Source: Hyphomonadaceae bacterium (GTDB taxonomy: Bacteria; Pseudomonadota; Alphaproteobacteria; Caulobacterales; Aquidulcibacteraceae). Taken from it: a stretch of 64,000 bases of DNA. Each line of letters starts with the position of its first letter. Position 1 is the first letter of the stretch. The notes under the pieces were generated by a model. The model was not told the origin of the DNA. It saw only the letters and a list, made by a program, of their open reading frames with translations, and ran no database searches. The stretch lies in contig JAIELK010000010.1 of the NCBI GenBank assembly GCA_019753175.1, forward strand, positions 1-64,000, in the 5' to 3' direction. The position numbers were made by a program, and so were the translations under genes. Shown piece by piece: positions 1-64,000 of the stretch.

Positions 1-384
1 CATTTCCATACCTGGGGAGCCCACGGGCATGCCGGCGACGGCAAGGCCTCGCACGCCGGCCGGCCGTTCCTCGATCAAGCGCGAAATTTCACGCGCCGGC
101 ACGTGTCCCTCAATCACGAAGCCATCGACACTGGCTGTGTGGCACGACGCCAAATCTTCCGGCACGCCAAGCCGGCGCTTCAACGCCACCATGTCAACTT
201 CGTTCATGAGGGAAGTACGAAATTGACCGGTTGCTGCCATCCGTTCGGTCCAAACTTCACAACAGCCGCACCCCGCGTCTCGCCACACTTCAAGATCCTG
301 CGCCTGCGCCTGGCCGGCGCAACCGGCCACGCCGACGAAGCTGGCCAAAAATGAGGAGCCAATAAGAAATCGCCGACGATTCAT
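1..384 (-). CDS. DUF411 family metal-associated exported protein (partial, C-terminus outside window)
   Basis: Reading leftwards from an ATG at 384 the product starts MNRRRFLIGSSFLASFVGVA, a twin-arginine-like or lipoprotein-type leader. It is followed by a CGCC motif (LEVWRDAGCGCCEVW) and a conserved core ending SCHTASVDGFVIEGHVPA, which is the DUF411 family signature. DUF411 proteins accompany copper and silver resistance genes; their biochemical role is not settled. The frame is open to the window edge, ending in a GMPVGSPGMEM stretch typical of the family, so the C-terminus is missing here. The gene lies 20 bp downstream of the methyltransferase on the same strand and is probably co-transcribed with it. 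Confidence 0.85.
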   Translation of the reverse strand, partial: MNRRRFLIGSSFLASFVGVAGCAGQAQAQDLEVWRDAGCGCCEVWTERMAATGQFRTSLMNEVDMVALKRRLGVPEDLASCHTASVDGFVIEGHVPAREISRLIEERPAGVRGLAVAGMPVGSPGMEM

Positions 385-404
385 CAGTGCGGTCCTCTCG
401 CAAA

Positions 405-1115
405 TTAGCGCCGGTGCGCCAGCGTGATCAAAGTCCATCCGAAGCCGTGGCGGGCGAGAGTCCGCTCCACCGTTTTGCCGGCGACGGCGCGAATGAGGCG
501 CTTAACCTTGCGTCCCGCGAGCAATCGCATGGGCCCTTTGCTGGCCATCGGTGTGATGGTGTCGAGTTGTTGGATCTCGAAATACGGATCGAGCAGCGTT
601 TTCAGTTCGTTACGGTCAAACCAGCGGCGCAACTGTCCAGGCTGTTGTTCGTTCACAGTGTTGTGACGCTCCAGAACCGGACGGTTCTGCGTGGCCAGGA
701 TCAGCGCGCCGCCTGGGCGCAGGATGCCGCTTAGCTTGGCGATGAAAGCGTCGTGATCGGCGACGTGCGACAACACTTCGAGACTAATGGCAAGATCGAA
801 GGAGGCTGGCGCAAAACCGAGCGTTATAAAATCGCCGGCGATGAAGCGAACATCAGGGACACGCTGACTGACGCGCGCCAGGACGTTTTCCGACAGATCG
901 GTGGCGGTGACGCGGCCAAAGGGCTTCAGCGAGGGACACAGCCATCCCGCACCGCACCCAACCTCGATGATGTCGAGATCGGTTCGCTTGAGACCGGCGA
1001 TCCAGCGCAAGGTGACCTCGCGCTGATCGAGTGAAATCTCGCTCAGCTTGTGCTCGCGATTGGAGGCGTTCCAGGCGTCCCAGAAATCGCGTTGCAGTCC
1101 AATCGGCTGGTCCAA
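405..1115 (-). CDS. class I SAM-dependent methyltransferase
   Basis: The product (236 aa) has a Rossmann-type methyltransferase core: motif I IIEVGCGAGWLCPSL, the acidic motif II region VTATDLSENVL, a motif IV-like region FDLAISLEVLSHV and the post-motif segment LRPGGALILATQNRP. It resembles ubiquinone-type or small-molecule methyltransferases; the substrate is unknown. The frame stays open much further upstream, over the sigma-factor operon, but I place the start at a TTG (1115) because AGGGAGAG sits about 7 nt before it and the conserved protein begins there (DQPIGLQRDFWDAWNASN). A promoter-like motif lies 44 nt upstream on the same strand. DUF411 follows 20 bp downstream. Confidence 0.75.
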   Translation of the reverse strand: MDQPIGLQRDFWDAWNASNREHKLSEISLDQREVTLRWIAGLKRTDLDIIEVGCGAGWLCPSLKPFGRVTATDLSENVLARVSQRVPDVRFIAGDFITLGFAPASFDLAISLEVLSHVADHDAFIAKLSGILRPGGALILATQNRPVLERHNTVNEQQPGQLRRWFDRNELKTLLDPYFEIQQLDTITPMASKGPMRLLAGRKVKRLIRAVAGKTVERTLARHGFGWTLITLAHRR

Positions 1116-1158
1116 TGCCGCTCTCCCTGCGAGACCCGATGCGCCCCTTCTCCAATGC

Positions 1159-1185
1159 TTACGCAGCACTGCGCGAAACCCCTCA
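1159..1185 (-). promoter_or_regulatory. putative ECF-sigma promoter for the methyltransferase-DUF411 operon
   Basis: On the minus strand the site reads TGAGGGGT, 14 nt, CGTAA. It matches the motif in front of copA, cusF and the sigma operon, including the exact 14-nt spacer, with one mismatch in the -35 box. It is divergent from, and only about 12 bp from, the plus-strand copy at 1197-1223. It lies 44 nt before the TTG start at 1115. Confidence 0.6.
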
Positions 1186-1196
1186 CGCCGGTGCCT

Positions 1197-1223
1197 TGAG
1201 GGATTTGGGGAGAGTGTGCGTAT
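1197..1223 (+). promoter_or_regulatory. putative ECF-sigma autoregulatory promoter of the cnrYXH-like operon
   Basis: The sequence is TGAGGGAT, 14 nt, CGTAT, the same boxes and spacer found upstream of copA (5713) and cusF (9793). Transcription would start near 1230, which makes the ATG at 1229 unlikely as a start and supports the ATG at 1250. Control of a sigma operon by its own product is common for ECF systems; this is inferred from the shared motif only. Confidence 0.65.
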
Positions 1224-1249
1224 TGTTGATGGAACAAGAGTTGGAAACC

Positions 1250-1531
1250 ATGAACGCCAATCTTGAACGATTGCTTTCAGCGCTTCGCGAGCGTCCCCTC
1301 GATCGGGGACTGGACCAGTTGGAGCCCCGGGTTTGGGAGCGCATCGAAGCCGCAGGCATCGTTGTCGGGCCATCCCGCGCCTGGCGTTGGCAGGCGGGCC
1401 TTGCGGCGGCGATGCTGACGTTTGGGGCCTTTGCCGGCGGCGCCGCCACCGCCCGCACCGAGAGCGATTTCTCGCCCTTTGCGGTGCATGCGGCGTACGC
1501 GCCTTCAACCCTGCTCGGGGATGATCGTTGA
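1250..1531 (+). CDS. CnrY-like membrane anti-sigma factor
   Basis: A small protein of 93 aa with a soluble, charged N-terminal half (NLERLLSALRERPLDRGLD), one central hydrophobic segment (roughly WQAGLAAAMLTFGAFAGGAA, residues 48-67) and a short periplasmic tail. Length, single-helix topology and position match CnrY, the anti-sigma factor of the cnrYXH nickel/cobalt operon; sequence similarity alone would be weak. The in-frame ATG at 1229 is rejected because it coincides with the predicted transcription start; the ATG at 1250 has GGAA just upstream. The stop overlaps the TTG start of the next gene, which indicates translational coupling. Expected role: sequester the sigma factor at the membrane until the sensor responds. 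Confidence 0.65.
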   Translation: MNANLERLLSALRERPLDRGLDQLEPRVWERIEAAGIVVGPSRAWRWQAGLAAAMLTFGAFAGGAATARTESDFSPFAVHAAYAPSTLLGDDR

Positions 1532-1959
1532 GGTTTCGGAGCATTCTGCTCACAGCCTTGGTGGCGTTGGTTGCGGGCTTTGGCGGCGTCTGGCTAGGCA
1601 TGAAGGCGCTGGCGCCCGCGCCCGCCCTGTCCATGCACGATATCGTGCACCATCGGCTTGATCTGAGCGGCGAGCAGCTCGCCAGAATCGAGACGCTGGA
1701 AGCGGCGTTCGCCGCCCGCAAGCACGCGCTGGAACTTGAAATGCGCTCCGCCAACGCCGAACTGGCGGCGGCCATCCGCGAGGAGCATGAGAACGGCCCA
1801 AGGGTTGCGGCCGCCGTCGAGCGATTTCACGACGCCATGGGGCGGCTGCAGACCGAAACCATGACCCATATGTTTGCGATGCGCGAGGTCTTGAATAATG
1901 AGCAGAAGGCGATCTTCGACGATACCGTCGTCGAGACGTTGACCGCCGAGCCGCAATGA
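1528..1959 (+). CDS. CnrX-like periplasmic metal sensor (heavy-metal resistance / Spy-like family)
   Basis: The 143-aa product has an N-terminal membrane anchor (residues 5-28) and a helical periplasmic domain. All five ligands known for CnrX can be placed with the same spacing: H37 and H41 (MHDIVHH), E58, then H114 and M118 (THMFAMREVL). CnrX uses H42, H46, E63, H119 and M123. Here the metal signal is presumably passed to the anti-sigma factor encoded just upstream. The start is a TTG inside the previous stop codon (TTGA), preceded by GGGGATGA; the stop overlaps the ATG of the sigma gene (ATGA). Which metal it senses cannot be read from sequence; the surrounding genes argue for copper. Confidence 0.8.
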   Translation: MRFRSILLTALVALVAGFGGVWLGMKALAPAPALSMHDIVHHRLDLSGEQLARIETLEAAFAARKHALELEMRSANAELAAAIREEHENGPRVAAAVERFHDAMGRLQTETMTHMFAMREVLNNEQKAIFDDTVVETLTAEPQ

Positions 1960-2516
1960 GCGCCCCCTCGCCCGAAAGCGATGACGCATCGCTCGTGGCG
2001 GCGACGTTGGCGGGCGAGGAGAATGCCTTTTCCTTGCTGGTGCGCCGCCATAAAGAAAAGGTCTATCGCTTCGTGCGCTCCTACGTCGCCGATGCGGACG
2101 AAGCCTACGATCTCGCGCAAGAGGCGTTCGCCGCCGCGTGGAGCGCGTTGGCTCGCTACGACGCCGACCGTCCGTTTCCGGCCTGGATCAAGCGGATCGC
2201 CCTCAACAAATGTCGCGATTGGGCGCGCCGGCGCGCTGTCCGGCGTTTCTTCTTTGGCGCCGAGAGCATTGAGACGTCGCCAGACTTGCCGGCAACCATT
2301 GATCCAGACGATGAGGCCTTGCAACGAAACTTAAGTCGGCTCGATCAAGCCATTGCTGCATTGCCGGCCGGCCTCAAAGAGCCGCTGCTGCTGACCGCGA
2401 TTGACGGCATGAGCCATCACGATGCGGCGCGGGTGCTTCATTTGACGCCGAAGGCCGTCGAGACGCGCGTCTACCGCGCCAAGCTCGCGCTGTCACGCGC
2501 GCTCCGCGATGAATAG
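1956..2516 (+). CDS. ECF-type RNA polymerase sigma factor, CnrH-like
   Basis: The product (186 aa) contains sigma region 2 (ENAFSLLVRRHKEKVYRFVR, then DEAYDLAQEAFAAAW and FPAWIKRIALNKCRDWARR) and region 4 (LSRLDQAIAALPAGLKEPLL, DAARVLHLTPKAVETRVYRAK). Regions 1 and 3 are absent, as in ECF sigma factors. It is the last gene of an overlapping anti-sigma/sensor/sigma trio, the cnrY-cnrX-cnrH order. The likely targets are the promoters with the AGGGAT-N14-CGTA motif found five times in this island, including one in front of this operon. The 3' end overlaps the following AraC-type gene by 8 nt. Confidence 0.85.
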   Translation: MSAPSPESDDASLVAATLAGEENAFSLLVRRHKEKVYRFVRSYVADADEAYDLAQEAFAAAWSALARYDADRPFPAWIKRIALNKCRDWARRRAVRRFFFGAESIETSPDLPATIDPDDEALQRNLSRLDQAIAALPAGLKEPLLLTAIDGMSHHDAARVLHLTPKAVETRVYRAKLALSRALRDE

Positions 2517-3248
2517 CGCCGCCAAGTGGCGAGGCGCGGCCCGCATCGGACCGGCCTGGGCCGTCTTCCTGGGAGCAGCGGGCGACAATCAGCTGCACCG
2601 CCACCACGCCATTCAGGCGTTCGCCGGCCCTGGCGCGCTCATTGCGGACGCGAGCGGCGCATCTGGCGGCCCTGGATTTGTGGCGCCAGCTAATGTCTCC
2701 CATCGCGCAATAGCGGCGTATCCCAGCAGCTTTCTTTATATCGATCCCGACTGCGCATCAGGACGGCGGATCGCTGCCGCGATCAGGCATCGGATCACCG
2801 CGCTTTCCCCGCGCCAAGCATCGGATCTCGCCGCCATCGTCGAGAGTTCAATCACAGATGCAGACGCCGACCCGGCCGAGCGTCTGGCGATCATGTTGGG
2901 CGCAGCAGAGATCGCGCCAGCCCGCGACGCCCGCATTAGTGCGGCGCTCGCCGCCTTTCACGAGAGCGACGCTCCCCTTGAAGCGCGCGCACTCGCTCGC
3001 GCGCTCAAGCTCTCGCAATCGCGCGTAGCGCATCTCTTTCGCGATGAAGTCGGCGTCCCGATGCGTTCCTTCTTGCTTTGGTCAAAGCTCCGGCGCGCCT
3101 TTACCGGCATCGCGCAGGGGCTGTCGCTCACCGAGGCCGCACACCATGGCGGTTCGCCGATTCGGCGCACTTCTCGCGCACCTGCGCGCGCATCTTTGGC
3201 GCAAGCCCGTTCACCATCGCGAGCGCGGTGAAATTCGACGAAGCGTAG
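2509..3248 (+). pseudogene. AraC-family transcriptional regulator, frameshifted near its C-terminus
   Basis: The N-terminal part has a cupin-like sensor segment (HRHHAIQAF) and the C-terminal half an AraC double HTH (EARALARALKLSQSRVAHLF, VGVPMRSFLLWSKLRRAF). The frame breaks after TEAAHHGG at about 3155. One base further on, the expected continuation is present in another frame (FADSAHFSRTCARIFGASPF) and ends at a TAG at 3246-3248. Restoring one nucleotide gives a normal full-length protein of about 246 aa. Uncorrected, the product ends at 3231 with an unrelated tail. The gene follows the sigma factor with an 8-nt overlap. It is either a recent pseudogene or a sequencing error. Confidence 0.75.
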
Positions 3249-3305
3249 CTGTTTCGTTCAAGCATTTAACGTCCGGGCCGGCCAATTTGGCGCGAGGAGA
3301 CCTCA

Positions 3306-4113
3306 ATGCGCCTTGCCGTCTATCATCTGGCCTATCCCCTCATCATGGGAACCGTATTCATTGGCGCCGTAACGCTAGCAGCCTCGCCGAGCGCCGCGGG
3401 GGCGCTGCCGATCCTGACGCTTGCGGGCGTGCTCGCAGTTGGAGGACTGGAGGGGCTGTCGCCCTATCAGCAGGGCTGGACCAAGAACCACGGCGATCTC
3501 TTGGCCGACATCCAATACAATCTTATGGGCGCGGTCCTTGTTCAGAGCGGCGCTGTCGTTCGGACTTTGGCCCAGCACATGGCCGCTCTGGGCAAGCGTG
3601 CTCGGGGTCGGCGTCATCATCGATTTCGGACTCTATTGGATGCACCGCTGGAGCCATCGTTCGCCGCTTCTGTGGCGCTTCCATCAGCCACATCACAGTC
3701 CCGGGCGGCTTTATTGGCTGAACGGCGAGCGTCGTCACCTGGTGAGCGCCCTCATTCTGGCGACGCCTGGCCTCCTTGCCGCGGCGTTGCTTGGCGCGCC
3801 GCAGGCAGCGCTTGCCGGATGGTTTGCGATCCTGCCGGTGCATCTGGCCTTCCAGCACGCCAACGTCGATTATACACTGGGACCGTTGCGCCGCCTGCTG
3901 GGCGTCGCCGAGATGCATCGTTGGCACCACAAGCGCGACTACGAGGACGCGCAGGTGAATTTCGGCGAGGTCTTGCTTGTGTGGGATTGGCTGTTTGGCA
4001 GCCTTCACGACGCCCAAGGGAAAATCGAAAGCGGGGATTTGGGCTTGAGCGATGCGACTTATCCGAAGGGATATTTCGCCCAGCACGCGGCCCCGTTCGA
4101 CCCGCGGCGCTGA
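3306..4113 (+). pseudogene. sterol desaturase / fatty acid hydroxylase family protein, frameshifted
   Basis: The first segment (3306 to about 3583) encodes a membrane N-terminus (VYHLAYPLIMGTVFIGAVTL) and GLSPYQQGWTKNHGDLLADI. The second, in the next frame (to 4113), carries the His motifs of the integral-membrane di-iron hydroxylases: HRWSH, FHQPHH, HLAFQHANVDY and MHRWHHKRDYEDAQVNFGE. The two join around HMAAL / WASVLGVGVIIDFGLYWM near 3580-3590 with a net shift of one base (one extra base or two lost). Intact, it would be a protein of about 270 aa acting on a lipid or sterol in the membrane. As written it is broken, like both of its neighbours. Confidence 0.75.
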
Positions 4114-4186
4114 GCATGGTCGCTCTACCTTCAAGTTTCTGCGCGCACTCGACCATAACCGCGCTCGATTTCCATGGTCACGACCA

Positions 4187-4847
4187 ATGAACAACTCCGT
4201 CTATGTTCCCGCCCTCGGCCGCCGCGAGTGGACCGGTATGTATGATTGGGTCATTGCGGCAATGACGCGCGAGCGGGTCTGGCGATCGCTCGTCCTTGAG
4301 GCGCTGTATCCGCGCAAATGGCGAGACCATCGCCGATCTCGGCGCAGGCACGGGCTCTCTCGGCATCATGATCAAGAAACGTGCGTCCGGCGCGCGCCTC
4401 GTGGCGGTCGATCCTGACCCCGAAGTGAGGCTCATCGGCGAACGAAAGGCTCGTGCGGCGGGAGTCGAGATCGAGTACGTAACCGCCGTAGGAGATACGC
4501 CCCTCCCGTCTGTCGAGGCGGCTAGCGCCGATGCGGTGACATGCTCGCTTGTGCTCCATCAATGTCCGCTTGAAGCAAAGCAGGCGATACTGGAAAACGC
4601 GTTTCGGCTGCTCAAACCCGGCGGGCGGCTCGTGCTTGCGGATTACGGCGAACAGCCGACGCCATTGATGCGACTGGCGTTCCTACTGGTTCAAATTACC
4701 GATGGCTTTGAGCCGACCGAGCACAATCGCCGCGGCGCGATCCCTCGGCTATTGCAGGCCTGCGGCTTCAGACGCACCGAGATCGTGGCGCGTGTGCCGA
4801 CCTCGACGGGTCTGATATCGATTTGGCGAGCCACAAAGGAGGTCTAA
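4187..4847 (+). pseudogene. class I SAM-dependent methyltransferase, frameshifted
   Basis: An N-terminal stretch beginning at ATG 4187 (MNNSVYVPALGRREWTGMYD, then ERVWRSLVLEALYP) is typical of this family. The core continues in another frame from about 4315: ETIADLGAGTGSLGIMI (SAM-binding motif I), LVAVDPDPEVR, ADAVTCSLVLHQCP and FRLLKPGGRLVLADYGEQP. The switch lies near 4310-4320, with a net shift of one base over the gene. A shorter protein could start in the second frame at 4296, but it would lack the normal N-terminus. The substrate is unknown. This is the third frameshift in a row within 2.4 kb. Confidence 0.7.
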
Positions 4848-5142
4848 GCAAACCGCCGTCCGTCTCAGACGATGTGGATGAGCGCACGATGACATCCGGT
4901 AGCCCGTCCGGCAGTTGGCGTGCCCGCGACAAGGCCTCTCGCGCGCACGTACAGCCTCCCTCCACTCGGCGACACGACCGGAATTCTTGGGGGCGCTCTC
5001 GCTGAAATGTTCGTCACCGTGCTGAATTCGGCGCAAACGCGGCGGCGCGCTTGTTCCCCCCGTGTCTCAACCGTGAGCACGCAGCGATCTTATAGGCAAT
5101 GGCGAACCGCGTGGGCGGCGGCAACCGCAATTTCGTTCGGGT
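4848..5142. other. intergenic stretch without a recognisable gene
   Basis: About 295 bp lie between the plus-strand methyltransferase remnant and the minus-strand NTF2-like gene. Short open frames exist on both strands (for example to 5162 on the plus strand), but none shows a family motif, a good ribosome binding site or a coherent composition. It may be decayed coding sequence, given the broken genes upstream. Confidence 0.4.
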
Positions 5143-5619
5143 TTAATTTGCTGGGGGCCTAGGAGCACGTGCAGACGAGTGATAAACAACGATGCGCCAC
5201 TCACCGCCGCGGCGCTGCAACACGCTGGTCGCGGCCCCGCGTCGCGAAATCGGCGCGCGCGCGACCGCTTCAGGGAACGTGATCTCGTAGGTGTAAACCT
5301 CGCTGGCGTAAGCGAGATCGCCGGCCACTTCGACATCGGTCTCAAGGCCATCAAAATCGAAACTGGCGATTTCGTGCAATTCTGGCCCCAAATGGTGGGC
5401 AAGATAGGTGGCGAAATCGCCTTCGACGCCGCCTTGTTCGAAGACCTGCGAGTCTGGCCAGAAATAGCGCGAGGCCGCCTCGCCGTCGCGGGCCTCGACC
5501 GCCTGCCGGTAACCTGAGAGGACCGCTTCCACAGCCGCCTCGTCAGCGCTGGGCTGGGCTGCCGCCGCGCCCGCCATGGCCCAAGCTGCGATTAAGACGA
5601 CGACCAATTTCTTCAACAT
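5143..5619 (-). CDS. exported SnoaL/NTF2-like protein (DUF4440-type)
   Basis: After a Sec-type signal peptide (MLKKLVVVLIAAWAMAGAAA) comes an NTF2-like fold: SADEAAVEAVLSGYRQAVEA, then RDGEAASRYFWPDSQVFEQG, and a C-terminal strand pair VLQRRGGEWRIVVYHSSARA. The typical product of this family is a small cone-shaped domain with a hydrophobic pocket; no catalytic residue can be assigned. I chose the ATG at 5619 because AAGGGGCAGG precedes it and the signal peptide starts there; the upstream ATG at 5643 has no Shine-Dalgarno sequence. It is divergent from copA. A weak match to the ECF motif precedes it. Confidence 0.75.
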   Translation of the reverse strand: MLKKLVVVLIAAWAMAGAAAAQPSADEAAVEAVLSGYRQAVEARDGEAASRYFWPDSQVFEQGGVEGDFATYLAHHLGPELHEIASFDFDGLETDVEVAGDLAYASEVYTYEITFPEAVARAPISRRGAATSVLQRRGGEWRIVVYHSSARAPRPPAN

Positions 5620-5712
5620 CCGCGCCTGCCCCTTTGCACTCATGTGTCTATTGCGTTTACGCGCCGGTTGCTGATTTCCCGCATCCTGGCGCCAATCTTG
5701 GGCGTACGCCTT

Positions 5713-5739
5713 TGAGGGATCGGGCGGGAGCGCGCGTAT
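5713..5739 (+). promoter_or_regulatory. putative ECF-sigma promoter of the copA operon
   Basis: TGAGGGAT, 14 nt, CGTAT: identical boxes and spacer to the copies at 1197 and 9793. The predicted leader to the copA GTG start at 5781 is about 35 nt. No other good promoter is evident in the 160 bp between the divergent genes. Confidence 0.65.
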
Positions 5740-5780
5740 CCTAAGATACTGTCGGGTTATTCTCAGACTGGAGCAAACGC

Positions 5781-7571
5781 GTGCGCAAGGCCATCGACCG
5801 TCGATCGCTACTGAAGGCTGCGGGCGCAGGAGCCGGCTGGCTCGCGCTTGAGAGCATGCTGCCCGCTTGGGCGCAGACGGGTTCGCCCGGTATTGCGCCC
5901 GCCATGACGACCTTGGCGGGTCCCGATGTGGCCCTGAGCATTGGCCATTCGCCCTTCACGGTGGGCGGGAGAACGGGCCACGCGGTGACGATCAACGGCA
6001 CGCTACCGGCGCCGCTGTTGCGCTTGCGAGAAGGTCAGAACGTGCGTCTCGCGGTCACCAACACGCTAGAGGAAGACACCTCGATCCATTGGCATGGAAT
6101 CCTGCTTCCCTTCCAGATGGATGGCGTGCCAGGCGTCAGTTTTCCTGGCATCCGTCCTCGCGAGACCTTCGTCTATGAATTCCCTATCATTCAGGCAGGC
6201 ACGTTTTGGTACCACAGCCATTCGGGCCTGCAGGAAGCGTTAGGCCATTACGGGCCTCTCATCATCGATCCGGCCTCGCGTGATCCGGTCGAGTACGACC
6301 GCGAGCACGTGCTCGTGCTGTCGGACTGGAGTTTCACCCATCCGCACCAAATTCTGGCGCGTCTCAAGCAAAGCCCCGGCTATTTCAATTATCAACGCAC
6401 GACGGTGGCGGGCCTTCTTTCAGGCGAAGACCGCATGAGCGCCGCCGACCGGCGCATGTGGGCGGAAATGCGCATGGACCCGCGCGACATTTCCGACGTG
6501 ACCGGTTCAACCTACACCTATTTGATCAATGGCCACGGACCGGCCGAAAACTGGACGGGTTTGTTCCGCCCCGGCGAGCGCGTGCGGCTGCGCATCATCA
6601 ACGCCTCGGCCATGTCGATCTTCAACGTGCGCATTCCAGGACTGGCCATGACTGTCGTCCAAGCCGACGGCGAGAATGTGCGCCCGGTTGAAGTGGACGA
6701 GTTCCAGATCTCCGTTGCTGAAACCTACGACGTCCTCGTCACACCACGCGAGGACCGCGCGTATACGATCGTGTCAGAATCGATCGATCGCTCAGGTATG
6801 GGGCGCGCCACGTTAGCGCCGCGGCTTGGCATGAGCGCGGAGGTCCCGCCATTGCGCGAAGTCCCCAATCTCACCATGCGCGACATGGGCATGGACATGG
6901 GCGGCATGGCGGGGATGAACCATGACATGTCAGGTATGGACCATTCCGGCATGGACATGAGTGGTATGCCAATGAGCGCAATGGATCATGCGGCGAGCGG
7001 GCACGGCGCCATGAATATGCGCGATCCCGAAAACGCCCCCCCTGACATGGCGGTCGGCGTCGGCGTCCAGACCGTTTCGCCGATGCCCGCGAACCGCATG
7101 GGCGAGCGTCCGCTTGGGCTCGAGAACGTCGATCACCGCGTGCTTGTCTATTCTGATCTCATCGCGCTCGCGCCCAACCGCGATCAGCGACCCCCGACGC
7201 GTACAATGGAAATCCATCTCACCGGCAACATGGAGCGCTTCATGTGGGGCTTCGATGGCCGACGGTTTAGCGAATTGGTCGAGCCGATACGCTTCGAACG
7301 CAATGAGCGCGTGCGCGTCACGCTCGTCAACGACACCATGATGTCGCATCCCATTCATTTGCACGGCCACTTCTTCGAATTGGTCAACGGCCACGACGGG
7401 CATCAGCCATTGAAGCACACAGTCAATGTGGCGCCCGGCAGCAAAGTGACATTCGATCTCACCGCCGACAACCCGGGCGATTGGGCATTCCATTGCCACC
7501 TGCTGCTGCACATGCATGCTGGCATGTTCAATGTGGTGACCATCCGTCCGCTCGACGGAGATGTGTCGTGA
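5781..7571 (+). CDS. copA: multicopper oxidase CopA, copper resistance
   Basis: A 596-aa periplasmic multicopper oxidase. It has a Tat signal (DRRSLLKAAGAGAG), then three cupredoxin domains. Copper-site motifs are complete: HWHG (103-106), WYHSHSG (144-149), HPIHLHGHF (523-531) and HCHLLLHMHAGM (571-582). The PcoA/CopA family oxidises Cu(I) to less toxic Cu(II). A Met/His-rich insert (about residues 366-412, repeats such as MGMDMGGMAGMNHDM) fits Cu(I) binding. The start is a GTG; CTGGAG lies about 9 nt upstream. The stop overlaps the copB GTG start (GTGA). It is the first gene of a copper operon behind an ECF-type promoter motif. Confidence 0.95.
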   Translation: MRKAIDRRSLLKAAGAGAGWLALESMLPAWAQTGSPGIAPAMTTLAGPDVALSIGHSPFTVGGRTGHAVTINGTLPAPLLRLREGQNVRLAVTNTLEEDTSIHWHGILLPFQMDGVPGVSFPGIRPRETFVYEFPIIQAGTFWYHSHSGLQEALGHYGPLIIDPASRDPVEYDREHVLVLSDWSFTHPHQILARLKQSPGYFNYQRTTVAGLLSGEDRMSAADRRMWAEMRMDPRDISDVTGSTYTYLINGHGPAENWTGLFRPGERVRLRIINASAMSIFNVRIPGLAMTVVQADGENVRPVEVDEFQISVAETYDVLVTPREDRAYTIVSESIDRSGMGRATLAPRLGMSAEVPPLREVPNLTMRDMGMDMGGMAGMNHDMSGMDHSGMDMSGMPMSAMDHAASGHGAMNMRDPENAPPDMAVGVGVQTVSPMPANRMGERPLGLENVDHRVLVYSDLIALAPNRDQRPPTRTMEIHLTGNMERFMWGFDGRRFSELVEPIRFERNERVRVTLVNDTMMSHPIHLHGHFFELVNGHDGHQPLKHTVNVAPGSKVTFDLTADNPGDWAFHCHLLLHMHAGMFNVVTIRPLDGDVS

Positions 7572-8689
7572 GATTTTTCGCCGCCACCCTCACTCCGCTC
7601 GTCTTGTCGTTTGCAAGTCCCGCGCTTGCTCAGTCGACCGATCACTCCGCGCATCAACAAGCGACGCCGCAAGCTGAGGAACAAGTCGAGACGCCGGCTG
7701 ATCCCCAGGCCACGTCCGCGCCTGACCCGCACGCCGGTCACAGCATGACCATGCCGCAGGCCACAACGCCTGACCCAAGCGCTGGTCATGAAACGCCCGG
7801 CATGACTACGCCCCCGGCGTCCTCGCCGGACCCACATGCCGGCCACGATATGCCGGGCATGCAAATGAATTGGCCCGGAAGTGTGCCCGAGAGCGCCGCC
7901 ATGCCGAACATTGAGACGAGCGCGGACAATGACGGGCGCCCGCCGGAAGCGCCCGCGCCGACGGCCGCAAGCGAAGGACCAGCGCACGCCGCCGATCTTT
8001 TCTTCGATCCAGCACAAATGGCCGCGGCGCGTGAACAATTGCTCGCCGAGAACGGCGACATCCGCACCAGCGTCGTCATCATCGACCGCCTTGAGGCGAC
8101 GTTTGGCGAGGGGGCGAATGGATATGTCTGGGATGCGCAAGGCTGGTATGGCGGCGACATCCATCGCTTCTGGTGGAAGAGCGAAGGCGAAGGCGCGATC
8201 GATGGCGAACTCGAGACCGGGGAGGTTGAGGCGCTCTACAGCCGGGCGTTCACGCCCTATTTCGATTTTCAAGCAGGCGTTCGTCAGCGCTACACGCCCG
8301 AAGCTGACCGCACCGATCTCGTCGTTGGCGTGCAAGGTCTCGCGCCCTATTGGTTCGAGGTTGATGTCGCTGCATTCTTGTCAAATAAAGGCGAATTGAG
8401 CGCGCGCGCCGAAGCCGAATATGACTTGCGCCTGACGCAGCGTCTCATCCTGCAGCCGCGCGCGGAAATCACTCTGTCGGCCGAAGACGTTCCCGAACTC
8501 GCGATTGGCTCTGGGCTAACCAGTGCGGAGCTTGGCGTGCGCTTGCGCTATGAGATTCGGCGCGAATTCGCGCCCTATGTCGGGATCGAATGGTCAAGCA
8601 GCTTCGGCGATACGCGCGATTACGTTGAAGCGAGGGGCGAAGACGCGGAAGGCGCGCGTCTGGTCTTGGGCGTCCGCGCCTGGTTTTGA
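7568..8689 (+). CDS. copB: copper resistance outer membrane protein CopB
   Basis: The 373-aa product has a signal peptide (VRFFAATLTPLVLSFASPAL ending near ALAQ) and a Met/His/Pro-rich N-terminal region with repeated DPHAGH and GMTTP / GMQM segments (about residues 20-115). The C-terminal CopB beta-barrel domain follows (WDAQGWYGGDIHRFWWKSEG, RAFTPYFDFQAGVRQRY, ending in LGVRAWF with a terminal Phe). CopB/PcoB sits in the outer membrane and works with CopA. The GTG start overlaps the copA stop, so the in-frame ATG at 7481 inside copA is not used. Confidence 0.93.
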   Translation: MRFFAATLTPLVLSFASPALAQSTDHSAHQQATPQAEEQVETPADPQATSAPDPHAGHSMTMPQATTPDPSAGHETPGMTTPPASSPDPHAGHDMPGMQMNWPGSVPESAAMPNIETSADNDGRPPEAPAPTAASEGPAHAADLFFDPAQMAAAREQLLAENGDIRTSVVIIDRLEATFGEGANGYVWDAQGWYGGDIHRFWWKSEGEGAIDGELETGEVEALYSRAFTPYFDFQAGVRQRYTPEADRTDLVVGVQGLAPYWFEVDVAAFLSNKGELSARAEAEYDLRLTQRLILQPRAEITLSAEDVPELAIGSGLTSAELGVRLRYEIRREFAPYVGIEWSSSFGDTRDYVEARGEDAEGARLVLGVRAWF

Positions 8690-8709
8690 CGCTTTCAGAG
8701 GGAACAAAG

Positions 8710-8994
8710 ATGAGAAGCTTCGCAATCGCAGCTTTCGCCGCCGCCGCGCTGGCGGCATGCCAGCCAGCTGCTAATCAGCAAACACCGCCGCCCGTTGAAA
8801 GCGCGGCTGTCGAAGAGGCGCCAACCACTGCGCGCCCACCCGCAGAGACGGCGCCTTCGCCAACGCCTCCGCCGAGTGCGCCCGCAGCGCAGCGCCCGCG
8901 CACTGAACCCGCGCGTACGCCGGCGCCTGCTGAGACGACGTCGGACCAAGATATGTCGGACATGCCCAACATGGAGCATCCGCCTGGGCAATAG
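8710..8994 (+). CDS. small proline-rich lipoprotein of the copper operon
   Basis: The 94-aa product has a lipobox (LAAC, Cys17) followed by a low-complexity Pro/Ala/Thr/Glu segment and a Met/Asp/His-containing end (DQDMSDMPNMEHPPGQ) that could bind copper. There is no known domain. The start is the ATG at 8710, with GAGGGAACAAAG upstream. It lies 20 bp after copB, in the same orientation, and is likely part of the operon. Confidence 0.7.
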   Translation: MRSFAIAAFAAAALAACQPAANQQTPPPVESAAVEEAPTTARPPAETAPSPTPPPSAPAAQRPRTEPARTPAPAETTSDQDMSDMPNMEHPPGQ

Positions 8995-9054
8995 GATGCG
9001 CGGCGTCATTAGGACCGCGACGATGTAGAAAGAAGAAGAAACTTGGGGGACACC

Positions 9055-9795
9055 GTGAATCTCGCGCGCTTGGCGTCGTTCGTACATAAATGGCTTGCGC
9101 TGCTCGTCGGCGTGCAAATCGTCTTCTGGGTCGTAAGCGGCCTTTTCTTCACGATCATCCCGATCGAACAGATTCGCAGCGAACACCTCATCCGCCCGCC
9201 TGAGACGGCGCGTCCGCTCGCCATCGCGAACGGCGCAGCTCTAAGTGAGCTTCGCGACTTTCAGGGCCGAGCGCCCGTCAAGGTGACTATCGAGACGCGA
9301 CCCACGCTCGGGCAAGTCATCGTCGCCGAGTTCGCCGACGGACCGCCGGCGCTGTTCGAGGCGGCCACACTTCGTCAGCTTTCGCCGCTCGACGCGGACG
9401 CCGCCGCCGCCGTGGCGCGCGGGCATGTGACGCTGGCGTCGCCACCGGCCCGCGTCGAACTGATTGAGACGGAAAGCTCAGAATATCGCGGCGCCTTGCC
9501 TGCATGGCGCGCCCAGTTCACCGATGGCGGCTTGGCGGTTTATGTCGCCGCCAATACTGGCGCGGTGACCGCCCGGCGCTCCGATATGTGGCGGCTCTAT
9601 GATACGCTCTGGGCGCTTCACATCATGGACTGGCAGAACCACGAGGATTTCAATCATCCGCTCATCATCATCGTCACCGCCATCACGCTTTTGTCGATAA
9701 TCGCCGGCGTCGTGCTTATCCCCTACCGCATCCGGTTCGGAGGCGGCCGGCGGCGCAAGAACGGGCCTGCGGCCAGCGCCGCAGCGGACGGCTGA
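9055..9795 (+). CDS. PepSY-associated transmembrane protein
   Basis: The 246-aa product has an N-terminal membrane helix (WLALLVGVQIVFWVVSGLFF, residues 13-32), a periplasmic PepSY-like domain with PAWRAQFTDGGLAVYVAANT, and a C-terminal helix after the conserved segment DTLWALHIMDWQNHEDFNHP (ITLLSIIAGVVLIPYRI). Proteins of this family often accompany metal or redox enzymes in the inner membrane. The GTG at 9055 is preferred over the TTG at 9043 because GGGGGA lies just before it. A degraded copy of its C-terminus occurs at 20282-20434. The 3' end overlaps the next promoter motif. Confidence 0.8.
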   Translation: MNLARLASFVHKWLALLVGVQIVFWVVSGLFFTIIPIEQIRSEHLIRPPETARPLAIANGAALSELRDFQGRAPVKVTIETRPTLGQVIVAEFADGPPALFEAATLRQLSPLDADAAAAVARGHVTLASPPARVELIETESSEYRGALPAWRAQFTDGGLAVYVAANTGAVTARRSDMWRLYDTLWALHIMDWQNHEDFNHPLIIIVTAITLLSIIAGVVLIPYRIRFGGGRRRKNGPAASAAADG

Positions 9796-9819
9796 GGGAT
9801 TGACCAGAAGCGCGCGTAT
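9793..9819 (+). promoter_or_regulatory. putative ECF-sigma promoter in front of cusF
   Basis: TGAGGGAT, 14 nt, CGTAT, the third exact copy of this layout in the island. It starts inside the stop codon of the PepSY gene and would give an internal transcript for cusF and the DUF2231 gene. The region GCGCGCGTAT is also identical to the copA site. Confidence 0.65.
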
Positions 9820-9864
9820 GAAGGGTGTGAGCGGCCCCGACGCTCATCAACGGAGAATTCGAAA

Positions 9865-10197
9865 ATGAAAGCCAAACTTCTGGTCGGTGCAATCGCTGCA
9901 GCGATGGTGTCGAGCTTCGCCATGACCGCCCCCGCCTTGGCGCATCAGGGCGAACAGCATGAGGCGGTCCCACAGACTGCCGAAGGCGAAGGCACGGTGA
10001 CCGCCATTGATGCGCAAGCCGGCACCGTCACGCTCAATCACGGCCCAATCGCCAGCCTGGGCTGGCCGGCGATGACGATGACGTTCCGCGTTCACTCGGC
10101 CTCGGTGCTGCAAGGCGTGAGCGTTGGCCAGCGTGTTCACTTCGAGCTGATGAACGACAACGGCCGCCCGATGGTGTCGGAAATCCACGTGCTCTGA
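9865..10197 (+). CDS. cusF: CusF-like periplasmic copper-binding protein
   Basis: The 110-aa product has a signal peptide (to about ALAHQ) and a CusF domain: GEGTVTAIDAQAGTVTLNHG, then the metal-binding core GWPAMTMTFRV and SVGQRVHFEL. The Trp and two Met residues in WPAMTM are those that bind Cu(I)/Ag(I) in CusF, and the His of LNHG precedes them. CusF shuttles periplasmic Cu(I) to the CusCBA pump. GGAGAA lies upstream of the ATG. Two further CusF domains occur in the island, at 13543-13881 and at the end of CusB. Confidence 0.9.
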   Translation: MKAKLLVGAIAAAMVSSFAMTAPALAHQGEQHEAVPQTAEGEGTVTAIDAQAGTVTLNHGPIASLGWPAMTMTFRVHSASVLQGVSVGQRVHFELMNDNGRPMVSEIHVL

Positions 10198-10205
10198 GCA
10201 GCCAG

Positions 10206-10248
10206 CGCGCCGCGCGCGCGACGAAAGGTTGCGCGTGCGGCGCGTTTT
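10206..10248 (+). terminator. GC-rich hairpin followed by TTTT, possible terminator or attenuator
   Basis: Arms CGCGCCGCGCGCGCGA (10206-10221) and TTGCGCGTGCGGCGCG (10229-10244) pair with two mismatches around a GAAAGG-type loop and are followed by TTTT. It sits just after cusF and 15 bp before the DUF2231 gene. It could reduce read-through and lower expression of the downstream gene relative to cusF. Confidence 0.45.
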
Positions 10249-10262
10249 GGGAGGGGAACAAG

Positions 10263-10949
10263 ATGGCGACGAAGAAGCCGATGGCCCACATTGCGGCGAT
10301 GCTGGCGTTAGCGTTTTCGCTGCTGCTGCTGACCCCTCAAATCTCTTTCGCCCACAGAGGTGAAGAACATCCCCCGCAAGCGACGCAAGCCGACGAGGCG
10401 CAAACCGCGCCCGAACACGACATGGGCGCGATGCAGCCCGGCGAAATGATGTGGCCGACCGCCGAAGGCACGGGCGGGATGATGATGGATCATGATGCGC
10501 GGCCGGCGACCCTGTCGGGCCGCATCATCCGCTGGCTTGGCGTGTGGCACCCTGCGGTCATCCATTTTCCCATCGCCTTGCTGTTGACCGTCGGATTCTT
10601 GGAGGCGGCGGCAGCCATCCGCCGCAAGCCCCTCTACGCGGCCAGCAACAAAATCCTTCTTGCTGTCGCGACGTTGGGCGCCTTCGCCGCAGCCCCATTG
10701 GGTTGGGCGAACGCGGGACTTCCAGCCGCTAACGATGAATCTGCGCTCGTGCTGCATCGCTGGATCGGCACCGCAATCCCCTTCCTCATCATGTTCGTCT
10801 GGTGGCTCAAGAAGCCGGTTGACGACGCTGCGGTGCGCCTAGGCGGGCCGCTCTATGAAATCACGCTTGCGCTCACAGTGCTGGTGATCCTCGGCCAGGC
10901 CTATCTAGGCGCTGAAGTCACCCATGGCGCTGGGCACTTGGCGTTCTGA
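10263..10949 (+). CDS. DUF2231 membrane protein with His/Met-rich periplasmic N-terminus
   Basis: The 228-aa product has an N-terminal signal or anchor helix, a His/Met-rich segment (EEHPP, EHDMGAMQPGEMMW, GGMMMDHD, residues 35-80) and a DUF2231-type four-helix membrane region beginning at the conserved WHPAVIHFPIALLLTVGF, with LHRWIGTAIPFLI and a last helix near YLGAEVTHGAGH. DUF2231 proteins are of unknown biochemical function but recur in copper-resistance and cytochrome contexts; the conserved His residues suggest metal or haem binding. GGGAGGGGAAC precedes the ATG. Confidence 0.8.
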   Translation: MATKKPMAHIAAMLALAFSLLLLTPQISFAHRGEEHPPQATQADEAQTAPEHDMGAMQPGEMMWPTAEGTGGMMMDHDARPATLSGRIIRWLGVWHPAVIHFPIALLLTVGFLEAAAAIRRKPLYAASNKILLAVATLGAFAAAPLGWANAGLPAANDESALVLHRWIGTAIPFLIMFVWWLKKPVDDAAVRLGGPLYEITLALTVLVILGQAYLGAEVTHGAGHLAF

Positions 10950-11039
10950 CGACCGAGGCGACATTGCGCGCGCGTCTCTCGCTACGGGCGGCCCAGCACA
11001 AGGTGCGTTTGCGGTCACATGAGCCCGGCGCAAAGGCGC

Positions 11040-11426
11040 CTAGAGCTTTTCAATGACATCCTGCAAAAGCTCCCGAACTGGCCCCGCGATTTTTGCGAGG
11101 GCCGGATTATCTACTGCCTGCATCGAGGCCACCGGATCCACCGCCGCGATCTCGACCTTTCCCGGCGCTTCCTCGCGCACGATCACGTTGCACGGCAGCA
11201 TGGTCCCGATCTTGGATTCGGCCTGGAGCGCACGGTGGGCGTATTCGGGATTGCAGGCGCCCAGAATGACATAGCATCCCATCTCGGCGCCAAGCTTCGC
11301 CTTCAGGGTCGCCGCGACATCAATCTCGCTCAGCACGCCAAAGCCGTGCGCCGAGAGCGCCGCCTTCGTGCGTGCAACCGCCACGGGGAACGGCGCGTCG
11401 ATGATCCTTGAAAAATAATAGCTCAT
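11040..11426 (-). CDS. DUF302 family protein
   Basis: The 128-aa product shows the DUF302 pattern: N-terminal IDAPFPVAVARTKAALSAHG, then GFGVLSEIDVAATLKAKLG, the hallmark YVILGACNPEYAHRALQAES and MLPCNVIVRE. The family forms a small alpha/beta dimeric domain of unknown function and is common in metal and stress islands. The start lies 3 nt after the stop of the Spy-like lipoprotein gene on the same strand, so the two form an operon. No signal peptide is seen, so it is probably cytoplasmic. Confidence 0.85.
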   Translation of the reverse strand: MSYYFSRIIDAPFPVAVARTKAALSAHGFGVLSEIDVAATLKAKLGAEMGCYVILGACNPEYAHRALQAESKIGTMLPCNVIVREEAPGKVEIAAVDPVASMQAVDNPALAKIAGPVRELLQDVIEKL

Positions 11427-11429
11427 AGC

Positions 11430-11939
11430 TCAGGGCCGCTCGTGCATGGGTCTGTCGCACGCCATCGCATCGGCGATCGCCTTCTGCTCGGTGCTCAACG
11501 ATCCATACAAAGACGCAAGCGCAGCGCGAAGATCATGAAGTGCCGCAAGATGCGTCGACATCATCGTTTCATGATGCTGAAGACGCTGAGGCAGCGGCAT
11601 GGCGCCCATGGAGCCCATGGAGCCCATGGAGCCCATTCCCATTGAAGACGCAGTCCGGCGATAGGCGTCGGCGTACGTCGCCCAGAGCGCCTCCTGCGCA
11701 CCGGTGATGCGCAGCGTTGCGTGCAAGGACGCCAAGCGCGCGTCAACGCTTCCGGTGGCGCCTGGGCATCCGACCATCGGTCCCATCGACATCATCATGC
11801 CGCCACCGTGCATCATTCCGCCTTCATGCTGCATGCCGGGTTGATGCCCGGCCATGGCGCCGCCAGGGGCGCTAGCGCACGCACCGGTGACAAAGCTGAG
11901 CGCTGCAACCACCAGAACGCGGGTAAAGGTGATACGCAT
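11430..11939 (-). CDS. Spy/CpxP-like Met/His-rich periplasmic lipoprotein
   Basis: The 169-aa product has a lipoprotein signal (VVAALSFVTGAC, Cys21) and a His/Met-rich region (HQPGMQHEGGMMHGGGMMMS). A helical domain with two LTxxQ-like elements follows: LRITGAQEALWATYADAYRR and LSTEQKAIADAM. Such proteins act as ATP-independent periplasmic chaperones or metal sensors (Spy, CpxP, CnrX/ZraP relatives). A tandem GSM repeat lies at residues 100-112. It is the first gene of a two-gene operon with the DUF302 protein. Confidence 0.78.
   Translation of the reverse strand: MRITFTRVLVVAALSFVTGACASAPGGAMAGHQPGMQHEGGMMHGGGMMMSMGPMVGCPGATGSVDARLASLHATLRITGAQEALWATYADAYRRTASSMGMGSMGSMGSMGAMPLPQRLQHHETMMSTHLAALHDLRAALASLYGSLSTEQKAIADAMACDRPMHERP
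11605..11631. repeat. 9-bp tandem repeat inside the Spy-like gene
   Basis: Three exact tandem copies of cccatggag (11605-11613, 11614-11622, 11623-11631), with degenerate units on both sides, encode the SMG repeats of the protein. The unit length is a multiple of three, so copy-number change would keep the frame. Confidence 0.85.
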
Positions 11940-12194
11940 GACTCTGCTCCGATTCCGGCTGGCGAAATGACTAACGAGCCACGTTAGCTTGCGCCTGTCA
12001 TTGCGCTAAATCAAGCAATCCCCAGCTCTGCGGTTCCGTCTTGATCTGAGTTCCGCTTCACAAAAGCATCAGGCGCAGGCGCGCCATTTTGCGCCGAGTG
12101 CAAAGATTCCGCTTCAATCCCGCGCGGGATTGGTCAATGTCTTGCGCATAAGCAAGAAGGCCATCCAAGCACGCTAATATGGAGTTGTAGTCGA
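11940..12194. promoter_or_regulatory. divergent intergenic region with a 16-bp palindrome and a weak ECF-like site
   Basis: The region separates the minus-strand Spy-like gene from the plus-strand esterase. AATCCCGCGCGGGATT (12116-12131) is a perfect palindrome. Its right half overlaps GCGGGAT, then exactly 14 nt, then CGCAT (12145-12149), one base away from the CGTAT box of the island's ECF motif. Either an operator or a degenerate member of the regulon is possible. I see nothing else in the region. Confidence 0.35.
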
Positions 12195-13412
12195 ATGTCG
12201 AATCTACAACGCGCGCGCATTGGGGCCTTTTTGAAAGGATCGATCATCGCGGTTGCGGCGGGCGCAGCGGCCTTCGCCTGGCTTTACTGGGCGGGCCCTT
12301 ATCGCGTGGTGACGCTCGATCGGCGTGCGCTCGCTGCTGCGGCGCCGGAGGTTCTTGAGGATGGCTCTGGCGCGCGGATTTCCACGCGCGAAGCTTGGCA
12401 AGCGAGGCGCCGGGCCATCACTGACGCACTTGAAGCGGAGATTTACGGTCCGCTGCCAGCCGATGTGCGCGCACGTGTCGTGGGGCGCGCCTTGATCGCG
12501 CCCGAGAACGCTGGCGGCATTGCTGGCGTCGAACAGATCGAGATCGAAGCCGGCGAAAGCGTCCGCTTCCCGCTTATTCTGATCATGCCCCAAAGCGGTG
12601 CGCCAGCGCCGGTGATCGTGATGCAGAATTTCTGCGGCAACCAGGCGGCGTTCCCTGGTCGCCCGCGCGCGATTGCGCCGCCTCGCAGCGCTTATCCTAT
12701 CCCATGTCGAAGCAACTTCTTCGACCCGCTTCATCGCGCGGTGTTTGGCGAGTGGATGCTGGGCCCGCCTTTTGACCGCATCACCGCGCGCGGCTATGCG
12801 CTGGCGATGTTCTATGGCGGCGATGTCGTGCCAGATGACGCCCGGGACGCGCCTCCCGCGCTTGCCGCGCTCGACGCTGAAGGCGCCATCGCTGCCTGGG
12901 CCTGGACGCAGGCGCGCGCCGTTGACGTGCTGGAGGGCGACGGGCGCATTGACCAGGATCGTATCATCGCCTGGGGCCAATCGCGTTTCGGCAAGGTCGC
13001 GTTGCTCGCCAGTGCGCTCGATTCGCGCATCGACGCAGTAATCGCGCTGCAATCGGGCCGCGGCGGCGATGCGCTTACTGCTCATCGCGCGGGTGAAAGC
13101 GTGTCAGCGATCACGAGCGCCTACCCGTACTGGTTCGCGCCGCGCTTTCGCGACTATGCGCTACGTGATCCGCCGGTGGATCAGCACGAACTCCTGGCGC
13201 TGATCGCCCCGCGCCCGTTGCTTATCGTGCAAGCGGCGCGCGACGGCTGGGCCGATCCCGCAGGCGCCTACCAGGCGGTCGTGGGCGCGAGGCCTGCCTT
13301 CGATCTTGAGGGCGGGCCTCCCCCGCACTTTGCGTTGCGCGCCGGAACCCATGCCATCACCGACGAAGATTGGCGACTGACGCTCGATTTCCTCGACGAC
13401 CAGTTGCGCTGA
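12195..13412 (+). CDS. alpha/beta hydrolase, CE15 glucuronoyl-esterase-like
   Basis: A 405-aa protein with one N-terminal membrane helix (IIAVAAGAAAFAWLYWA, about residues 17-33) and an alpha/beta-hydrolase domain. The nucleophile elbow is WGQSRFGKVALLA, which matches the GxSRxGK pattern of carbohydrate esterase family 15; RPLLIVQAARDGWADPAGAY and the late His in GTHAITDEDW resemble the rest of the CE15 layout. CE15 enzymes cleave glucuronoyl esters in lignin-carbohydrate complexes; whether this relative does so is unknown. It has no evident link to metals and may be cargo. No neighbour is co-oriented closely. Confidence 0.7.
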   Translation: MSNLQRARIGAFLKGSIIAVAAGAAAFAWLYWAGPYRVVTLDRRALAAAAPEVLEDGSGARISTREAWQARRRAITDALEAEIYGPLPADVRARVVGRALIAPENAGGIAGVEQIEIEAGESVRFPLILIMPQSGAPAPVIVMQNFCGNQAAFPGRPRAIAPPRSAYPIPCRSNFFDPLHRAVFGEWMLGPPFDRITARGYALAMFYGGDVVPDDARDAPPALAALDAEGAIAAWAWTQARAVDVLEGDGRIDQDRIIAWGQSRFGKVALLASALDSRIDAVIALQSGRGGDALTAHRAGESVSAITSAYPYWFAPRFRDYALRDPPVDQHELLALIAPRPLLIVQAARDGWADPAGAYQAVVGARPAFDLEGGPPPHFALRAGTHAITDEDWRLTLDFLDDQLR

Positions 13413-13542
13413 TCGGGCGCTAGCTGCGCCGCTCCAGGGTCTGCTTCATGGCGTCGATTTCGCGGCGCCGGCGCTAGAATCCGCGTCTGCCCTTCACTGA
13501 TAATACGCAGGCCGCGGGCGCGCCCAGCGACGCCCGCCCAAT

Positions 13543-13881
13543 TTATTGCTTGCGCACCGCCGTCACGATTGTGCTTTCGCGCGCGCTCTTCAGTTCAAAG
13601 CGGACGCGATCGCCTACGGCCAGACCTTGAAGGATTGAAGGATCATCGGCGCGGAACTGCATGGTCATGGCGGGCCAATTGATCGCGGTGATCGCTTCAT
13701 GGTCGAGCGAAATCGTGCCCGCGGCAGGGTCGACCGCGGTGACTACACCTACGCCCTCGATCGCCGCCGTGGCTGCGTTAGGCGCCTCGGCTGCGGGGAC
13801 CGACTGGTCAACAGCGGGCGGCGCCGGCGAACAAGCCGCGAGCAGGCTCGCGAGCGTGGCGGAGGCAATAATCGTCTTCAT
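13543..13881 (-). CDS. cusF: CusF-like copper-binding lipoprotein
   Basis: The 112-aa product has a lipobox (ASLLAACSP, Cys17), an acidic/Ala-rich linker and a CusF domain with the copper-binding core [14 protein letters not shown] preceded by ISLDHEAI. It is the last gene of the minus-strand cus operon; its ATG overlaps the cusA stop by 4 nt. Membrane tethering near the CusCBA complex would favour direct Cu(I) hand-off (inference). Confidence 0.88.
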
Positions 13882-16800
13882 GTCTGTTCTCCTAGAATGG
13901 GACCGATCCGTTGCGCCGAGCGCGCATGTTCACGCTCGAGTTCGCGGCGCCGGATCATCAGATACGCCGCGGGAATGACAAGCAAAGATAAGAGCGGCGC
14001 CGAGAGCATGCCGCCAACCAGCGGGGCCGCGATCCGGCGCATCACCTCAGCGCCGGCCCCGCCCGTGAACAGGATCGGCAAGAGCCCCGCCATGATGACG
14101 GCGACCGTCATCGCCTTGGGGCGGAGGCGCAAAAGCGCGCCCTCGCGAACGGCGTCGGCGATGATTTGCGGTGTCAGCACGACGCCGCTCTCGATGCGTT
14201 CCTTGAGCGCGTTACGCAGATAGACAAGCATCACAACGCCAAACTCGGCGGCGAGCCCCGCGAGCGCGATAAAGCCCACCGCCACGGCGACAGAGAAATC
14301 ATAACCAAGGAGATAGACGAACCAGATCCCCCCGATCAGCGCGAACGGCAAGCTCGCCATGACGATCAACGCCTCATCGAAGCGTCGAAAAGTGAAATAG
14401 AGCAGGAGCAATATGATCGCGATCGTCGCCGGCCCCACGATTAGCAGCCGCTGGCTGGCGCGGGCGAGATATTCAAATTGCCCGGAGTAAGCGACGCTCA
14501 CGCCCGCCGGCAATTGCGCGCCAGCGACCGCTTCACGCAGATCGCCGACAACGGAGGCGAGGTCGCGGTCGCGCACGTCCACATAGACGAAGGCCGAGAG
14601 GCGGCCGTTCTCGCTGCGGATCATCGCTGGGCCATCGGCAATGGTGAGACGCGCCACTTCGCCCAGTGTCAGGCGCAAGCCCTGGTCGGTAATAACCGGC
14701 AGCGCGATCAAGGCCTCAAGCGAATCCCTAATCTCTCGGGGATAACGGAGATTGATGGGATAGCGGGCGCGGCCATCGATCACTTCGCCGATATTTTCCC
14801 CGCCTATCGCGCCCGACACCAAGGCCTGGACGTCTTCGACATTGAGCCCGTAGCGGGCGGCGGCGAAACGATCGATATCGACATTAATGTAGCGCCCTCC
14901 GGAGACGCGTTCGGCCACGGCGGACGATACCCCCGGCACGTCGCGTGCGACTTGTTCAATCGCGCGCGCGGCGGCGTCGATCGCGGCCAGGTCGGGCCCG
15001 CTCACCTTGACGCCAATGGGGCTCTTTATGCCGGTCGCCAACATATCGATCCGGTTACGGATCGGCGGCACCCAGACATTGGTCAAACCCGGCACGCGCA
15101 CAGCGCGATCGAGTTCTTCGATGATGCGCTCGGGCGTCATGCCGGGACGCCATTCAGATCGTGGCCGCAAGCGAATAGTGGTCTCAAACATCTCGAGCGG
15201 CGCGGGATCGGTGGCGGTCTCGGCCCTGCCCGCTTTACCAAACACGCTTTCGACCTCGGGTACGGTGCGGATGAGGCGGTCGGTTTGCTGCAAGAGTTCG
15301 GAGGCCTCCGCCGCCGACAAGCCGGGCAGCGCCGTCGGCATGTAGAGCAAATCGCCTTCATCCATCATCGGCATAAATTCGCCGCCAATGCGCGAGAGGG
15401 GCCAGGCGGTCGTCGCCAGAGCCAGAGCGGCGATGAGCAGCACGGTCTTGGGCGCCCCGAGCGCGAAATCAATCGCGGGCTGATAGAGCGCCGCAAGCCA
15501 GCGATTGATCGGGTTTGCGTCCTCGTGCGGGATGCGGCCGCGAATCCAATAGCCCATCAGCACCGGCGTCAGCGTCACCGCAAGCGCAGCGGACGCGGCC
15601 ATCGCATAGGTCTTGGTGAAGGCGAGCGGCGCGAACAAGCGTCCCTCCTGCGCTTCGAGCGTGAACACCGGCAGGAACGAGAGCGTGATGATGAGCAGGC
15701 TGAAGAAGAGCGCCGGCCCCACTTCCACAGCGGCATCGGTGATGACGCGCCAGTGATCGCCGCCTTGCGGCATCTCGCCATCATGGGCGTCACGCCAGCG
15801 TTCCAGTTTTTTGTGGGCATTCTCGATCATGACAATGGCCGCATCGACCATGGCGCCGATGGCGATGGCAATGCCTGAGAGCGACATGATATTGGCATCG
15901 ACGCCCTGTAACCGCATGACAAGGAAAGCCGCCATGACGCCAAGCGGCAAGGTGACGATGGCCACGAGCGCCGAGCGTAAATGAAACAGGAAGAGCGCGC
16001 ACACGAGTGCGACGACGATGAACTCTTCGGCGAGCTTACTGGTGAGGTTTTCGATAGCGCGATCGATAAGTCGCGAGCGATCATAGGTGGTGACGATCTC
16101 GACGCCCTCGGGCAAGCTTCGCTCGATTTCGCTGAGACGCTCGCGCACGGCGGCGATGACGGCGCGCGCATTCTCGCCGGCGCGGATCACCACCACGCCG
16201 CCAGCGACTTCGCCCTCGCCGTTCAACTCGGCGACGCCGCGACGCATTTCGGGCCCGATCTGCACCCAGGCGACATCGGAAAGACGCACCGGCGCGCCGT
16301 TAGCCCCGAGGCCCAGCGGAATGGCGTCAAAATCCTCGAGCGTGCGCAAATAACCGGAGGCGCGCACCATGTGCTCGGCCTCGCCCATCTCGACAACGCC
16401 CCCGCCCGCTTCGCCATTGGCGGCGCGAACGGCTTCGGCGATTTGCTGCTGTGAGACGCCATAGGCGGCCATCCGCTCGGGATCCAAGACGATCTGGTAT
16501 TGGCGAACCATGCCGCCAATCGAGGCGACTTCGGCGACGCCCGGCACGCTCTTCAGTTCGAACCGCAGCAGCCAATCCTGCAGGCTGCGCAATTGGCCAA
16601 GGTCATGGCGGCCGGTGCGATCCACCAGCGCATATTGATAGACCCAGCCGACACCGGTCGCGTCTGGTCCCAGTGAAGACCGCGCCGAGGGCGGCAAGCG
16701 GCCCTGCACTTGGTTGAGATATTCGAGCACGCGCGAGCGCGCCCAATAGAGATCGGTTCCGTCCTCAAAGATCACGTAGACGAAGGAATCCCCGAAGAAG

Positions 16801-17057
16801 GAATAGCCGCGCACAGTGCGCGCGCCCGGCACTGACAACATCGTGGTCGTTAGCGGATAGGTGACCTGGTCTTCAACGATCTGCGGCGCCTGACCTGGAT
16901 AGGACGTGCGGATGACCACCTGGACGTCGGAGAGGTCGGGTAGCGCATCGACCGGCGTCGAGCGCACCGCGAGCGCGCCAGCGACCGCGAGCGCCAAGGT
17001 CGCCAGCACAACAAGCAGCCGGTTAGCTACCGACCAGCGGATGAGAGCGCCGATCAT
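13878..17057 (-). CDS. cusA: Cu(I)/Ag(I) efflux RND pump subunit CusA
   Basis: A 1059-aa HME-RND transporter of standard length. It starts [20 protein letters not shown], with the periplasmic porter region [20 protein letters not shown] and the TM4 signature [20 protein letters not shown], which is the HME4 (Cu/Ag) type rather than the Zn/Co type. A second half repeats the fold ([20 protein letters not shown]) and ends with the usual C-terminal helix. It uses proton import to drive metal export through the CusB-CusC channel. It overlaps cusF and cusB by 4 nt each. Confidence 0.95.
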
Positions 17058-18535
17058 GGACGCGCTCCGGTCTTTTCAATCTCCGTGACGATGTAAGTTT
17101 GACCGTCTTGCCTGAAGCGGAAGCTGACGGCGTCACCTGTTCTGAGACCACGCGCGAGCGCTTCGTCCCGCAATCGAAACTGCATCGTCATGGCGGGCCA
17201 ATTGAGGCTCGTGACCGCGCCGTGCGCAATGGAGATGTTGGCGCCGTCAAGCGCGGCGATGCGGCCTTGGGCTTCGTGCGTCGCGCCCACTTGGCCCGGT
17301 TGACCCTGCGCCGATGTCTCCAAGCGCTGAAGCGCCCCCGATAGGCTCGCTTCGGAATCGATGAGGAACTGGCCCGACGCTACGACCCGCTGCCCTTCCA
17401 CAAGCCCACTGCGAATTTCGATGCGATCGTCCGCGCGCCGGCCGAGCTCGACTTCTGTCGGCGCAAAGCGATTGTCTTCGAGCGCAACGATGACAACGGT
17501 GCGCCGCCCGGTTTGAATGACCGCTTCAGCAGGAACCACGAGCGCCGTTTCGGCGCGCGCGGCGGCGAGTTCAACCTCGGCTGTCATGCCCGGCCGCAAG
17601 CGCATGTCCGAATTGGAGAGCGCAACCCGCACCTCAATTGTGCGCGTCGCCGCATCGGCGGACGGCAGCACGGTCTCGATGCGGCCAGCAAAGCTTTCGC
17701 CGGGATAGGCCGGAACGCGCGCCACGACGCGTCCGCCCCGCTCGGCGACACCCGCATCCGCCTGCGGCAACGACGCGATGAGCCACACCGGCGACATGGC
17801 GTTGATGGTCGCCAGCGGCGCGCCCTGCATGATCGTCATGCCAGGGCGAATGTCGAGCGCCGTAATGGCGCCTGCGACAGGCGCGGTGATCGTCGTGACC
17901 GGACGCGGACGTCCCTCACGTTCGATGCGTTCAATCAGCGATGCCGGCATGCCCAGCATCGCAAGACGCTGGCGCGCTGCCAGAGCCAGATCGCCTCCTG
18001 CCTGGCGAAGCGCTAGATACTCCGCTTGCGCGGCGGTCCATTCGGGCATGCGCACGTCAACGATCGGCGACCCAGCCGAAACGACATCGCCGACAACACG
18101 GCCGTATCCCCGTTCGACAAAGCCCCCGGCGCGCGCCTGTACGACAGCCAGATTGCGTTCGTTAAAGGCCAGGACCCCGGCCGCGCGCACGCTGCGCGTC
18201 AGCGGCGCGCTTTCGACCGATGCCAGCCGCACGCCGAGGTTCTGAACCACGCCGGGTTCGATGCGCACGCTCGCATCACTTGAGATTTCGTCGGCGTAGC
18301 GCGGGATGAGTTCCATCCCCATCGACGATCTGCCAGGCCCCGGATAACGCTCGTTGGGGAGCATCGGATCGTACCAATAGGCGATCTCGCGGCCCGCCTG
18401 GGATTCAGCGCCAGCGGGGCTGCGGCTCGCGCCCAGCCAATAGCCGCCCGCGCCGATCGCCAACGTCCCGGCGATGATCGCGCCCAACAGCGCAACGCGG
18501 CGCGTCCTGAGCATAGGCTTCTGCGCTTCGGTCAT
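17054..18535 (-). CDS. cusB: CusB membrane fusion protein with C-terminal CusF domain
   Basis: A 493-aa periplasmic adaptor. The N-terminus has a membrane helix and a heavy-metal-binding motif ([20 protein letters not shown], about residues 53-72). The HlyD-like core follows ([40 protein letters not shown]). Residues about 423-493 form a fused CusF-like domain with [20 protein letters not shown]. Adaptor-CusF fusions occur in other bacteria and place the chaperone next to the pump. It overlaps cusC and cusA by 4 nt. Confidence 0.93.
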
Positions 18536-19752
18536 GGCGCGTTCTCCGTAAAGGGCAGCGTGAGCGCCGCGCCGACGAGCGCGCGGCGTTCTTCCAGGTC
18601 GATCAGTTCAAGTTCAGCCTCGACAGCCTCGCGGCGCGCCGCGATCACGTCGGCCGTGCTCGCGGCGCCCGCGGCGAAACTCCCCCGCACGGCTTCGGCG
18701 CGCTGGCGCGCCAATGGCAGGCGCGTGTCGCGAGCGCGCGCGAGATTGGCGTCGAGCGCCGCGTACTGCGCAAGCGCCGTTTCGAGCGCCGCGCGCTGAG
18801 CGCGTAGCGCCGCCGCGCGCTCGCCCTGCGCGCGCGCTTGCTCGGCGCGTCGCGACTCGATCAGCGGCCCCTGCCGCCAGGCTTGAAACAAGGGGAGGCC
18901 AATGCGGACTTCCACCGAGGCCATGTCGCCGAAATCGCGTTCGCGGTTTTGATACATGAGCGATAAGGACCAGTCCGGGGCGCGCTCGGCGCGCGCCATG
19001 TCCAGGCCCGCTTCGCTCGCGGTTTCCTCCGCAAAGAACGCCGCCAGCACCGGATGGGCCGCCAGCTGGGCGCGAAGTTCGTCGCCTTTGACATGAAACG
19101 CCGGCGCCTCGCCTGTGATCGCGCCCTCGCCCGTCCAACGCCGAAGCTCAGCACGTTCGGCAGCAAGCGCCGCCTCGGCGTCGGCGAGCCGGTCGCGCAT
19201 GCGGGCTGCGTCGATTTCGGCGGCGATGGCGTCATTTGCGCTGCCGGCGCCGCCCGCCAAGCGCGCGCGTGAGGCGGCCGCGAGCGCGGTTGCTTCGGTT
19301 TGGATCGACTGCAGCGCCGCCAACCGGCGTTCGGCGTAATGAACGCCAAACCAAGCCTGCGCCGCGCCCAGGCGGGCTTCCAGTTCGGCGACGCCAAGCA
19401 TCGCGTCAGCGCGCACGACATCGGCCTCGGCCATCTGGCGTCGCGCGCGCCGCTCGGCGCCCGAGGGCATGTCCTGCATAATGCCGACCGTACGCATGGT
19501 CATGAAATCGCGATCGAACCGATAGGCGTCAGGCCCCTCGACAGGCACGTTCTCCAATCCAAGCACCAATTGCGGGTCGGGCAATTGGCCAGCCGGACCG
19601 ACAGCGCGGTCGGCGGCGAGCCGGCCGGCCCTGCCCGCTTCAACGCTCGGCGATTGAGCCGCGCGCGCGAGCGCGTCGGCGAAACTCATGTCTTGGGCAT
19701 GTGCGACCGGACTTATGCCGATGACGCAGCACGCCAGCCAAAAGGCGCGCAT
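18532..19752 (-). CDS. cusC: TolC/CusC-like outer membrane efflux protein
   Basis: The 406-aa product has a signal peptide (to HAQ, about residue 20) and two outer-membrane-efflux repeats rich in Ala, Arg and Glu heptads (DPQLVLGLENVPVEGPDAYR, VGIMQDMPSGAERRARRQMA, IGLPLFQAWRQGPLIESRRA). It has no acylated cysteine, unlike E. coli CusC. It forms the outer channel for CusBA and is the first structural gene of the operon on the minus strand, about 80 bp downstream of the small Cys/Met protein gene. Confidence 0.88.
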   Translation of the reverse strand: MRAFWLACCVIGISPVAHAQDMSFADALARAAQSPSVEAGRAGRLAADRAVGPAGQLPDPQLVLGLENVPVEGPDAYRFDRDFMTMRTVGIMQDMPSGAERRARRQMAEADVVRADAMLGVAELEARLGAAQAWFGVHYAERRLAALQSIQTEATALAAASRARLAGGAGSANDAIAAEIDAARMRDRLADAEAALAAERAELRRWTGEGAITGEAPAFHVKGDELRAQLAAHPVLAAFFAEETASEAGLDMARAERAPDWSLSLMYQNRERDFGDMASVEVRIGLPLFQAWRQGPLIESRRAEQARAQGERAAALRAQRAALETALAQYAALDANLARARDTRLPLARQRAEAVRGSFAAGAASTADVIAARREAVEAELELIDLEERRALVGAALTLPFTENAP

Positions 19753-19833
19753 GGGCGTAGTGCTCCTGATCCCTGCTGACGAGAAGCGCGCGGGCGCGCG
19801 AGAGCGCGGCGCCCGAAGCGCGCAAGTACGGGG

Positions 19834-20184
19834 TCAGGTGGTTCGCGGCGGCCGCCAGAAGTCGTCTGGCGCGGTCGATGGGAAGCGTTGCTCTAGGACA
19901 GGGGCGACGCGCAACGCGCTTGGCGTTGCTGGCGCTGATGCCCGCGCCTCGACTGCCGCGACCGCCGGACCCGCTCGGCACGCCATCGCCATGGCGCAGT
20001 CCGACATTTGTTTGGACGGCTGATCGCTGGGCGCCGCGGGCCCATCGTCGGGGCAGCAATCGTGGTTGAAGGCGCCAGCCTCCGCCGCAGCAAGCATCGG
20101 GCAATCCGCGCGCACTATGGCGTTCGCCACCCCGGCGAAGCCAAGCGCGATAACCATAAGCAAGAAAAGCCAAATACGGCCCAT
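19834..20184 (-). CDS. small exported Cys/Met-containing protein preceding the cus operon
   Basis: The 116-aa product has a signal peptide (MGRIWLFLLMVIALGFAGVA). The mature part carries a Cys/Met/His cluster (DCPMLAAAEAGAFNHDCCPD, then MSDCAMAMAC) that could bind copper, and a C-terminus rich in Ala, Pro and Arg. It resembles the short Cys-rich exported proteins found beside copper pumps, but I recognise no named family. The start is at ATG 20184; the frame stays open upstream, but the signal peptide and GGGGAG place it here. The ECF-like promoter lies 63 nt upstream. Confidence 0.7.
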   Translation of the reverse strand: MGRIWLFLLMVIALGFAGVANAIVRADCPMLAAAEAGAFNHDCCPDDGPAAPSDQPSKQMSDCAMAMACRAGPAVAAVEARASAPATPSALRVAPVLEQRFPSTAPDDFWRPPRTT

Positions 20185-20246
20185 TGCGGGACAACGCTCC
20201 CCTTTGCGCGGAAGCTCAAGAGATTTCGCCAATACTCCTACTACAG

Positions 20247-20273
20247 TTACGCAAGAGGCGGGCCGATCCCTTG
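20247..20273 (-). promoter_or_regulatory. putative ECF-sigma promoter of the small Cys protein-cusCBAF operon
   Basis: On the minus strand the site reads CAAGGGAT, 14 nt, CGTAA. The AGGGAT and CGTA cores and the 14-nt spacer are those of the copA, cusF and sigma-operon sites. It directs transcription toward 20184 and cusC. Confidence 0.55.
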
Positions 20274-20281
20274 CGTCGCGG

Positions 20282-20434
20282 CGCCGCAGCGATGCAAGAG
20301 CTCTCTGGGCGCTCCACATCATGGACTGGCGCGACCACGAGAACTTCAATCACCCGCTGATCCTCGCCGTCTCATTCATCACGCTTTTGTCCGTGATCGC
20401 GCGGATCGTGCTCATCCCATATCGCATCCGCTTT
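20282..20434 (+). pseudogene. remnant of a PepSY transmembrane gene (C-terminal fragment)
   Basis: The frame encodes RRSDARALWALHIMDWRDHE, then NFNHPLILAVSFITLLSVIA and RIVLIPYRIRF. It is clearly related to residues 174-228 of the PepSY protein at 9055-9795, but lacks four residues (MWRLYDT shortened). No start, no N-terminal domain and no ribosome binding site accompany it. It lies beside the cus promoter, so either a second copper operon was deleted here or a duplication arose within the island. Confidence 0.75.
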
Positions 20435-20584
20435 CGCGCCCGACCGCCAAAAGCCAGCATGAATGCAACGACTCAGCAGCTCATCGTTCTCACCGATTTC
20501 GGGTCGCGTGTCCGGACGCGGGGCCTTGTCTTTGTCACTGCGAGTCAGGCGCCTCCGGCGCGGATCGACCACAGGGTTTGGTCT

Positions 20585-21643
20585 TCACCGCTTTACGTGC
20601 GCGTGTCCGTGATGCAGGTCCGGGAAATGCGGATGGCGATGGATAAGGGGCGCGTGACGGTGACGGTGCGTGTGCGGTTCACCGGGCGGATCGCTTGGCG
20701 CGTGTTCATGCTGATGGTGATCGTCGTGACGATGCGGATGCTCATGCTCCATGGGCTCATGCGCGTGCTCGTGATCATGGCGCTCGACGACGTGAAGATA
20801 GATGCCTGACGCCATGAGCGCGCCAGCAAGCAGCAGTTGGAGCGTGATCGGCTCGGCCAGCAGCAGAACGCCAACGCCCGCGCCAATGAACGGCGCCGTC
20901 GAGAAATAGGCGCCGGTGCGCGCGGCGCCCACTTGGCGCAGCGCGAGCACGAAAAGCACGAGGCTGACGCCGTAACCGAAGAAGCCGACAATGCCTGCGC
21001 CGAGGAGCGGCGTCAGCGCCGGCATGCGGGCGCCCAGCATAAGCGCCAGTCCAAGGTTCACGCTTCCCGCGACCAGTCCCTTGATCATCGTGATCGCAAC
21101 CGGATCGGCGCCGGCGATCTTGCGCGTGAGATTGTTGTCGACGCCCCAGGCGAGACACGCGCCCGCGATCGCGAGCGCGCCGGCGCCAAGGCCGATCGGT
21201 CCGCCTTGCCAGGACAGCACGAGCGCGCCCGACAGGATCGCGGCCGCGCCAAGCAGAATGCGCCGGTCGACATTCTCCTTGAACACGATCCAGGCGATCG
21301 CCATCGTCGCCAGACCTTCGAGATTGAGCAGCAGCGCGGCCGATGAGCTCGGCGTCGCCGCAAGCCCGATCATCAGCAGCACCGGACCGACGACACCGCC
21401 CGCGATGACAGCCCCCGCAAGCCACGGCAAATCGGCTGCGCGCAGCGGCGCCTCCGTTCGCGCTTGCCCGCGTCGCAGACCTTGCAGGACAGCAAGTCCG
21501 ATGCCCGCGCCAAGATAGAGCAAGCCGGCCAGCAGCCAGGGATCAACGACGCCAAGCAATTGCTTCGCCAGCGGCGTGCTGACGCCGAACAGCGCGGCCG
21601 ACGCCAGGCCGAGGACGGCGCCGCTTGAGCGGTCGAGCTTCAT
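20585..21643 (-). CDS. DMT/EamA-family transporter with His-rich C-terminal tail
   Basis: A 352-aa protein with about ten membrane helices in two EamA repeats (GAVLGLASAALFGVSTPLAK and GAGALAIAGACLAWGVDNNL). A long cytoplasmic or periplasmic His-rich tail follows, from about residue 288 (HDHEHAHEPMEHEHPHRHDD and HTHRHRHAPLIHRHPHFPDL). The tail suggests divalent metal binding. It overlaps the upstream merR-type gene by 4 nt, so its expression is probably metal-controlled. The transported substrate is not known; metal export is an inference from context. Confidence 0.82.
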   Translation of the reverse strand: MKLDRSSGAVLGLASAALFGVSTPLAKQLLGVVDPWLLAGLLYLGAGIGLAVLQGLRRGQARTEAPLRAADLPWLAGAVIAGGVVGPVLLMIGLAATPSSSAALLLNLEGLATMAIAWIVFKENVDRRILLGAAAILSGALVLSWQGGPIGLGAGALAIAGACLAWGVDNNLTRKIAGADPVAITMIKGLVAGSVNLGLALMLGARMPALTPLLGAGIVGFFGYGVSLVLFVLALRQVGAARTGAYFSTAPFIGAGVGVLLLAEPITLQLLLAGALMASGIYLHVVERHDHEHAHEPMEHEHPHRHDDHHQHEHAPSDPPGEPHTHRHRHAPLIHRHPHFPDLHHGHAHVKR

Positions 21644-22116
21644 GACTTCGCTCTCTTCGGTCGTTTTGCCGGTTGCAGCGTCTTCGCGCGCTGAGCGGGT
21701 GGCGCATGATCATGCGCGCAACCGTCATGATCGCCCAGGGCGTCAATGACGCGACAATCAGCAGCGACGCCGCCGGCGCAGGACTTGACGATGCGCGTCA
21801 ATTCGCGCTGCAAAGCCTTGAGCTGGCCGATGCGCGTTTCGACCGCGAGCAGATGCGCGCGCGCAATGCGGTCGGCTTCGGCGCAGGGCCGATCTGGATC
21901 GTCGGTGAGATCCAGCAGCGAGCGTATGTCGTCGAGTTCGAACCCAAGCGCGCGCGCATGGCGAATGAAGGACAGGCGGCGCACATCGGCGTCTGCGTAC
22001 AAGCGCCGTCCGCTCCCGGTCCGTTCTGGCGCAGGCAACAGCCCTTCCTGCTCGTAGAAACGGATGGTCGGGATTTTCAGTCCGGTGCGTTTGGCGACAG
22101 CGCCGATGGCCAGCAT
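21640..22116 (-). CDS. MerR-family metal-responsive regulator (ZntR/PbrR/CadR-like)
   Basis: A 158-aa regulator with the MerR HTH (MLAIGAVAKRTGLKIPTIRF, YEQEGLLPAPERTGSGRRLY), a dimerisation helix and metal-site cysteines: Cys78 (DRPCAEA), Cys113 and Cys121 (SCAGGVAADC). A Cys at the position of Cys78 is characteristic of the divalent-ion sensors (ZntR, PbrR, CadR), whereas CueR has Ser there, so Zn/Cd/Pb/Co is more likely than Cu. A Cys/His-rich tail (DHDGCAHDH) follows. The start is the ATG at 22116; upstream in-frame codons would cross the operator. Little or no leader separates it from the divergent operator. Confidence 0.85.
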   Translation of the reverse strand: MLAIGAVAKRTGLKIPTIRFYEQEGLLPAPERTGSGRRLYADADVRRLSFIRHARALGFELDDIRSLLDLTDDPDRPCAEADRIARAHLLAVETRIGQLKALQRELTRIVKSCAGGVAADCRVIDALGDHDGCAHDHAPPAQRAKTLQPAKRPKRAKS

Positions 22117-22124
22117 TTTGGGGC

Positions 22125-22155
22125 TTGATCCTCTAGTCACTAGAGAATGTAGTCG
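22125..22155 (+). promoter_or_regulatory. MerR-type operator/promoter with 19-bp spacer
   Basis: TTGATC (22125-22130), a 19-bp spacer containing the dyad CTCTAGTCACTAGAG (22131-22145), then TAGTCG as a weak -10 box (22150-22155). The elongated spacer with a central CTAG-rich dyad is the hallmark of MerR-regulated promoters. It lies between the merR-type gene and the divergent ICMT-like/CDF/czc genes, so it should control the latter and perhaps also the regulator. Confidence 0.75.
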
Positions 22156-22184
22156 ATAGGGCATCGAAATTCGAGCCCTTCGCC

Positions 22185-22442
22185 ATGCCCCTTTCATCCC
22201 CGCCCGCCTGGCTGCCGCTTGCCGCCCTCCTCGCGATCATCGCCGTGTCGGCGCTGCGGGTTGTCGGCGTGGCGCGGGCGCACAAGGTCAAGGCGCTCAG
22301 CTTCGGCCGCCACGCGCTGATCCAGGTGCGTATCGAAGAAGAAGCCCTGCGCGAGAAGCATGGCGACGCGTACGAACGCCATGCGGCGCAAGTCGGCCGC
22401 TGGTTTGGCCGGCGCGTCGGACGCCAAGGCGCCGCCGCATGA
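22185..22442 (+). CDS. short ICMT-like membrane protein, probably internally deleted
   Basis: The 85-aa product has one N-terminal helix (AWLPLAALLAIIAVSALRVV) and a C-terminal segment (IRIEEEALRE-like: VRIEEEALREKHGDAYERHA, then AQVGRWF) that matches the C-terminal end of isoprenylcysteine carboxyl methyltransferase family proteins. The central helices and the SAM-binding part of that family are missing. Two readings are possible: a deletion derivative, or a genuine small protein of metal operons. The stop overlaps the CDF gene start (ATGA). It is the first gene after the MerR-type operator. Confidence 0.55.
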   Translation: MPLSSPPAWLPLAALLAIIAVSALRVVGVARAHKVKALSFGRHALIQVRIEEEALREKHGDAYERHAAQVGRWFGRRVGRQGAAA

Positions 22443-23074
22443 GTTCGTGCTGCGAGGGCGGCTGCGGCCAGGTGCGCGCGGCGCAGATGAATGCGCAAGC
22501 GCGCCGTCTGCTCTGGATTGTCCTGATCGCCAACGCCGCAATGTTCGGCGTCGAGATGATCGGCGGTCACGCCGTGGGATCGCTGGCGCTTCAGGCGGAC
22601 GCCCTCGACTTCGGTGCCGATGCCGCCACCTACGCGATCACGCTGTGGGCGATCGGCAAGAGCGACATCGTGCGCGTCCGCGCGGCGCTCCTGAAGAGCG
22701 CATCGATGCTGCTTGTCGGTCTGGCGATCCTGGCGGGCGCTGCAGTCAAGATTGCGTCCGGCGCCGCGCCTGAGGCGCCGCCCATGGGCCTGATCGGGGC
22801 GCTCGCCTTAGCGGTGAATCTAGGCGCTGTTATGTTATTACTCGGCTTTCGAGAGGGCGACGCCAATCTGCGCTCCGCGTGGCTCTGCTCGCGCAATGAC
22901 GCCGTTGGTAACCTTCTGGTCATCATCGCCGCCATCGCCACCGCCTGGACGCACTCATTCTGGCCCGACCTCATTGTCGGAATAGTCATGTGTTTACTCT
23001 TCCTCAGCGGGTCTTGGGTCGTATATAGCCAAGCGCGCCGCGAATCGTCGGCAGTGTCGGAGAGCGCCGCTTGA
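22439..23074 (+). CDS. CDF-type cation efflux protein
   Basis: A 211-aa protein with an N-terminal metal-binding-like motif (SSCCEGGCG) and five or six membrane helices. TM2 carries QADALDFGADAATY and TM5 LCSRNDAVGNLLVIIAAIA, the positions that form the CDF transport site, but with an Asp/Asn pattern instead of the usual His-Asp pairs. The family's C-terminal cytoplasmic domain is lacking. It probably exports a divalent cation to the periplasm for the Czc pump. It overlaps both neighbours (ATGA and TTGA). Confidence 0.8.
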   Translation: MSSCCEGGCGQVRAAQMNAQARRLLWIVLIANAAMFGVEMIGGHAVGSLALQADALDFGADAATYAITLWAIGKSDIVRVRAALLKSASMLLVGLAILAGAAVKIASGAAPEAPPMGLIGALALAVNLGAVMLLLGFREGDANLRSAWLCSRNDAVGNLLVIIAAIATAWTHSFWPDLIVGIVMCLLFLSGSWVVYSQARRESSAVSESAA

Positions 23075-23457
23075 CATCTTGGGCTCGAATGGATTGGAGG
23101 CGCTGGCTCGCGATGCTCTGCATCGCATTGACGGCGGCGCTTTCTTTCGAGCCGGCGCACGCGGGCGAGTACGCTCAACGCGCTTCAGCCGACATAATCC
23201 AGGTCGGCGACGGGCATGTCATTCACGTGCACGTCGATGATGGCGCCGACCATCATCCAAGCCAGCAACCGGATCATGACGGGGACGAGCCGCACTCGCA
23301 CTTTTGCGGCGGTGCTCATACTGTGCAGCTTCCCAGCAGCGGTGGTGAAGTTCACGCCGAGCAGAACGTGCTCAAGCTTGGCTTTGCGTTCGATGCCGCC
23401 CGCGACACATCAGGGCCCATCTACGGATTAGAGCGCCCGCCGCGACCCGCCGCTTGA
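23071..23457 (+). CDS. His-rich periplasmic protein of the czc cluster
   Basis: The 128-aa product has a signal peptide (RWLAMLCIALTAALSFEPAH) followed by His/Asp-rich stretches (GDGHVIHVHVDDGADHHPSQ, QPDHDGDEPHSHFCGGAH). It resembles the small CzcI-like or cobalt-zinc-cadmium associated periplasmic proteins, although no conserved domain can be named. I take the TTG at 23071, which overlaps the CDF stop and has GGAGAG before it; an ATG at 23089 is an alternative. It presumably binds metal in the periplasm. Confidence 0.6.
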   Translation: MTSWARMDWRRWLAMLCIALTAALSFEPAHAGEYAQRASADIIQVGDGHVIHVHVDDGADHHPSQQPDHDGDEPHSHFCGGAHTVQLPSSGGEVHAEQNVLKLGFAFDAARDTSGPIYGLERPPRPAA

Positions 23458-23516
23458 GCTGACGCGCGGCCATTGTTGCGCCGCGCATGTCGTTTCACGC
23501 GATTGGCGAGTATTTC

Positions 23517-24826
23517 ATGTCATCCCGACACTCTCGGGTTCGCACGGGCGCACGAATGCGCCCTCGCGATCCCAAATCCTCATGGCGCGCATTTGCGTTG
23601 GCGGCGTGCGGCGCCTTGAGTCTCAGCAACAGCGCATGGGCGCAAGAGGGCGCGCTTTCGCTTTCCGAAGCGCTGCGACTGGCGCGGCAGGCCGATCCGC
23701 GCCTGCGCGCGGCCGAGGCCGGTGTGGACGCCGCCGAGGCCGGAATTCGTCAGGCGCGTGCACGCCCGAACCCGACACTCGGCCTTGAAGTCGAAAATTT
23801 CGGCGGACAGGATTCGCTACGCGGCTTCGATGGGTCTGAGTCGACGTTCAGTCTCTCGCAGCCGATTGAACGCGGAGGCCGCCGCCAGGCGCGGGTCGCC
23901 GTGGCGACGCAAGAACGCTCCGCCGCGGAGACCGATGCGTTGATCGCACGGCTCAATGTGTACGAAGACGTCCAGCGCGCCTATTACGACGCCCTCGCCA
24001 CGGCGGCGCTTGTCATCATCGCGGAAGATCGCCTGGCGACGGCCGAGGCGATGGAAGCAACCGTCGCGCGCCGAGTCGCCGCCGCGCGCGATCCGCTCAT
24101 GGCCGGCGCCCGCGCCGAGGCCGGAACAGCCGAGGCCCGCATCGCACTTGAGAGCGCGCGCAACGAGGCCGCCATCGCACGCGCCAATTTGGCAAGCCTG
24201 ATCGGCGATCACGCCTTCACGCTGGCGCCGGCCGCGCTCGAACTGCCCCAGGCGCAAAGCCACGATCACGAAACCGATCCGACCTCCAATCCCGAAATCG
24301 CCCGGCTGCGGGCGGCGCGCGCGCTCGCGAGTGCAACAGCGCGCCTCGAACGCTCGCGCGGTTACATGGACCCCACCGTCAGCGTCGGCGTTCGCCGGTT
24401 TGAGGAGAGCGGCGATACCGGGCTGGTCGCGGGGCTGTCCATCCCATTCGGCATCTTCGATCGCAATCGCGGGGCAATTGCGCGCGCAGAGGCTGAAGAA
24501 CGCCGCGCCGGTTTCGATGTCGAAGCGGCTCGCCTGCGCATTGAGCGCGAAGCGCACGCGCTGACCCGCCGCCTGGAAAGCGCGCAGCTCACCGCCGTTT
24601 CGCTCGATCGCACTGTAATTCCGCACGCCGCGCGCGCACTCGACCTCGCCCGTGACGGCTACAATCAAGGCGCATTCTCTTATCTCGACGTGCTCGAAGC
24701 TCAGCGCGCGCTCACCGCCGCGCGCCAGGCCCGCGTCGAAACGCTCCGCACCTATCACCATACCGAGGCGGCGCTTGATCGCTTGACCGCCCGTTTCGCC
24801 GATGCGCTCGGCGAGGAGACCTCGCA

Positions 24827-24830
<4 letters not shown>
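23517..24830 (+). CDS. czcC: CzcC-like outer membrane efflux protein
   Basis: A TolC-family channel protein (437 aa from this start). After a signal peptide ending near SAWAQ come two efflux repeats: LSLSEALRLARQADPRLRAA, RPNPTLGLEVENFGGQD, FSLSQPIERGGRRQARVAVA and GLSIPFGIFDRNRGAIARAE. The start is uncertain: ATGs at 23487, 23517 and 23556 are in frame. 23517 has a weak GGCGAG; 23556 would give the most standard signal peptide. The stop overlaps czcB. It forms the outer channel of the Czc pump. Confidence 0.85.
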
Positions 24831-29259
<4,429 letters not shown>

Positions 29260-29356
29260 GCCGGGCGGATCGCGCGCCTGGCGCCGGCGTCAAGGGACGG
29301 CTCTGCCTCTTCGCCCTGGACGCCGGCTTGCGCGCGATGGCGGCGCAGAGCCTGTC

Positions 29357-29416
29357 GGGACGTGGGAGCCACGTCCCTGCTTCACTCGACCTCAGGCCCT
29401 GCTCGGGCCGAGGTCG
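29357..29416. other. two adjacent strong hairpins downstream of czcA
   Basis: Hairpin one has perfect arms GGGACGTGG / CCACGTCCC with a 3-nt loop (29357-29377). Hairpin two has arms beginning CGACCTC and ending AGGTCG, about 12 bp with one bulge, and a 5-nt loop (29387-29416). Neither is followed by a T-tract, so they are not classical terminators, although they could end the czc transcript or protect its 3' end. They lie in the gene-free stretch between czcA and the LexA-like remnant. Confidence 0.5.
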
Positions 29417-29507
29417 AACATGGGAGCTTGTGCGGGGCAGAGCGCAGAAAATGCGCGTCGGCGCGTGCGTTAATGGGTTGGGGCTGGTGGCGTCGTCCTG
29501 CCGGAAA

Positions 29508-29866
29508 GTGAGCGCCGCCGCCGTGGCGGAGGTGATCGCGCGGCTCTTCGCCGAGACCGGCCAGCCGCCGACCATCGAGGAATTGCGCAAAACGCTCGAT
29601 GTCGGCTCGACACGAACGGTGCTGCGCACCTGCAGGAGCTGGAGGAGGCCGGCGTCATCGAGCGCTGGGCCGGCGCGCGCGGCCTGCGCCTCATCCGTCA
29701 GCCGGGCATCGGCGATCAAACAATCGAAGTCCCGCTCCTGGGCGAAGCGCCCGCGGGCGCGCTGATGGACGCGATCGAGAACCGGCTCGGCTCTGTGCGC
29801 ATCGCCCGCCGCCGGCGCGATCGAGAACAGCTCTTCCTCCTTCGCGTCCGCGGCGATTCCATGAAT
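29508..29866 (+). pseudogene. LexA/S24-like repressor remnant (frameshift plus 3' truncation)
   Basis: The N-terminal part reads SAAAVAEVIARLFAETGQPP, TIEELRKTLDVGSTRTVLR, a winged-helix DNA-binding domain. One base is missing at about 29627; in the next frame the protein continues (LQELEEAGVIERWAGARGLR, then TIEVPLLGEAPAGALMDAIE) and reaches the S24 protease start LLRVRGDSMNG, with the catalytic Ser in GDSM. It then stops abruptly at about 29866, where homology to a trbG gene on the other strand begins. The Lys of the protease dyad is lost, so it cannot self-cleave. Confidence 0.75.
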
Positions 29867-29879
29867 GGTCGGCGCGCGC

Positions 29880-30542
29880 GTGGCCCTGCACGCGATAGTT
29901 CACAAGTTCGGCGCCCTCGCCGGTGATGACGAAGAGCGGCGGCAGATCGCTCGACGCGACCGTTTCCGGCATTTCAATCCAGGTACGCCGTCCGTCGTCG
30001 AATACCCGCGTCGGCATCCAGTTCGGCCGGCCGCCGCGCGTGGCGCGAACCCGGTAGCCGAAGTTCAACGCGTCGACGCTTGCCATGCGCGCTTGTTCTT
30101 CAGCCGGATAGCACCACGCGATCTGCGCGGAATAGGCCGAGCCTGCCTGCGCGATCGCTTCAATCGTGTAGGTCCGCCTATCGGTAACCAGGACAATATT
30201 GGTGCGTAGGCCCGTTGATTGCGGTTTCACCAGTACAATGGTGCGTCCATCGATCCCGGCTTCCGCGCTCGTCTCCTGCACCATCCAGCGTGAGGTGTCC
30301 CCGGCGGCGACATCGCCCAGGCTTTCGCCGGGCTCAAGCAGGATGGCCGAAATGAAGCTCGGGCTCGTGTAGAGCTCGTAAATGGCGCCTGGCGCATAGG
30401 TGTAGATCTGACGCGCCTGCGTGAAGCTTGTCGTTTCCGGCCGCTGGCGCGCCGCTTCATTGGCGCGGGCGAGCAATTCGGTGGGCGTGGGCTCGCGCCT
30501 GCCGCGGCGCGCTTGGGGCGCATCGGCCGCGGCGGCGCTCAA
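29880..30542 (-). pseudogene. trbG: trbG/virB9-like conjugative transfer gene, truncated at both ends
   Basis: The reading frame encodes the TrbG/VirB9 core: TSFTQARQIYTYAPGAIYEL, LLEPGESLGDVAAGDTSRWM, LVKPQSTGLRTNIVLVTDRR, then RVFDDGRRTWIEMPETVASS and PPLFVITGEGAELVNYRVQG. It breaks off at RVQG, before the C-terminal end of the family, at the junction with the LexA-like remnant; upstream an in-frame TGA removes the signal peptide. TrbG is an outer-membrane-linked part of type IV conjugation machines. No other tra or trb gene is present, so this is a scar of an integrative conjugative element. Confidence 0.8.
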
Positions 30543-30700
30543 GGCGGGGACATTGAAATCTTCCGTTCGCTGGGATGCACCCGCGATGCTTCAATCTTTG
30601 CTGGCCTACGTTTCGAGACACTTCGAATGACCATCCTCACTTCCGCGCGCGAACCGCTAACGCCAATGTGCTCGCATCAGGCCCTACTCGGAGGATTACC

Positions 30701-31147
30701 ATGCGAAGCGGACTGCTACCCCTGACGCTTTTCACCGTCCTGTGGGCGACGAGCGCGCAGGCCCAGACGTTCGATGCCGGCCAATGCGCCCGCATCCAGG
30801 GCGTCGAACTTCCCTACAGAGTGGCGGTGGCGACGGACGCCATCACCTTCAACGGCCGTAGCGGAGACATCGTCGTCTCGGCCCAGTCCATTCGGGCTAA
30901 CGGTCGTTTGCACCAAAGCCCCTCGGTGGCAGGCTATCATCAGAAGCTGAGTCAATTTTTGACCCGAGCCGACACGATGGGGCGCGAAGGCTTACGCGCA
31001 GCCAATCCCTTCGCCAACGGCGGCGCGGGCTTGGGTGATGCAGCGACCAATATGTGCCAAGCCATTCTCGATCTTGCCGGATCGACAGCGGTCATTGAAA
31101 GTGAGTTCAACGGCTATTCATCGCCGGTGCGAATTCGACTGAGATAG
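30701..31147 (+). CDS. exported hypothetical protein upstream of a two-component system
   Basis: The 148-aa product has a signal peptide (LLPLTLFTVLWATSAQAQ) and two cysteines (QCARIQ and NMCQAI) that could form a disulphide. The central part (DAITFNGRSGDIVVSAQSIR, VAGYHQKLSQFL) distantly recalls DUF2884/YggN-type proteins, but I would not name it. GGAGG precedes the ATG. The stop is immediately followed by the ATG of the histidine kinase, so it is probably co-transcribed with the kinase and regulator; a sensory or output role is possible. Confidence 0.65.
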   Translation: MRSGLLPLTLFTVLWATSAQAQTFDAGQCARIQGVELPYRVAVATDAITFNGRSGDIVVSAQSIRANGRLHQSPSVAGYHQKLSQFLTRADTMGREGLRAANPFANGGAGLGDAATNMCQAILDLAGSTAVIESEFNGYSSPVRIRLR

Positions 31148-32263
31148 ATGGCGCGACCAGATATGGCACACTCGGCGCGGCGCAAGCAGCCATGGTCGCT
31201 GCTGCCGCGCCGGCATGCGCAGAACTGGGAAATCTACGCGAGCCTGCTATTTTTGCTCTTCTACTTCGCGGGCGCGCCAATCGATTCACCCTGGGGCATC
31301 GCGCTCACTCTCACGGCGGTGCTTGCCTTTCTGGTCTTGTACTTTGCAAGTTATTGGCTCTCACCGCTCATTGCCGCAGCGCCTATCACCGGCATAGCGC
31401 TTCTCGGCGGCTTACTGATCCATGATCATCCTGGCGCCAGTGTCTTTCTTTGCTACGCAGCCTCGCTTGCTTGCTACATTTTTCCAGTGCGCTACGGTCT
31501 TGCTTCAGCTGCCGCGATTCTGGCCTATTTCCTGGTGCTCGCGGGCGTGGGGGGATATCCTGAGTCCTATCTCGCAATAAACAGCCTGGTCATCGTCGCA
31601 GTCGCCGCGATCTACCTGCAAGCGCGTCGCAGCGCTTTCATCACCGAACGCCTTCGGCTGCGCGAGGCGGAGCTTGCATCAATCCACCGCACCTCGGAGA
31701 GGCGCCGCATCGCGCACGATCTCCACGACCAGCTGGGGCAGCATTTGGTGTTGATCGCCTTGAAGTCCGACCTAGCGCGTAAGCAGATCGCGATCGATTC
31801 CGCGGGGGCCGATAGTGAACTGGCGGAAATAGGTGACGCGGCGCGAAATACACTCAACACCGTGAGGCGCGTTGTAAGCGGCTACAGCGCTCGGCCATTT
31901 GTTGACGAGTTGCGTCGGGCCGAGGAATTGTTGCGTCTGTCCGCGATAGAACCCGTCATCGACGCCCAACTGCCAGACACGCTTACCGAGCGCCAGGAGT
32001 GTTTTCTTGCGCTGATCCTAAGCGAGGCCGTCACGAATGTGGTGCGGCACTCGGGCGCGCGGCAATGCAAGATCCGCGTTGCCGGCGACGAACGTGGCCT
32101 CTTGTTCGAGGTCATCGACGATGGTCGCGGTGCGCTCAGCTATAGGGGCTTCGGCACGGACGGCATGCGCGAACGAGCATCGAGGATCGACGGCCAACTG
32201 GATATCCGCCGGGAGAACGGAACGCTGGTCAGTTTGACGATTCCACGGGACCGAACTCCATGA
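31148..32263 (+). CDS. DesK/NarX-type sensor histidine kinase
   Basis: A 371-aa kinase with about five or six N-terminal membrane helices (residues 30-157), a short coiled region, and a HisKA_3 domain with the phosphoacceptor His190 in RRIAHDLHDQLGQHL. The ATPase domain has the N-box LSEAVTNVVRHSGA and the G-box VIDDGRGALSYRGFGTDGMR. The membrane-helix sensor without a periplasmic loop resembles DesK, which senses membrane state. The stop overlaps the response regulator (ATGA). Confidence 0.88.
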   Translation: MARPDMAHSARRKQPWSLLPRRHAQNWEIYASLLFLLFYFAGAPIDSPWGIALTLTAVLAFLVLYFASYWLSPLIAAAPITGIALLGGLLIHDHPGASVFLCYAASLACYIFPVRYGLASAAAILAYFLVLAGVGGYPESYLAINSLVIVAVAAIYLQARRSAFITERLRLREAELASIHRTSERRRIAHDLHDQLGQHLVLIALKSDLARKQIAIDSAGADSELAEIGDAARNTLNTVRRVVSGYSARPFVDELRRAEELLRLSAIEPVIDAQLPDTLTERQECFLALILSEAVTNVVRHSGARQCKIRVAGDERGLLFEVIDDGRGALSYRGFGTDGMRERASRIDGQLDIRRENGTLVSLTIPRDRTP

Positions 32264-32862
32264 AGATCAAAGTCCTCGTTGTGGAAGATCAGAAGACGGT
32301 GCTCGCCGCGCTGGTCGCCTTGCTGAGGCTCAATCACGACTTCGAGGTCATCGGGGGCTTTGCTGACCCGTCCGCGGCGCTTAACGCTGCCGCTTCGCTT
32401 CGGCCAGACGTTGTTGTTTCCGACATTCAGATGCCGGGCATGAGTGGACTGGATCTTGCGCGAAAATTGCGCGCACAAGCGCCAGCATGCCGCGTGGTTC
32501 TGCTCTCCACGTTTGCGCGCACCGGCTATGTCCAAGAAGCCTTGCGGCTTGGCATTGGCGGTTACCTGCTCAAGGATTCGCCCCCGGAACGGTTGGCGGA
32601 TGGAATTCGCGCTGTCGCGGCCGGGCGCCGGCAAATCGAAAGCACGCTGCTCGAACTCCAGGAGGATTCCCACCGCCCAAGCGAGCGAGATTGCGTGCTA
32701 TTGCACCTCGTTCGCGAAGGCCAGTCCAATGCCGAGATCGCGGGCGCATTGGGGCTGAGCGAGGGCACGATCAAGAACATCATAACAGCGCTGCTCGCCA
32801 ATATTGGCGCCAAGAACCGCGTTGAGGCGTGCCGCCTCGCTGAGCATAAGGGCTGGATTTGA
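32260..32862 (+). CDS. NarL/FixJ-family response regulator (DesR-like)
   Basis: The 200-aa product has a receiver domain with the acidic pair (VVEDQ), phosphoacceptor Asp55 (VVVSDIQMPGM), a conserved Lys (YLLKDS), and a LuxR-type HTH (GQSNAEIAGALGLSEGTIKN). It partners with the overlapping upstream kinase. The targets are unknown; the exported protein gene upstream is the obvious first candidate. Confidence 0.9.
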   Translation: MKIKVLVVEDQKTVLAALVALLRLNHDFEVIGGFADPSAALNAAASLRPDVVVSDIQMPGMSGLDLARKLRAQAPACRVVLLSTFARTGYVQEALRLGIGGYLLKDSPPERLADGIRAVAAGRRQIESTLLELQEDSHRPSERDCVLLHLVREGQSNAEIAGALGLSEGTIKNIITALLANIGAKNRVEACRLAEHKGWI

Positions 32863-32949
32863 GTGTGCAGCGATCGGCGGCAAAGGGCCGAGGCTGTGTG
32901 AAAACGGCGAAGCAGTTAAGCTTTCCGCGGTGACGCGGGAGGCTTTGCG

Positions 32950-33186
32950 ATGAAGCGGTTCGTGGAGGGCGTGGCGCGCGATCAGGGCGGGCTGTTTCCG
33001 GCGCATCTTGAGGACTTCGTCGCCGACGACAATCCGGTTCGCGCGGTCGACGCCTTCGTGGACAAGCTGGATCTGCGCGCGCTCGGCTTCGAGGCGGTCG
33101 ATCCCAGCGCCACTGGCCGGCCTGGCTATCATCCCGCGGTTTTGTTGAAGCTCTACATTTACGGCTACCTCAACGCGATCCCTTGA
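32950..33186 (+). mobile_element. IS1182-type transposase, N-terminal fragment
   Basis: The frame encodes MKRFVEGVARDQGGLFPAHL, then EDFVADDNPVRAVDAFVDKL and TGRPGYHPAVLLKLYIYGYL, the N-terminal domain typical of IS1182-family transposases (normally more than 400 aa). It ends after LNAIP with a TGA, exactly where a 10-bp inverted repeat starts, so the catalytic part is gone. TGTGTGAAAACG at about 32893 may be the old left end. It marks the right border of the accessory region. Confidence 0.85.
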
Positions 33187-33232
33187 CGGTATGGGCAAAT
33201 CTTGGGGTTCGCGCTCGAAGCGATACCGTCAA
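33183..33232. repeat. perfect 10-bp inverted repeat at the transposase breakpoint
   Basis: TTGACGGTAT (33183-33192) and ATACCGTCAA (33223-33232) are exact inverse complements separated by 30 bp. The left arm begins at the last codons of the truncated transposase. It may be a tiny palindromic insertion, the joined ends of a lost element, or a recombinase binding site. Confidence 0.7.
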
Positions 33233-33358
33233 AAACACCGTCACGTGTTTCCGCTTGGCACCGATCCTTGACGATCGACGCCGAGAGCTATTTGTTGCTT
33301 TTACGTGGTTTATAGGCTATTCAGCGAATGTCGGCGAATGACGCCGAACCCTCCTGAA

Positions 33359-34945
33359 TCATTCCCACTCAATCGTCCCGGGCGGTTTGCTGGTGACGTC
33401 GTAGACGACGCGGTTGACGCCTTGCACTTCGTTGATGATGCGGGTGGCGGCGCGGGCAAGGAAATCCATCGGGAAGGGGAAGAAATCGGCGGTCATGCCA
33501 TCGGTGCTGGTGACCGCACGCAGCGCGCACACATACTCGTAGGTCCGCCCATCGCCCATCACGCCGACCGTGCGCACCGGCAGCAGCACGGCGAAGGCCT
33601 GCCAAATCGAGTCGTACAACCCTGCTTTGCGGATCTCGTCGAGATAGATGGCGTCCGCTTCACGCAGGATGTCGAGCTTCTCGCGGGTGATCTCGCCCGG
33701 CACGCGGATGGCGAGCCCCGGGCCCGGGAACGGATGGCGGCCGACGAACGTCTCCGGCAGGCCCAACTCGCGCCCCAGCGCACGCACTTCGTCCTTGAAC
33801 AGATCGCGCAGCGGCTCGACCAGTTTCATGTTCATACGCTCAGGCAAGCCGCCGACATTGTGGTGCGATTTGATGGTCACCGACGGCCCGCCGATCGCCG
33901 ACACGCTCTCGATCACGTCAGGGTAGAGCGTGCCTTGCGCCAAAAACTCGGCGCCGCCGACGGACTTGGCCTTCTCCTCGAACACGTCGATGAACAGCTT
34001 GCCGATGGTCTTGCGCTTGACTTCGGGGTCGCTCACGCCCGCCAGCGCAGAGAGGAAGCGCTCGCTCTCGTCGGCGTGGATCAGTGGGATGTTGTAGTGG
34101 TCGCGAAACAGCGTGACGACCTGATGGGCCTCATCCTTGCGCATCAGCCCGTGATCGACGAACACGCAATGCAGCCTGTCGCCGATGGCTTCGTGGATCA
34201 GCACCGCGGCTACGCTTGAGTCGACGCCGCCCGACAGTCCGCAGATCACCACGCCGTCGCCGACCTGCGCGCGGACGCGCGCGATCGCTTCATCCTTGAA
34301 CGCACGCATGGTCCAGTCGCCTTTGCACCCGGCGATGCGGTGCGTGAAATTGCGCAACAACTTGCCGCCGTCGGGCGTATGCACGACTTCGGGATGGAAC
34401 ATGGTGGTGTAGAAGCGCCGCTTCTCATCGACCGCGATGGCGAACGGCGCATTCTCGCTGGTGGCGATCACGTCGAAGCCATCGGCCAGGCGCGTCACCC
34501 GATCGCCGTGGCTCATCCATACTGGATAGCGCCGGCCCACCTCCCACACGCCTTCAAACAGCGGCGAGGCGCGCTTGATCTCGACATCGGCGCGGCCGAA
34601 TTCGCGCGCATGTCCGCCTTCGACCACGCCGCCCAATTGCACCGTCATCGTCTGTTGGCCGTAGCAGATGGCCAGGATCGGCACGCCGAGCGCAAACGCT
34701 TCATCCGGCGCACGCGGCGAGCCGGTTTCGGTGACGCTCGACGGGCCGCCGGAAAAAATCACCGCCTTCGGCGCGAACAGCTTCAGGAACGCGGCATCGA
34801 CCGTGTTGTACGGATGAATCTCGCAATAGACGCCGCTTTCGCGCACCCGGCGCGCGATCAGCTGCGTCACCTGGCTGCCGAAATCGATGATGAGCACGCG
34901 CTCATGGTGCTCGGCGGCGGGCTCGATATGCGCGGGCTGGACCAT
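33359..34945 (-). CDS. guaA: GMP synthase (glutamine-hydrolysing)
   Basis: A 528-aa enzyme converting XMP, glutamine and ATP to GMP. The class I amidotransferase domain has the catalytic Cys in [11 protein letters not shown] and the later His/Glu (FHPEVVH). The ATP pyrophosphatase domain has the P-loop [12 protein letters not shown]. The dimerisation domain ends in the invariant [12 protein letters not shown]. The 3' end of this gene is an established integration hotspot for genomic islands, and the accessory region of this window ends 127 bp beyond it. guaB lies 4.7 kb away on the same strand. Confidence 0.97.
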
Positions 34946-34991
34946 GGCCTGAAATGGAGTGCGTTGCGGGACGCGTCAATCCGCCCGCAGC

Positions 34992-35493
34992 CTACGAGCG
35001 CACGACGCCTTGGCACACCATGCGCCACACTTGGCGCGCGCGCTCGTCCTGCGCGCGCAGCTCCAGCTGATGCTCGGTCGGCAGGCAGCGCTGGAAGGCG
35101 TAGCTCGCGCCCTGTCCGCCGGCCGCCGGGCTGACCACTACCGTCACCGTTTCGGAAACCGGACGCAGCGGCGCCTCGGCGTTGGTCTGCGTCAGCGACT
35201 GGCGCCAAGTCTCGACCGTGCGTTCGGCAGGCGTCCAATCAGCGCACCTCCAACCGCACAGGCCCCATGCCGCGCGGCGCAAGCTGCGTGCCGCCGCCGG
35301 CAATGCGCACCTCGATGAGGTCGAGGTCCGGCCCGGAGATAGCGACGCCTGAGACATGGGTCAGCGTCGCCTGCCCGACACGCACCTCGTAGCGCACCGC
35401 CAGCGGATCGGGCTCAGCTGGCGGCGCCGGCGGCGCAGAAACCGGCGAACAGGCGGCGACCGCGAGCACCAGCATGAGCAGGGACGTTTTCAT
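34992..35493 (-). pseudogene. exported lipoprotein, probably frameshifted
   Basis: The first segment (35493 to 35239) encodes MKTSLLMLVLAVAACSPVSA, a lipobox with Cys15, and then RYEVRVGQATLTHVSGVAIS and IEVRIAGGGTQLAPRGMGPV. It stops at LEVR-TGA. In an overlapping frame the sequence continues without a plausible start of its own (DWTPAERTVETWRQSLTQTN, then YAFQRCLPTEHQLELRAQDE) to a stop at 34992. Joining the two gives a coherent protein of about 167 aa, so one base seems to have been gained near 35237-35242. No known domain. Confidence 0.55.
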
Positions 35494-35678
35494 GGGACGG
35501 CCTCCGAACGATCTCCCCCGCGTATAGGCCCGCCAGGATTGTTTGGACACGGCGTTCGAATCACCGGCCCGCGGCCCGCACGCGCCTGCGCGCGAAAACG
35601 GTAACGGCCTCCCCTCCCGGTTGCAGCCTTATCCACATTGGTTAAGCTTCGTTAACCAGACTTCGGGGAACCGCAAAA

Positions 35679-36830
35679 ATGAACACGCCGCGAGCGCCAG
35701 ACATAGACACTGCGTGGGCGTGGCTGATCAGTTTCGTGCCAGCGCAGTGGCAGCCCTCATTGGGCATAGCCGCAGCAGCAGCCGTGTTTCTTTGGCTCCT
35801 GATCAACGGCCTTAAGAGTGTTTTCGAGTTATTCAACGCGATCCGCGAGTTCTTTCGGCGAGGGCGCGAACGCCGCGCTGCGGCCGCGGAGGTCAAGCTC
35901 CCGGCTCCACGTGTGAGCATATGGAATCCTGACATCAACTCTCCGCCTCGGCCAAAACCGGGCGGAATCCCGGTAATCACTACCGCCAACATGAAGGGCG
36001 GCGTGGGCAAGACGACGTTCACCGCCAACTTTGCCGCGTATCTCGACGCAAAAGGGAAGCGCGTCCTGCTGATTGATCTCGATTACCAGGGCTCGCTATC
36101 TCAGACCGCCACGGCGGCCGCCGGGAGCGACAAAGTGGCGTCTGTAGTCGACGACATCATCACGCTCGGCAAGTCCCCGACAGTCATCCTCGCCAACGCG
36201 CAGTCGCTCGGGCCGGTCATGCCGAGATCGCACATTCTGACCTGCTATTACGAGTTCTCGGATACCGAAGCACACGAACTCGTGAATTGGGTAGTCGCCA
36301 AACGAACAGGTCAGCCGACTGATGACATTCGCTTCAGGATGACTCAATTCTTGAGTGATGATGCGGTTCAGAGGAACTACGATGTCGTGCTAATCGACGC
36401 GCCGCCTCGTTTTTCGACGGGGACTATCAACGCCCTGTGCGCCAGCACTCATCTGGTCATACCGACGATACTTGATCGAATGTCTGTCGAGGCCGTCATT
36501 TATTTCTCGCGTGACATTGAAAGGATGCGAGCGAAGCTCTTTCCCTCTCTGAAGCTCGTGGGTGTTGTCCCGACAATGGTGCAGTACAAAACTAGGCTCA
36601 TGCCGGCGGAGGTAAGCCATGCGGCCACATTGGACCGCGACCTAGCTCAGTATTGGCGCACGGATCGAGCGGTGCTCCGCGACGCCTTCGTGCCCGACAA
36701 ATCTGCCTTTCGCGCAATTGCAGGTAGCGGCATAGGCTATATTGATGCTGGAAAAAGGAAGTATACGTTGGAAGTGCGCGAGATATTTGACCGCGTTGGA
36801 AAGATTATTGCAGAGCGCGTAAGGTTATGA
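35679..36830 (+). CDS. membrane-anchored ParA/MinD-like ATPase
   Basis: A 383-aa protein. Residues about 25-46 form a membrane helix (PSLGIAAAAAVFLWLLINGL), followed by a basic coiled linker (FFRRGRERRAAAAEVK). A complete ParA-type deviant Walker ATPase follows: Walker A NMKGGVGKTT (104-113), A' box LIDLDYQGSLS (131-141) and Walker B VVLIDAPPRFS (236-246). ParA proteins are normally soluble, so membrane tethering is unusual. Codon choice looks more AT-tolerant than in its neighbours. GGGGAA precedes the ATG. The stop overlaps the next gene (ATGA), and no ParB or parS-like repeat is seen. The function is unknown; phage defence, surface polarity or partition are possibilities. Confidence 0.75.
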   Translation: MNTPRAPDIDTAWAWLISFVPAQWQPSLGIAAAAAVFLWLLINGLKSVFELFNAIREFFRRGRERRAAAAEVKLPAPRVSIWNPDINSPPRPKPGGIPVITTANMKGGVGKTTFTANFAAYLDAKGKRVLLIDLDYQGSLSQTATAAAGSDKVASVVDDIITLGKSPTVILANAQSLGPVMPRSHILTCYYEFSDTEAHELVNWVVAKRTGQPTDDIRFRMTQFLSDDAVQRNYDVVLIDAPPRFSTGTINALCASTHLVIPTILDRMSVEAVIYFSRDIERMRAKLFPSLKLVGVVPTMVQYKTRLMPAEVSHAATLDRDLAQYWRTDRAVLRDAFVPDKSAFRAIAGSGIGYIDAGKRKYTLEVREIFDRVGKIIAERVRL

Positions 36831-37288
36831 AAACGGTCGACGCAGCCCGCCAACTCATTGCGCTTCTAGAAGAAGCTGCGCTTCGCGGCGGGCCGCCAAT
36901 CCCGCCCGAGCTTCGCACCTTCCTAGGAGAATTGGAGAGGTCGCCCGGGCTCAGGGTACCCCGCAAGAGATCATCAACCTCTCGTACGAGAACATCGGAC
37001 ACACGAACCGCGCGAGTCGGTCCGCGGAATAAACGAAAGTCCGAGGAAGAGATGGCGAAGACCATTGACGAACTGGCGAAGGCGCTTCGCGATGCGTTCG
37101 ATAATCCGACGGTCTTTGAAACAGTCTTGAACGCCCCCGAAACTCAAGCTTTGTCGAAAGCCAGTGTCGCAACACTTTACAGCCGCGTTTTTCGATCAGA
37201 GCAACCGCCATCGCGCTCTATGACAAAGCCGGAACTCTTCAGAGCGATGAAGCGTGAGCGGATAAACTACGCCCGGGGCCGCGCCTAG
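36827..37288 (+). CDS. small basic partner protein of the ParA-like ATPase, unknown function
   Basis: The 153-aa product has a helical N-terminus (KTVDAARQLIALLEEAALRG), a highly basic, Ser/Thr/Arg-rich linker (KRSSTSRTRTSDTRTARVGP) and a helical C-terminal domain (EEEMAKTIDELAKALRDAFD, then MTKPELFRAMKRERINYARG). I recognise no family. The 4-nt overlap with the ATPase gene implies stoichiometric co-expression; it could be a ParB-like activator, an adaptor or an effector. Confidence 0.65.
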   Translation: MKTVDAARQLIALLEEAALRGGPPIPPELRTFLGELERSPGLRVPRKRSSTSRTRTSDTRTARVGPRNKRKSEEEMAKTIDELAKALRDAFDNPTVFETVLNAPETQALSKASVATLYSRVFRSEQPPSRSMTKPELFRAMKRERINYARGRA

Positions 37289-37353
37289 CCTCCGCTACTC
37301 ATCCGGAGTGCAAACTTATCCTCCCCCACCCCGCTGGGCGCATACTCCCGCGC

Positions 37354-37902
37354 ATGCGCATAGCCGCTCCGCCCCAACACGACACCGCCCCGCTCGACGC
37401 CTTCGTTGCGTCGATGCGCGGCTGGTTGCCGTTGCTGCAGGCGTGGCTCGCGCAAATCCTGGAACACGTCGAGCCGCTCGCGCGCCGCTCACCGTTCATC
37501 GCCGCGTGGGTTCGCTGGGCCAAGGCGCGCGTCATTGCCGACCTGCGGCGCACCACGTCGTGTCTGCGCGCCTACCTCATGTGCGCCGCCTTTGGGCGGC
37601 TGCGCCGCATTCCGCGCCCGCGCCATTGCGGCGCGCGCGCCGGTCAACGTCCCCTTCGACGCCTTCGCCGCGCCGCCACCGCAGGTCTGTTGCACGACAT
37701 TCATCGCGGTTCGCTGCGTGAGCGCACTGAGCGCATCGCCCGCCTCTTCTCCCAGCGCGAAACGCTGATCGGCCGCGTAGGCGCGCAACTGCGCGCGCTC
37801 TATCGCGCCGGGCCAAAGTCGCGCATGCGCGTCGTCGTCGCAGGGTCGGCATCTATTCCCCCCGCGCCCGCGACCGCCGCGCTCTGCGCCGATACTTCTT
37901 AG
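37354..37902 (+). CDS. helical hypothetical protein
   Basis: The 182-aa product is mostly amphipathic helix rich in Arg, Ala, Leu and Trp (RGWLPLLQAWLAQILEHVEP, then FIAAWVRWAKARVIADLRRT, and SLRERTERIARLFSQRETLI). I cannot assign a domain. The pattern looks like real protein rather than a shadow frame, but no strong Shine-Dalgarno is visible. It is convergent with rsmB. The middle part (about residues 88-110) is Arg-rich and could hide a pair of compensating errors. Confidence 0.5.
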   Translation: MRIAAPPQHDTAPLDAFVASMRGWLPLLQAWLAQILEHVEPLARRSPFIAAWVRWAKARVIADLRRTTSCLRAYLMCAAFGRLRRIPRPRHCGARAGQRPLRRLRRAATAGLLHDIHRGSLRERTERIARLFSQRETLIGRVGAQLRALYRAGPKSRMRVVVAGSASIPPAPATAALCADTS

Positions 37903-37984
37903 GCAAGTGGGTGCAGCGCACCCATTGTCCACCCACCAAGCCGCGAGCGTCTGCAGCCCCCGCCAGAGCCGCGATGGCGGTGCG

Positions 37985-39265
37985 TCACGCGCGCCGTTCC
38001 AGCGCGGCGACGAAGAAACCGTCGCAGCCGGTGCGTAACGGCGTCATCTGCAGCGCCAGGCCGCGCGCATGCGCGGGGACGCCGGCCAGCGCAAGCGGCG
38101 CGGCTTTGAAATCCGGGTTGGCCGCCAAAAACGCCGCGATCTGATCCTCATTCTCTTCCGGCAGCACCGAACAGGTCACGTACACAAGCCGCCCGCCCGG
38201 CTTCACCAGCGGCGCCGCCAGCGCGAGCGCCTGGCGCTGCTCTGCCAGCCGCCTCGCAAACGCGTTGGGCCGCAGCCGCCACTTCGAATCCGGCGCGCGC
38301 CGCCAGGTGCCCGACCCCGTGCAGGGTGCATCGACCAGCACCACATCCATGCGCGCGCGCAAATCCGAAAGCGCATCCTTGGTGCGCATGGGCGCGCGAA
38401 TCTGCACGTTGCGCACGCCGGCGCGATCCAGCCGCTCCTTCAGCGGCGCGAGCCGGGCGCCATCGACATCATGCGCAAAAATCTGGCCCTTATTGTCCAT
38501 CGCCGCAGCCAGCGCCAAGGTTTTGCCGCCGCCGCCGGCGCACACGTCCGCCACCTGCATGCCGGGTTTCACCGCGCAGAGCAGCGCTGCGAGTTGCGAA
38601 CCCTCGTCCTGCACCTCAAACCAGCCCTTGAGAAACGATTGTTCGGTCGCCCACGGAAAATTGCGCCCCTGCGCCCACGGAATACGCACGCCGTCGGGCG
38701 CGCACGGCGTCGGCGCGGGCGGCTCTTTCAGCTTGGGGCTTTTGCCGAGCGCTTCGATGAGTCTTTCGCGGGTTGTCTTCAGCCGATTGGCGCGCAGATC
38801 GAGCGGCGCGGGCGCAGCAAGCGCTGCGCCCTCTTCCGCGCGCGCTTCGCCAAACGCGCGCGTCATGCTGGCGTCCAGCCATTCGGGATAATCGCCGCGC
38901 ACATACGCCGGCGCGTTGGCGATGGAATCGCTAGCCAGGGCCGCGCGTTCGGACTCGCTCGGCGGCCCCGGCGCGTGCGGATCGTCGGCGCAGCTCGCCG
39001 CGATCCAGTCCGCACTTCGCCCGAAGCCCCAGCGCAGCGCGCCCCACACCCAGGCGCGCGGGGTGTCTGCGTCCATGCGCCAGGCGCTCGATTGCTGCCA
39101 GCGCAGCGCGCCGAACACCAGGTCGCCGATCTCGGCGCGGTCCTTCGAACCGGCGAAGCGATGCGTCAGCATCCACGCCTTCACCGCCTCGGCAGCGGGC
39201 CGGCGCTCGGTTTCGAGCGAGGTGAGAATTTCAATCGCGGCTTGCTGGCGCGCGCCGTCACGCAT
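37985..39265 (-). CDS. rsmB: RsmB-type 16S rRNA (cytosine-5) methyltransferase
   Basis: A 426-aa RsmB/NOP-family enzyme. It has an N-terminal NusB-like region (RQQAAIEILTSLETERRPAA, SKDRAEIGDLVFGALRW). The SAM-binding domain carries VADVCAGGGGKTLALAAAMD, the motif IV cysteine in VLVDAPCTGSGTWRR and the catalytic cysteine in LVYVTCSVLPEEN. It methylates C967 of 16S rRNA in E. coli; the exact target here is inferred. It lies in a guaB-VOC-rsmB run on the minus strand. Confidence 0.85.
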   Translation of the reverse strand: MRDGARQQAAIEILTSLETERRPAAEAVKAWMLTHRFAGSKDRAEIGDLVFGALRWQQSSAWRMDADTPRAWVWGALRWGFGRSADWIAASCADDPHAPGPPSESERAALASDSIANAPAYVRGDYPEWLDASMTRAFGEARAEEGAALAAPAPLDLRANRLKTTRERLIEALGKSPKLKEPPAPTPCAPDGVRIPWAQGRNFPWATEQSFLKGWFEVQDEGSQLAALLCAVKPGMQVADVCAGGGGKTLALAAAMDNKGQIFAHDVDGARLAPLKERLDRAGVRNVQIRAPMRTKDALSDLRARMDVVLVDAPCTGSGTWRRAPDSKWRLRPNAFARRLAEQRQALALAAPLVKPGGRLVYVTCSVLPEENEDQIAAFLAANPDFKAAPLALAGVPAHARGLALQMTPLRTGCDGFFVAALERRA

Positions 39266-39293
39266 CGGGAGAACCCCACAAAAAATGCCAGGG

Positions 39294-39680
39294 CTAGTCC
39301 ACCCCGATGTCCTGCCCGAATACCACGAGATCGCCGTCGGGCGCCAGTATGCACAATTCGCGCTGGCCGTAAGGCTTGTCCGCCGGCCCGTGGACGTCGC
39401 CAGGGGGAAGCAGATCGAGCTTGGGCTTCAACTCAGCGTAAAGCGCATCGACGTCGCGCACATCAATGTAATGGGCAAAGCGCCTGTCGCCTGGGGCGAC
39501 ATCAGCGTAGATGCTGCGATCCATAAGGCGGACGGCGACACTGTCGCGCTCCACATAGGCGTAGCCGCCGCCGCTGAACCCGAGCTTGAAACCCAGCAGA
39601 TCGGTAAAGAACGCGATCGCCGCGTCCAGATCAGGAACCCACATCACCGGCGTGATTTGGATGAAGTTGCTTTCGCTCAC
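39294..39680 (-). CDS. VOC-family (glyoxalase/bleomycin resistance) protein
   Basis: The 128-aa product has the paired beta-alpha-beta-beta-beta modules of the VOC fold: MWVPDLDAAIAFFTDLLGFK, YAYVERDSVAVRLMD, FAHYIDVRDVDALYAELKPK and ELCILAPDGDLVVFGQD. Family members bind small molecules or metals; no specific activity is evident. It is located 3 nt after guaB and 28 nt before rsmB, so it is probably in their operon. Confidence 0.85.
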   Translation of the reverse strand: MSESNFIQITPVMWVPDLDAAIAFFTDLLGFKLGFSGGGYAYVERDSVAVRLMDRSIYADVAPGDRRFAHYIDVRDVDALYAELKPKLDLLPPGDVHGPADKPYGQRELCILAPDGDLVVFGQDIGVD

Positions 39681-39683
39681 GCC

Positions 39684-41204
<1,521 letters not shown>

Positions 41205-41253
41205 TCAGCCCAGCCGAGTTGGCGACAGAACGCGCATCGCTGCGCCTAAGGGG

Positions 41254-41949
41254 TCAACTCTTCCGCCCCGTCGCAACCACGTACACCTCCGAGCTTTCCG
41301 TTCGGCTCGCCGGCGGTTTGGCGTGCGCAACTTTGGCGAAGTTTTGCTTCAACCGCGCCAGTAATGCAGCATCCAATCCGCCTTGAAACGCCTTGGTCAC
41401 GAACGTTCCGCCCGGCGCGAGTTTGGCCAATGCGAACTCGGCCGCCGCTTCGGCAAGCGCGCCGGTGCGAATCTGATCAGTCTTCGCGTGGCCGGTCGTG
41501 TTCGCCGCCATGTCTGAGAGCACGACATCGGGCGCCCCGCCCAGCGTCGCCATCAATGCCGCCGGCGCTTCCGGCGAAAGAAAATCCATTTCCAGAAATG
41601 TCGCGCCCGCGAGCGCTTCGATCGGCAGCAGGTCAACGCCAACGACCTTGCAACCGCGTTCAACGCACACCTGCGCCCAGCCGCCGGGCGCGGCGCCCAG
41701 ATCGATCACCCGTGCGCCGGGTCTCAAAAAATGGAACTGCTCGTCGAGCTCGGCGAGCTTGTAATAGGCCCGCGCGCGCGCGCCTTCGGCCTTGGCGCGG
41801 GTGACATAAGGATCGTTGAGCTGGCGCTCGATCCATTTCTTCGAGCTTTCCTTGACGCGCTTGTTTTTGACGCGCGTGGTCAGCTGGCGCGCACCGTCGC
41901 CGCCTCTCGGCTTGCCGGTCCAGCGGCGTTTTGGCGGCTCCTCGCTCAC
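41254..41949 (-). CDS. rlmE: 23S rRNA 2'-O-ribose methyltransferase RlmE (FtsJ)
   Basis: A 231-aa enzyme with a basic N-terminus (VKNKRVKESSKKWIERQLND). The K-D-K-E tetrad is visible: ARAYYKLAEL, VVLSDMAANTTGH, GGTFVTKAFQG and TESSEVYVVA, around the SAM motif VIDLGAAPGGWAQV. It methylates U2552 in E. coli. The GTG start at 41949 overlaps the ppx/gppA stop (GTGA) and has AAGGCGG upstream, so the longer in-frame extension is not used. Confidence 0.9.
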   Translation of the reverse strand: MSEEPPKRRWTGKPRGGDGARQLTTRVKNKRVKESSKKWIERQLNDPYVTRAKAEGARARAYYKLAELDEQFHFLRPGARVIDLGAAPGGWAQVCVERGCKVVGVDLLPIEALAGATFLEMDFLSPEAPAALMATLGGAPDVVLSDMAANTTGHAKTDQIRTGALAEAAAEFALAKLAPGGTFVTKAFQGGLDAALLARLKQNFAKVAHAKPPASRTESSEVYVVATGRKS

Positions 41950-42989
41950 CTGGCCGCCTTGTGCTCGGCCATCAGCCGCATCAGCACACCTTCCCGTAGG
42001 CCACGATCGGCGACGCGAATGCGCTCGGCCGGCCACACCCGCAGCACCGCATCCAGAATCGCGCCGCCGATGACGACGAGGTCGGCGCGATCTTTGCCGA
42101 TACAGGCGTTCTGCGCGCGCTCTTCGCGGGTTTGCGCCAGTAGACGCGCGATCACGGCGCGGCAATCTTCAACGCGAAACCACACGCCATCGACCTTGGC
42201 GCGACTGTATTTCGCAAGCCCGAGATGCACCCCGGCCAAACTCGTCACGGTGCCGGAGGTGCCGATGATGTGGGCGCGCCCCGCTGCGAATGCCGGACGT
42301 AAATGCTGCGCCTCGCCGACTCTTTCAAACACGTCGGCCAACCGTTTCACCAAGGCTTCGTACCAGGCCTGCTTGTCGCGCTCCGGCTCCGGATCGTCCT
42401 CAGCCAGCGTCACCACGCCGAGCGGGCACGTGCCCCAGGAGATCAGCGGCGGCTCGAGTCCGGCGCCGATCACCTCGCGCGGCGCGACCCACGACACTTC
42501 GGTCGAGCCGCCGCCAATGTCGACGATCATGGCGTAGTCAACTTCCGGCGTCAGCAGCGAGGTGCACCCCAGCACCGACAGCCGCGCCTCAGCTTCCGGG
42601 CTGATCACTTCAAACCTAAGGCCGAGGTCCTTTTCGATGCGATTGAGGAACGTCTGCCCGTTCACCGCCGCGCGACACGCCTGCGTCGCCACGCAGCCAA
42701 CCGCCGCCGGTACACGCGCTTCGATGCGCTGTGCACACGCCGCGAGCGCCTGGTAGGCGCGCGCCATCGCCGCGTCGCTCAAGCGCCCTGTGTGCGCGAG
42801 TCCCTCACCCAGGCGCACGATGCGCGAGAAGCCATCGACGACCCGAAGACCGCCCGCACCGTCCGGCGCCGCCATCAAGAGGCGGCAATTATTAGTGCCC
42901 AAATCGAGCGCGGCGAACACCGGCGCACGCGTCCGTGGGCCAGCCCGACCGCCGATCTGCGGCGCGTGGGCCCGCACTGGCTTATCCAT
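41946..42989 (-). CDS. Ppx/GppA family phosphatase
   Basis: The 347-aa product has the actin-like ATPase-fold motifs FAALDLGTNNCRLLMA (phosphate 1) and MIVDIGGGSTEVSW (phosphate 2), and IIGTSGTVTSLAGVHLG. It is an exopolyphosphatase or pppGpp phosphohydrolase of the short alphaproteobacterial type, lacking the C-terminal HD domain. Pairing with rlmE is common in this class. The start is the ATG at 42989; one at 43019 is an alternative. Confidence 0.9.
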   Translation of the reverse strand: MDKPVRAHAPQIGGRAGPRTRAPVFAALDLGTNNCRLLMAAPDGAGGLRVVDGFSRIVRLGEGLAHTGRLSDAAMARAYQALAACAQRIEARVPAAVGCVATQACRAAVNGQTFLNRIEKDLGLRFEVISPEAEARLSVLGCTSLLTPEVDYAMIVDIGGGSTEVSWVAPREVIGAGLEPPLISWGTCPLGVVTLAEDDPEPERDKQAWYEALVKRLADVFERVGEAQHLRPAFAAGRAHIIGTSGTVTSLAGVHLGLAKYSRAKVDGVWFRVEDCRAVIARLLAQTREERAQNACIGKDRADLVVIGGAILDAVLRVWPAERIRVADRGLREGVLMRLMAEHKAAR

Positions 42990-43216
42990 TGCTAACCATC
43001 TGGGGCGCGAGGCCCGCAATCCAAAGTTTCAGCGCAATGCTAGCCCAAAGCAGCCTTGGCGACACCCTCGATTTGCCGCGATTGGGCCCTGATCAGGCGT
43101 TTTTGCGCTCGCATCGACACAGGTCAGTGATGAACGCCCGCCCACCGCTTGCCGTCCGCGCCGCCGCTTCATACCTTACAGGGGCGAGAGATTGAGGAGG
43201 TACGAGGAGAGGAGAA

Positions 43217-43540
43217 ATGCGCGAAGCGAAATTCTCCATTGGTCAAGTGGTTCGGCACCGGCACTTTCCGTTCCGGGGCGTGGTGTTCGACGTCGATCCT
43301 GTGTTTTCCAACACTGATGAATGGCTAACCGCCATTCCCGAGCCAATGCGTCCCGACAAGAACCAACCTTTCTACCATCTCTTCGCCGAGAATTCGGAAA
43401 GCCACTACATCGCCTATGTCTCCGAGCAGAACCTGCTACCGGACGAAAGCGGCGAACCGATCGAGCACCCGCAGATTGACGAGGTGTTCGAAGAAACCGA
43501 CGAAGGCGGATACAAGCTGCGGCCCGAGAGCCTGAACTAG
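43217..43540 (+). CDS. hspQ: heat shock protein HspQ
   Basis: The 107-aa product has the full HspQ pattern: AKFSIGQVVRHRHFPFRGVV, DVDPVFSNTDEWL, QPFYHLFAENSESHYIAYVS and EQNLLPDESGEPIEHPQIDE. In enterobacteria HspQ binds hemimethylated DNA and tunes Lon proteolysis. A strong purine-rich GAGGAGAGGAGAA precedes the ATG. It is divergent from ppx/gppA and convergent with astB, 7 bp away. Confidence 0.93.
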   Translation: MREAKFSIGQVVRHRHFPFRGVVFDVDPVFSNTDEWLTAIPEPMRPDKNQPFYHLFAENSESHYIAYVSEQNLLPDESGEPIEHPQIDEVFEETDEGGYKLRPESLN

Positions 43541-43547
43541 GCGCCGC

Positions 43548-44885
43548 CTAGCGCTGGAACGGATAGAAATCCCCGCCCAGCGGCAGGATGCGCGTGAGTT
43601 CGTCGAGCGCAGTTTGGGTCTCGCGCACCAGCGCAGGATCGGCGAGATCGGCGGGCGCGAGTTCTTCGCGATAGTGCGCCTTGATCCACGCTTCGAGCTT
43701 CGCCGCCAGCGCGTCGTCGAGAAAGAAGCCCGTATTCGCAGCGGCGCGCTCAGCGTCCGTCATAGCGATGCGCAACCGCAAGCACGCCGGCCCGCCGCCA
43801 TTGCGCATACTCTCACGTACTTCGACATACTCGACCGCGCCGATCGCGGCGTTGGGCGCAGCGACGAGCTCGCGCACATAGGCGGCGGTGCGGTTGTTCT
43901 CGCGCACCTCACTCGGCGCGATCAGCGTCAGCGACGCCGCCCCCGGCAGGCGCACGAGCTGCGAATTGAACAGGTAGGATGAGACCGCGTCTTCGAGGCT
44001 GACGCGCGCGGCCGGAACCTCGACGAACACCGGCTCGAACAGGCCGCGCGCACCTGCGCGCACCTCGGCGTAGAGCGCCGCTGTATCGGCAAAGGCGTGC
44101 TCATGGTGGAACAGCACGTGCTCGTGCGCGACCGCGACCACGTCGTTGTGGAACGCACCGGCGTCGATCGCTTCCGCGCTCTGGCGCGCATGCACTGTGC
44201 GCGCCGCCGCCAACCCATGCCGGCGCGCCAGCGCGCGGCACGCCTCCAAAGTTTGGCGCGCGGGAAAGCCGGTCTTGGCCTCGCGCGCTTCACGGCCGTA
44301 GACGAAGATCTCCACCCCCGGCGCGTCCTGTTCGGCGCAGAGGCGCATGTGATTGGCCGCGCCTTCGTCGGACAGCGCATCGTGGGGCGTGAGCGCCGCA
44401 TGCACGGCGAAACGGGACTCGTCCGCCAGCAGCCTGCGAAGCATGCGCTCGGTCTGCTCGGCTTCAAGGAGGCGATGCAGCATGGTCTGCAGATTGGCGA
44501 CAGACGCATGCAAGCGGCCGTCGCCGCAATCGGCGCTCGGCGAAACGGTCGCCGCGTTCGCAGCCCACATTGCCGAAGACGCCAACGCCGCACGCGCCAG
44601 CATCGGCTCGCCCGCCCATGCGCCGCCCCACACGTCACTGTCGCTGCCTGAAAAGCCTAGCGTCCGTAGCCAGGTAGTGTTCGGGCGCTCCTGTGGCGGC
44701 AGCACGCCCTGACTGAGACCCAATGCGCGCAAGCGTTGCATCTTTGCCAGCCCCTGCAGCGCTGCGTCACGCGGGCGCGCGATGCTGTCGCGATTGCGCG
44801 TCGAGGCGAGATTGCCTTCCGAGAGCCCGGCGTAATTGTGTGTTGGACCGACAATGCCGTCGAAATTGATTTCGGTTGCGTTCAT
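43548..44885 (-). CDS. astB: N-succinylarginine dihydrolase AstB
   Basis: A 445-aa enzyme starting MNATEINFDGIVGPTHNYAG, the family's conserved N-terminus. It also has ERPNTTWLRTLGFSG, GAFHNDVVAVAHEHVLFHHE and the C-terminal NGGGPACLRLRIAM with the catalytic Cys. It is the second step of the arginine succinyltransferase pathway, releasing CO2 and ammonia from N2-succinylarginine. ATGA overlap with astD. The open frame extends upstream over astD but is not used. Confidence 0.94.
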   Translation of the reverse strand: MNATEINFDGIVGPTHNYAGLSEGNLASTRNRDSIARPRDAALQGLAKMQRLRALGLSQGVLPPQERPNTTWLRTLGFSGSDSDVWGGAWAGEPMLARAALASSAMWAANAATVSPSADCGDGRLHASVANLQTMLHRLLEAEQTERMLRRLLADESRFAVHAALTPHDALSDEGAANHMRLCAEQDAPGVEIFVYGREAREAKTGFPARQTLEACRALARRHGLAAARTVHARQSAEAIDAGAFHNDVVAVAHEHVLFHHEHAFADTAALYAEVRAGARGLFEPVFVEVPAARVSLEDAVSSYLFNSQLVRLPGAASLTLIAPSEVRENNRTAAYVRELVAAPNAAIGAVEYVEVRESMRNGGGPACLRLRIAMTDAERAAANTGFFLDDALAAKLEAWIKAHYREELAPADLADPALVRETQTALDELTRILPLGGDFYPFQR

Positions 44886-46330
44886 CCCGGCAACCCAGGC
44901 GCCGCGATTGGAGCGGCTTTCTCCGACAATTGCGTCGCCACCGGATAGGCCACGTAATCCGCGGCGTAATAGGCGCTTGGGCGCAAAGAGCCCGACAAGC
45001 CCGGGCCGCCAAACGGCATCGCCGAGGACGCGCCGGTGGTGGGCCGGTTCCAGTTGAGCACGCCCGCGCGCAGCTCCTGCTTCACCCGCCCCCACAGCGC
45101 CGCGTCGTCGCTGATCAAACCGCCGGCGAGCCCGAAGCGCGTTGCGTTGGCGAGGTCAATTGCGTGATCGAAGTCGGCGGCGCGATAAACCTGCAGCACC
45201 GGGCCGAACAATTCCTCGTCCGGCGGCGACAGGCCGGTCACATCCACAATAGTTGGATGCACGAAGGCGCCATCGCGCTTCAGCGGCACGATTGGTGTTG
45301 CGCCAAGCGCAACCAAGCCCTGCTCGAACTTCACCGCACGATCGGCAGCTTCGGCCGACACCAGCGGGCCCATGAACGGCTCCGGCGTTTGGGTTGCGGG
45401 CCCGACACTGATCGCTGGCGCCAACGCGACAAGCGCAGCAAGGATCGCGTCGCCCTCCGCGCCCTGGGACAGGATCAAGCGCCGCGCGCAGGAACAACGC
45501 TGACCGCTGGTGGCGAAGGCGGAGTGCGCGATGAGATTTGCCGCCGTCTTGGCATCAACGGGCGGCCATACGATCAGCGGATTGTTGCCGCCGAGTTCAA
45601 GCGCCAGCATCACGTCTGGTCGCCCGGCGAACTTGCGGTGAATGAACGCGCCAGTCTGGGCCGAGCCGGTGAACAGCACGCCGTTCAAGCCGCGTGCGTC
45701 TAGGATTGCGGCGCCGGTTTCCCGTGCGCCATGAAGCAAATTCAACACACCCGCCGGCAAGCCTGCCGCTTCCCAAGCTTCGACCATTAGCGCACCTACG
45801 CCCGGCGTTAGTTCGCTCGGCTTGAACAGCACGCAGTTGCCGGCCAGCAGCGCTGGTACGATGTGTCCGTTCGGCAGATGACCTGGAAAGTTGAACGGCC
45901 CGAAAACAGCGAGCACGCCATGGGCCTGATGGGCCAGCGTCATGGCGCCGAATGCGGCCTTCTCCTCGCGCGCGCCTGCGCGTTCGGCTTGGGCGCGGAT
46001 CGAAATTTCGATCTTGCCGATCATGGCCGCGACTTCGCCCTTCGCGTCCCAGAGCGGCTTGCCCATCTCGCGGCTGATGGCCCGCGCGAGCTCGTCATCC
46101 CGGGCTTCAAGCTGCTTGCCGAACGCGCGCACCACGGCGATGCGCGTCTCTAGTGCTTGGCGAGACCAGCCTGGAAACGAAAGCCGCGCCGCAGCCATCG
46201 CTTCGGCGACATCGTCGGCGGTCGCCGCACGTCCTTCCCACACCTTGTCGCCGGTCGCGGGATCGTGCGAGGCGAACCGCTCGCCCCCGCCTGCGCGCCA
46301 AGCGCCGCGAATGTACAACTCAGCTCGCAT
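44882..46330 (-). CDS. astD: succinylglutamate-semialdehyde dehydrogenase AstD
   Basis: A 482-aa aldehyde dehydrogenase. It contains AVFGPFNFPGHLPNGHIVPA, FTGSAQTGAFIHRKF, the catalytic Glu in LALELGGNNPLIVW, the catalytic Cys in SGQRCSCARRL, and the AstD-like MPFGGPGLSGSLRPSAYYAA. It oxidises N-succinylglutamate 5-semialdehyde. The ATG at 46330 lies 11 nt inside the end of astA. Confidence 0.93.
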   Translation of the reverse strand: MRAELYIRGAWRAGGGERFASHDPATGDKVWEGRAATADDVAEAMAAARLSFPGWSRQALETRIAVVRAFGKQLEARDDELARAISREMGKPLWDAKGEVAAMIGKIEISIRAQAERAGAREEKAAFGAMTLAHQAHGVLAVFGPFNFPGHLPNGHIVPALLAGNCVLFKPSELTPGVGALMVEAWEAAGLPAGVLNLLHGARETGAAILDARGLNGVLFTGSAQTGAFIHRKFAGRPDVMLALELGGNNPLIVWPPVDAKTAANLIAHSAFATSGQRCSCARRLILSQGAEGDAILAALVALAPAISVGPATQTPEPFMGPLVSAEAADRAVKFEQGLVALGATPIVPLKRDGAFVHPTIVDVTGLSPPDEELFGPVLQVYRAADFDHAIDLANATRFGLAGGLISDDAALWGRVKQELRAGVLNWNRPTTGASSAMPFGGPGLSGSLRPSAYYAADYVAYPVATQLSEKAAPIAAPGLPG

Positions 46331-47351
46331 CGTCCATCCACACCAGAGCGTCATCGCCCTCGCCGAGACGCAAGGCATCGGCGACGGCCGGTTCGACGCG
46401 TACTTTGTCGCCCTCTCGCACCGCATGCGTCGACACACAGCGGAATGTGGCGAGTGCTGGGGACGCGACAAGCGCGCGTTTGCCGGTTTGCACGTCGCCG
46501 ACGACCACTTTGGTGCGCCGCGTTTCGCGCTTGGTGCGGATCGCATCGCGCGGCGCGCTCATCAGCGGTCCGCCATCGAAAATGTCGATCACATTGGAGA
46601 ACGAAAACCCCTCCCATTCCAGCAGACGCCGAGCGCCCTCGCCATCCTTGTGACACATCCCGATCACGTCGCGAGCCCCCGCAGGCAGCAGATCCACATA
46701 GATTGGATGTTGCGGCATCAGGTCCAGGATGAACTGGTTGTCCGTAGTCGCGCTGAGCTTGTCGGCTTCGGCGAAATCCATGCGGAAAAAGTGGCGCCCG
46801 ATCGCTTCCCAGAATGGCGAAGCGCCTTCCGGCGACACGACACCGCGCAGCTCTGAGACCACGGTGTCGCGGAATCTCGCCGGCGCAGCCGCCATCAAAA
46901 CGTAGCGTGTCTGCGCAAGGGCGCGGCCCACACCGGCGGCCCGATGCTCTGGCCGAACGAATAGCGAGCCAACCTCAGAGCAGCCGGTGAAATCGTTGAC
47001 GCCCATGAGGACGCGCATGTCGAAACGTCGATTCACCACCGCCGATGACTGTGCTTCGGTGAACATACGAAAATTGAAAAATGGGGGAAGCTCACCGATC
47101 GTAGCCTTCACGCCGCAGCAGCCGGCGATAGCCCCAGTGGCCAAATGCTCCAATGAAATGAAGTAGCGTTCGCCCCCCACGCTCGCGACTGTCGATGCAA
47201 AGCTCTCGGCGCTCAGCGCCAATTTCGCGGCGAGCGCCGCATCGTCCAGCATCAGGCTCGTGAAGCCCGCACCGGCGATTTCGCGCAACTGCCTGAACCC
47301 TTCCAAGTCGGCGGGCGTCGCCGCACGCATGACGTAGCTTAGCGCGCTCAT
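46320..47351 (-). CDS. astA: arginine N-succinyltransferase AstA
   Basis: A 343-aa enzyme with the AstA/AruF pattern: VMRAATPADLEGFRQLREIA, GCSEVGSLFVRPEHRAAGVG, SPFWEAIGRHFFRMDFAEAD, DLMPQHPIYVDLLPAGARDV and NVIDIFDGGPLMSA. It starts the AST pathway of arginine catabolism with succinyl-CoA. It overlaps the M20 hydrolase gene by 4 nt upstream and astD downstream. Confidence 0.94.
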   Translation of the reverse strand: MSALSYVMRAATPADLEGFRQLREIAGAGFTSLMLDDAALAAKLALSAESFASTVASVGGERYFISLEHLATGAIAGCCGVKATIGELPPFFNFRMFTEAQSSAVVNRRFDMRVLMGVNDFTGCSEVGSLFVRPEHRAAGVGRALAQTRYVLMAAAPARFRDTVVSELRGVVSPEGASPFWEAIGRHFFRMDFAEADKLSATTDNQFILDLMPQHPIYVDLLPAGARDVIGMCHKDGEGARRLLEWEGFSFSNVIDIFDGGPLMSAPRDAIRTKRETRRTKVVVGDVQTGKRALVASPALATFRCVSTHAVREGDKVRVEPAVADALRLGEGDDALVWMDDAS

Positions 47352-48595
47352 GCGTGCAGCGCTCTGATGTCAAAGGCAGCGCGGGCGAGCCCGGCCAGCA
47401 GCAGAAATGAGAGCTTGGCGCGCTCGCTGAAGCTCGGGATCAGCGCGAACTCCTGGTCGCTATGCAAGCCGCCGCCGCAGGGGCCTAGTGTATCGATGTT
47501 CGGGCAACCGGCCGCGAACAAATTATTGCCCTCGCAGACACCACCGGACGGTTGAAACTTGAGATCGAGGCCCAACACGGCGCCGGCCTCGCGCATCCAC
47601 GCCACCATGGTCTTCTGCTGGGCATTGAGCGGCTTTGGCGCGCGCGTGATGCCCCCGTGCAGGTGTGCGCTGAGGCCGTCGCGGCGGCCGGCCGCATCGG
47701 CAATGCTGCGCAGTTGCGCTTCGGCCCACGCGGCGCCCTCGATATCGGGCGAGCGCACGTTGAACCGCAACACCGCGTGTTCGGGAACAACATTCACAGC
47801 CCCGCCACCGTCTATGGCGCCGACATTAAATGTGACCCCATCCCGTCTTCCGTTGAGCGCGTCGAGCGCGAGTGCGGCCTCGGCGGCGGCGATCACCGCG
47901 TTGCGGCCATCGTTGAACGCGCGACCGACATGAGCAGCGCGGCCCTTTACAACGAGACTAAAATTGCCCGAACCCTTGCGCGCGTCGACCAGGGCGCCGT
48001 CGGCGAGCGCGGGCTCGTATGTCATGCCGAGATGCGAACGCGCGCCGAGCTCGGCCAGCAGCGGCGCGCTTGCCGGCGATCCGATCTCCTCATCCGGGCT
48101 CATCAGCACTGTATAGCCTACGTGCTTCTCGCCTGGCAGCGCCTCATAAGCCTCGAGCGCCGCCAGCATCACCGCCAGCCCGCCCTTCATGTCGGCAACG
48201 CCAGGTCCGCGCAGCTTCTCACCTTCCCGCCATGGCTTCTGGAACGGGTGCGCGGCGGGGAACACGGTGTCGTAGTGCCCCGTTAGCGCAACCTGGATCG
48301 GCGCCCCTGGGCGCACACTTATGCGGATGGCCTCTGGGTGGTCGACACGGATGATCTCTCCGTCGGCGCGGACACGCTCTGACGGCGCGAGCGGCACAAG
48401 GCTCAGGGCGCCCGGAAGCGCTGCGAACGCATCCGACAGCCGGTCGCGCATGCGCGCTAAACCGGCGCCCTCTAGAGAACCTGAATTGATGGCGGACCAG
48501 GCCTCCGTGCGGATGGCCAGCGCTTCGCCCTCAGAGTCGAGAGCCTGCAGATGGGGAGCGAGGTCCGCAGCCCAATCGGGCCGCGCCAACGACAT
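47348..48595 (-). CDS. M20-family metallohydrolase (carboxypeptidase G2-like) of the AST operon
   Basis: The 415-aa product has the zinc-binding M20 motifs VALTGHYDTVFPA, RGPGVADMKGGLAVMLAALE (bridging Asp) and MSPDEEIGS (Glu pair), and a dimerisation domain with FSLVVKGRAAHVGRAFNDGR. M20 enzymes hydrolyse N-acyl or peptide bonds. As first gene of an operon with astA, astD and astB but without astE, it is a candidate for the final desuccinylation of N-succinylglutamate (inference). The start at 48595 has AGGTG upstream. Confidence 0.85.
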   Translation of the reverse strand: MSLARPDWAADLAPHLQALDSEGEALAIRTEAWSAINSGSLEGAGLARMRDRLSDAFAALPGALSLVPLAPSERVRADGEIIRVDHPEAIRISVRPGAPIQVALTGHYDTVFPAAHPFQKPWREGEKLRGPGVADMKGGLAVMLAALEAYEALPGEKHVGYTVLMSPDEEIGSPASAPLLAELGARSHLGMTYEPALADGALVDARKGSGNFSLVVKGRAAHVGRAFNDGRNAVIAAAEAALALDALNGRRDGVTFNVGAIDGGGAVNVVPEHAVLRFNVRSPDIEGAAWAEAQLRSIADAAGRRDGLSAHLHGGITRAPKPLNAQQKTMVAWMREAGAVLGLDLKFQPSGGVCEGNNLFAAGCPNIDTLGPCGGGLHSDQEFALIPSFSERAKLSFLLLAGLARAAFDIRALHA

Positions 48596-48672
48596 TGGAG
48601 CACCTAGAGACATGCGGCGGATAAGTGCCCCCGTCGGCGCGTCAAGTCCAGCGCAGGCCGCCCCAAATGCAA

Positions 48673-48698
48673 ACGGGCCCAGCTCTCACTGGGCCCGT
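48673..48698 (-). terminator. intrinsic terminator of the ompA-like transcript
   Basis: ACGGGCCCAG and CTGGGCCCGT form a perfect 10-bp stem with a 6-nt loop. On the minus strand it is followed by TTTGCATTT. It lies 24 bp after the stop of the OmpA-family gene. Confidence 0.75.
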
Positions 48699-48722
48699 CG
48701 CAGACTTTCGTTTTACGCCGAT

Positions 48723-49757
48723 CTAGCGGAACGTGATCGTCACCGCCGTGCGGCGGTTGAGCGGTTCACGCACACCGTCGCGCGTCGCACGGGCGAGATC
48801 GGTTTCGCCGCGGGCTTGCGCATTGATCGCACCGGCGCCGATGCCGCGCGCCACGAGGGCGTCGCGAACCACCGAAGCGCGGCGCTCCGACAGACCTTGG
48901 TTGTAGGTCGGCGAGCCAGAGGTGTCGGTATGGCCGACCACTGTGATCGACGCGATGTTGCACTGACGCGCACGCGCCACGGCTGCATCGATCGTTTCCA
49001 GCGCCGCCTGGTTGAGGTTCGAGCGATCCCACTCGAAGTACACCACGAAGTCCGACGTCGGGCACGCCACGACGGGCGGGGGAGGCGGCGGGGGTGGCGG
49101 CGGCGGCGGCGGAGGCGGAGGCGGAGGCGCAGCCGGACCAGCGAACTGGTAGCGCAAACCAACCGTCACCGCCTGATGCTCGTAATCAGCCTCAATGGTC
49201 TCGCCGACACGTTGCAGCTGGCCAGCGAATTCACCGCCGTCTGCCACGAAATAGCGGTAGCCGATGTCCAGATCGAGCTGCTCCGTGATACCGATCGCGA
49301 GGCCGGCCAAGCCTTGGTAGGCAAGAACCGTGTCGGAATCGTCGAACGCGGTGGAGGTCGACGCGTCGAAAGCATTGCCGTTCAGACGCGCGCCGCCAAC
49401 GCCGACCCCCAGGTAGGGCTGGACGCTACCGCCGCGATTGAAATCATAGAAGAGGTTCAGCATGGCCGACCAAGCATGCACGTCGCCTGAATCGATCACG
49501 TCGTCAGCAAAGCCATTGTAGCGGTGACCCAACTCGCCTTCGAGACGGAACCCGTTGCTAAACGCGTAGCCGAGCCCAAGATGCTGGGTCCAATCGTTCT
49601 CCAGCTCAATACCGCCAAAGTCGTCAACGGTTACTTCGCCATCGATCGAATAGCCGACGTCTGCACGCCCGTACCAGCCTTCGGTCGCGTTCGCGACTCC
49701 TGAAGCGCCCGCCATCAGAGCCGCAAGCGCAACTGTCTTAGTCATGCGCGATTTCAT
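48723..49757 (-). CDS. OmpA-family outer membrane protein with polyproline hinge
   Basis: The 344-aa product has a signal peptide (to ANA, about residue 24), an eight-stranded beta-barrel (GWYGRADVGYSIDGEVTVDD, QPYLGVGVGGARLNGN), a run of 18 prolines (49074-49127), and a C-terminal OmpA domain (DFVVYFEWDRSNLNQAALET, ITVVGHTDTSGSPTYNQGLS, ERRASVVRDALVARGI) that binds peptidoglycan. GAGAGGGGTGAAT precedes the ATG at 49757. It is an abundant structural protein in this class. Confidence 0.9.
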   Translation of the reverse strand: MKSRMTKTVALAALMAGASGVANATEGWYGRADVGYSIDGEVTVDDFGGIELENDWTQHLGLGYAFSNGFRLEGELGHRYNGFADDVIDSGDVHAWSAMLNLFYDFNRGGSVQPYLGVGVGGARLNGNAFDASTSTAFDDSDTVLAYQGLAGLAIGITEQLDLDIGYRYFVADGGEFAGQLQRVGETIEADYEHQAVTVGLRYQFAGPAAPPPPPPPPPPPPPPPPPPVVACPTSDFVVYFEWDRSNLNQAALETIDAAVARARQCNIASITVVGHTDTSGSPTYNQGLSERRASVVRDALVARGIGAGAINAQARGETDLARATRDGVREPLNRRTAVTITFR

Positions 49758-50063
49758 ATTCACCCCTCTCAAGTGATCCCCTGCGCCCTCACGGCGCGGT
49801 GTCGAGTCGCGCCAAGCGCGCTTACGGCCTCAACGGCGATGCACCGGTCGCCCGGAACGTCTCTCCGCAGTCGGTCGTTGGAGGGATTGTGGCGCAGGGT
49901 GTTAATGAAGTCTATCCCGGGCCTCGCAACCTTAGTGCTTTTTCTGCAAAGCGTTGACTTTGGGCCCCAGTCGCCAAGTTGCCGCACGCGAACGCAAAGC
50001 GAACGAACTCACCTCTCACGCGCCTTGCGCTCCCCAGATTTGGCGCCTAAACGGGCCGCTCGG
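49758..50063. other. intergenic region between ompA-like gene and tRNA-Lys
   Basis: No convincing gene in about 306 bp. It should hold the promoter and 5' leader of the ompA-like gene on the minus strand and the tRNA promoter on the plus strand. GTTGACTTTGGGCC near 49952 could be a -35-like element for the tRNA. GGAGGGATT at about 49876 resembles the ECF -35 box, but no CGTAT follows at the right distance. Confidence 0.4.
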
Positions 50064-50136
50064 GAGCCCGTAGCTCAGTCGGTAGAGCATCTGACTTTTA
50101 ATCAGAGGGTCGCGGGTTCGAGTCCCGCCGGGCTCA
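50064..50136 (+). tRNA. tRNA-Lys (anticodon TTT)
   Basis: A 73-nt cloverleaf: acceptor GAGCCCG/CGGGCTC, D-arm GCTC-AGTCGGTA-GAGC, anticodon arm TCTGA-CTTTTAA-TCAGA with anticodon TTT, variable GGGTC, T-arm GCGGG-TTCGAGT-CCCGC and discriminator A. CCA is not encoded. The last three bases also form the stop codon of glpK on the opposite strand. Confidence 0.97.
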
Positions 50137-51609
50137 CTTTCCGATCGCGGCCGTGACTTCGAGCGCCCCGGCTACCGCGCGCTGCCAACCTTGTCGTAGC
50201 TGGTCGCGTCGCTCGGCGGCCATGCCGGGACGCCAGCGCGACGCAATTGCCGGTGTGGCTGACAGGTTCGGGATGACGCCGGCACCCAGGGCTGCGAGCT
50301 TCGCGGCGCCGAGCGCTGTGACCTCCTGAAACGCAGGGAGCATCACTTCAACATCACAGATATCCGCGAGGTACTGCATCGCCCATCCGTTTGCGGCAAG
50401 GCCACCATCCACCAGAAGCGAACTGACTGGCGGCGCGCCATCGGCGCGCAGCGCGTCGAGCAGATCAGCCGTCTGATACGCGACCGCTTCAAGCCCTGCG
50501 CGCACCACATGTTCGGCGCGCGAGTCGCGCGTCAACCCGACGATGGCGCCCCGCGCGTCCGCGCTCCATTGCGGCGCCCCCAGCCCGGCAAATGCTGGGA
50601 CCAGATAGACGCCGCCATTGTCGGGAAGCGACGCCGCAATCGCTTCGGATTCGGCGGACGTGCGAATCAGGCGCATGCCGTCGCGCAGCCATTGAATCGT
50701 TGCGCCCGCCGAAAAGATCGAGCCTTCCAGCGCATACGCGAGCGCGCCGTCGACCTGGTACCCGACGGTGGCGAGCAGCCGGTTCTGGGAGCGCGGCGGC
50801 GACACACCCATGTTCATCACCAGAAAACAGCCCGTGCCGTAGGTTGCCTTGGCCATGCCGGGCGAAAGGCAACCATGACCAACCAGCGCCGCTTGTTGGT
50901 CGCCGGCTATGCCGGTGATGGGGATGGCGCGCCCGAACAGCGCAGGATCAGTTACGCCAAATAGACCCGCACAGGACTGCACGCGCGGGAGAACCGTGCG
51001 AGGGACGCCGAGAAGACGTAGAAGCTCGTCGTCCCAGGCTCGCGTCGCAAGGTTGAGCAGCAGCGTGCGCGACGCGTTGGTCACATCGGTTGCGTGGACC
51101 AGGCCGCCGGTCAATCGCGAGAGCAGAAAGCAATCCACCGTACCAAAGCGCAGCGACTCCGCCGGGGTCGCCACGCGATCCAATATCCAACGCAGTTTGG
51201 TGGCGGAAAAGTACGGATCGAGCACGAGACCAGTCGCCGCCTGCACGCGCGGCTCCTGCCCTTCCGCGCGGAGGCGTTCGCACGCGTCAGCTGTACGTCG
51301 ATCCTGCCAGACGATGGCGCGGTGCGCGGGCTTGCCCGTCGCCGCGTCCCACACGATCGTTGTTTCGCGCTGGTTGGTGATGCCGATCGCCGCGATCCGC
51401 TCGGCGCCGCCAACCTTGGCGATCACCTCTCGGCAGACCGCAACGGTGGCCGACCATATTTCTTCAGGATCGTGTTCGACCCACCCCGGTTCAGGAAAGT
51501 GCTGCGTCAGTTCGATCTGCGCGCTGGCTTGCGGCGCAAAGCCCAAATCGAACGCAATCGCGCGCGTCGACGTCGTACCTTGATCGATGGCAAGGATGTA
51601 TTGGCCCAT
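50134..51609 (-). CDS. glpK: glycerol kinase
   Basis: A 491-aa FGGY-family kinase: YILAIDQGTTSTRAIAFDLG, ITNQRETTIVWDAATGKPAH, AIVWQDRRTADACERL, GIAGDQQAALVGHGC, TYGTGCFLVMNMG, VYLVPAFAGLGAPQWSADAR and VDGGLAANGWAMQYLADI. It phosphorylates glycerol to glycerol-3-phosphate. I use the ATG at 51609. Its stop codon overlaps the 3' end of tRNA-Lys, so the two convergent genes share three bases. No glpF or glpD adjoins. Confidence 0.95.
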   Translation of the reverse strand: MGQYILAIDQGTTSTRAIAFDLGFAPQASAQIELTQHFPEPGWVEHDPEEIWSATVAVCREVIAKVGGAERIAAIGITNQRETTIVWDAATGKPAHRAIVWQDRRTADACERLRAEGQEPRVQAATGLVLDPYFSATKLRWILDRVATPAESLRFGTVDCFLLSRLTGGLVHATDVTNASRTLLLNLATRAWDDELLRLLGVPRTVLPRVQSCAGLFGVTDPALFGRAIPITGIAGDQQAALVGHGCLSPGMAKATYGTGCFLVMNMGVSPPRSQNRLLATVGYQVDGALAYALEGSIFSAGATIQWLRDGMRLIRTSAESEAIAASLPDNGGVYLVPAFAGLGAPQWSADARGAIVGLTRDSRAEHVVRAGLEAVAYQTADLLDALRADGAPPVSSLLVDGGLAANGWAMQYLADICDVEVMLPAFQEVTALGAAKLAALGAGVIPNLSATPAIASRWRPGMAAERRDQLRQGWQRAVAGALEVTAAIGK

Positions 51610-51648
51610 AACCAAGGAAACGCCGCGGCGGCGCGCCGGTCAATGGCC

Positions 51649-52608
51649 TCAACCGCAGAGTGCGCGTTTGGCCTCGTCGTACTCGCGCTTGAAACGGGCG
51701 ACGAGTTCGGCCGTGGTCACCACCTCGTGCACCGCGCCGACCCCCTGCCCCGCGCCCCAGATGTCTTTCCAGGCTTTGGCCTTCGAACCCTCGCCGCCGG
51801 CAAAGCTCATCTTGGAGGGATCGCTCACCGGGAGATTGTCGGGATCCAAGCCCGCCTTGACGATCGAACCCTTGAGGTAGTTGCCCAGCACGCCGGTGAA
51901 GAGGTTGGTGTAGATGATGTCGCCTGCGCTCGAGTCGACAATCATCTGCTTATAGGCTTCAGTGGCGTTGGCCTCTTTCGTAGCGATGAAAGCGGAGCCG
52001 ATATAGGCGAGGTCCGCGCCCATGGCTTGCGCCGCCAGGATCGCACGGCCGTTGGCGATGGCGCCCGAAAGCAGCAGCGGCCCATCGAAGAATTCGCGGA
52101 TTTCCTGCACCAGCGCAAACGGCGACAGCCCGCCTGCGTGCCCGCCCGCGCCGGCGCACACCGCGATCAGGCCGTCGGCGCCCTTCTCCAACGCCTTCTT
52201 GGCGAACGTGACGTTGATGATGTCGTGCAGCACGATGCCGCCATAAGAGTGGATCGCCTCGTTGACCTCCGGCCGCGCACCCAGCGAGGTGATGACGATC
52301 GGCACCTTGTGCTTCACGCACATCTCGACGTCGTGATCGAGCCGCTCGTTGGTCTTATGGACGATCTGGTTGACCGCAAACGGCGCAGCCGGCGCATCGG
52401 GATGTGCCTCGTCGTACGCCGCCAATTCGTCGCGGATGCGCAAGAGCCAGTCTTCTAGGCGCTCCTTCGGCCGTGCGTTGAGCGCCGGGAAGGCGCCGAC
52501 GATCCCAGCCTTGCACTGCTCGATCACGAGTTCGGGGTTGGCGACGATGAATTGCGGCGCGCCCACGGCGGGCAGACGCAGCTTGTCGAAAATCGGCGGC
52601 AGGGCCAT
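51649..52608 (-). CDS. nitronate monooxygenase-like FMN enzyme
   Basis: A 319-aa TIM-barrel flavoenzyme of the 2-nitropropane dioxygenase/NMO family: LRLPAVGAPQFIVANPELVI, GIVGAFPALNARPKERLEDW, VPIVITSLGARPEVNEAIHS, FMN-binding AVCAGAGGHAGGLSPFALV and LLLSGAIANGRAILAAQAMG, AYIGSAFIATKEA. Members oxidise alkyl nitronates or act as enoyl reductases; the substrate is unknown. Adjacent to mutA but divergent from it. Confidence 0.87.
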   Translation of the reverse strand: MALPPIFDKLRLPAVGAPQFIVANPELVIEQCKAGIVGAFPALNARPKERLEDWLLRIRDELAAYDEAHPDAPAAPFAVNQIVHKTNERLDHDVEMCVKHKVPIVITSLGARPEVNEAIHSYGGIVLHDIINVTFAKKALEKGADGLIAVCAGAGGHAGGLSPFALVQEIREFFDGPLLLSGAIANGRAILAAQAMGADLAYIGSAFIATKEANATEAYKQMIVDSSAGDIIYTNLFTGVLGNYLKGSIVKAGLDPDNLPVSDPSKMSFAGGEGSKAKAWKDIWGAGQGVGAVHEVVTTAELVARFKREYDEAKRALCG

Positions 52609-52688
52609 GGGAAGCGCTCCTCTTGCCCCTGCCCTAGCTTGCGGCGAAAACGGCGTCGATAGTGTCCAAGCGTCAAGCGGAGCAGAAC

Positions 52689-54533
52689 GTGAGCGATCCG
52701 GCTTTGAGCCTCGGCGAGAACGGCGACGAAAGCGCTTGGCGCGCGCTCGTCGAGAGAGGTCTCAAGGGCGCCGGCTGGGAGCGGCTTGTCAGCAAAACAG
52801 CCGATGGCATTCCGATCCAGCCGCTCTATCGGGAGACCGACGTCGGTACCGCTAGCGACGAGGCAGGATTCGCCGGGGCCGCGCCGTTCGTACGTGGCGC
52901 ACGAACCGGCCCGTGGCTCATCCGCCAATGCTATGAGCACCCCTCGCCTGAGCAGACGAACGCAGACATTCTCGCCGACCTGCAGGGCGGCGTCTCAGCG
53001 ATCGAGCTGAAGATCGATCGCTTGGGCGAAGCCGGCGTCGCCATTGAGAGCGAGCGTGATCTCGACATCGCCTTGGCGGATGTCATTCTCGAAGCGGCGC
53101 CGGTATCGCTCGACGCAGGCGCAAGGGGGCTCTGGGCGGCCGAACTTCTCGAAGCCAAACTCAAAGGCGTGGCCACGCCCGGCGCCGCGTTCAATGTCGA
53201 TCCGATCGGCGCGTTGATGCGTACCGGCGTGTTTGACGCCGAAGACATCACCTCCGCTGCACGCTTTGCAGCAGGGGTGAGTACGACCCTTCCCGCCGCC
53301 ACGGCGCTGCGCGTCGACGCACGCCCTGTACACGAAGCGGGCGGAACCGAAGCACAAGAAATCGCGACGGCATTGGCGGCGGGCATCGCTTATCTCCGCG
53401 CGCTGGTTGAAACAGGCCTCGCAGCGGACGATGCCGCACAGAGCCTGCAGTTTGCGCTATCCGTCGGCCCGGACGTGCTGGTCGAAGCCGCGAAACTGCG
53501 CGCGCTGCGTCTGTGTTGGGCGCGAACGCTCGAAGCGAGCGGCGTGGAGGCCGACAAGCGCGCGGCGCACATCCACGCCTTCACGTCGCGGCGCATGATG
53601 ACGCGCTATGACGCAGAGACCAACATCCTGCGCGTCACCACCGCCGCCTTCGCCGCGGCGATCGGTGGCGCCGATGCGATTACGACCCTGCCCTTCACCG
53701 ATGCGTTGGGCCTGCCGACGCCGTTCGCACGCCGCGTCGCGCGCAACACCCAATTGGTGCTGATCGAGGAAAGTCATCTCGACCACGTCGCCGATCCCGC
53801 CGGCGGCGCCTGGTTCATGGAGAAACTTACCCGCGACTTGGCGACACTCGCCTGGGAGAAGATGCAGGGGATCGAATCGCAAGGCGGCATCATCGCGGTG
53901 TTGCAGTCAGGCGCACTGCGGCGTGAGGTCGGCGAGGCCCGCGCCAAGCGCCAAGCAGCGTTTGCAAAGCGCAAGGAGACGATAACGGGCGTCACCGACT
54001 TTCCGTTGCTGGGGCAGAGAGCGCCGGACTTCTTAGACCGCCGGCTTCCAGCCGGCAGCGTTTCTGGCCGGCAGGATGCCGGCAGTGCGCTTGTTCCAAT
54101 CCGCTGGGCCGAACCCTTCGAAGCGCTCCGCGAGCGCGCCGAGGGCAAAACCCCCGGCGTCTTCTACGCCAATCTCGGCGCGCTGGCGGATTTCTCGCCG
54201 CGCTCCGTGTTCGCGCAAAGCTTCCTCGCGGTCGGGGGCGTCGCGTCGCTTCAAGCTGAAGCGGTGTATGCGTCCATCGACGCAATGATCGCCGCGTTCA
54301 AGGCGATCAAATCGCCCGTGGCTATCATCACTGGCACAGACGCGGCCTACGCCGAGCACGCCGCCAACGCGGCGCGAGCCCTGAAAAAAGCAGGCGCAAA
54401 CTGGGTCGCGCTCGCCGGCAGGCCGGGGAAACGAGAAGCAGCGTGGCGCGAAGCGGGCATCGATCAGTTCGTGTTCGTCAGCGTCGATGTCCTGAAGGAA
54501 CTCGAAACACTGCATGCGGCGTTGGGGGTGTAG
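52689..54533 (+). CDS. mutA: methylmalonyl-CoA mutase small (beta) subunit
   Basis: A 614-aa protein with the mutase TIM-barrel domain (WLIRQCYEHPSPEQTNADIL, ALRLCWARTLEASGVE, TSRRMMTRYDAETNILRVTT, FTDALGLPTPFARRVARNTQ) and a C-terminal flavodoxin-like domain that lacks the cobalamin DxHxxG motif, as expected for the non-catalytic subunit. The GTG at 52689 with GGAGCA upstream is preferred to the one at 52662. A double-hairpin repeat adds about 18 residues in frame at 54036-54092, in the linker between domains. The partner mutB lies 1.5 kb downstream. Confidence 0.93.
   Translation: MSDPALSLGENGDESAWRALVERGLKGAGWERLVSKTADGIPIQPLYRETDVGTASDEAGFAGAAPFVRGARTGPWLIRQCYEHPSPEQTNADILADLQGGVSAIELKIDRLGEAGVAIESERDLDIALADVILEAAPVSLDAGARGLWAAELLEAKLKGVATPGAAFNVDPIGALMRTGVFDAEDITSAARFAAGVSTTLPAATALRVDARPVHEAGGTEAQEIATALAAGIAYLRALVETGLAADDAAQSLQFALSVGPDVLVEAAKLRALRLCWARTLEASGVEADKRAAHIHAFTSRRMMTRYDAETNILRVTTAAFAAAIGGADAITTLPFTDALGLPTPFARRVARNTQLVLIEESHLDHVADPAGGAWFMEKLTRDLATLAWEKMQGIESQGGIIAVLQSGALRREVGEARAKRQAAFAKRKETITGVTDFPLLGQRAPDFLDRRLPAGSVSGRQDAGSALVPIRWAEPFEALRERAEGKTPGVFYANLGALADFSPRSVFAQSFLAVGGVASLQAEAVYASIDAMIAAFKAIKSPVAIITGTDAAYAEHAANAARALKKAGANWVALAGRPGKREAAWREAGIDQFVFVSVDVLKELETLHAALGV
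54036..54092. repeat. double-hairpin palindromic element inserted in frame in mutA
   Basis: Two short perfect hairpins lie in tandem: GCCGGCT-tcc-AGCCGGC and GCCGGCA-gga-TGCCGGC, separated by AGCGTTTCTG. The layout resembles REP/BIME-type intergenic repeats, but here it is translated, giving about DRRLPAGSVSGRQDAGSALV in the inter-domain linker. No second copy was seen in this window. Confidence 0.75.
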
Positions 54534-54566
54534 GATGGCCGCAAGAGCGCTGGTTTGGAGTGAGAA

Positions 54567-54944
54567 GTGACGGCACGCCTTGTCCCCGTCGATCGGATCG
54601 CGACAGAGGTGCTGCCAGCCGTGGAAGCGTTGGAACAAGCGCGGGCGCAGGTTGATCTCCGCAGCTTTCACACTGTGGAGACAGAATTACTTCGTCTGAA
54701 GAGACACGCTTACTCCAGCGGCTGGCGCCCTTGGGTAGCCACCGCGCAGTTTTTGCCGATCATAGTTTTTTTTGGGGTCGACAGCATTGCGATTCGGGTG
54801 GCCGCCGTGGTCGCGCTTGTGCTCGCCTGGCTGCTCTACGCGCGCTTACACACACGCTGGCGGAAGTCAGCGCAGGCGCAAGCCATTCGCAGACTAGAGC
54901 ATGCCATGGCGCGATGGCTGCATCTCGATCCGGGGACGGGCTAA
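54567..54944 (+). CDS. small membrane protein of unknown function
   Basis: The 125-aa product has a charged helical N-terminus (EVLPAVEALEQARAQVDLRS), one or two membrane helices (TAQFLPIIVFFGVDSIAIRV, AAVVALVLAWLLYARL) and a basic C-terminal helix. No recognised domain. The GTG start has GGAGTGAGAA before it; the stop is directly followed by the GTG of the lysozyme gene. It lies between mutA and mutB. Confidence 0.65.
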   Translation: MTARLVPVDRIATEVLPAVEALEQARAQVDLRSFHTVETELLRLKRHAYSSGWRPWVATAQFLPIIVFFGVDSIAIRVAAVVALVLAWLLYARLHTRWRKSAQAQAIRRLEHAMARWLHLDPGTG

Positions 54945-55661
54945 GTGAGGAGCGCCTATCTTTGGGGCGCGCTAGCGCTACTAGCGTCTGGCGCTGCTTT
55001 CGTCGCATTGGCACTCGGGTGGTGGTCGCCGTGGGCGAGCGACAGCTATGTGCAAGGCGTCGATGTTTCGCATCATCAAGGCGCCATCGATTGGCGTACG
55101 CTAGCAAGCCAAGACATCGCCTTCGCCTACATCAAAGCCACCGAAGGCGCGACCCACACGGACACGCGCTTCGCCGAAAATTGGGAGCGCGCCGGAGAAG
55201 CCAACCTTTATCGCGGCGCCTATCATTTCTTCACGCTCTGCCAACCGGGCGCGCGGCAGGCAGCGAACTTTATCGCGACGGTTCCGCGCACGCCCGGCGC
55301 GCTGCCGCACGCGCTCGATATGGAGCATATGGGCCCGTGCCGCGAAAGCCCAACAATGACCGAGATCGTCAGCGAGATGCGCGTGTGGCTTGATCTCGTC
55401 GAAGCGCACTACGGCGCGCGGCCGCTGATCTACACAACGCGAGAGTTCCACGACGCCCATCTGCAAGAGGTGACAGGCGAGCGCTTCTGGATCAGATCGC
55501 TTGGCATGCCCCCGCGTTTCCGCCAAGACGACTGGGTGATCTGGCAGCACCACAACAAGGCCCGCCGCCGCGGCGTGCAGGGGCCGATCGATCTCAATGC
55601 GTTTCGGGGCGATGTAGGTGACCTAGCCGAACTCACGAGAAAGTCCGAGGCCCGCTGGTGA
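54945..55661 (+). CDS. GH25 (Lyc-type) lysozyme
   Basis: A 238-aa protein with an N-terminal membrane anchor or signal (LWGALALLASGAAFVALALG) and a GH25 muramidase domain: GVDVSHHQGAIDWRTL (first catalytic Asp), AFAYIKATEGATHTDTRF, YRGAYHFFTLCQPGARQAAN, the DxE motif LDMEHMG, and DDWVIWQHHN near the end. It hydrolyses peptidoglycan beta-1,4 bonds in the periplasm. It is in a three-gene run with two small membrane proteins; overlap with the next gene is GTGA. Confidence 0.88.
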   Translation: MRSAYLWGALALLASGAAFVALALGWWSPWASDSYVQGVDVSHHQGAIDWRTLASQDIAFAYIKATEGATHTDTRFAENWERAGEANLYRGAYHFFTLCQPGARQAANFIATVPRTPGALPHALDMEHMGPCRESPTMTEIVSEMRVWLDLVEAHYGARPLIYTTREFHDAHLQEVTGERFWIRSLGMPPRFRQDDWVIWQHHNKARRRGVQGPIDLNAFRGDVGDLAELTRKSEARW

Positions 55662-56050
55662 AGCCGCGATCAAATATCCCGATCGACGTGATGCAGGCGC
55701 TTCAAATTCTCGAGGAAGCCACTACGCCGACCGATTTGGGTGAGGCATATCAAGTTCTGCTCGATTGGCGCCGCAGGCGCCCGATCGCCATCTTCGCGAT
55801 GAACGCATTTGTGCCGGGGTTGATACTCATCTCTCTTGGCATCGCCTATGTCTCCGCTCCACTCGTTGACATCCCCGCGAGCGACTTCTGGCGCGGACTT
55901 CAACTCGGTCTATTGATCGGTCTGATCATCAACACCATTCAACAACTCGTGTGGCGCCATCCCGCGGCGCCGTCGATTTCCAGGCGCATTGAGGCCGCGA
56001 TAGATCGTTGGCGGCACGCCGTACCCGCGATGAGGGTGATTCCACGATGA
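55658..56050 (+). CDS. small two-helix membrane protein, unknown function
   Basis: The 130-aa product has an N-terminal helical region ([20 protein letters not shown]), two membrane segments ([20 protein letters not shown] and [20 protein letters not shown]) and a basic tail. It overlaps the lysozyme gene upstream (GTGA) and the mutB start downstream (ATGA), so it is translationally coupled to both. I recognise no family. Confidence 0.65.
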
Positions 56051-58194
56051 CCTTGCCTGATTTTTCCAAGCTCGCGCTTGAACTCAACGCCGCGAAGGCG
56101 CCGCCTTCCTCTCATGATTTCTGGCTCACCCCCGAGGGCATCGCGGTGAAACGCGTCTACACGAGCGCAGATCGCGCGAACCTCGACTTCGTTGATGGCT
56201 TCCCCGGCTTGGCGCCATTCGGACGTGGGCCTTACCCCACCATGTACGTGCAGCAACCGTGGACGATCCGCCAATATGCGGGTTTTTCCACGGCGGAGGA
56301 TTCCAACGCCTTCTATCGTCGCAACCTTGCCGCCGGCCAAAAGGGCCTCTCCATCGCCTTCGACCTCGCCACCCATCGCGGCTATGATTCCGATCATCCG
56401 CGCGTTGTCGGCGATGTCGGCATGGCCGGCGTTGCGATCGATTCCATCTACGACATGCGCACGCTGTTTTCCGGCATCCCGCTCGACCAGATGAGCGTGT
56501 CGATGACCATGAACGGCGCGGTACTGCCAATCCTCGCGCTTTACATCGTCGCTGGCGAAGAACAAGGCGTCGGCCACGCCAAGCTCTCCGGCACGATCCA
56601 GAACGACATCCTCAAAGAATTCATGGTGCGTAATACCTTCATCTATCCGCCCAAGCCGTCGATGCGGATCGTGTCCGACATCTTCAGCTACACCGCGCGC
56701 GAAATGCCGAAGTTCAATTCCATCTCGATCAGCGGCTATCACATGCAGGAAGCCGGCGCGACCGCCGATCTGGAGCTTGCCTACACGCTGGCCGACGGCG
56801 TTGAGTATGTGCGCGCCGGGGTCGCGGCTGGCTTGGACATCGACGCGTTCGCGCCGCGGCTCTCCTTCTTCTGGGCAATCGGCATGAACCCGTTCATGGA
56901 AATCGCCAAAATGCGCGCGGCGCGGCTTCTGTGGACGAAGCTGATGCGCGCGTTCGACCCGAAGGACGACAAATCCCTCGCCCTGCGCACGCACTGCCAA
57001 ACCTCCGGCTGGAGCCTCACGGCGCAAGACGTGTACAACAACGCCGAGCGCACGTGCGTCGAGGCGATGGCGGCGGCCTATGGCGGCACGCAATCGCTGC
57101 ACACCAATTCGCTGGACGAAGCCTTGGCGCTGCCGACGGATTTCTCCGCCCGCATCGCCCGCAACACGCAAATCCTGTTGCAGACGGAAGCCGGAGTCAC
57201 ACGCCCAGCCGATCCATGGGGCGGCTCCTATTATGTGGAGCGCCTCACCGCCGATCTCGCGGCGAGAGCTTGGGCGCACATCGAAGAAGTCGAGAAGCTC
57301 GGCGGCATGTCGGAGGCCATCGACCAAGGCTTGCCGAAGGCGCGTATCGAGGAAGCCGCCGCGCGCACGCAGGCGCGTATCGATACGGGCGCGCAGACCA
57401 TCGTCGGCGTCAACAAGTTCAAGCTCAACGAGACCGAAGACATTCCAGTGTTGAAGGTCGACAACGCCAAGGTGCGGGCCATGCAGCTGGAGAAGCTGGC
57501 GCGCCTCAAAGCGGAGCGGAACGCGAGCGATGTGCAAGCGACGCTCGTTGCCCTGGAGACCGGCGCACGCGGCAACGGAAATCTCCTCGAACTCGCCGTC
57601 AACGCGGCGCGCGCGAAGGCCACCGTAGGCGAAGTGTCGGATGCTTTGGAGCGCGCGTTTACGCGCCACCAACCGCCGATCCGGCTGGTGACAGGCGTAT
57701 TCGCCAAAGAGGCCGGCTCGAATGTCGCGGTTGAGCGCGCACGCCAGAGTGTGCAGGCGTTTGAGGAAAGCGAAGGCACGCGGCCGAAAATCCTGGTCGC
57801 GAAGATGGGCCAGGACGGCCACGATCGCGGACAAAAGGTGGTCGCGAGCGCGTTTTCAGATTTGGGTTTCGTGGTCGAGATCGGGCCCTTGTTCGCGACG
57901 CCCGAGGAAGTGGCCGAGCAGGCGATTGCAAGAGGCGTGCACATCGTCGGCGTGTCCTCGCTTGCGGCGGGGCATTTGACGCTCACGCCCGCCCTGCGCG
58001 CGGCGCTGAAAGAACGCGGCCGCGACGACATCATGATCGTCATCGGCGGCGTCATTCCGCCGGAAGACGTGAGTGCGCTGAAAGAGATGGGCGCAGCGGC
58101 GGTGTATCCGCCGGGCGGCGCCATCGCGGATATCGCGCGCGATCTCTTGGAGGCGCTGAACGCGAAGCTGGGGTATAAGCAGCGGGAGCGGTAG
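56047..58194 (+). CDS. mutB: methylmalonyl-CoA mutase large (alpha) subunit
   Basis: A 715-aa enzyme. The TIM barrel carries [60 protein letters not shown] and [20 protein letters not shown]. The C-terminal B12 domain has the cobalamin-ligand motif [13 protein letters not shown] (about residues 588-594) and [11 protein letters not shown]-like [19 protein letters not shown]. It isomerises (R)-methylmalonyl-CoA to succinyl-CoA in propionate metabolism. The ATG at 56047 overlaps the preceding stop; an in-frame start at 56008 is less likely. Confidence 0.97.
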
Positions 58195-58210
58195 ACGCCC
58201 CCTTGCTTTC

Positions 58211-58227
58211 GTACCGCAATATGGTAC
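58211..58227. promoter_or_regulatory. palindromic operator candidate for HigA
   Basis: GTACC and GGTAC arms flank GCAATAT, 10 bp before the toxin GTG start. HigA antitoxins repress their own operon by binding palindromes of this kind; the placement over the presumed promoter fits. Confidence 0.5.
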
Positions 58228-58236
58228 ACCGCGGCC

Positions 58237-58527
58237 GTGCCGATTGCGACGTTTGCCGACGACGACACCGCCCGCATTTTCGAGGGCCAGCGGGTCCGCG
58301 GCGGGGCTGAAGACGTGGCGAAACGCGCAAGGCGACGCATGCAGCAGCTCGATGCCGCGACGCGCTTGGATGATTTGGCCTCGCCCGGCGCTGACTTGAA
58401 GAAGCTCGCCGGCGCAAAGCCAGCGACATGGCAAATGCGGGTGAACGATCAGTACCGCATCCGCTTCCAAGTCGTTCGCCAGTCGCCGTTCGAGGTTGGC
58501 GAGGTGTGGTTTGGCGATCCCCATTAG
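58237..58527 (+). CDS. higB: HigB-type toxin (RelE superfamily mRNA interferase)
   Basis: A 96-aa protein with the host-killer pattern FADDDTARIFEGQRV, then RARRRMQQLDAATRLDDLAS, PGADLKKLAGAKPATWQMRV and the RelE-fold core DQYRIRFQVV followed by EVGEVWFGDPH. HigB cleaves ribosome-associated mRNA. The toxin gene precedes the antitoxin, the usual higBA order. GTG start. Confidence 0.9.
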   Translation: MPIATFADDDTARIFEGQRVRGGAEDVAKRARRRMQQLDAATRLDDLASPGADLKKLAGAKPATWQMRVNDQYRIRFQVVRQSPFEVGEVWFGDPH

Positions 58528-58535
58528 GAGAAATT

Positions 58536-58853
58536 ATGTCCGTTGCGCGCAATACTATTCGGTTCAAGAGGCCGCTCCCGCACCCCGGTGAAACGCTTGT
58601 TGAAGATTATCTGGAGCCGCTCGGCTTGAGCGCGGGCGCGCTCGCCAAGCAGATGGGCCTCAAGGGTCGCCAGCGCATCGAGCGACTGGTGCGGGGGCAG
58701 CAATCGATCACCGCCGACACCGCGCTGCGCCTGTCGCGTGTGTTCACGAACACCAGCCCGGAATTCTGGATGAACCTGCAGGCCGCGCATGATCTATCGG
58801 CCGCGGAAATCGCGGGGCGGCGGGAATTGGCGAAGATCGGCGCACTGACGTGA
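58536..58853 (+). CDS. higA: HigA-type antitoxin (XRE HTH)
   Basis: The 105-aa product carries the HigA HTH: HPGETLVEDYLEPLGLSAGA, LAKQMGLKGRQRIERLVRGQ, SITADTALRLSRVFTNTSPE and FWMNLQAAHDL. It should bind HigB and the upstream palindrome. A strong TTAGGAGAAA precedes the ATG at 58536, 8 bp after higB. The stop overlaps the start of the nitroreductase gene (GTGA), an unusually tight link to a metabolic gene. Confidence 0.92.
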   Translation: MSVARNTIRFKRPLPHPGETLVEDYLEPLGLSAGALAKQMGLKGRQRIERLVRGQQSITADTALRLSRVFTNTSPEFWMNLQAAHDLSAAEIAGRRELAKIGALT

Positions 58854-59467
58854 GCCTGCCCATCCCCGTCCTGCCGGCCGAGAACGAGCTCTGCAACGCC
58901 ATCTGCGAAAGCGCCGATATGCTCGCGCTGCTGGCGCGCCGTCGTTCGACCAAAGTCGTGCACTTCACAGCGCCCGGCCCTTCAAGCGAAGAGCTCGATG
59001 CGCTTATTCGCCTCGCCGCGCGCGTACCTGATCACGGCAAGCTCGGCCCGTGGCGCTTCGTGGCGATCGAGGGCGATGCGCGCGTGCGTGCTGGCGAAGC
59101 GCTCGCTAGCGTACTGGCGAAGGACAACGCCGACCAAGCCTCGCTCGACAAGGCGCGCGAGACCTTCCTGCGCGCGCCTGTGTGCGTGATGGTGGTCTCC
59201 ACTGCCGCAGCGCATCCGAAAATACCGGAATGGGAGCAGCAGCTCTCCGTGGGCGCTGTGTGTTTTTCACTACTCTTGACCGCGCACGCCGCCGGCTATG
59301 GCGGCTGCTGGCTCACCGGCTGGCCGTGCTACGACGCGCGCGCCCGCGGGGGGCTTGGCTTGGGGGCGCAAGAGCGCATCGCCGGCTTCATTCATCTGGG
59401 CGCGCCAACCGAACGCCCCACCGAACGCGTCCGCGCCGACATCGGCGCGCGCATCAGCCGCTTCTAG
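58850..59467 (+). CDS. nitroreductase family protein (YdjA-like)
   Basis: The 205-aa product has the nitroreductase FMN-binding N-terminus (LLARRRSTKVVHFTAPGPSS), ARVPDHGKLGPWRFVAIEGD, VGAVCFSLLLTAHAAGYGGC and WLTGWPCYDARARGGLGLGA. It belongs to the short YdjA-like subgroup of flavin oxidoreductases; the substrate is unknown. The GTG start lies in the higA stop. The 3' end overlaps the convergent serine hydrolase by 14 nt. Confidence 0.85.
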   Translation: MSLPIPVLPAENELCNAICESADMLALLARRRSTKVVHFTAPGPSSEELDALIRLAARVPDHGKLGPWRFVAIEGDARVRAGEALASVLAKDNADQASLDKARETFLRAPVCVMVVSTAAAHPKIPEWEQQLSVGAVCFSLLLTAHAAGYGGCWLTGWPCYDARARGGLGLGAQERIAGFIHLGAPTERPTERVRADIGARISRF

Positions 59468-60707
59468 TCAGGGCCTTGAGTGCCGCCGCTATCAACAGCT
59501 CTTCCGGCGCAGTCAACGCCGACACTTCACCTTGAGGTCGATCCGTTTCCGGCATGCCATTCAACGCGTAAACGATCGTGTCGCGCGTGCGTGCATTCCA
59601 CAGGAGGCCGGTCATCCAGCCATAAGCGTCGCCAAAGTGACCGCGCCAGCCCGCTGGCATCCCAGCAAAGGCGTCACGCGCGCCGCGAGCAGGCAAGTGC
59701 ACGCCAAGTCCATAGCGCGCATAGAAGCCGTGCTCGGTCAGGCCATTGCGGTCTTGCATGCAGTGAACCCACGCCGGCCGCTGCATCCGCTGCAAGGTAG
59801 CCCGCGATAGGATCCTCTCGTCGCCATGTGCGAAGCAGCGCGCCAGCGTGTCCATATTGCGCAGACTGAGGCGCAAGCCGCCGTGCGGTGAAAACGCCAA
59901 CCCGTTCTGGCTCAGTTCATAGGACTCGAGGCGCGGCGGTTCGGTCGCGTCGCCTTGGTACATCGACACTCCCGGCGATTGCGGCGGCGACGCGTCGACC
60001 TCGGCGATCCAGGCGCCGTCACGCAAGCGCGCGCCGGCCGCAGCGCGGTCGCGGGCGGCCTGACTGACGCCGCTCCAATTGTAGCCGCAGTCGAGACCCA
60101 AGGGTGCGAACATGGCTTCGCGCATGTAAAGGTCGAAGCGCTGACCGCTGACGCGCTCGATGACTTGGGCAATGACGCCGAAGTTCGTGTCGCAATAGCC
60201 GAAGAAATCTCCAGGACGTTCCCCGGCGTACCAGCCCCCATAGCCCGGCTCACGCTCCGCGAGCCGCAGGCGGGCGAGCAAATCGCCGGAGAAGGGCACC
60301 GGGAAGTCAGCGCCATTGCGTAAACCGCTGGTGTGGGACAGCAGCTGCCGACAGGTGATCGGCGTATCGGGATAAGCCGGATGGCGGAGCGGGCTTCGGA
60401 GATAGCGCGACACATCGCGGTTCAGGTCGAGGCGATCCCGCTCAGCCAGCCGCATGAAGCCGGCTGCTGTCACCATCTTCGACACCGATGCGACGCGGAA
60501 CGTGCTGTCCAGCGTAAATGAAACGTCCGCTCGAAGCGTCCGGCCCTCGGCGCGCTCCATCGCGGCGCCGCCATCGCCAGCGCGCGCGATCAAACCCGCA
60601 CAGAGTACAAATTGACTTGGGGGCGGCCACAGCTGCCCAGCGTCATCGATCCCTAAACCGCCAGCCAAGGCAGAACCCAAGAGCACGCGACGGGACAACG
60701 ACGCCAC
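59454..60707 (-). CDS. serine hydrolase, beta-lactamase/class C type
   Basis: A 417-aa exported enzyme with a Tat-like leader (LSRRVLLGSALAGGLG). The catalytic SxxK is S74-V-S-K77 (FRVASVSKMV), with the structural segment ITCRQLLSHTSGLRNG and a YCDTNFGVIAQVIERVSG stretch at the place of the Tyr-x-Asn motif. Such enzymes hydrolyse peptides, esters or beta-lactams; the target is not predictable. The GTG start overlaps the previous stop by 1 nt (TAGTG). Confidence 0.82.
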   Translation of the reverse strand: MASLSRRVLLGSALAGGLGIDDAGQLWPPPSQFVLCAGLIARAGDGGAAMERAEGRTLRADVSFTLDSTFRVASVSKMVTAAGFMRLAERDRLDLNRDVSRYLRSPLRHPAYPDTPITCRQLLSHTSGLRNGADFPVPFSGDLLARLRLAEREPGYGGWYAGERPGDFFGYCDTNFGVIAQVIERVSGQRFDLYMREAMFAPLGLDCGYNWSGVSQAARDRAAAGARLRDGAWIAEVDASPPQSPGVSMYQGDATEPPRLESYELSQNGLAFSPHGGLRLSLRNMDTLARCFAHGDERILSRATLQRMQRPAWVHCMQDRNGLTEHGFYARYGLGVHLPARGARDAFAGMPAGWRGHFGDAYGWMTGLLWNARTRDTIVYALNGMPETDRPQGEVSALTAPEELLIAAALKALTRSG

Positions 60708-61081
60708 TAAACTCGAACCGCCTCGGCAACACGGAAAGTCAGCACGTCGCCATCGGCTTCGCGCACAGTGACATACTCGCCGGGCCTCAGTTCGTGCGAG
60801 CCAAGCCTGAACAGCGGCTCGGCGGGGCCTTCATCTTCCTCGTCGTACCAGAAATACCAATTGTCGCCGCGATGGCGTAGCCAACCATCAGCGGCCGTCT
60901 CGTGTGGATGAAAGCGGCGCACCGTGCACTGGTCGCGCTTTTCCCGCCACAGCACGGCATCAAGCTTGTGGTTACTGTCGAGCGGCGCATGGATCACGTA
61001 GCCGTAATCATCGCTCCCGTCCGGGTAACCGGCGTCCGGGTTGCGTCCGAGCCTAAGAATTACGCGCGTCAAACCAATCAT
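60707..61081 (-). CDS. hypothetical protein
   Basis: The 124-aa product has no signal peptide. It is rich in Asp, Glu, Trp and Tyr, with beta-like segments (DSNHKLDAVLWREKRDQCTV, RRFHPHETAADGWLRHRGDN, WYFWYDEEDEGPAEPLFRLG, HELRPGEYVTVREADGDVLT). The final part resembles a small beta-barrel domain. I recognise no family. The start at 61081 (MIGLTRVILRLGRNPDAGYP) is taken rather than the ATG 12 nt upstream. It is the probable first gene of an operon with the serine hydrolase. Confidence 0.65.
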   Translation of the reverse strand: MIGLTRVILRLGRNPDAGYPDGSDDYGYVIHAPLDSNHKLDAVLWREKRDQCTVRRFHPHETAADGWLRHRGDNWYFWYDEEDEGPAEPLFRLGSHELRPGEYVTVREADGDVLTFRVAEAVRV

Positions 61082-61162
61082 TAGATGCTCCATGCGGTGA
61101 GTCCGCTTATCTGAAAGCCAGCGGCCAGATTACATTGACCGCGCGCAAAGACGAGAGGTTCC

Positions 61163-61783
61163 ATGGGCAGGCGGCCACGCACCCAGATTTCCGCCAAGGG
61201 CGAGGCGCCGCGAGCCTGGCAGCGCATGCTGTCCGGCCGGCGGCTCGACCTTTTGGACCCCTCCCCGCTTGACATCGAGATCGAGGATATCGCCCACGGG
61301 CTCGCGCGGGTGGCGCGCTGGAACGGCCAGACCACCGGCGCGCATGCATTTTCCGTGGCCCAGCATTCGCTGGTGGTTGAAGAACTGTGCCGCAAGCTGG
61401 CGCCCGACTGGGACAAGACGCGGCGGCTGATGGCGTTGCTGCATGACGCGCCGGAATATGTGATCGGCGATATGATTAGCCCGTTCAAGGCCGCGCTCGG
61501 GCTCGATTACCGCGCCTTTGAAGCAAAACTCGAAAGCGCCATCCATCTCCGGTTCGGCTTGCCGGCGTTGACCCCGGCTTCGGTTAAGGGGGTGATTAAG
61601 CGCGCCGACGTGATCTGCGCCTATTTCGAGGCGACCCAGCTCGCCGGCTTCTCTGAGGCCGAGGCGAAACGCTATTTCGGCGCCCCGCCCCGCGGCGTAG
61701 CGTTGAAATTGACCCCACGGCCGACCGCGCAGGTGCAAGAGACCTTCCTGAAGCGCTTCCGCTCGCTGATTGAACCGGCCTAA
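61163..61783 (+). CDS. HD-domain hydrolase (YfbR-like)
   Basis: The 206-aa product has RRLDLLDPSPLDIEIEDIAH, GAHAFSVAQHSLVVEELCRK (first His), ALLHDAPEYVIGDMISPFKA (the HD pair) and VIKRADVICAYFEATQLAGF (late Asp). YfbR-type enzymes are 5'-nucleotidases acting on deoxynucleoside monophosphates; the specificity here is inferred. It is the first gene of a plus-strand trio with the phosphatase and NUDIX regulator. Confidence 0.87.
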   Translation: MGRRPRTQISAKGEAPRAWQRMLSGRRLDLLDPSPLDIEIEDIAHGLARVARWNGQTTGAHAFSVAQHSLVVEELCRKLAPDWDKTRRLMALLHDAPEYVIGDMISPFKAALGLDYRAFEAKLESAIHLRFGLPALTPASVKGVIKRADVICAYFEATQLAGFSEAEAKRYFGAPPRGVALKLTPRPTAQVQETFLKRFRSLIEPA

Positions 61784-61792
61784 AATCCTATC

Positions 61793-62317
61793 ATGGCGAT
61801 CCATGTCTGCCCCCTCTCGTTGGCTTCCAAGATCGCGCGCGAACACAAACCCTCGCATGTGGTGAGCTTGCTTGACCCTGGCACACCGTTCCCAGCGTTG
61901 CTTGGCTGCGACGAGCGCCACTTCAAGCTGCCGGTGCACGACATCGAACACGAACTGATCGGCTTCGATGCGATCTGCGACAAGCGCGTCCGTTCGATCA
62001 TCGCGTTCGTGAGCGGCTGGGAACGCGACGCGCCGATGCTCGTGCACTGCTATGCTGGCATCAGCCGCTCGACCGCGACTGCCTACATCACAGCCTGCGC
62101 ACACAATCCGGGCGCGGACGAAGAAGAGATCGCGGCGGCGCTTCGCGCAGCATCACCCAGCGCCAGCCCAAATCGCCGTTTCGTTGCGCTCGCCGACGCC
62201 GAACTCGATCGTGGCGGACGCATGGTCCGCGCGATCGAACGAATCGGCCGCGGCGCAAGCTGGTTGGACGTCGGCGAAGCAAAGCCGTTCACCCTCTCAT
62301 CCCGGTTCGGAGCATGA
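61793..62317 (+). CDS. protein tyrosine/dual-specificity phosphatase-like protein
   Basis: The 174-aa product contains the phosphatase signature HCYAGISRSTA (Cys86, Arg92, the Cx5R loop) and an Asp50-containing loop (LPVHDIEHEL) as possible general acid. The N-terminus HVCPLSLASKIAREHKPSHV fits the alphaproteobacterial family. It lies 9 bp after the HD hydrolase; the stop overlaps the next gene (ATGA). Confidence 0.85.
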   Translation: MAIHVCPLSLASKIAREHKPSHVVSLLDPGTPFPALLGCDERHFKLPVHDIEHELIGFDAICDKRVRSIIAFVSGWERDAPMLVHCYAGISRSTATAYITACAHNPGADEEEIAAALRAASPSASPNRRFVALADAELDRGGRMVRAIERIGRGASWLDVGEAKPFTLSSRFGA

Positions 62318-63297
62318 CGCCTCCCCGCGTCGTCATCGGCCTATCGGCGGTTATCGTCGCGGTGGCGGAGGACGCCCCTTGCGTCGTGGTCACGCGAGAA
62401 ACGAGCAGCGCGCTGACCGGCCTGCCCTTCGGCCCGTTCGATCCCGCTGGCGACCACACCCTTGAACTTTCGTTGCGCGGCTGGGTCGCTGAACAAACAG
62501 GTTTCAACATCGGCTATGTCGAGCAATTGTACACATTCGGCGATCGCGGCCGCGAGATGCCGCTGGCTGACATAGGCAGCAGCCCGGATCGCGTCATCTC
62601 GATCTCGTATCTTGCACTCACTCCGTCGCGATCGACGCTCGATCGCGCGTCGGCGGCTTGGCGATCGTGGTACGACTTCTTTCCCTGGGAAGACTGGCGC
62701 AGCGGTCGGCCTGCTGTGATCGATGTGGTCATCGCGCCAAAGCTGCGCAGTTGGGCGCAAAGAGCGGCGAGCGCCGACGCCATCGGGCAGCGACGTGCGC
62801 GTGCGCGGCTTGCGTTTGCACTCGACGGCGCTGCATGGAACGAGGAGCGAGCGCTCGAACGCTACGAGTTGCTGTACGAAGCTGGGCTTGCGCCCGAAGC
62901 GGCGCGCGATCGCGCGCGCTTCGAGGGCCGCACGCCGGACGCCATTGCAGCGATGCCCGGCCTCGGCGAGCCTATGATCTCCGATCACCGGCGCATCCTC
63001 GCCACCGCCATCGGTCGGCTGCGGGCCAAGATGAAGTATCGTCCGATCGTGTTCGAACTCGCTCCCGAGCGGTTTACACTGCTTAGCTTGCAGCGGCTGG
63101 TCGAAGCCATCGCCGGCATCGAACTGCACAAGCAGAACTTCCGCCGCCTGCTCGATCGCACGGGGTTGGTGGAAGGCACCGGCGAGTTCGACGCCAGCGC
63201 GGGCGGCAGGCCCGCTGAGCTCTTTCGCTGTCGGCGAGAAACCCTGCACGAGCGCCCCGTCGGCGGCGTTCACGTACCAGCGCCGCGACGGGAGTGA
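62314..63297 (+). CDS. NUDIX-domain transcriptional regulator, NrtR-like (NAD regulator)
   Basis: A 327-aa protein. The N-terminal NUDIX-like domain has a degenerate Nudix box (GPFDPAGDHTLELSLRGWVA lacks the REXXEE glutamates), so it probably binds rather than hydrolyses nucleotides. The C-terminal winged helix contains the NrtR hallmark LAPERFTLLSLQRLVEAIAG and ELHKQNFRRLLDRTGLVEGT. NrtR regulates NAD metabolism by sensing ADP-ribose; the same role is likely, though no NAD gene lies nearby. Confidence 0.83.
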   Translation: MTPPRVVIGLSAVIVAVAEDAPCVVVTRETSSALTGLPFGPFDPAGDHTLELSLRGWVAEQTGFNIGYVEQLYTFGDRGREMPLADIGSSPDRVISISYLALTPSRSTLDRASAAWRSWYDFFPWEDWRSGRPAVIDVVIAPKLRSWAQRAASADAIGQRRARARLAFALDGAAWNEERALERYELLYEAGLAPEAARDRARFEGRTPDAIAAMPGLGEPMISDHRRILATAIGRLRAKMKYRPIVFELAPERFTLLSLQRLVEAIAGIELHKQNFRRLLDRTGLVEGTGEFDASAGGRPAELFRCRRETLHERPVGGVHVPAPRRE

Positions 63298-63301
63298 ATG
63301 A

Positions 63302-63964
63302 TCAAGAAACCGGCGGCGGTTCAACGCCGTAGTTGAGGGGATCGACCTGAACGCCGTCGACTGTCACTTCGTAGTGCAAGTGCACGCCGGTCGCGTTGCC
63401 GGTCATGCCCATCCGCCCAATCGGCGCACCGGTCTGCACCCGCCGGCCGGTGACCAGATTGGGATCGGCCTCGCTCAAATGCGCATAGAGCGTGCGCACG
63501 CCGCGGCCGTGATCGATCTCGACCACGAGGCCATAACCGCCGCGCCACTCGACAACGCTGATCCAGCCATCGCCTGCCGCATAGATATAGCCGCCGCCGC
63601 GATTGGCGAGATCGAGCCCGTTATGCTGACGCCCGCCGCCCGTCGCGGTTCCGCGCCAGCCATACCCAGAAGACAAGCACGCCGCTTGCGTCGGATTGCG
63701 TAGCAGCGCGCCGGCCGGTGTGAACATGTAGGGCGTATAGCCCAACACCTCCGCGCGTCGCCCAAGCTCTCCGAGGTTCGAGCCGCCGCCGCCATTGCAG
63801 GCGAACAGCTCGCTATGCAGCGACGCTTGTGGCGCGGTCGAGTATTCGTTGGGGACAGGCGGCGGCGGTGGTTGACGATAGCTTCCGGGCGCGCCGTAAG
63901 GGGCGCTCGTCGACGCACAGCCCGCCGCCAGCGCCGCCGTTGCAGCAATTGCCAAATAGCGCAT
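63302..63964 (-). CDS. M23-family peptidase lipoprotein
   Basis: A 220-aa lipoprotein (lipobox LAAGCAS, Cys16) with a Pro-rich linker. A lysostaphin-like M23 domain follows: GTATGGGRQHNGLDLANRGG (HxxxD zinc ligands), YIYAAGDGWISVVEWRGGYG, VVEIDHGRGVRTLYAHLSEA and GVHLHYEV (HxH). All zinc ligands are present, so it should cut peptidoglycan cross-links in the periplasm. The start at 63964 has GGGAG upstream. It is convergent with the NrtR-like gene. Confidence 0.9.
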   Translation of the reverse strand: MRYLAIAATAALAAGCASTSAPYGAPGSYRQPPPPPVPNEYSTAPQASLHSELFACNGGGGSNLGELGRRAEVLGYTPYMFTPAGALLRNPTQAACLSSGYGWRGTATGGGRQHNGLDLANRGGGYIYAAGDGWISVVEWRGGYGLVVEIDHGRGVRTLYAHLSEADPNLVTGRRVQTGAPIGRMGMTGNATGVHLHYEVTVDGVQVDPLNYGVEPPPVS

Positions 63965-64000
63965 CGTCGTCTGCTCCCACGCCAACGCGAACCGCGATCT

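Follow-up and report, generated by a model that had tools for sequence, protein, structure and literature searches.

A CnrYXH-type sigma factor relay probably linked to copper-defence genes in a Hyphomonadaceae bacterium

Introduction

Copper operons in bacteria are often under the control of CopRS, and the cop and cus genes are controlled by CopRS/CusRS. The relay described here is closest to CnrYXH and NccYXH of Cupriavidus, known from nickel and cobalt resistance, with an ECF sigma factor, a small single-span anti-sigma factor (CnrY) and the periplasmic sensor CnrX, whose metal selectivity has been studied in depth; the targets of CnrYXH are the cnrCBAT genes. PMC7689651 describes tight binding of Co and Ni by CnrX. 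As to the promoters, the mapped cnr starts show GAGGG/AAGGG and CGTATA boxes with CGTA at -12; the cnrY start at 53286 carries the tag 'Pub, RpoD' in PMC11647585, and cnrYp and cnrCp are described as non-RpoD in the text of PMC9045368.

Two other ECF systems are tied to copper. CorE of Myxococcus xanthus, linked like the present system to a multicopper oxidase and copper export genes, senses copper by a Cys-rich C-terminal extension (PMC10141476). SigF-NrsF of Caulobacter crescentus, from the same order of bacteria as our organism, likewise governs an ECF regulon that is induced by copper (PMC8224329), but this regulon consists of DUF692, DoxX and sulfoxide reductase genes, and PcoAB is not listed among its members.

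The window analysed here is a whole stretch of 64,000 nt from a Hyphomonadaceae genome. An initial annotation had proposed that a repeated promoter motif makes several copper operons of the window the regulon of a CnrYXH-type relay. None of the titles and abstracts listed in literature searches tied a CnrYXH-type relay to copper genes; a prior mention in the main ECF reclassification is possible.

The YXH operon

The operon (Table 1) shares with CnrYXH/NccYXH its gene order, the overlaps of successive genes, a five-ligand sensor of the CnrX family and CnrH as the nearest solved sigma factor (117 bits versus 80.6 bits for the next best). Among solved structures the best matches of X were NccX (4clv, 3e-14) and the CnrX entries, and residues H37, H41, E58, H114 and M118 of X align with H42, H46, E63, H119 and M123 of CnrX, so that all five ligands are kept. 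The numbering of Met123 follows PMC7689651. The first His of the set varies among 45 relatives, being Asp in L113 and in X2, the sensor of a paralogous system (see below).

H (186 residues, one Cys) ends after region 4 and, unlike CorE, has no Cys-rich C-terminal extension, its sensor being a separate, periplasmic protein. In a phylogenetic tree the alphaproteobacterial H group stands apart from CnrH (95/81), the root being unsure; two other sigma factors of the same genome served as outgroup and their branches are long, so that we make no claim as to which metal is ancestral. Y gave no match in family or BLAST searches, including no BLAST similarity to CnrY. It resembles CnrY in length, in its predicted span (residues 49-67 versus 46-64; the span of Y is weak, KD 1.39) and in a C-terminal AP/SP-xxLL-G tail, and the N-terminal segment is conserved among its orthologues.

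Table 1. Features of the window, with best family or structure matches and predicted transcription starts
Feature	Position	Strand	Remarks
DUF411 protein	1..387	-	PF04214 4.6e-25; cut by contig end
Class I methyltransferase	405..1115	-	PF08241 3.4e-20
Motif of methyltransferase-DUF411	1159..1186	-	predicted start near 1151
Motif of YXH	1197..1223	+	start near 1231, predicted after cnr promoters
Y, putative anti-sigma factor	1250..1531	+	93 aa, single span, CnrY position
X, periplasmic metal sensor	1528..1959	+	CnrX/NccX homologue, PF13801 2.9e-15
H, ECF sigma factor	1956..2516	+	CnrH homologue, 4cxf 7.5e-33, 117 bits
SnoaL/DUF4440-like protein	5143..5643	-	PF14534 9.3e-11
Related motif GGGAA-N14-CGTA	5658..5680	-	faces the SnoaL/DUF4440 gene divergent from copA
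Motif of copAB	5713..5739	+	predicted start near 5747
CopA multicopper oxidase	5781..7571	+	TIGR01480 830 bits, cut-off 479
CopB	7481..8689 (as listed ORF)	+	PF05275 3.9e-89; true start probably near 7571
Motif of cusF-DUF2231	9793..9819	+	predicted start near 9827
CusF-like protein	9865..10197	+	NF007348 2e-15, under that model's cut-off
DUF2231 membrane protein	10263..10949	+	PF09990 1.3e-8
cusC, cusB, cusA, second CusF-like gene	13543..19752	-	CusA TIGR00914 1326 bits
CysP, small Cys-containing protein	19834..20184	-	no Pfam match
Motif of cysP-cusCBAF	20247..20274	-	predicted start near 20239; weakest of five
CnrA-like RND cluster	23487-29259

A promoter motif with a fixed spacer

All five AGGGRT-N14-CGTA sites of the initial annotation were found at the positions and on the strands given there, each with a spacer of exactly 14 nt, and family searches bore out the names methyltransferase, DUF411, CopA, CopB, CusF, DUF2231 and CusA for the genes concerned. 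The window holds six exact matches against 0.04 expected (at least six in 0 of 100 shuffles), an enrichment that is partly circular since the motif was derived from the window itself; tests in other genomes are free of this circularity. A scan of the whole 3.13 Mb genome, as the annotation had suggested, returned seven matches, with two for the reversed-pattern control. With its conserved flanks the motif reads YGAGGGRT-N12-YGCGTAT, a G standing directly before CGTA in 74 of 77 sites. The two remaining matches, at 33160-33183 (-) in the window and at C14:46454, lack this G and were set aside as probable background, the former also lying antisense within a truncated transposase ORF. A relaxed pattern was not enriched in the genome (16 matches, six of them inside the island, versus 20 in the control) and is therefore unusable for defining a wider regulon.

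The GAGGG and CGTAT boxes, and a copy ahead of the relay's own operon, are shared with CnrYXH. The idea of an identical spacing had to be rejected, the alphaproteobacterial promoters being one nucleotide shorter than those of cnr: GAGGG-N16-CGTAW has 121 sites in 59 regions around X in related genomes, against 11 at N17 and 10 at other spacings; other alphaproteobacterial loci show N16 in 28 of 34 cases and N17 in four, and the beta sites N17 in three of three. The base before CGTA also differs, being G in the alphaproteobacterial promoters and C in those of cnr.

A related site upstream of the SnoaL-like gene, absent from the initial annotation, has relaxed-form counterparts in six of eight related SnoaL upstream stretches (e.g. 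L132, L134-L136 and L138). The site ahead of cysP has A in place of G before AGGG. Among six congeners the cysP gene and its site occur together only in G107 (L217; the orthologue is 83% identical), and a CysP relative in L090 has no such site upstream; the exact motif was found in 0 of 13 cusC upstream stretches of the related sensor-gene regions. The CusA encoded here carries the methionines of LLYMP, APLEM and NRIDM, which have a role in E. coli CusA. This CusA-type pump sits under the motif; the second pump of the window, 49.5% identical to CnrA, does not.

Occurrence of the motif in related genomes

The comparison used the surroundings of the sensor gene in relatives, 59 regions with 1.07 Mb in total; L068, which contains the paralogue X2 only, was excluded. 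Spacers of 10 to 19 nt between AGGGRT and CGTA gave 0, 0, 2, 0, 80, 2, 0, 0, 1 and 0 matches, i.e. 80 at 14 nt. Upstream of copA the motif was present in 25 of 51 cases in its exact and in 36 in its relaxed form (even the latter missing in 15), and upstream of Y in 14 and 43 of 59 (missing in 16); it preceded H in 0 of 58 cases and CopB in 0 of 46. Four of the ten relatives with the methyltransferase have the exact motif before it.

In 20 genomes that lack X, the copA promoters carry neither form (Fisher 4.6e-5 for the exact and 1.4e-8 for the relaxed form), and the same holds for copA in four X-less congeners, two of them belonging to this set of 20. Genomes of the genus contain on average 5.9 motifs with X (n=17) versus 1.5 without it (n=13; p 4.6e-5), the reversed-pattern control giving 4.1 versus 3.5 (p 0.43); these statistics concern related, hence non-independent genomes, and several of those without X in the genus are incomplete drafts.

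Among 83 loci from named genomes and plasmids, 81 have a copper gene of some kind, 69 have CopA and 65 the exact motif. Outside the order CopA adjoins all 11 alphaproteobacterial loci sampled, the motif lying just before it in seven; L283 (G857) was left out of these, its match being weak (5e-10) and X not recovered by tblastn. In Hyphomonadaceae, Caulobacteraceae and sphingomonads alike, the motif accompanies the sensor and copper genes. The tie to copper is weaker in 60 more distant or weaker X regions within the order: a strong CopA is present in 31, of which 13 have the motif no more than 330 nt from it, and in 12 every copper gene tested for is missing.

Proposed mechanism and alternative explanations

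The proposal that a CnrYXH-type relay drives a copper regulon is supported by the homology to CnrX and CnrH, the cnr-like boxes and the association of the motif with sensor and copper genes, and we consider the first 20 kb to be, quite probably, a copper-defence island run by such a transmembrane relay. The inner-membrane protein X would bind a metal ion in the periplasm, and its partner Y would keep H at the membrane; metal binding would free H, as modelled on CnrYXH, and the freed sigma factor would join RNA polymerase to transcribe from the YGAGGGRT-N12-YGCGTAT promoters. The predicted targets are its own operon, copAB, cusF-DUF2231, the methyltransferase-DUF411 pair and the SnoaL-like gene, and, less surely, cysP-cusCBAF. 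In contrast to CnrYXH, the relay would act on copAB, cusF and probably cusCBA; copper genes were found where cnrCBA(T)-type nickel-cobalt efflux genes would stand as targets in Cupriavidus.

The signal is presumably copper rather than nickel or cobalt, although X keeps the five ligands that in CnrX bind Ni and Co, and the sequence therefore cannot settle the metal. These ligands, the CnrA-like cluster of the window and the distant X loci devoid of copper genes are all compatible with a real relay and promoter whose sensor answers nickel, cobalt or several metals, the copper genes belonging to a broader defence against metals in the periplasm. We regard this as unlikely, though worth serious weight: the regulon members with a name are copper genes, the motif is missing from the CnrA-like pump of the window, and in L282, where a CnrA-like pump lies by copA, the motif is found only at copA and at the unit divergent from YXH.

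H is the presumed reader of these promoters. A paralogous set, H2-Y2-X2, is present in the same genome (contig C39; H2 is 46% identical to H) and in several congeners, with a look-alike AGGGCT-N14-CGTA upstream of Y2 and, in G222 (L334), with X2 adjoining cusCBA; a role of H2, or of H and H2 together, at these promoters is nevertheless improbable, since motif-bearing loci occur where the genome has only one X match (e.g. G102, G182 and G048). Very improbable is a binding site for an activator or two-component regulator in place of a sigma promoter. Proximity to operons of the kind often under CopRS would fit it, but the fixed spacing and orientation, the match to cnr promoters and the motif-free copA promoters of X-less genomes do not, and none of the 27 CopS-family kinase matches in the genome exceeds the cut-off. 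Chance repetition in GC-rich DNA, to which the unenriched relaxed pattern might point, is refuted by the excess of the exact motif in the window and by the counts in relatives, where other spacings yield 0-2 matches.

The system is best read as a branch of the CnrYXH family that is wired to copper. If this is correct, a branch with the same ligands is wired to copper genes, and selectivity could be dissected by residue swaps between natural sensors; bacteria would have a further route to the control of copper resistance beside CopRS and CorE, one that is also plasmid-borne. A broader view, in which CnrX-type sensors are mainly copper sensors, is tentative, and we lean slightly against it: a large alphaproteobacterial branch with the same five-ligand site and a promoter one nucleotide shorter would replace CopRS, the Ni/Co relay of Cupriavidus being a small sister branch. 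Our confidence in it, at the outset already just short of even, was lowered a little because the copper tie thins among distant members.

Contig C39 and plasmid-borne relatives

A P-type ATPase and a protein of copper-storage type had been suspected on C39. No Pfam match was obtained for two frames there, one over the suspected ATPase and one near the suspected storage protein; the suspicion was borne out only in part, by the presence of a HAD hydrolase domain. Relatives of X occur in 78 plasmid records, 40 of them predicted to be conjugative and five from Cupriavidus.

Motif sites and copper genes in the window

The five copies of the motif reported in the initial annotation are all present at the coordinates given there, inside 19.1 kb, each oriented towards a gene start. 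In total, the window holds six matches to AGGGRT-N14-CGTA (0.04 expected from shuffles) and the whole genome (3,132,801 bases) seven, with two for a reversed control. The sixth window match was rejected as a regulatory site and assigned to background, as on our reading it lies antisense in a truncated transposase ORF. A related site, GGGAA-N14-CGTA, faces the SnoaL/DUF4440-like gene, and its relaxed form was found upstream of six of the eight related SnoaL matches in the relatives' regions. Family searches bore out the initial names CopA, CopB, CusF, DUF2231, DUF411 and methyltransferase.

Features of the window and of contig C39 of the same genome
Feature	Sequence	Position	Strand	Remark
DUF411 gene	window	1-387		cut by the contig end, where the window begins
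Y	window	1250-1531		putative anti-sigma factor
X	window	1528-1959		periplasmic metal sensor
H	window	1956-2516		ECF sigma factor
GGGAA-N14-CGTA	window	5658-5680	-	faces SnoaL/DUF4440-like gene diverging from copA
Met-rich LTXXQ-family gene	window	11430-11939		tandem MGS repeats; between cusF and cusCBA units; no motif of its own
Second metal cluster	window	20585-29259		EamA transporter, MerR regulator, cation diffusion facilitator, CnrA-like RND pump; no motif
CnrA-like RND pump	window	26080-29259		49.5% identical to CnrA
Sixth exact match	window	33160-33183	-	background
X2, Y2 and divergent sigma gene H2 (46%)	C39 (L068)	2900-4437		second, diverged relay

The RND pump downstream of the 20247(-) site, which precedes the gene for a small Cys-containing protein (CysP), is of the CusA type, with methionines in LLYMP, APLEM and NRIDM, like those of the copper triad in E. 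coli CusA. The CnrA-like pump is without these methionines, and no motif, even relaxed, was found near it. The cysP-cusC site is conserved in one of the six congeners examined (L217 among L212-L217) and absent from the locus of a CysP relative, L090.

Assignment of the relay and its presumed signal

Among solved structures, X matched NccX (3e-14) and also CnrX, all five ligands of which it keeps. In an alignment of 45 relatives the first His is nearly invariant, with Asp in the paralogue X2 and in one other locus (L113), and the remaining four positions do not vary. The nearest solved structure to H is CnrH (117 bits; runner-up 80.6). A tree of H sequences, its root unsure, sets CnrH apart from alphaproteobacterial H (95/81). 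Family and BLAST searches found no sequence match for Y, which is comparable to CnrY in its length, its predicted single span and the tail at its C-terminus. We file the relay under the CnrYXH kind, as a variant of it.

PMC7689651 describes metal bound by CnrX as loosening the grip of CnrY on CnrH, and Met123 of CnrX as required for signalling. By homology, metal binding by X would weaken the hold of Y on H; the equivalent of Met123 is conserved in X. A structure of CnrX with bound copper has reportedly been obtained, binding not being the same as signalling. Overall, the observed motif pattern was confirmed and extended, and the proposal that a CnrYXH-type relay drives a copper regulon is supported by homology, promoter and copper-gene tie, with copper as the presumed trigger of X.

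In RefSeq, genes annotated as periplasmic heavy metal sensor, RNA polymerase sigma factor and copper resistance multicopper oxidase stand next to one another, so public records already show the neighborhood. A literature search, judged by titles and abstracts and with the main ECF reclassification work outside its reach, found no link of a CnrYXH-type relay to copper genes.

Conservation of the motif in near relatives

Of 299 Caulobacterales genomes searched, 106 have X (141 matches by our own sum). From the top of the match list 59 X-centered regions (1.07 Mb) were taken, and contig C39 in addition. Over spacers of 10 to 19 nt, the exact motif occurred 0, 0, 2, 0, 80, 2, 0, 0, 1 and 0 times in the 59 regions. 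Outside the search pattern, the 77 distinct exact matches have flanking bases in common: T/C then G ahead of AGGG, T/C then G ahead of CGTA, and mostly T following. In these regions copA is preceded by the exact motif in 25 of 51 cases and by the relaxed GGGRN-N14-CGTA in 36. The corresponding exact and relaxed counts were 14 and 43 of 59 for Y, 9 and 13 of 24 for the best CusF match, 5 and 10 of 32 for DUF411, 3 and 4 of 28 for PepSY, and 0 and 1 of 13 for cusC; none lay upstream of H (0/58), CopB (0/46) or AraC (0/17). Eight of the 59 regions lack copA: two because of, or at least on, short contigs, and two others (L091, L120) with the gene lying just beyond the region edge.

Twenty copA promoters hand-picked from genomes without an X match (most from the upper part of the list of CopA matches, two from the window's genus) contained neither form (0/20 each; Fisher 4.6e-5 exact, 1.4e-8 relaxed, both in comparison with the X regions), and within the genus the mean number of motifs per genome was 5.9 with X (n = 17) versus 1.5 without (n = 13; p 4.6e-5), all these p-values being too small because related genomes are not independent and several X-less congeners are incomplete drafts. 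The reversed control showed no difference in the genus (4.1 versus 3.5, p 0.43). Neither the exact nor the relaxed motif was found at any of four copA promoters of X-less congeners, two of them among the twenty.

The copper link in a wider sampling

In 60 further X regions, from more distant members of the order, a strong CopA (over 200 bits) was found in 31 and any tested copper gene in 48, with none in the remaining 12; some weak CopA matches (30-34%) may be other multicopper oxidases. The GGGRW form of the motif lay within 330 nt of copA in 13 of the 31. Among near members the copper tie is therefore strong, and further out it becomes thinner. One genus, g15, has four loci (L303, L305, L306, L309) that combine relatives of X (43-45%) and H (40-41%) with a conserved site of the GGGGA type; no copper gene tested for lies nearby, and they likely serve a different target.

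Among 83 loci of named genomes and plasmids (the best 80 of 287 relatives plus three plasmid loci, many shared with the 59 regions), 81 have a tested copper gene, 69 CopA and 65 the exact motif. At 1e-8, X was detected in 17 of 398 sampled genomes of the phylum and 6 of 289 of the class, by a search biased towards alphaproteobacteria, whose rows make up most of the profile. All 11 alphaproteobacterial loci outside the order have CopA in the fetched stretch, seven with the motif directly upstream (in L273 the copA start falls outside the stretch). The sole betaproteobacterial locus of this sample has cnrCBA after H, 75-88% identical to CH34. An X relative also occurs in 78 plasmid records, mostly of sphingomonads, 40 of them predicted to be conjugative.

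Comparison with the cnr promoters of Cupriavidus

On pMOL28 of C. metallidurans, starts are placed at 53286 (cnrYp) and 54660 (cnrCp) in PMC9045368, which terms both non-RpoD, puts nickel induction under CnrH and describes a further RpoD promoter upstream of cnrY. The assignment of the 53286 start is not fully clean, because a later paper (PMC11647585) tags it 'Pub, RpoD'. In the pMOL28 sequence each start has an AGGG box at -33 and a CGTATA box whose CGTA lies at -12, and the same boxes occur in a second betaproteobacterial cnr locus (G548). Anchored on GAGGG and counted to CGTAW, the 59 regions gave 121 sites with N16 (113 with G preceding CGTA), 11 with N17 and 10 spaced otherwise; for the 11 alphaproteobacterial loci outside the order the counts were 28, 4 and 2. 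In contrast, all three matched betaproteobacterial sites have N17 with C, cnrYp (AAGGG) being unmatched. The boxes are thus common to the two branches, which are set apart by a single nucleotide of spacing and a single neighboring base, a difference that, we infer, could insulate them from each other.

A second relay

The second relay, whose X2 has Asp for the first His ligand, adjoins a further ECF gene and one for acetate kinase. Because X and X2 are separated by about 7 kb in relatives, C39 is probably the neighbor of the window's left end. In another genome (L334, G222:C104) an X2-type sensor adjoins cusCBA and a gene for CusF, with a motif-like site upstream of Y2; X2 may therefore also be linked to copper. 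Genome G107 carries three X loci with copA (L076, L079, L080), the copies on C22 and C23 being alike, as well as X2-type copies. A further stretch of it (L218, C12:75000-90000) has four motif-like sites and no match to the window proteins used as queries.
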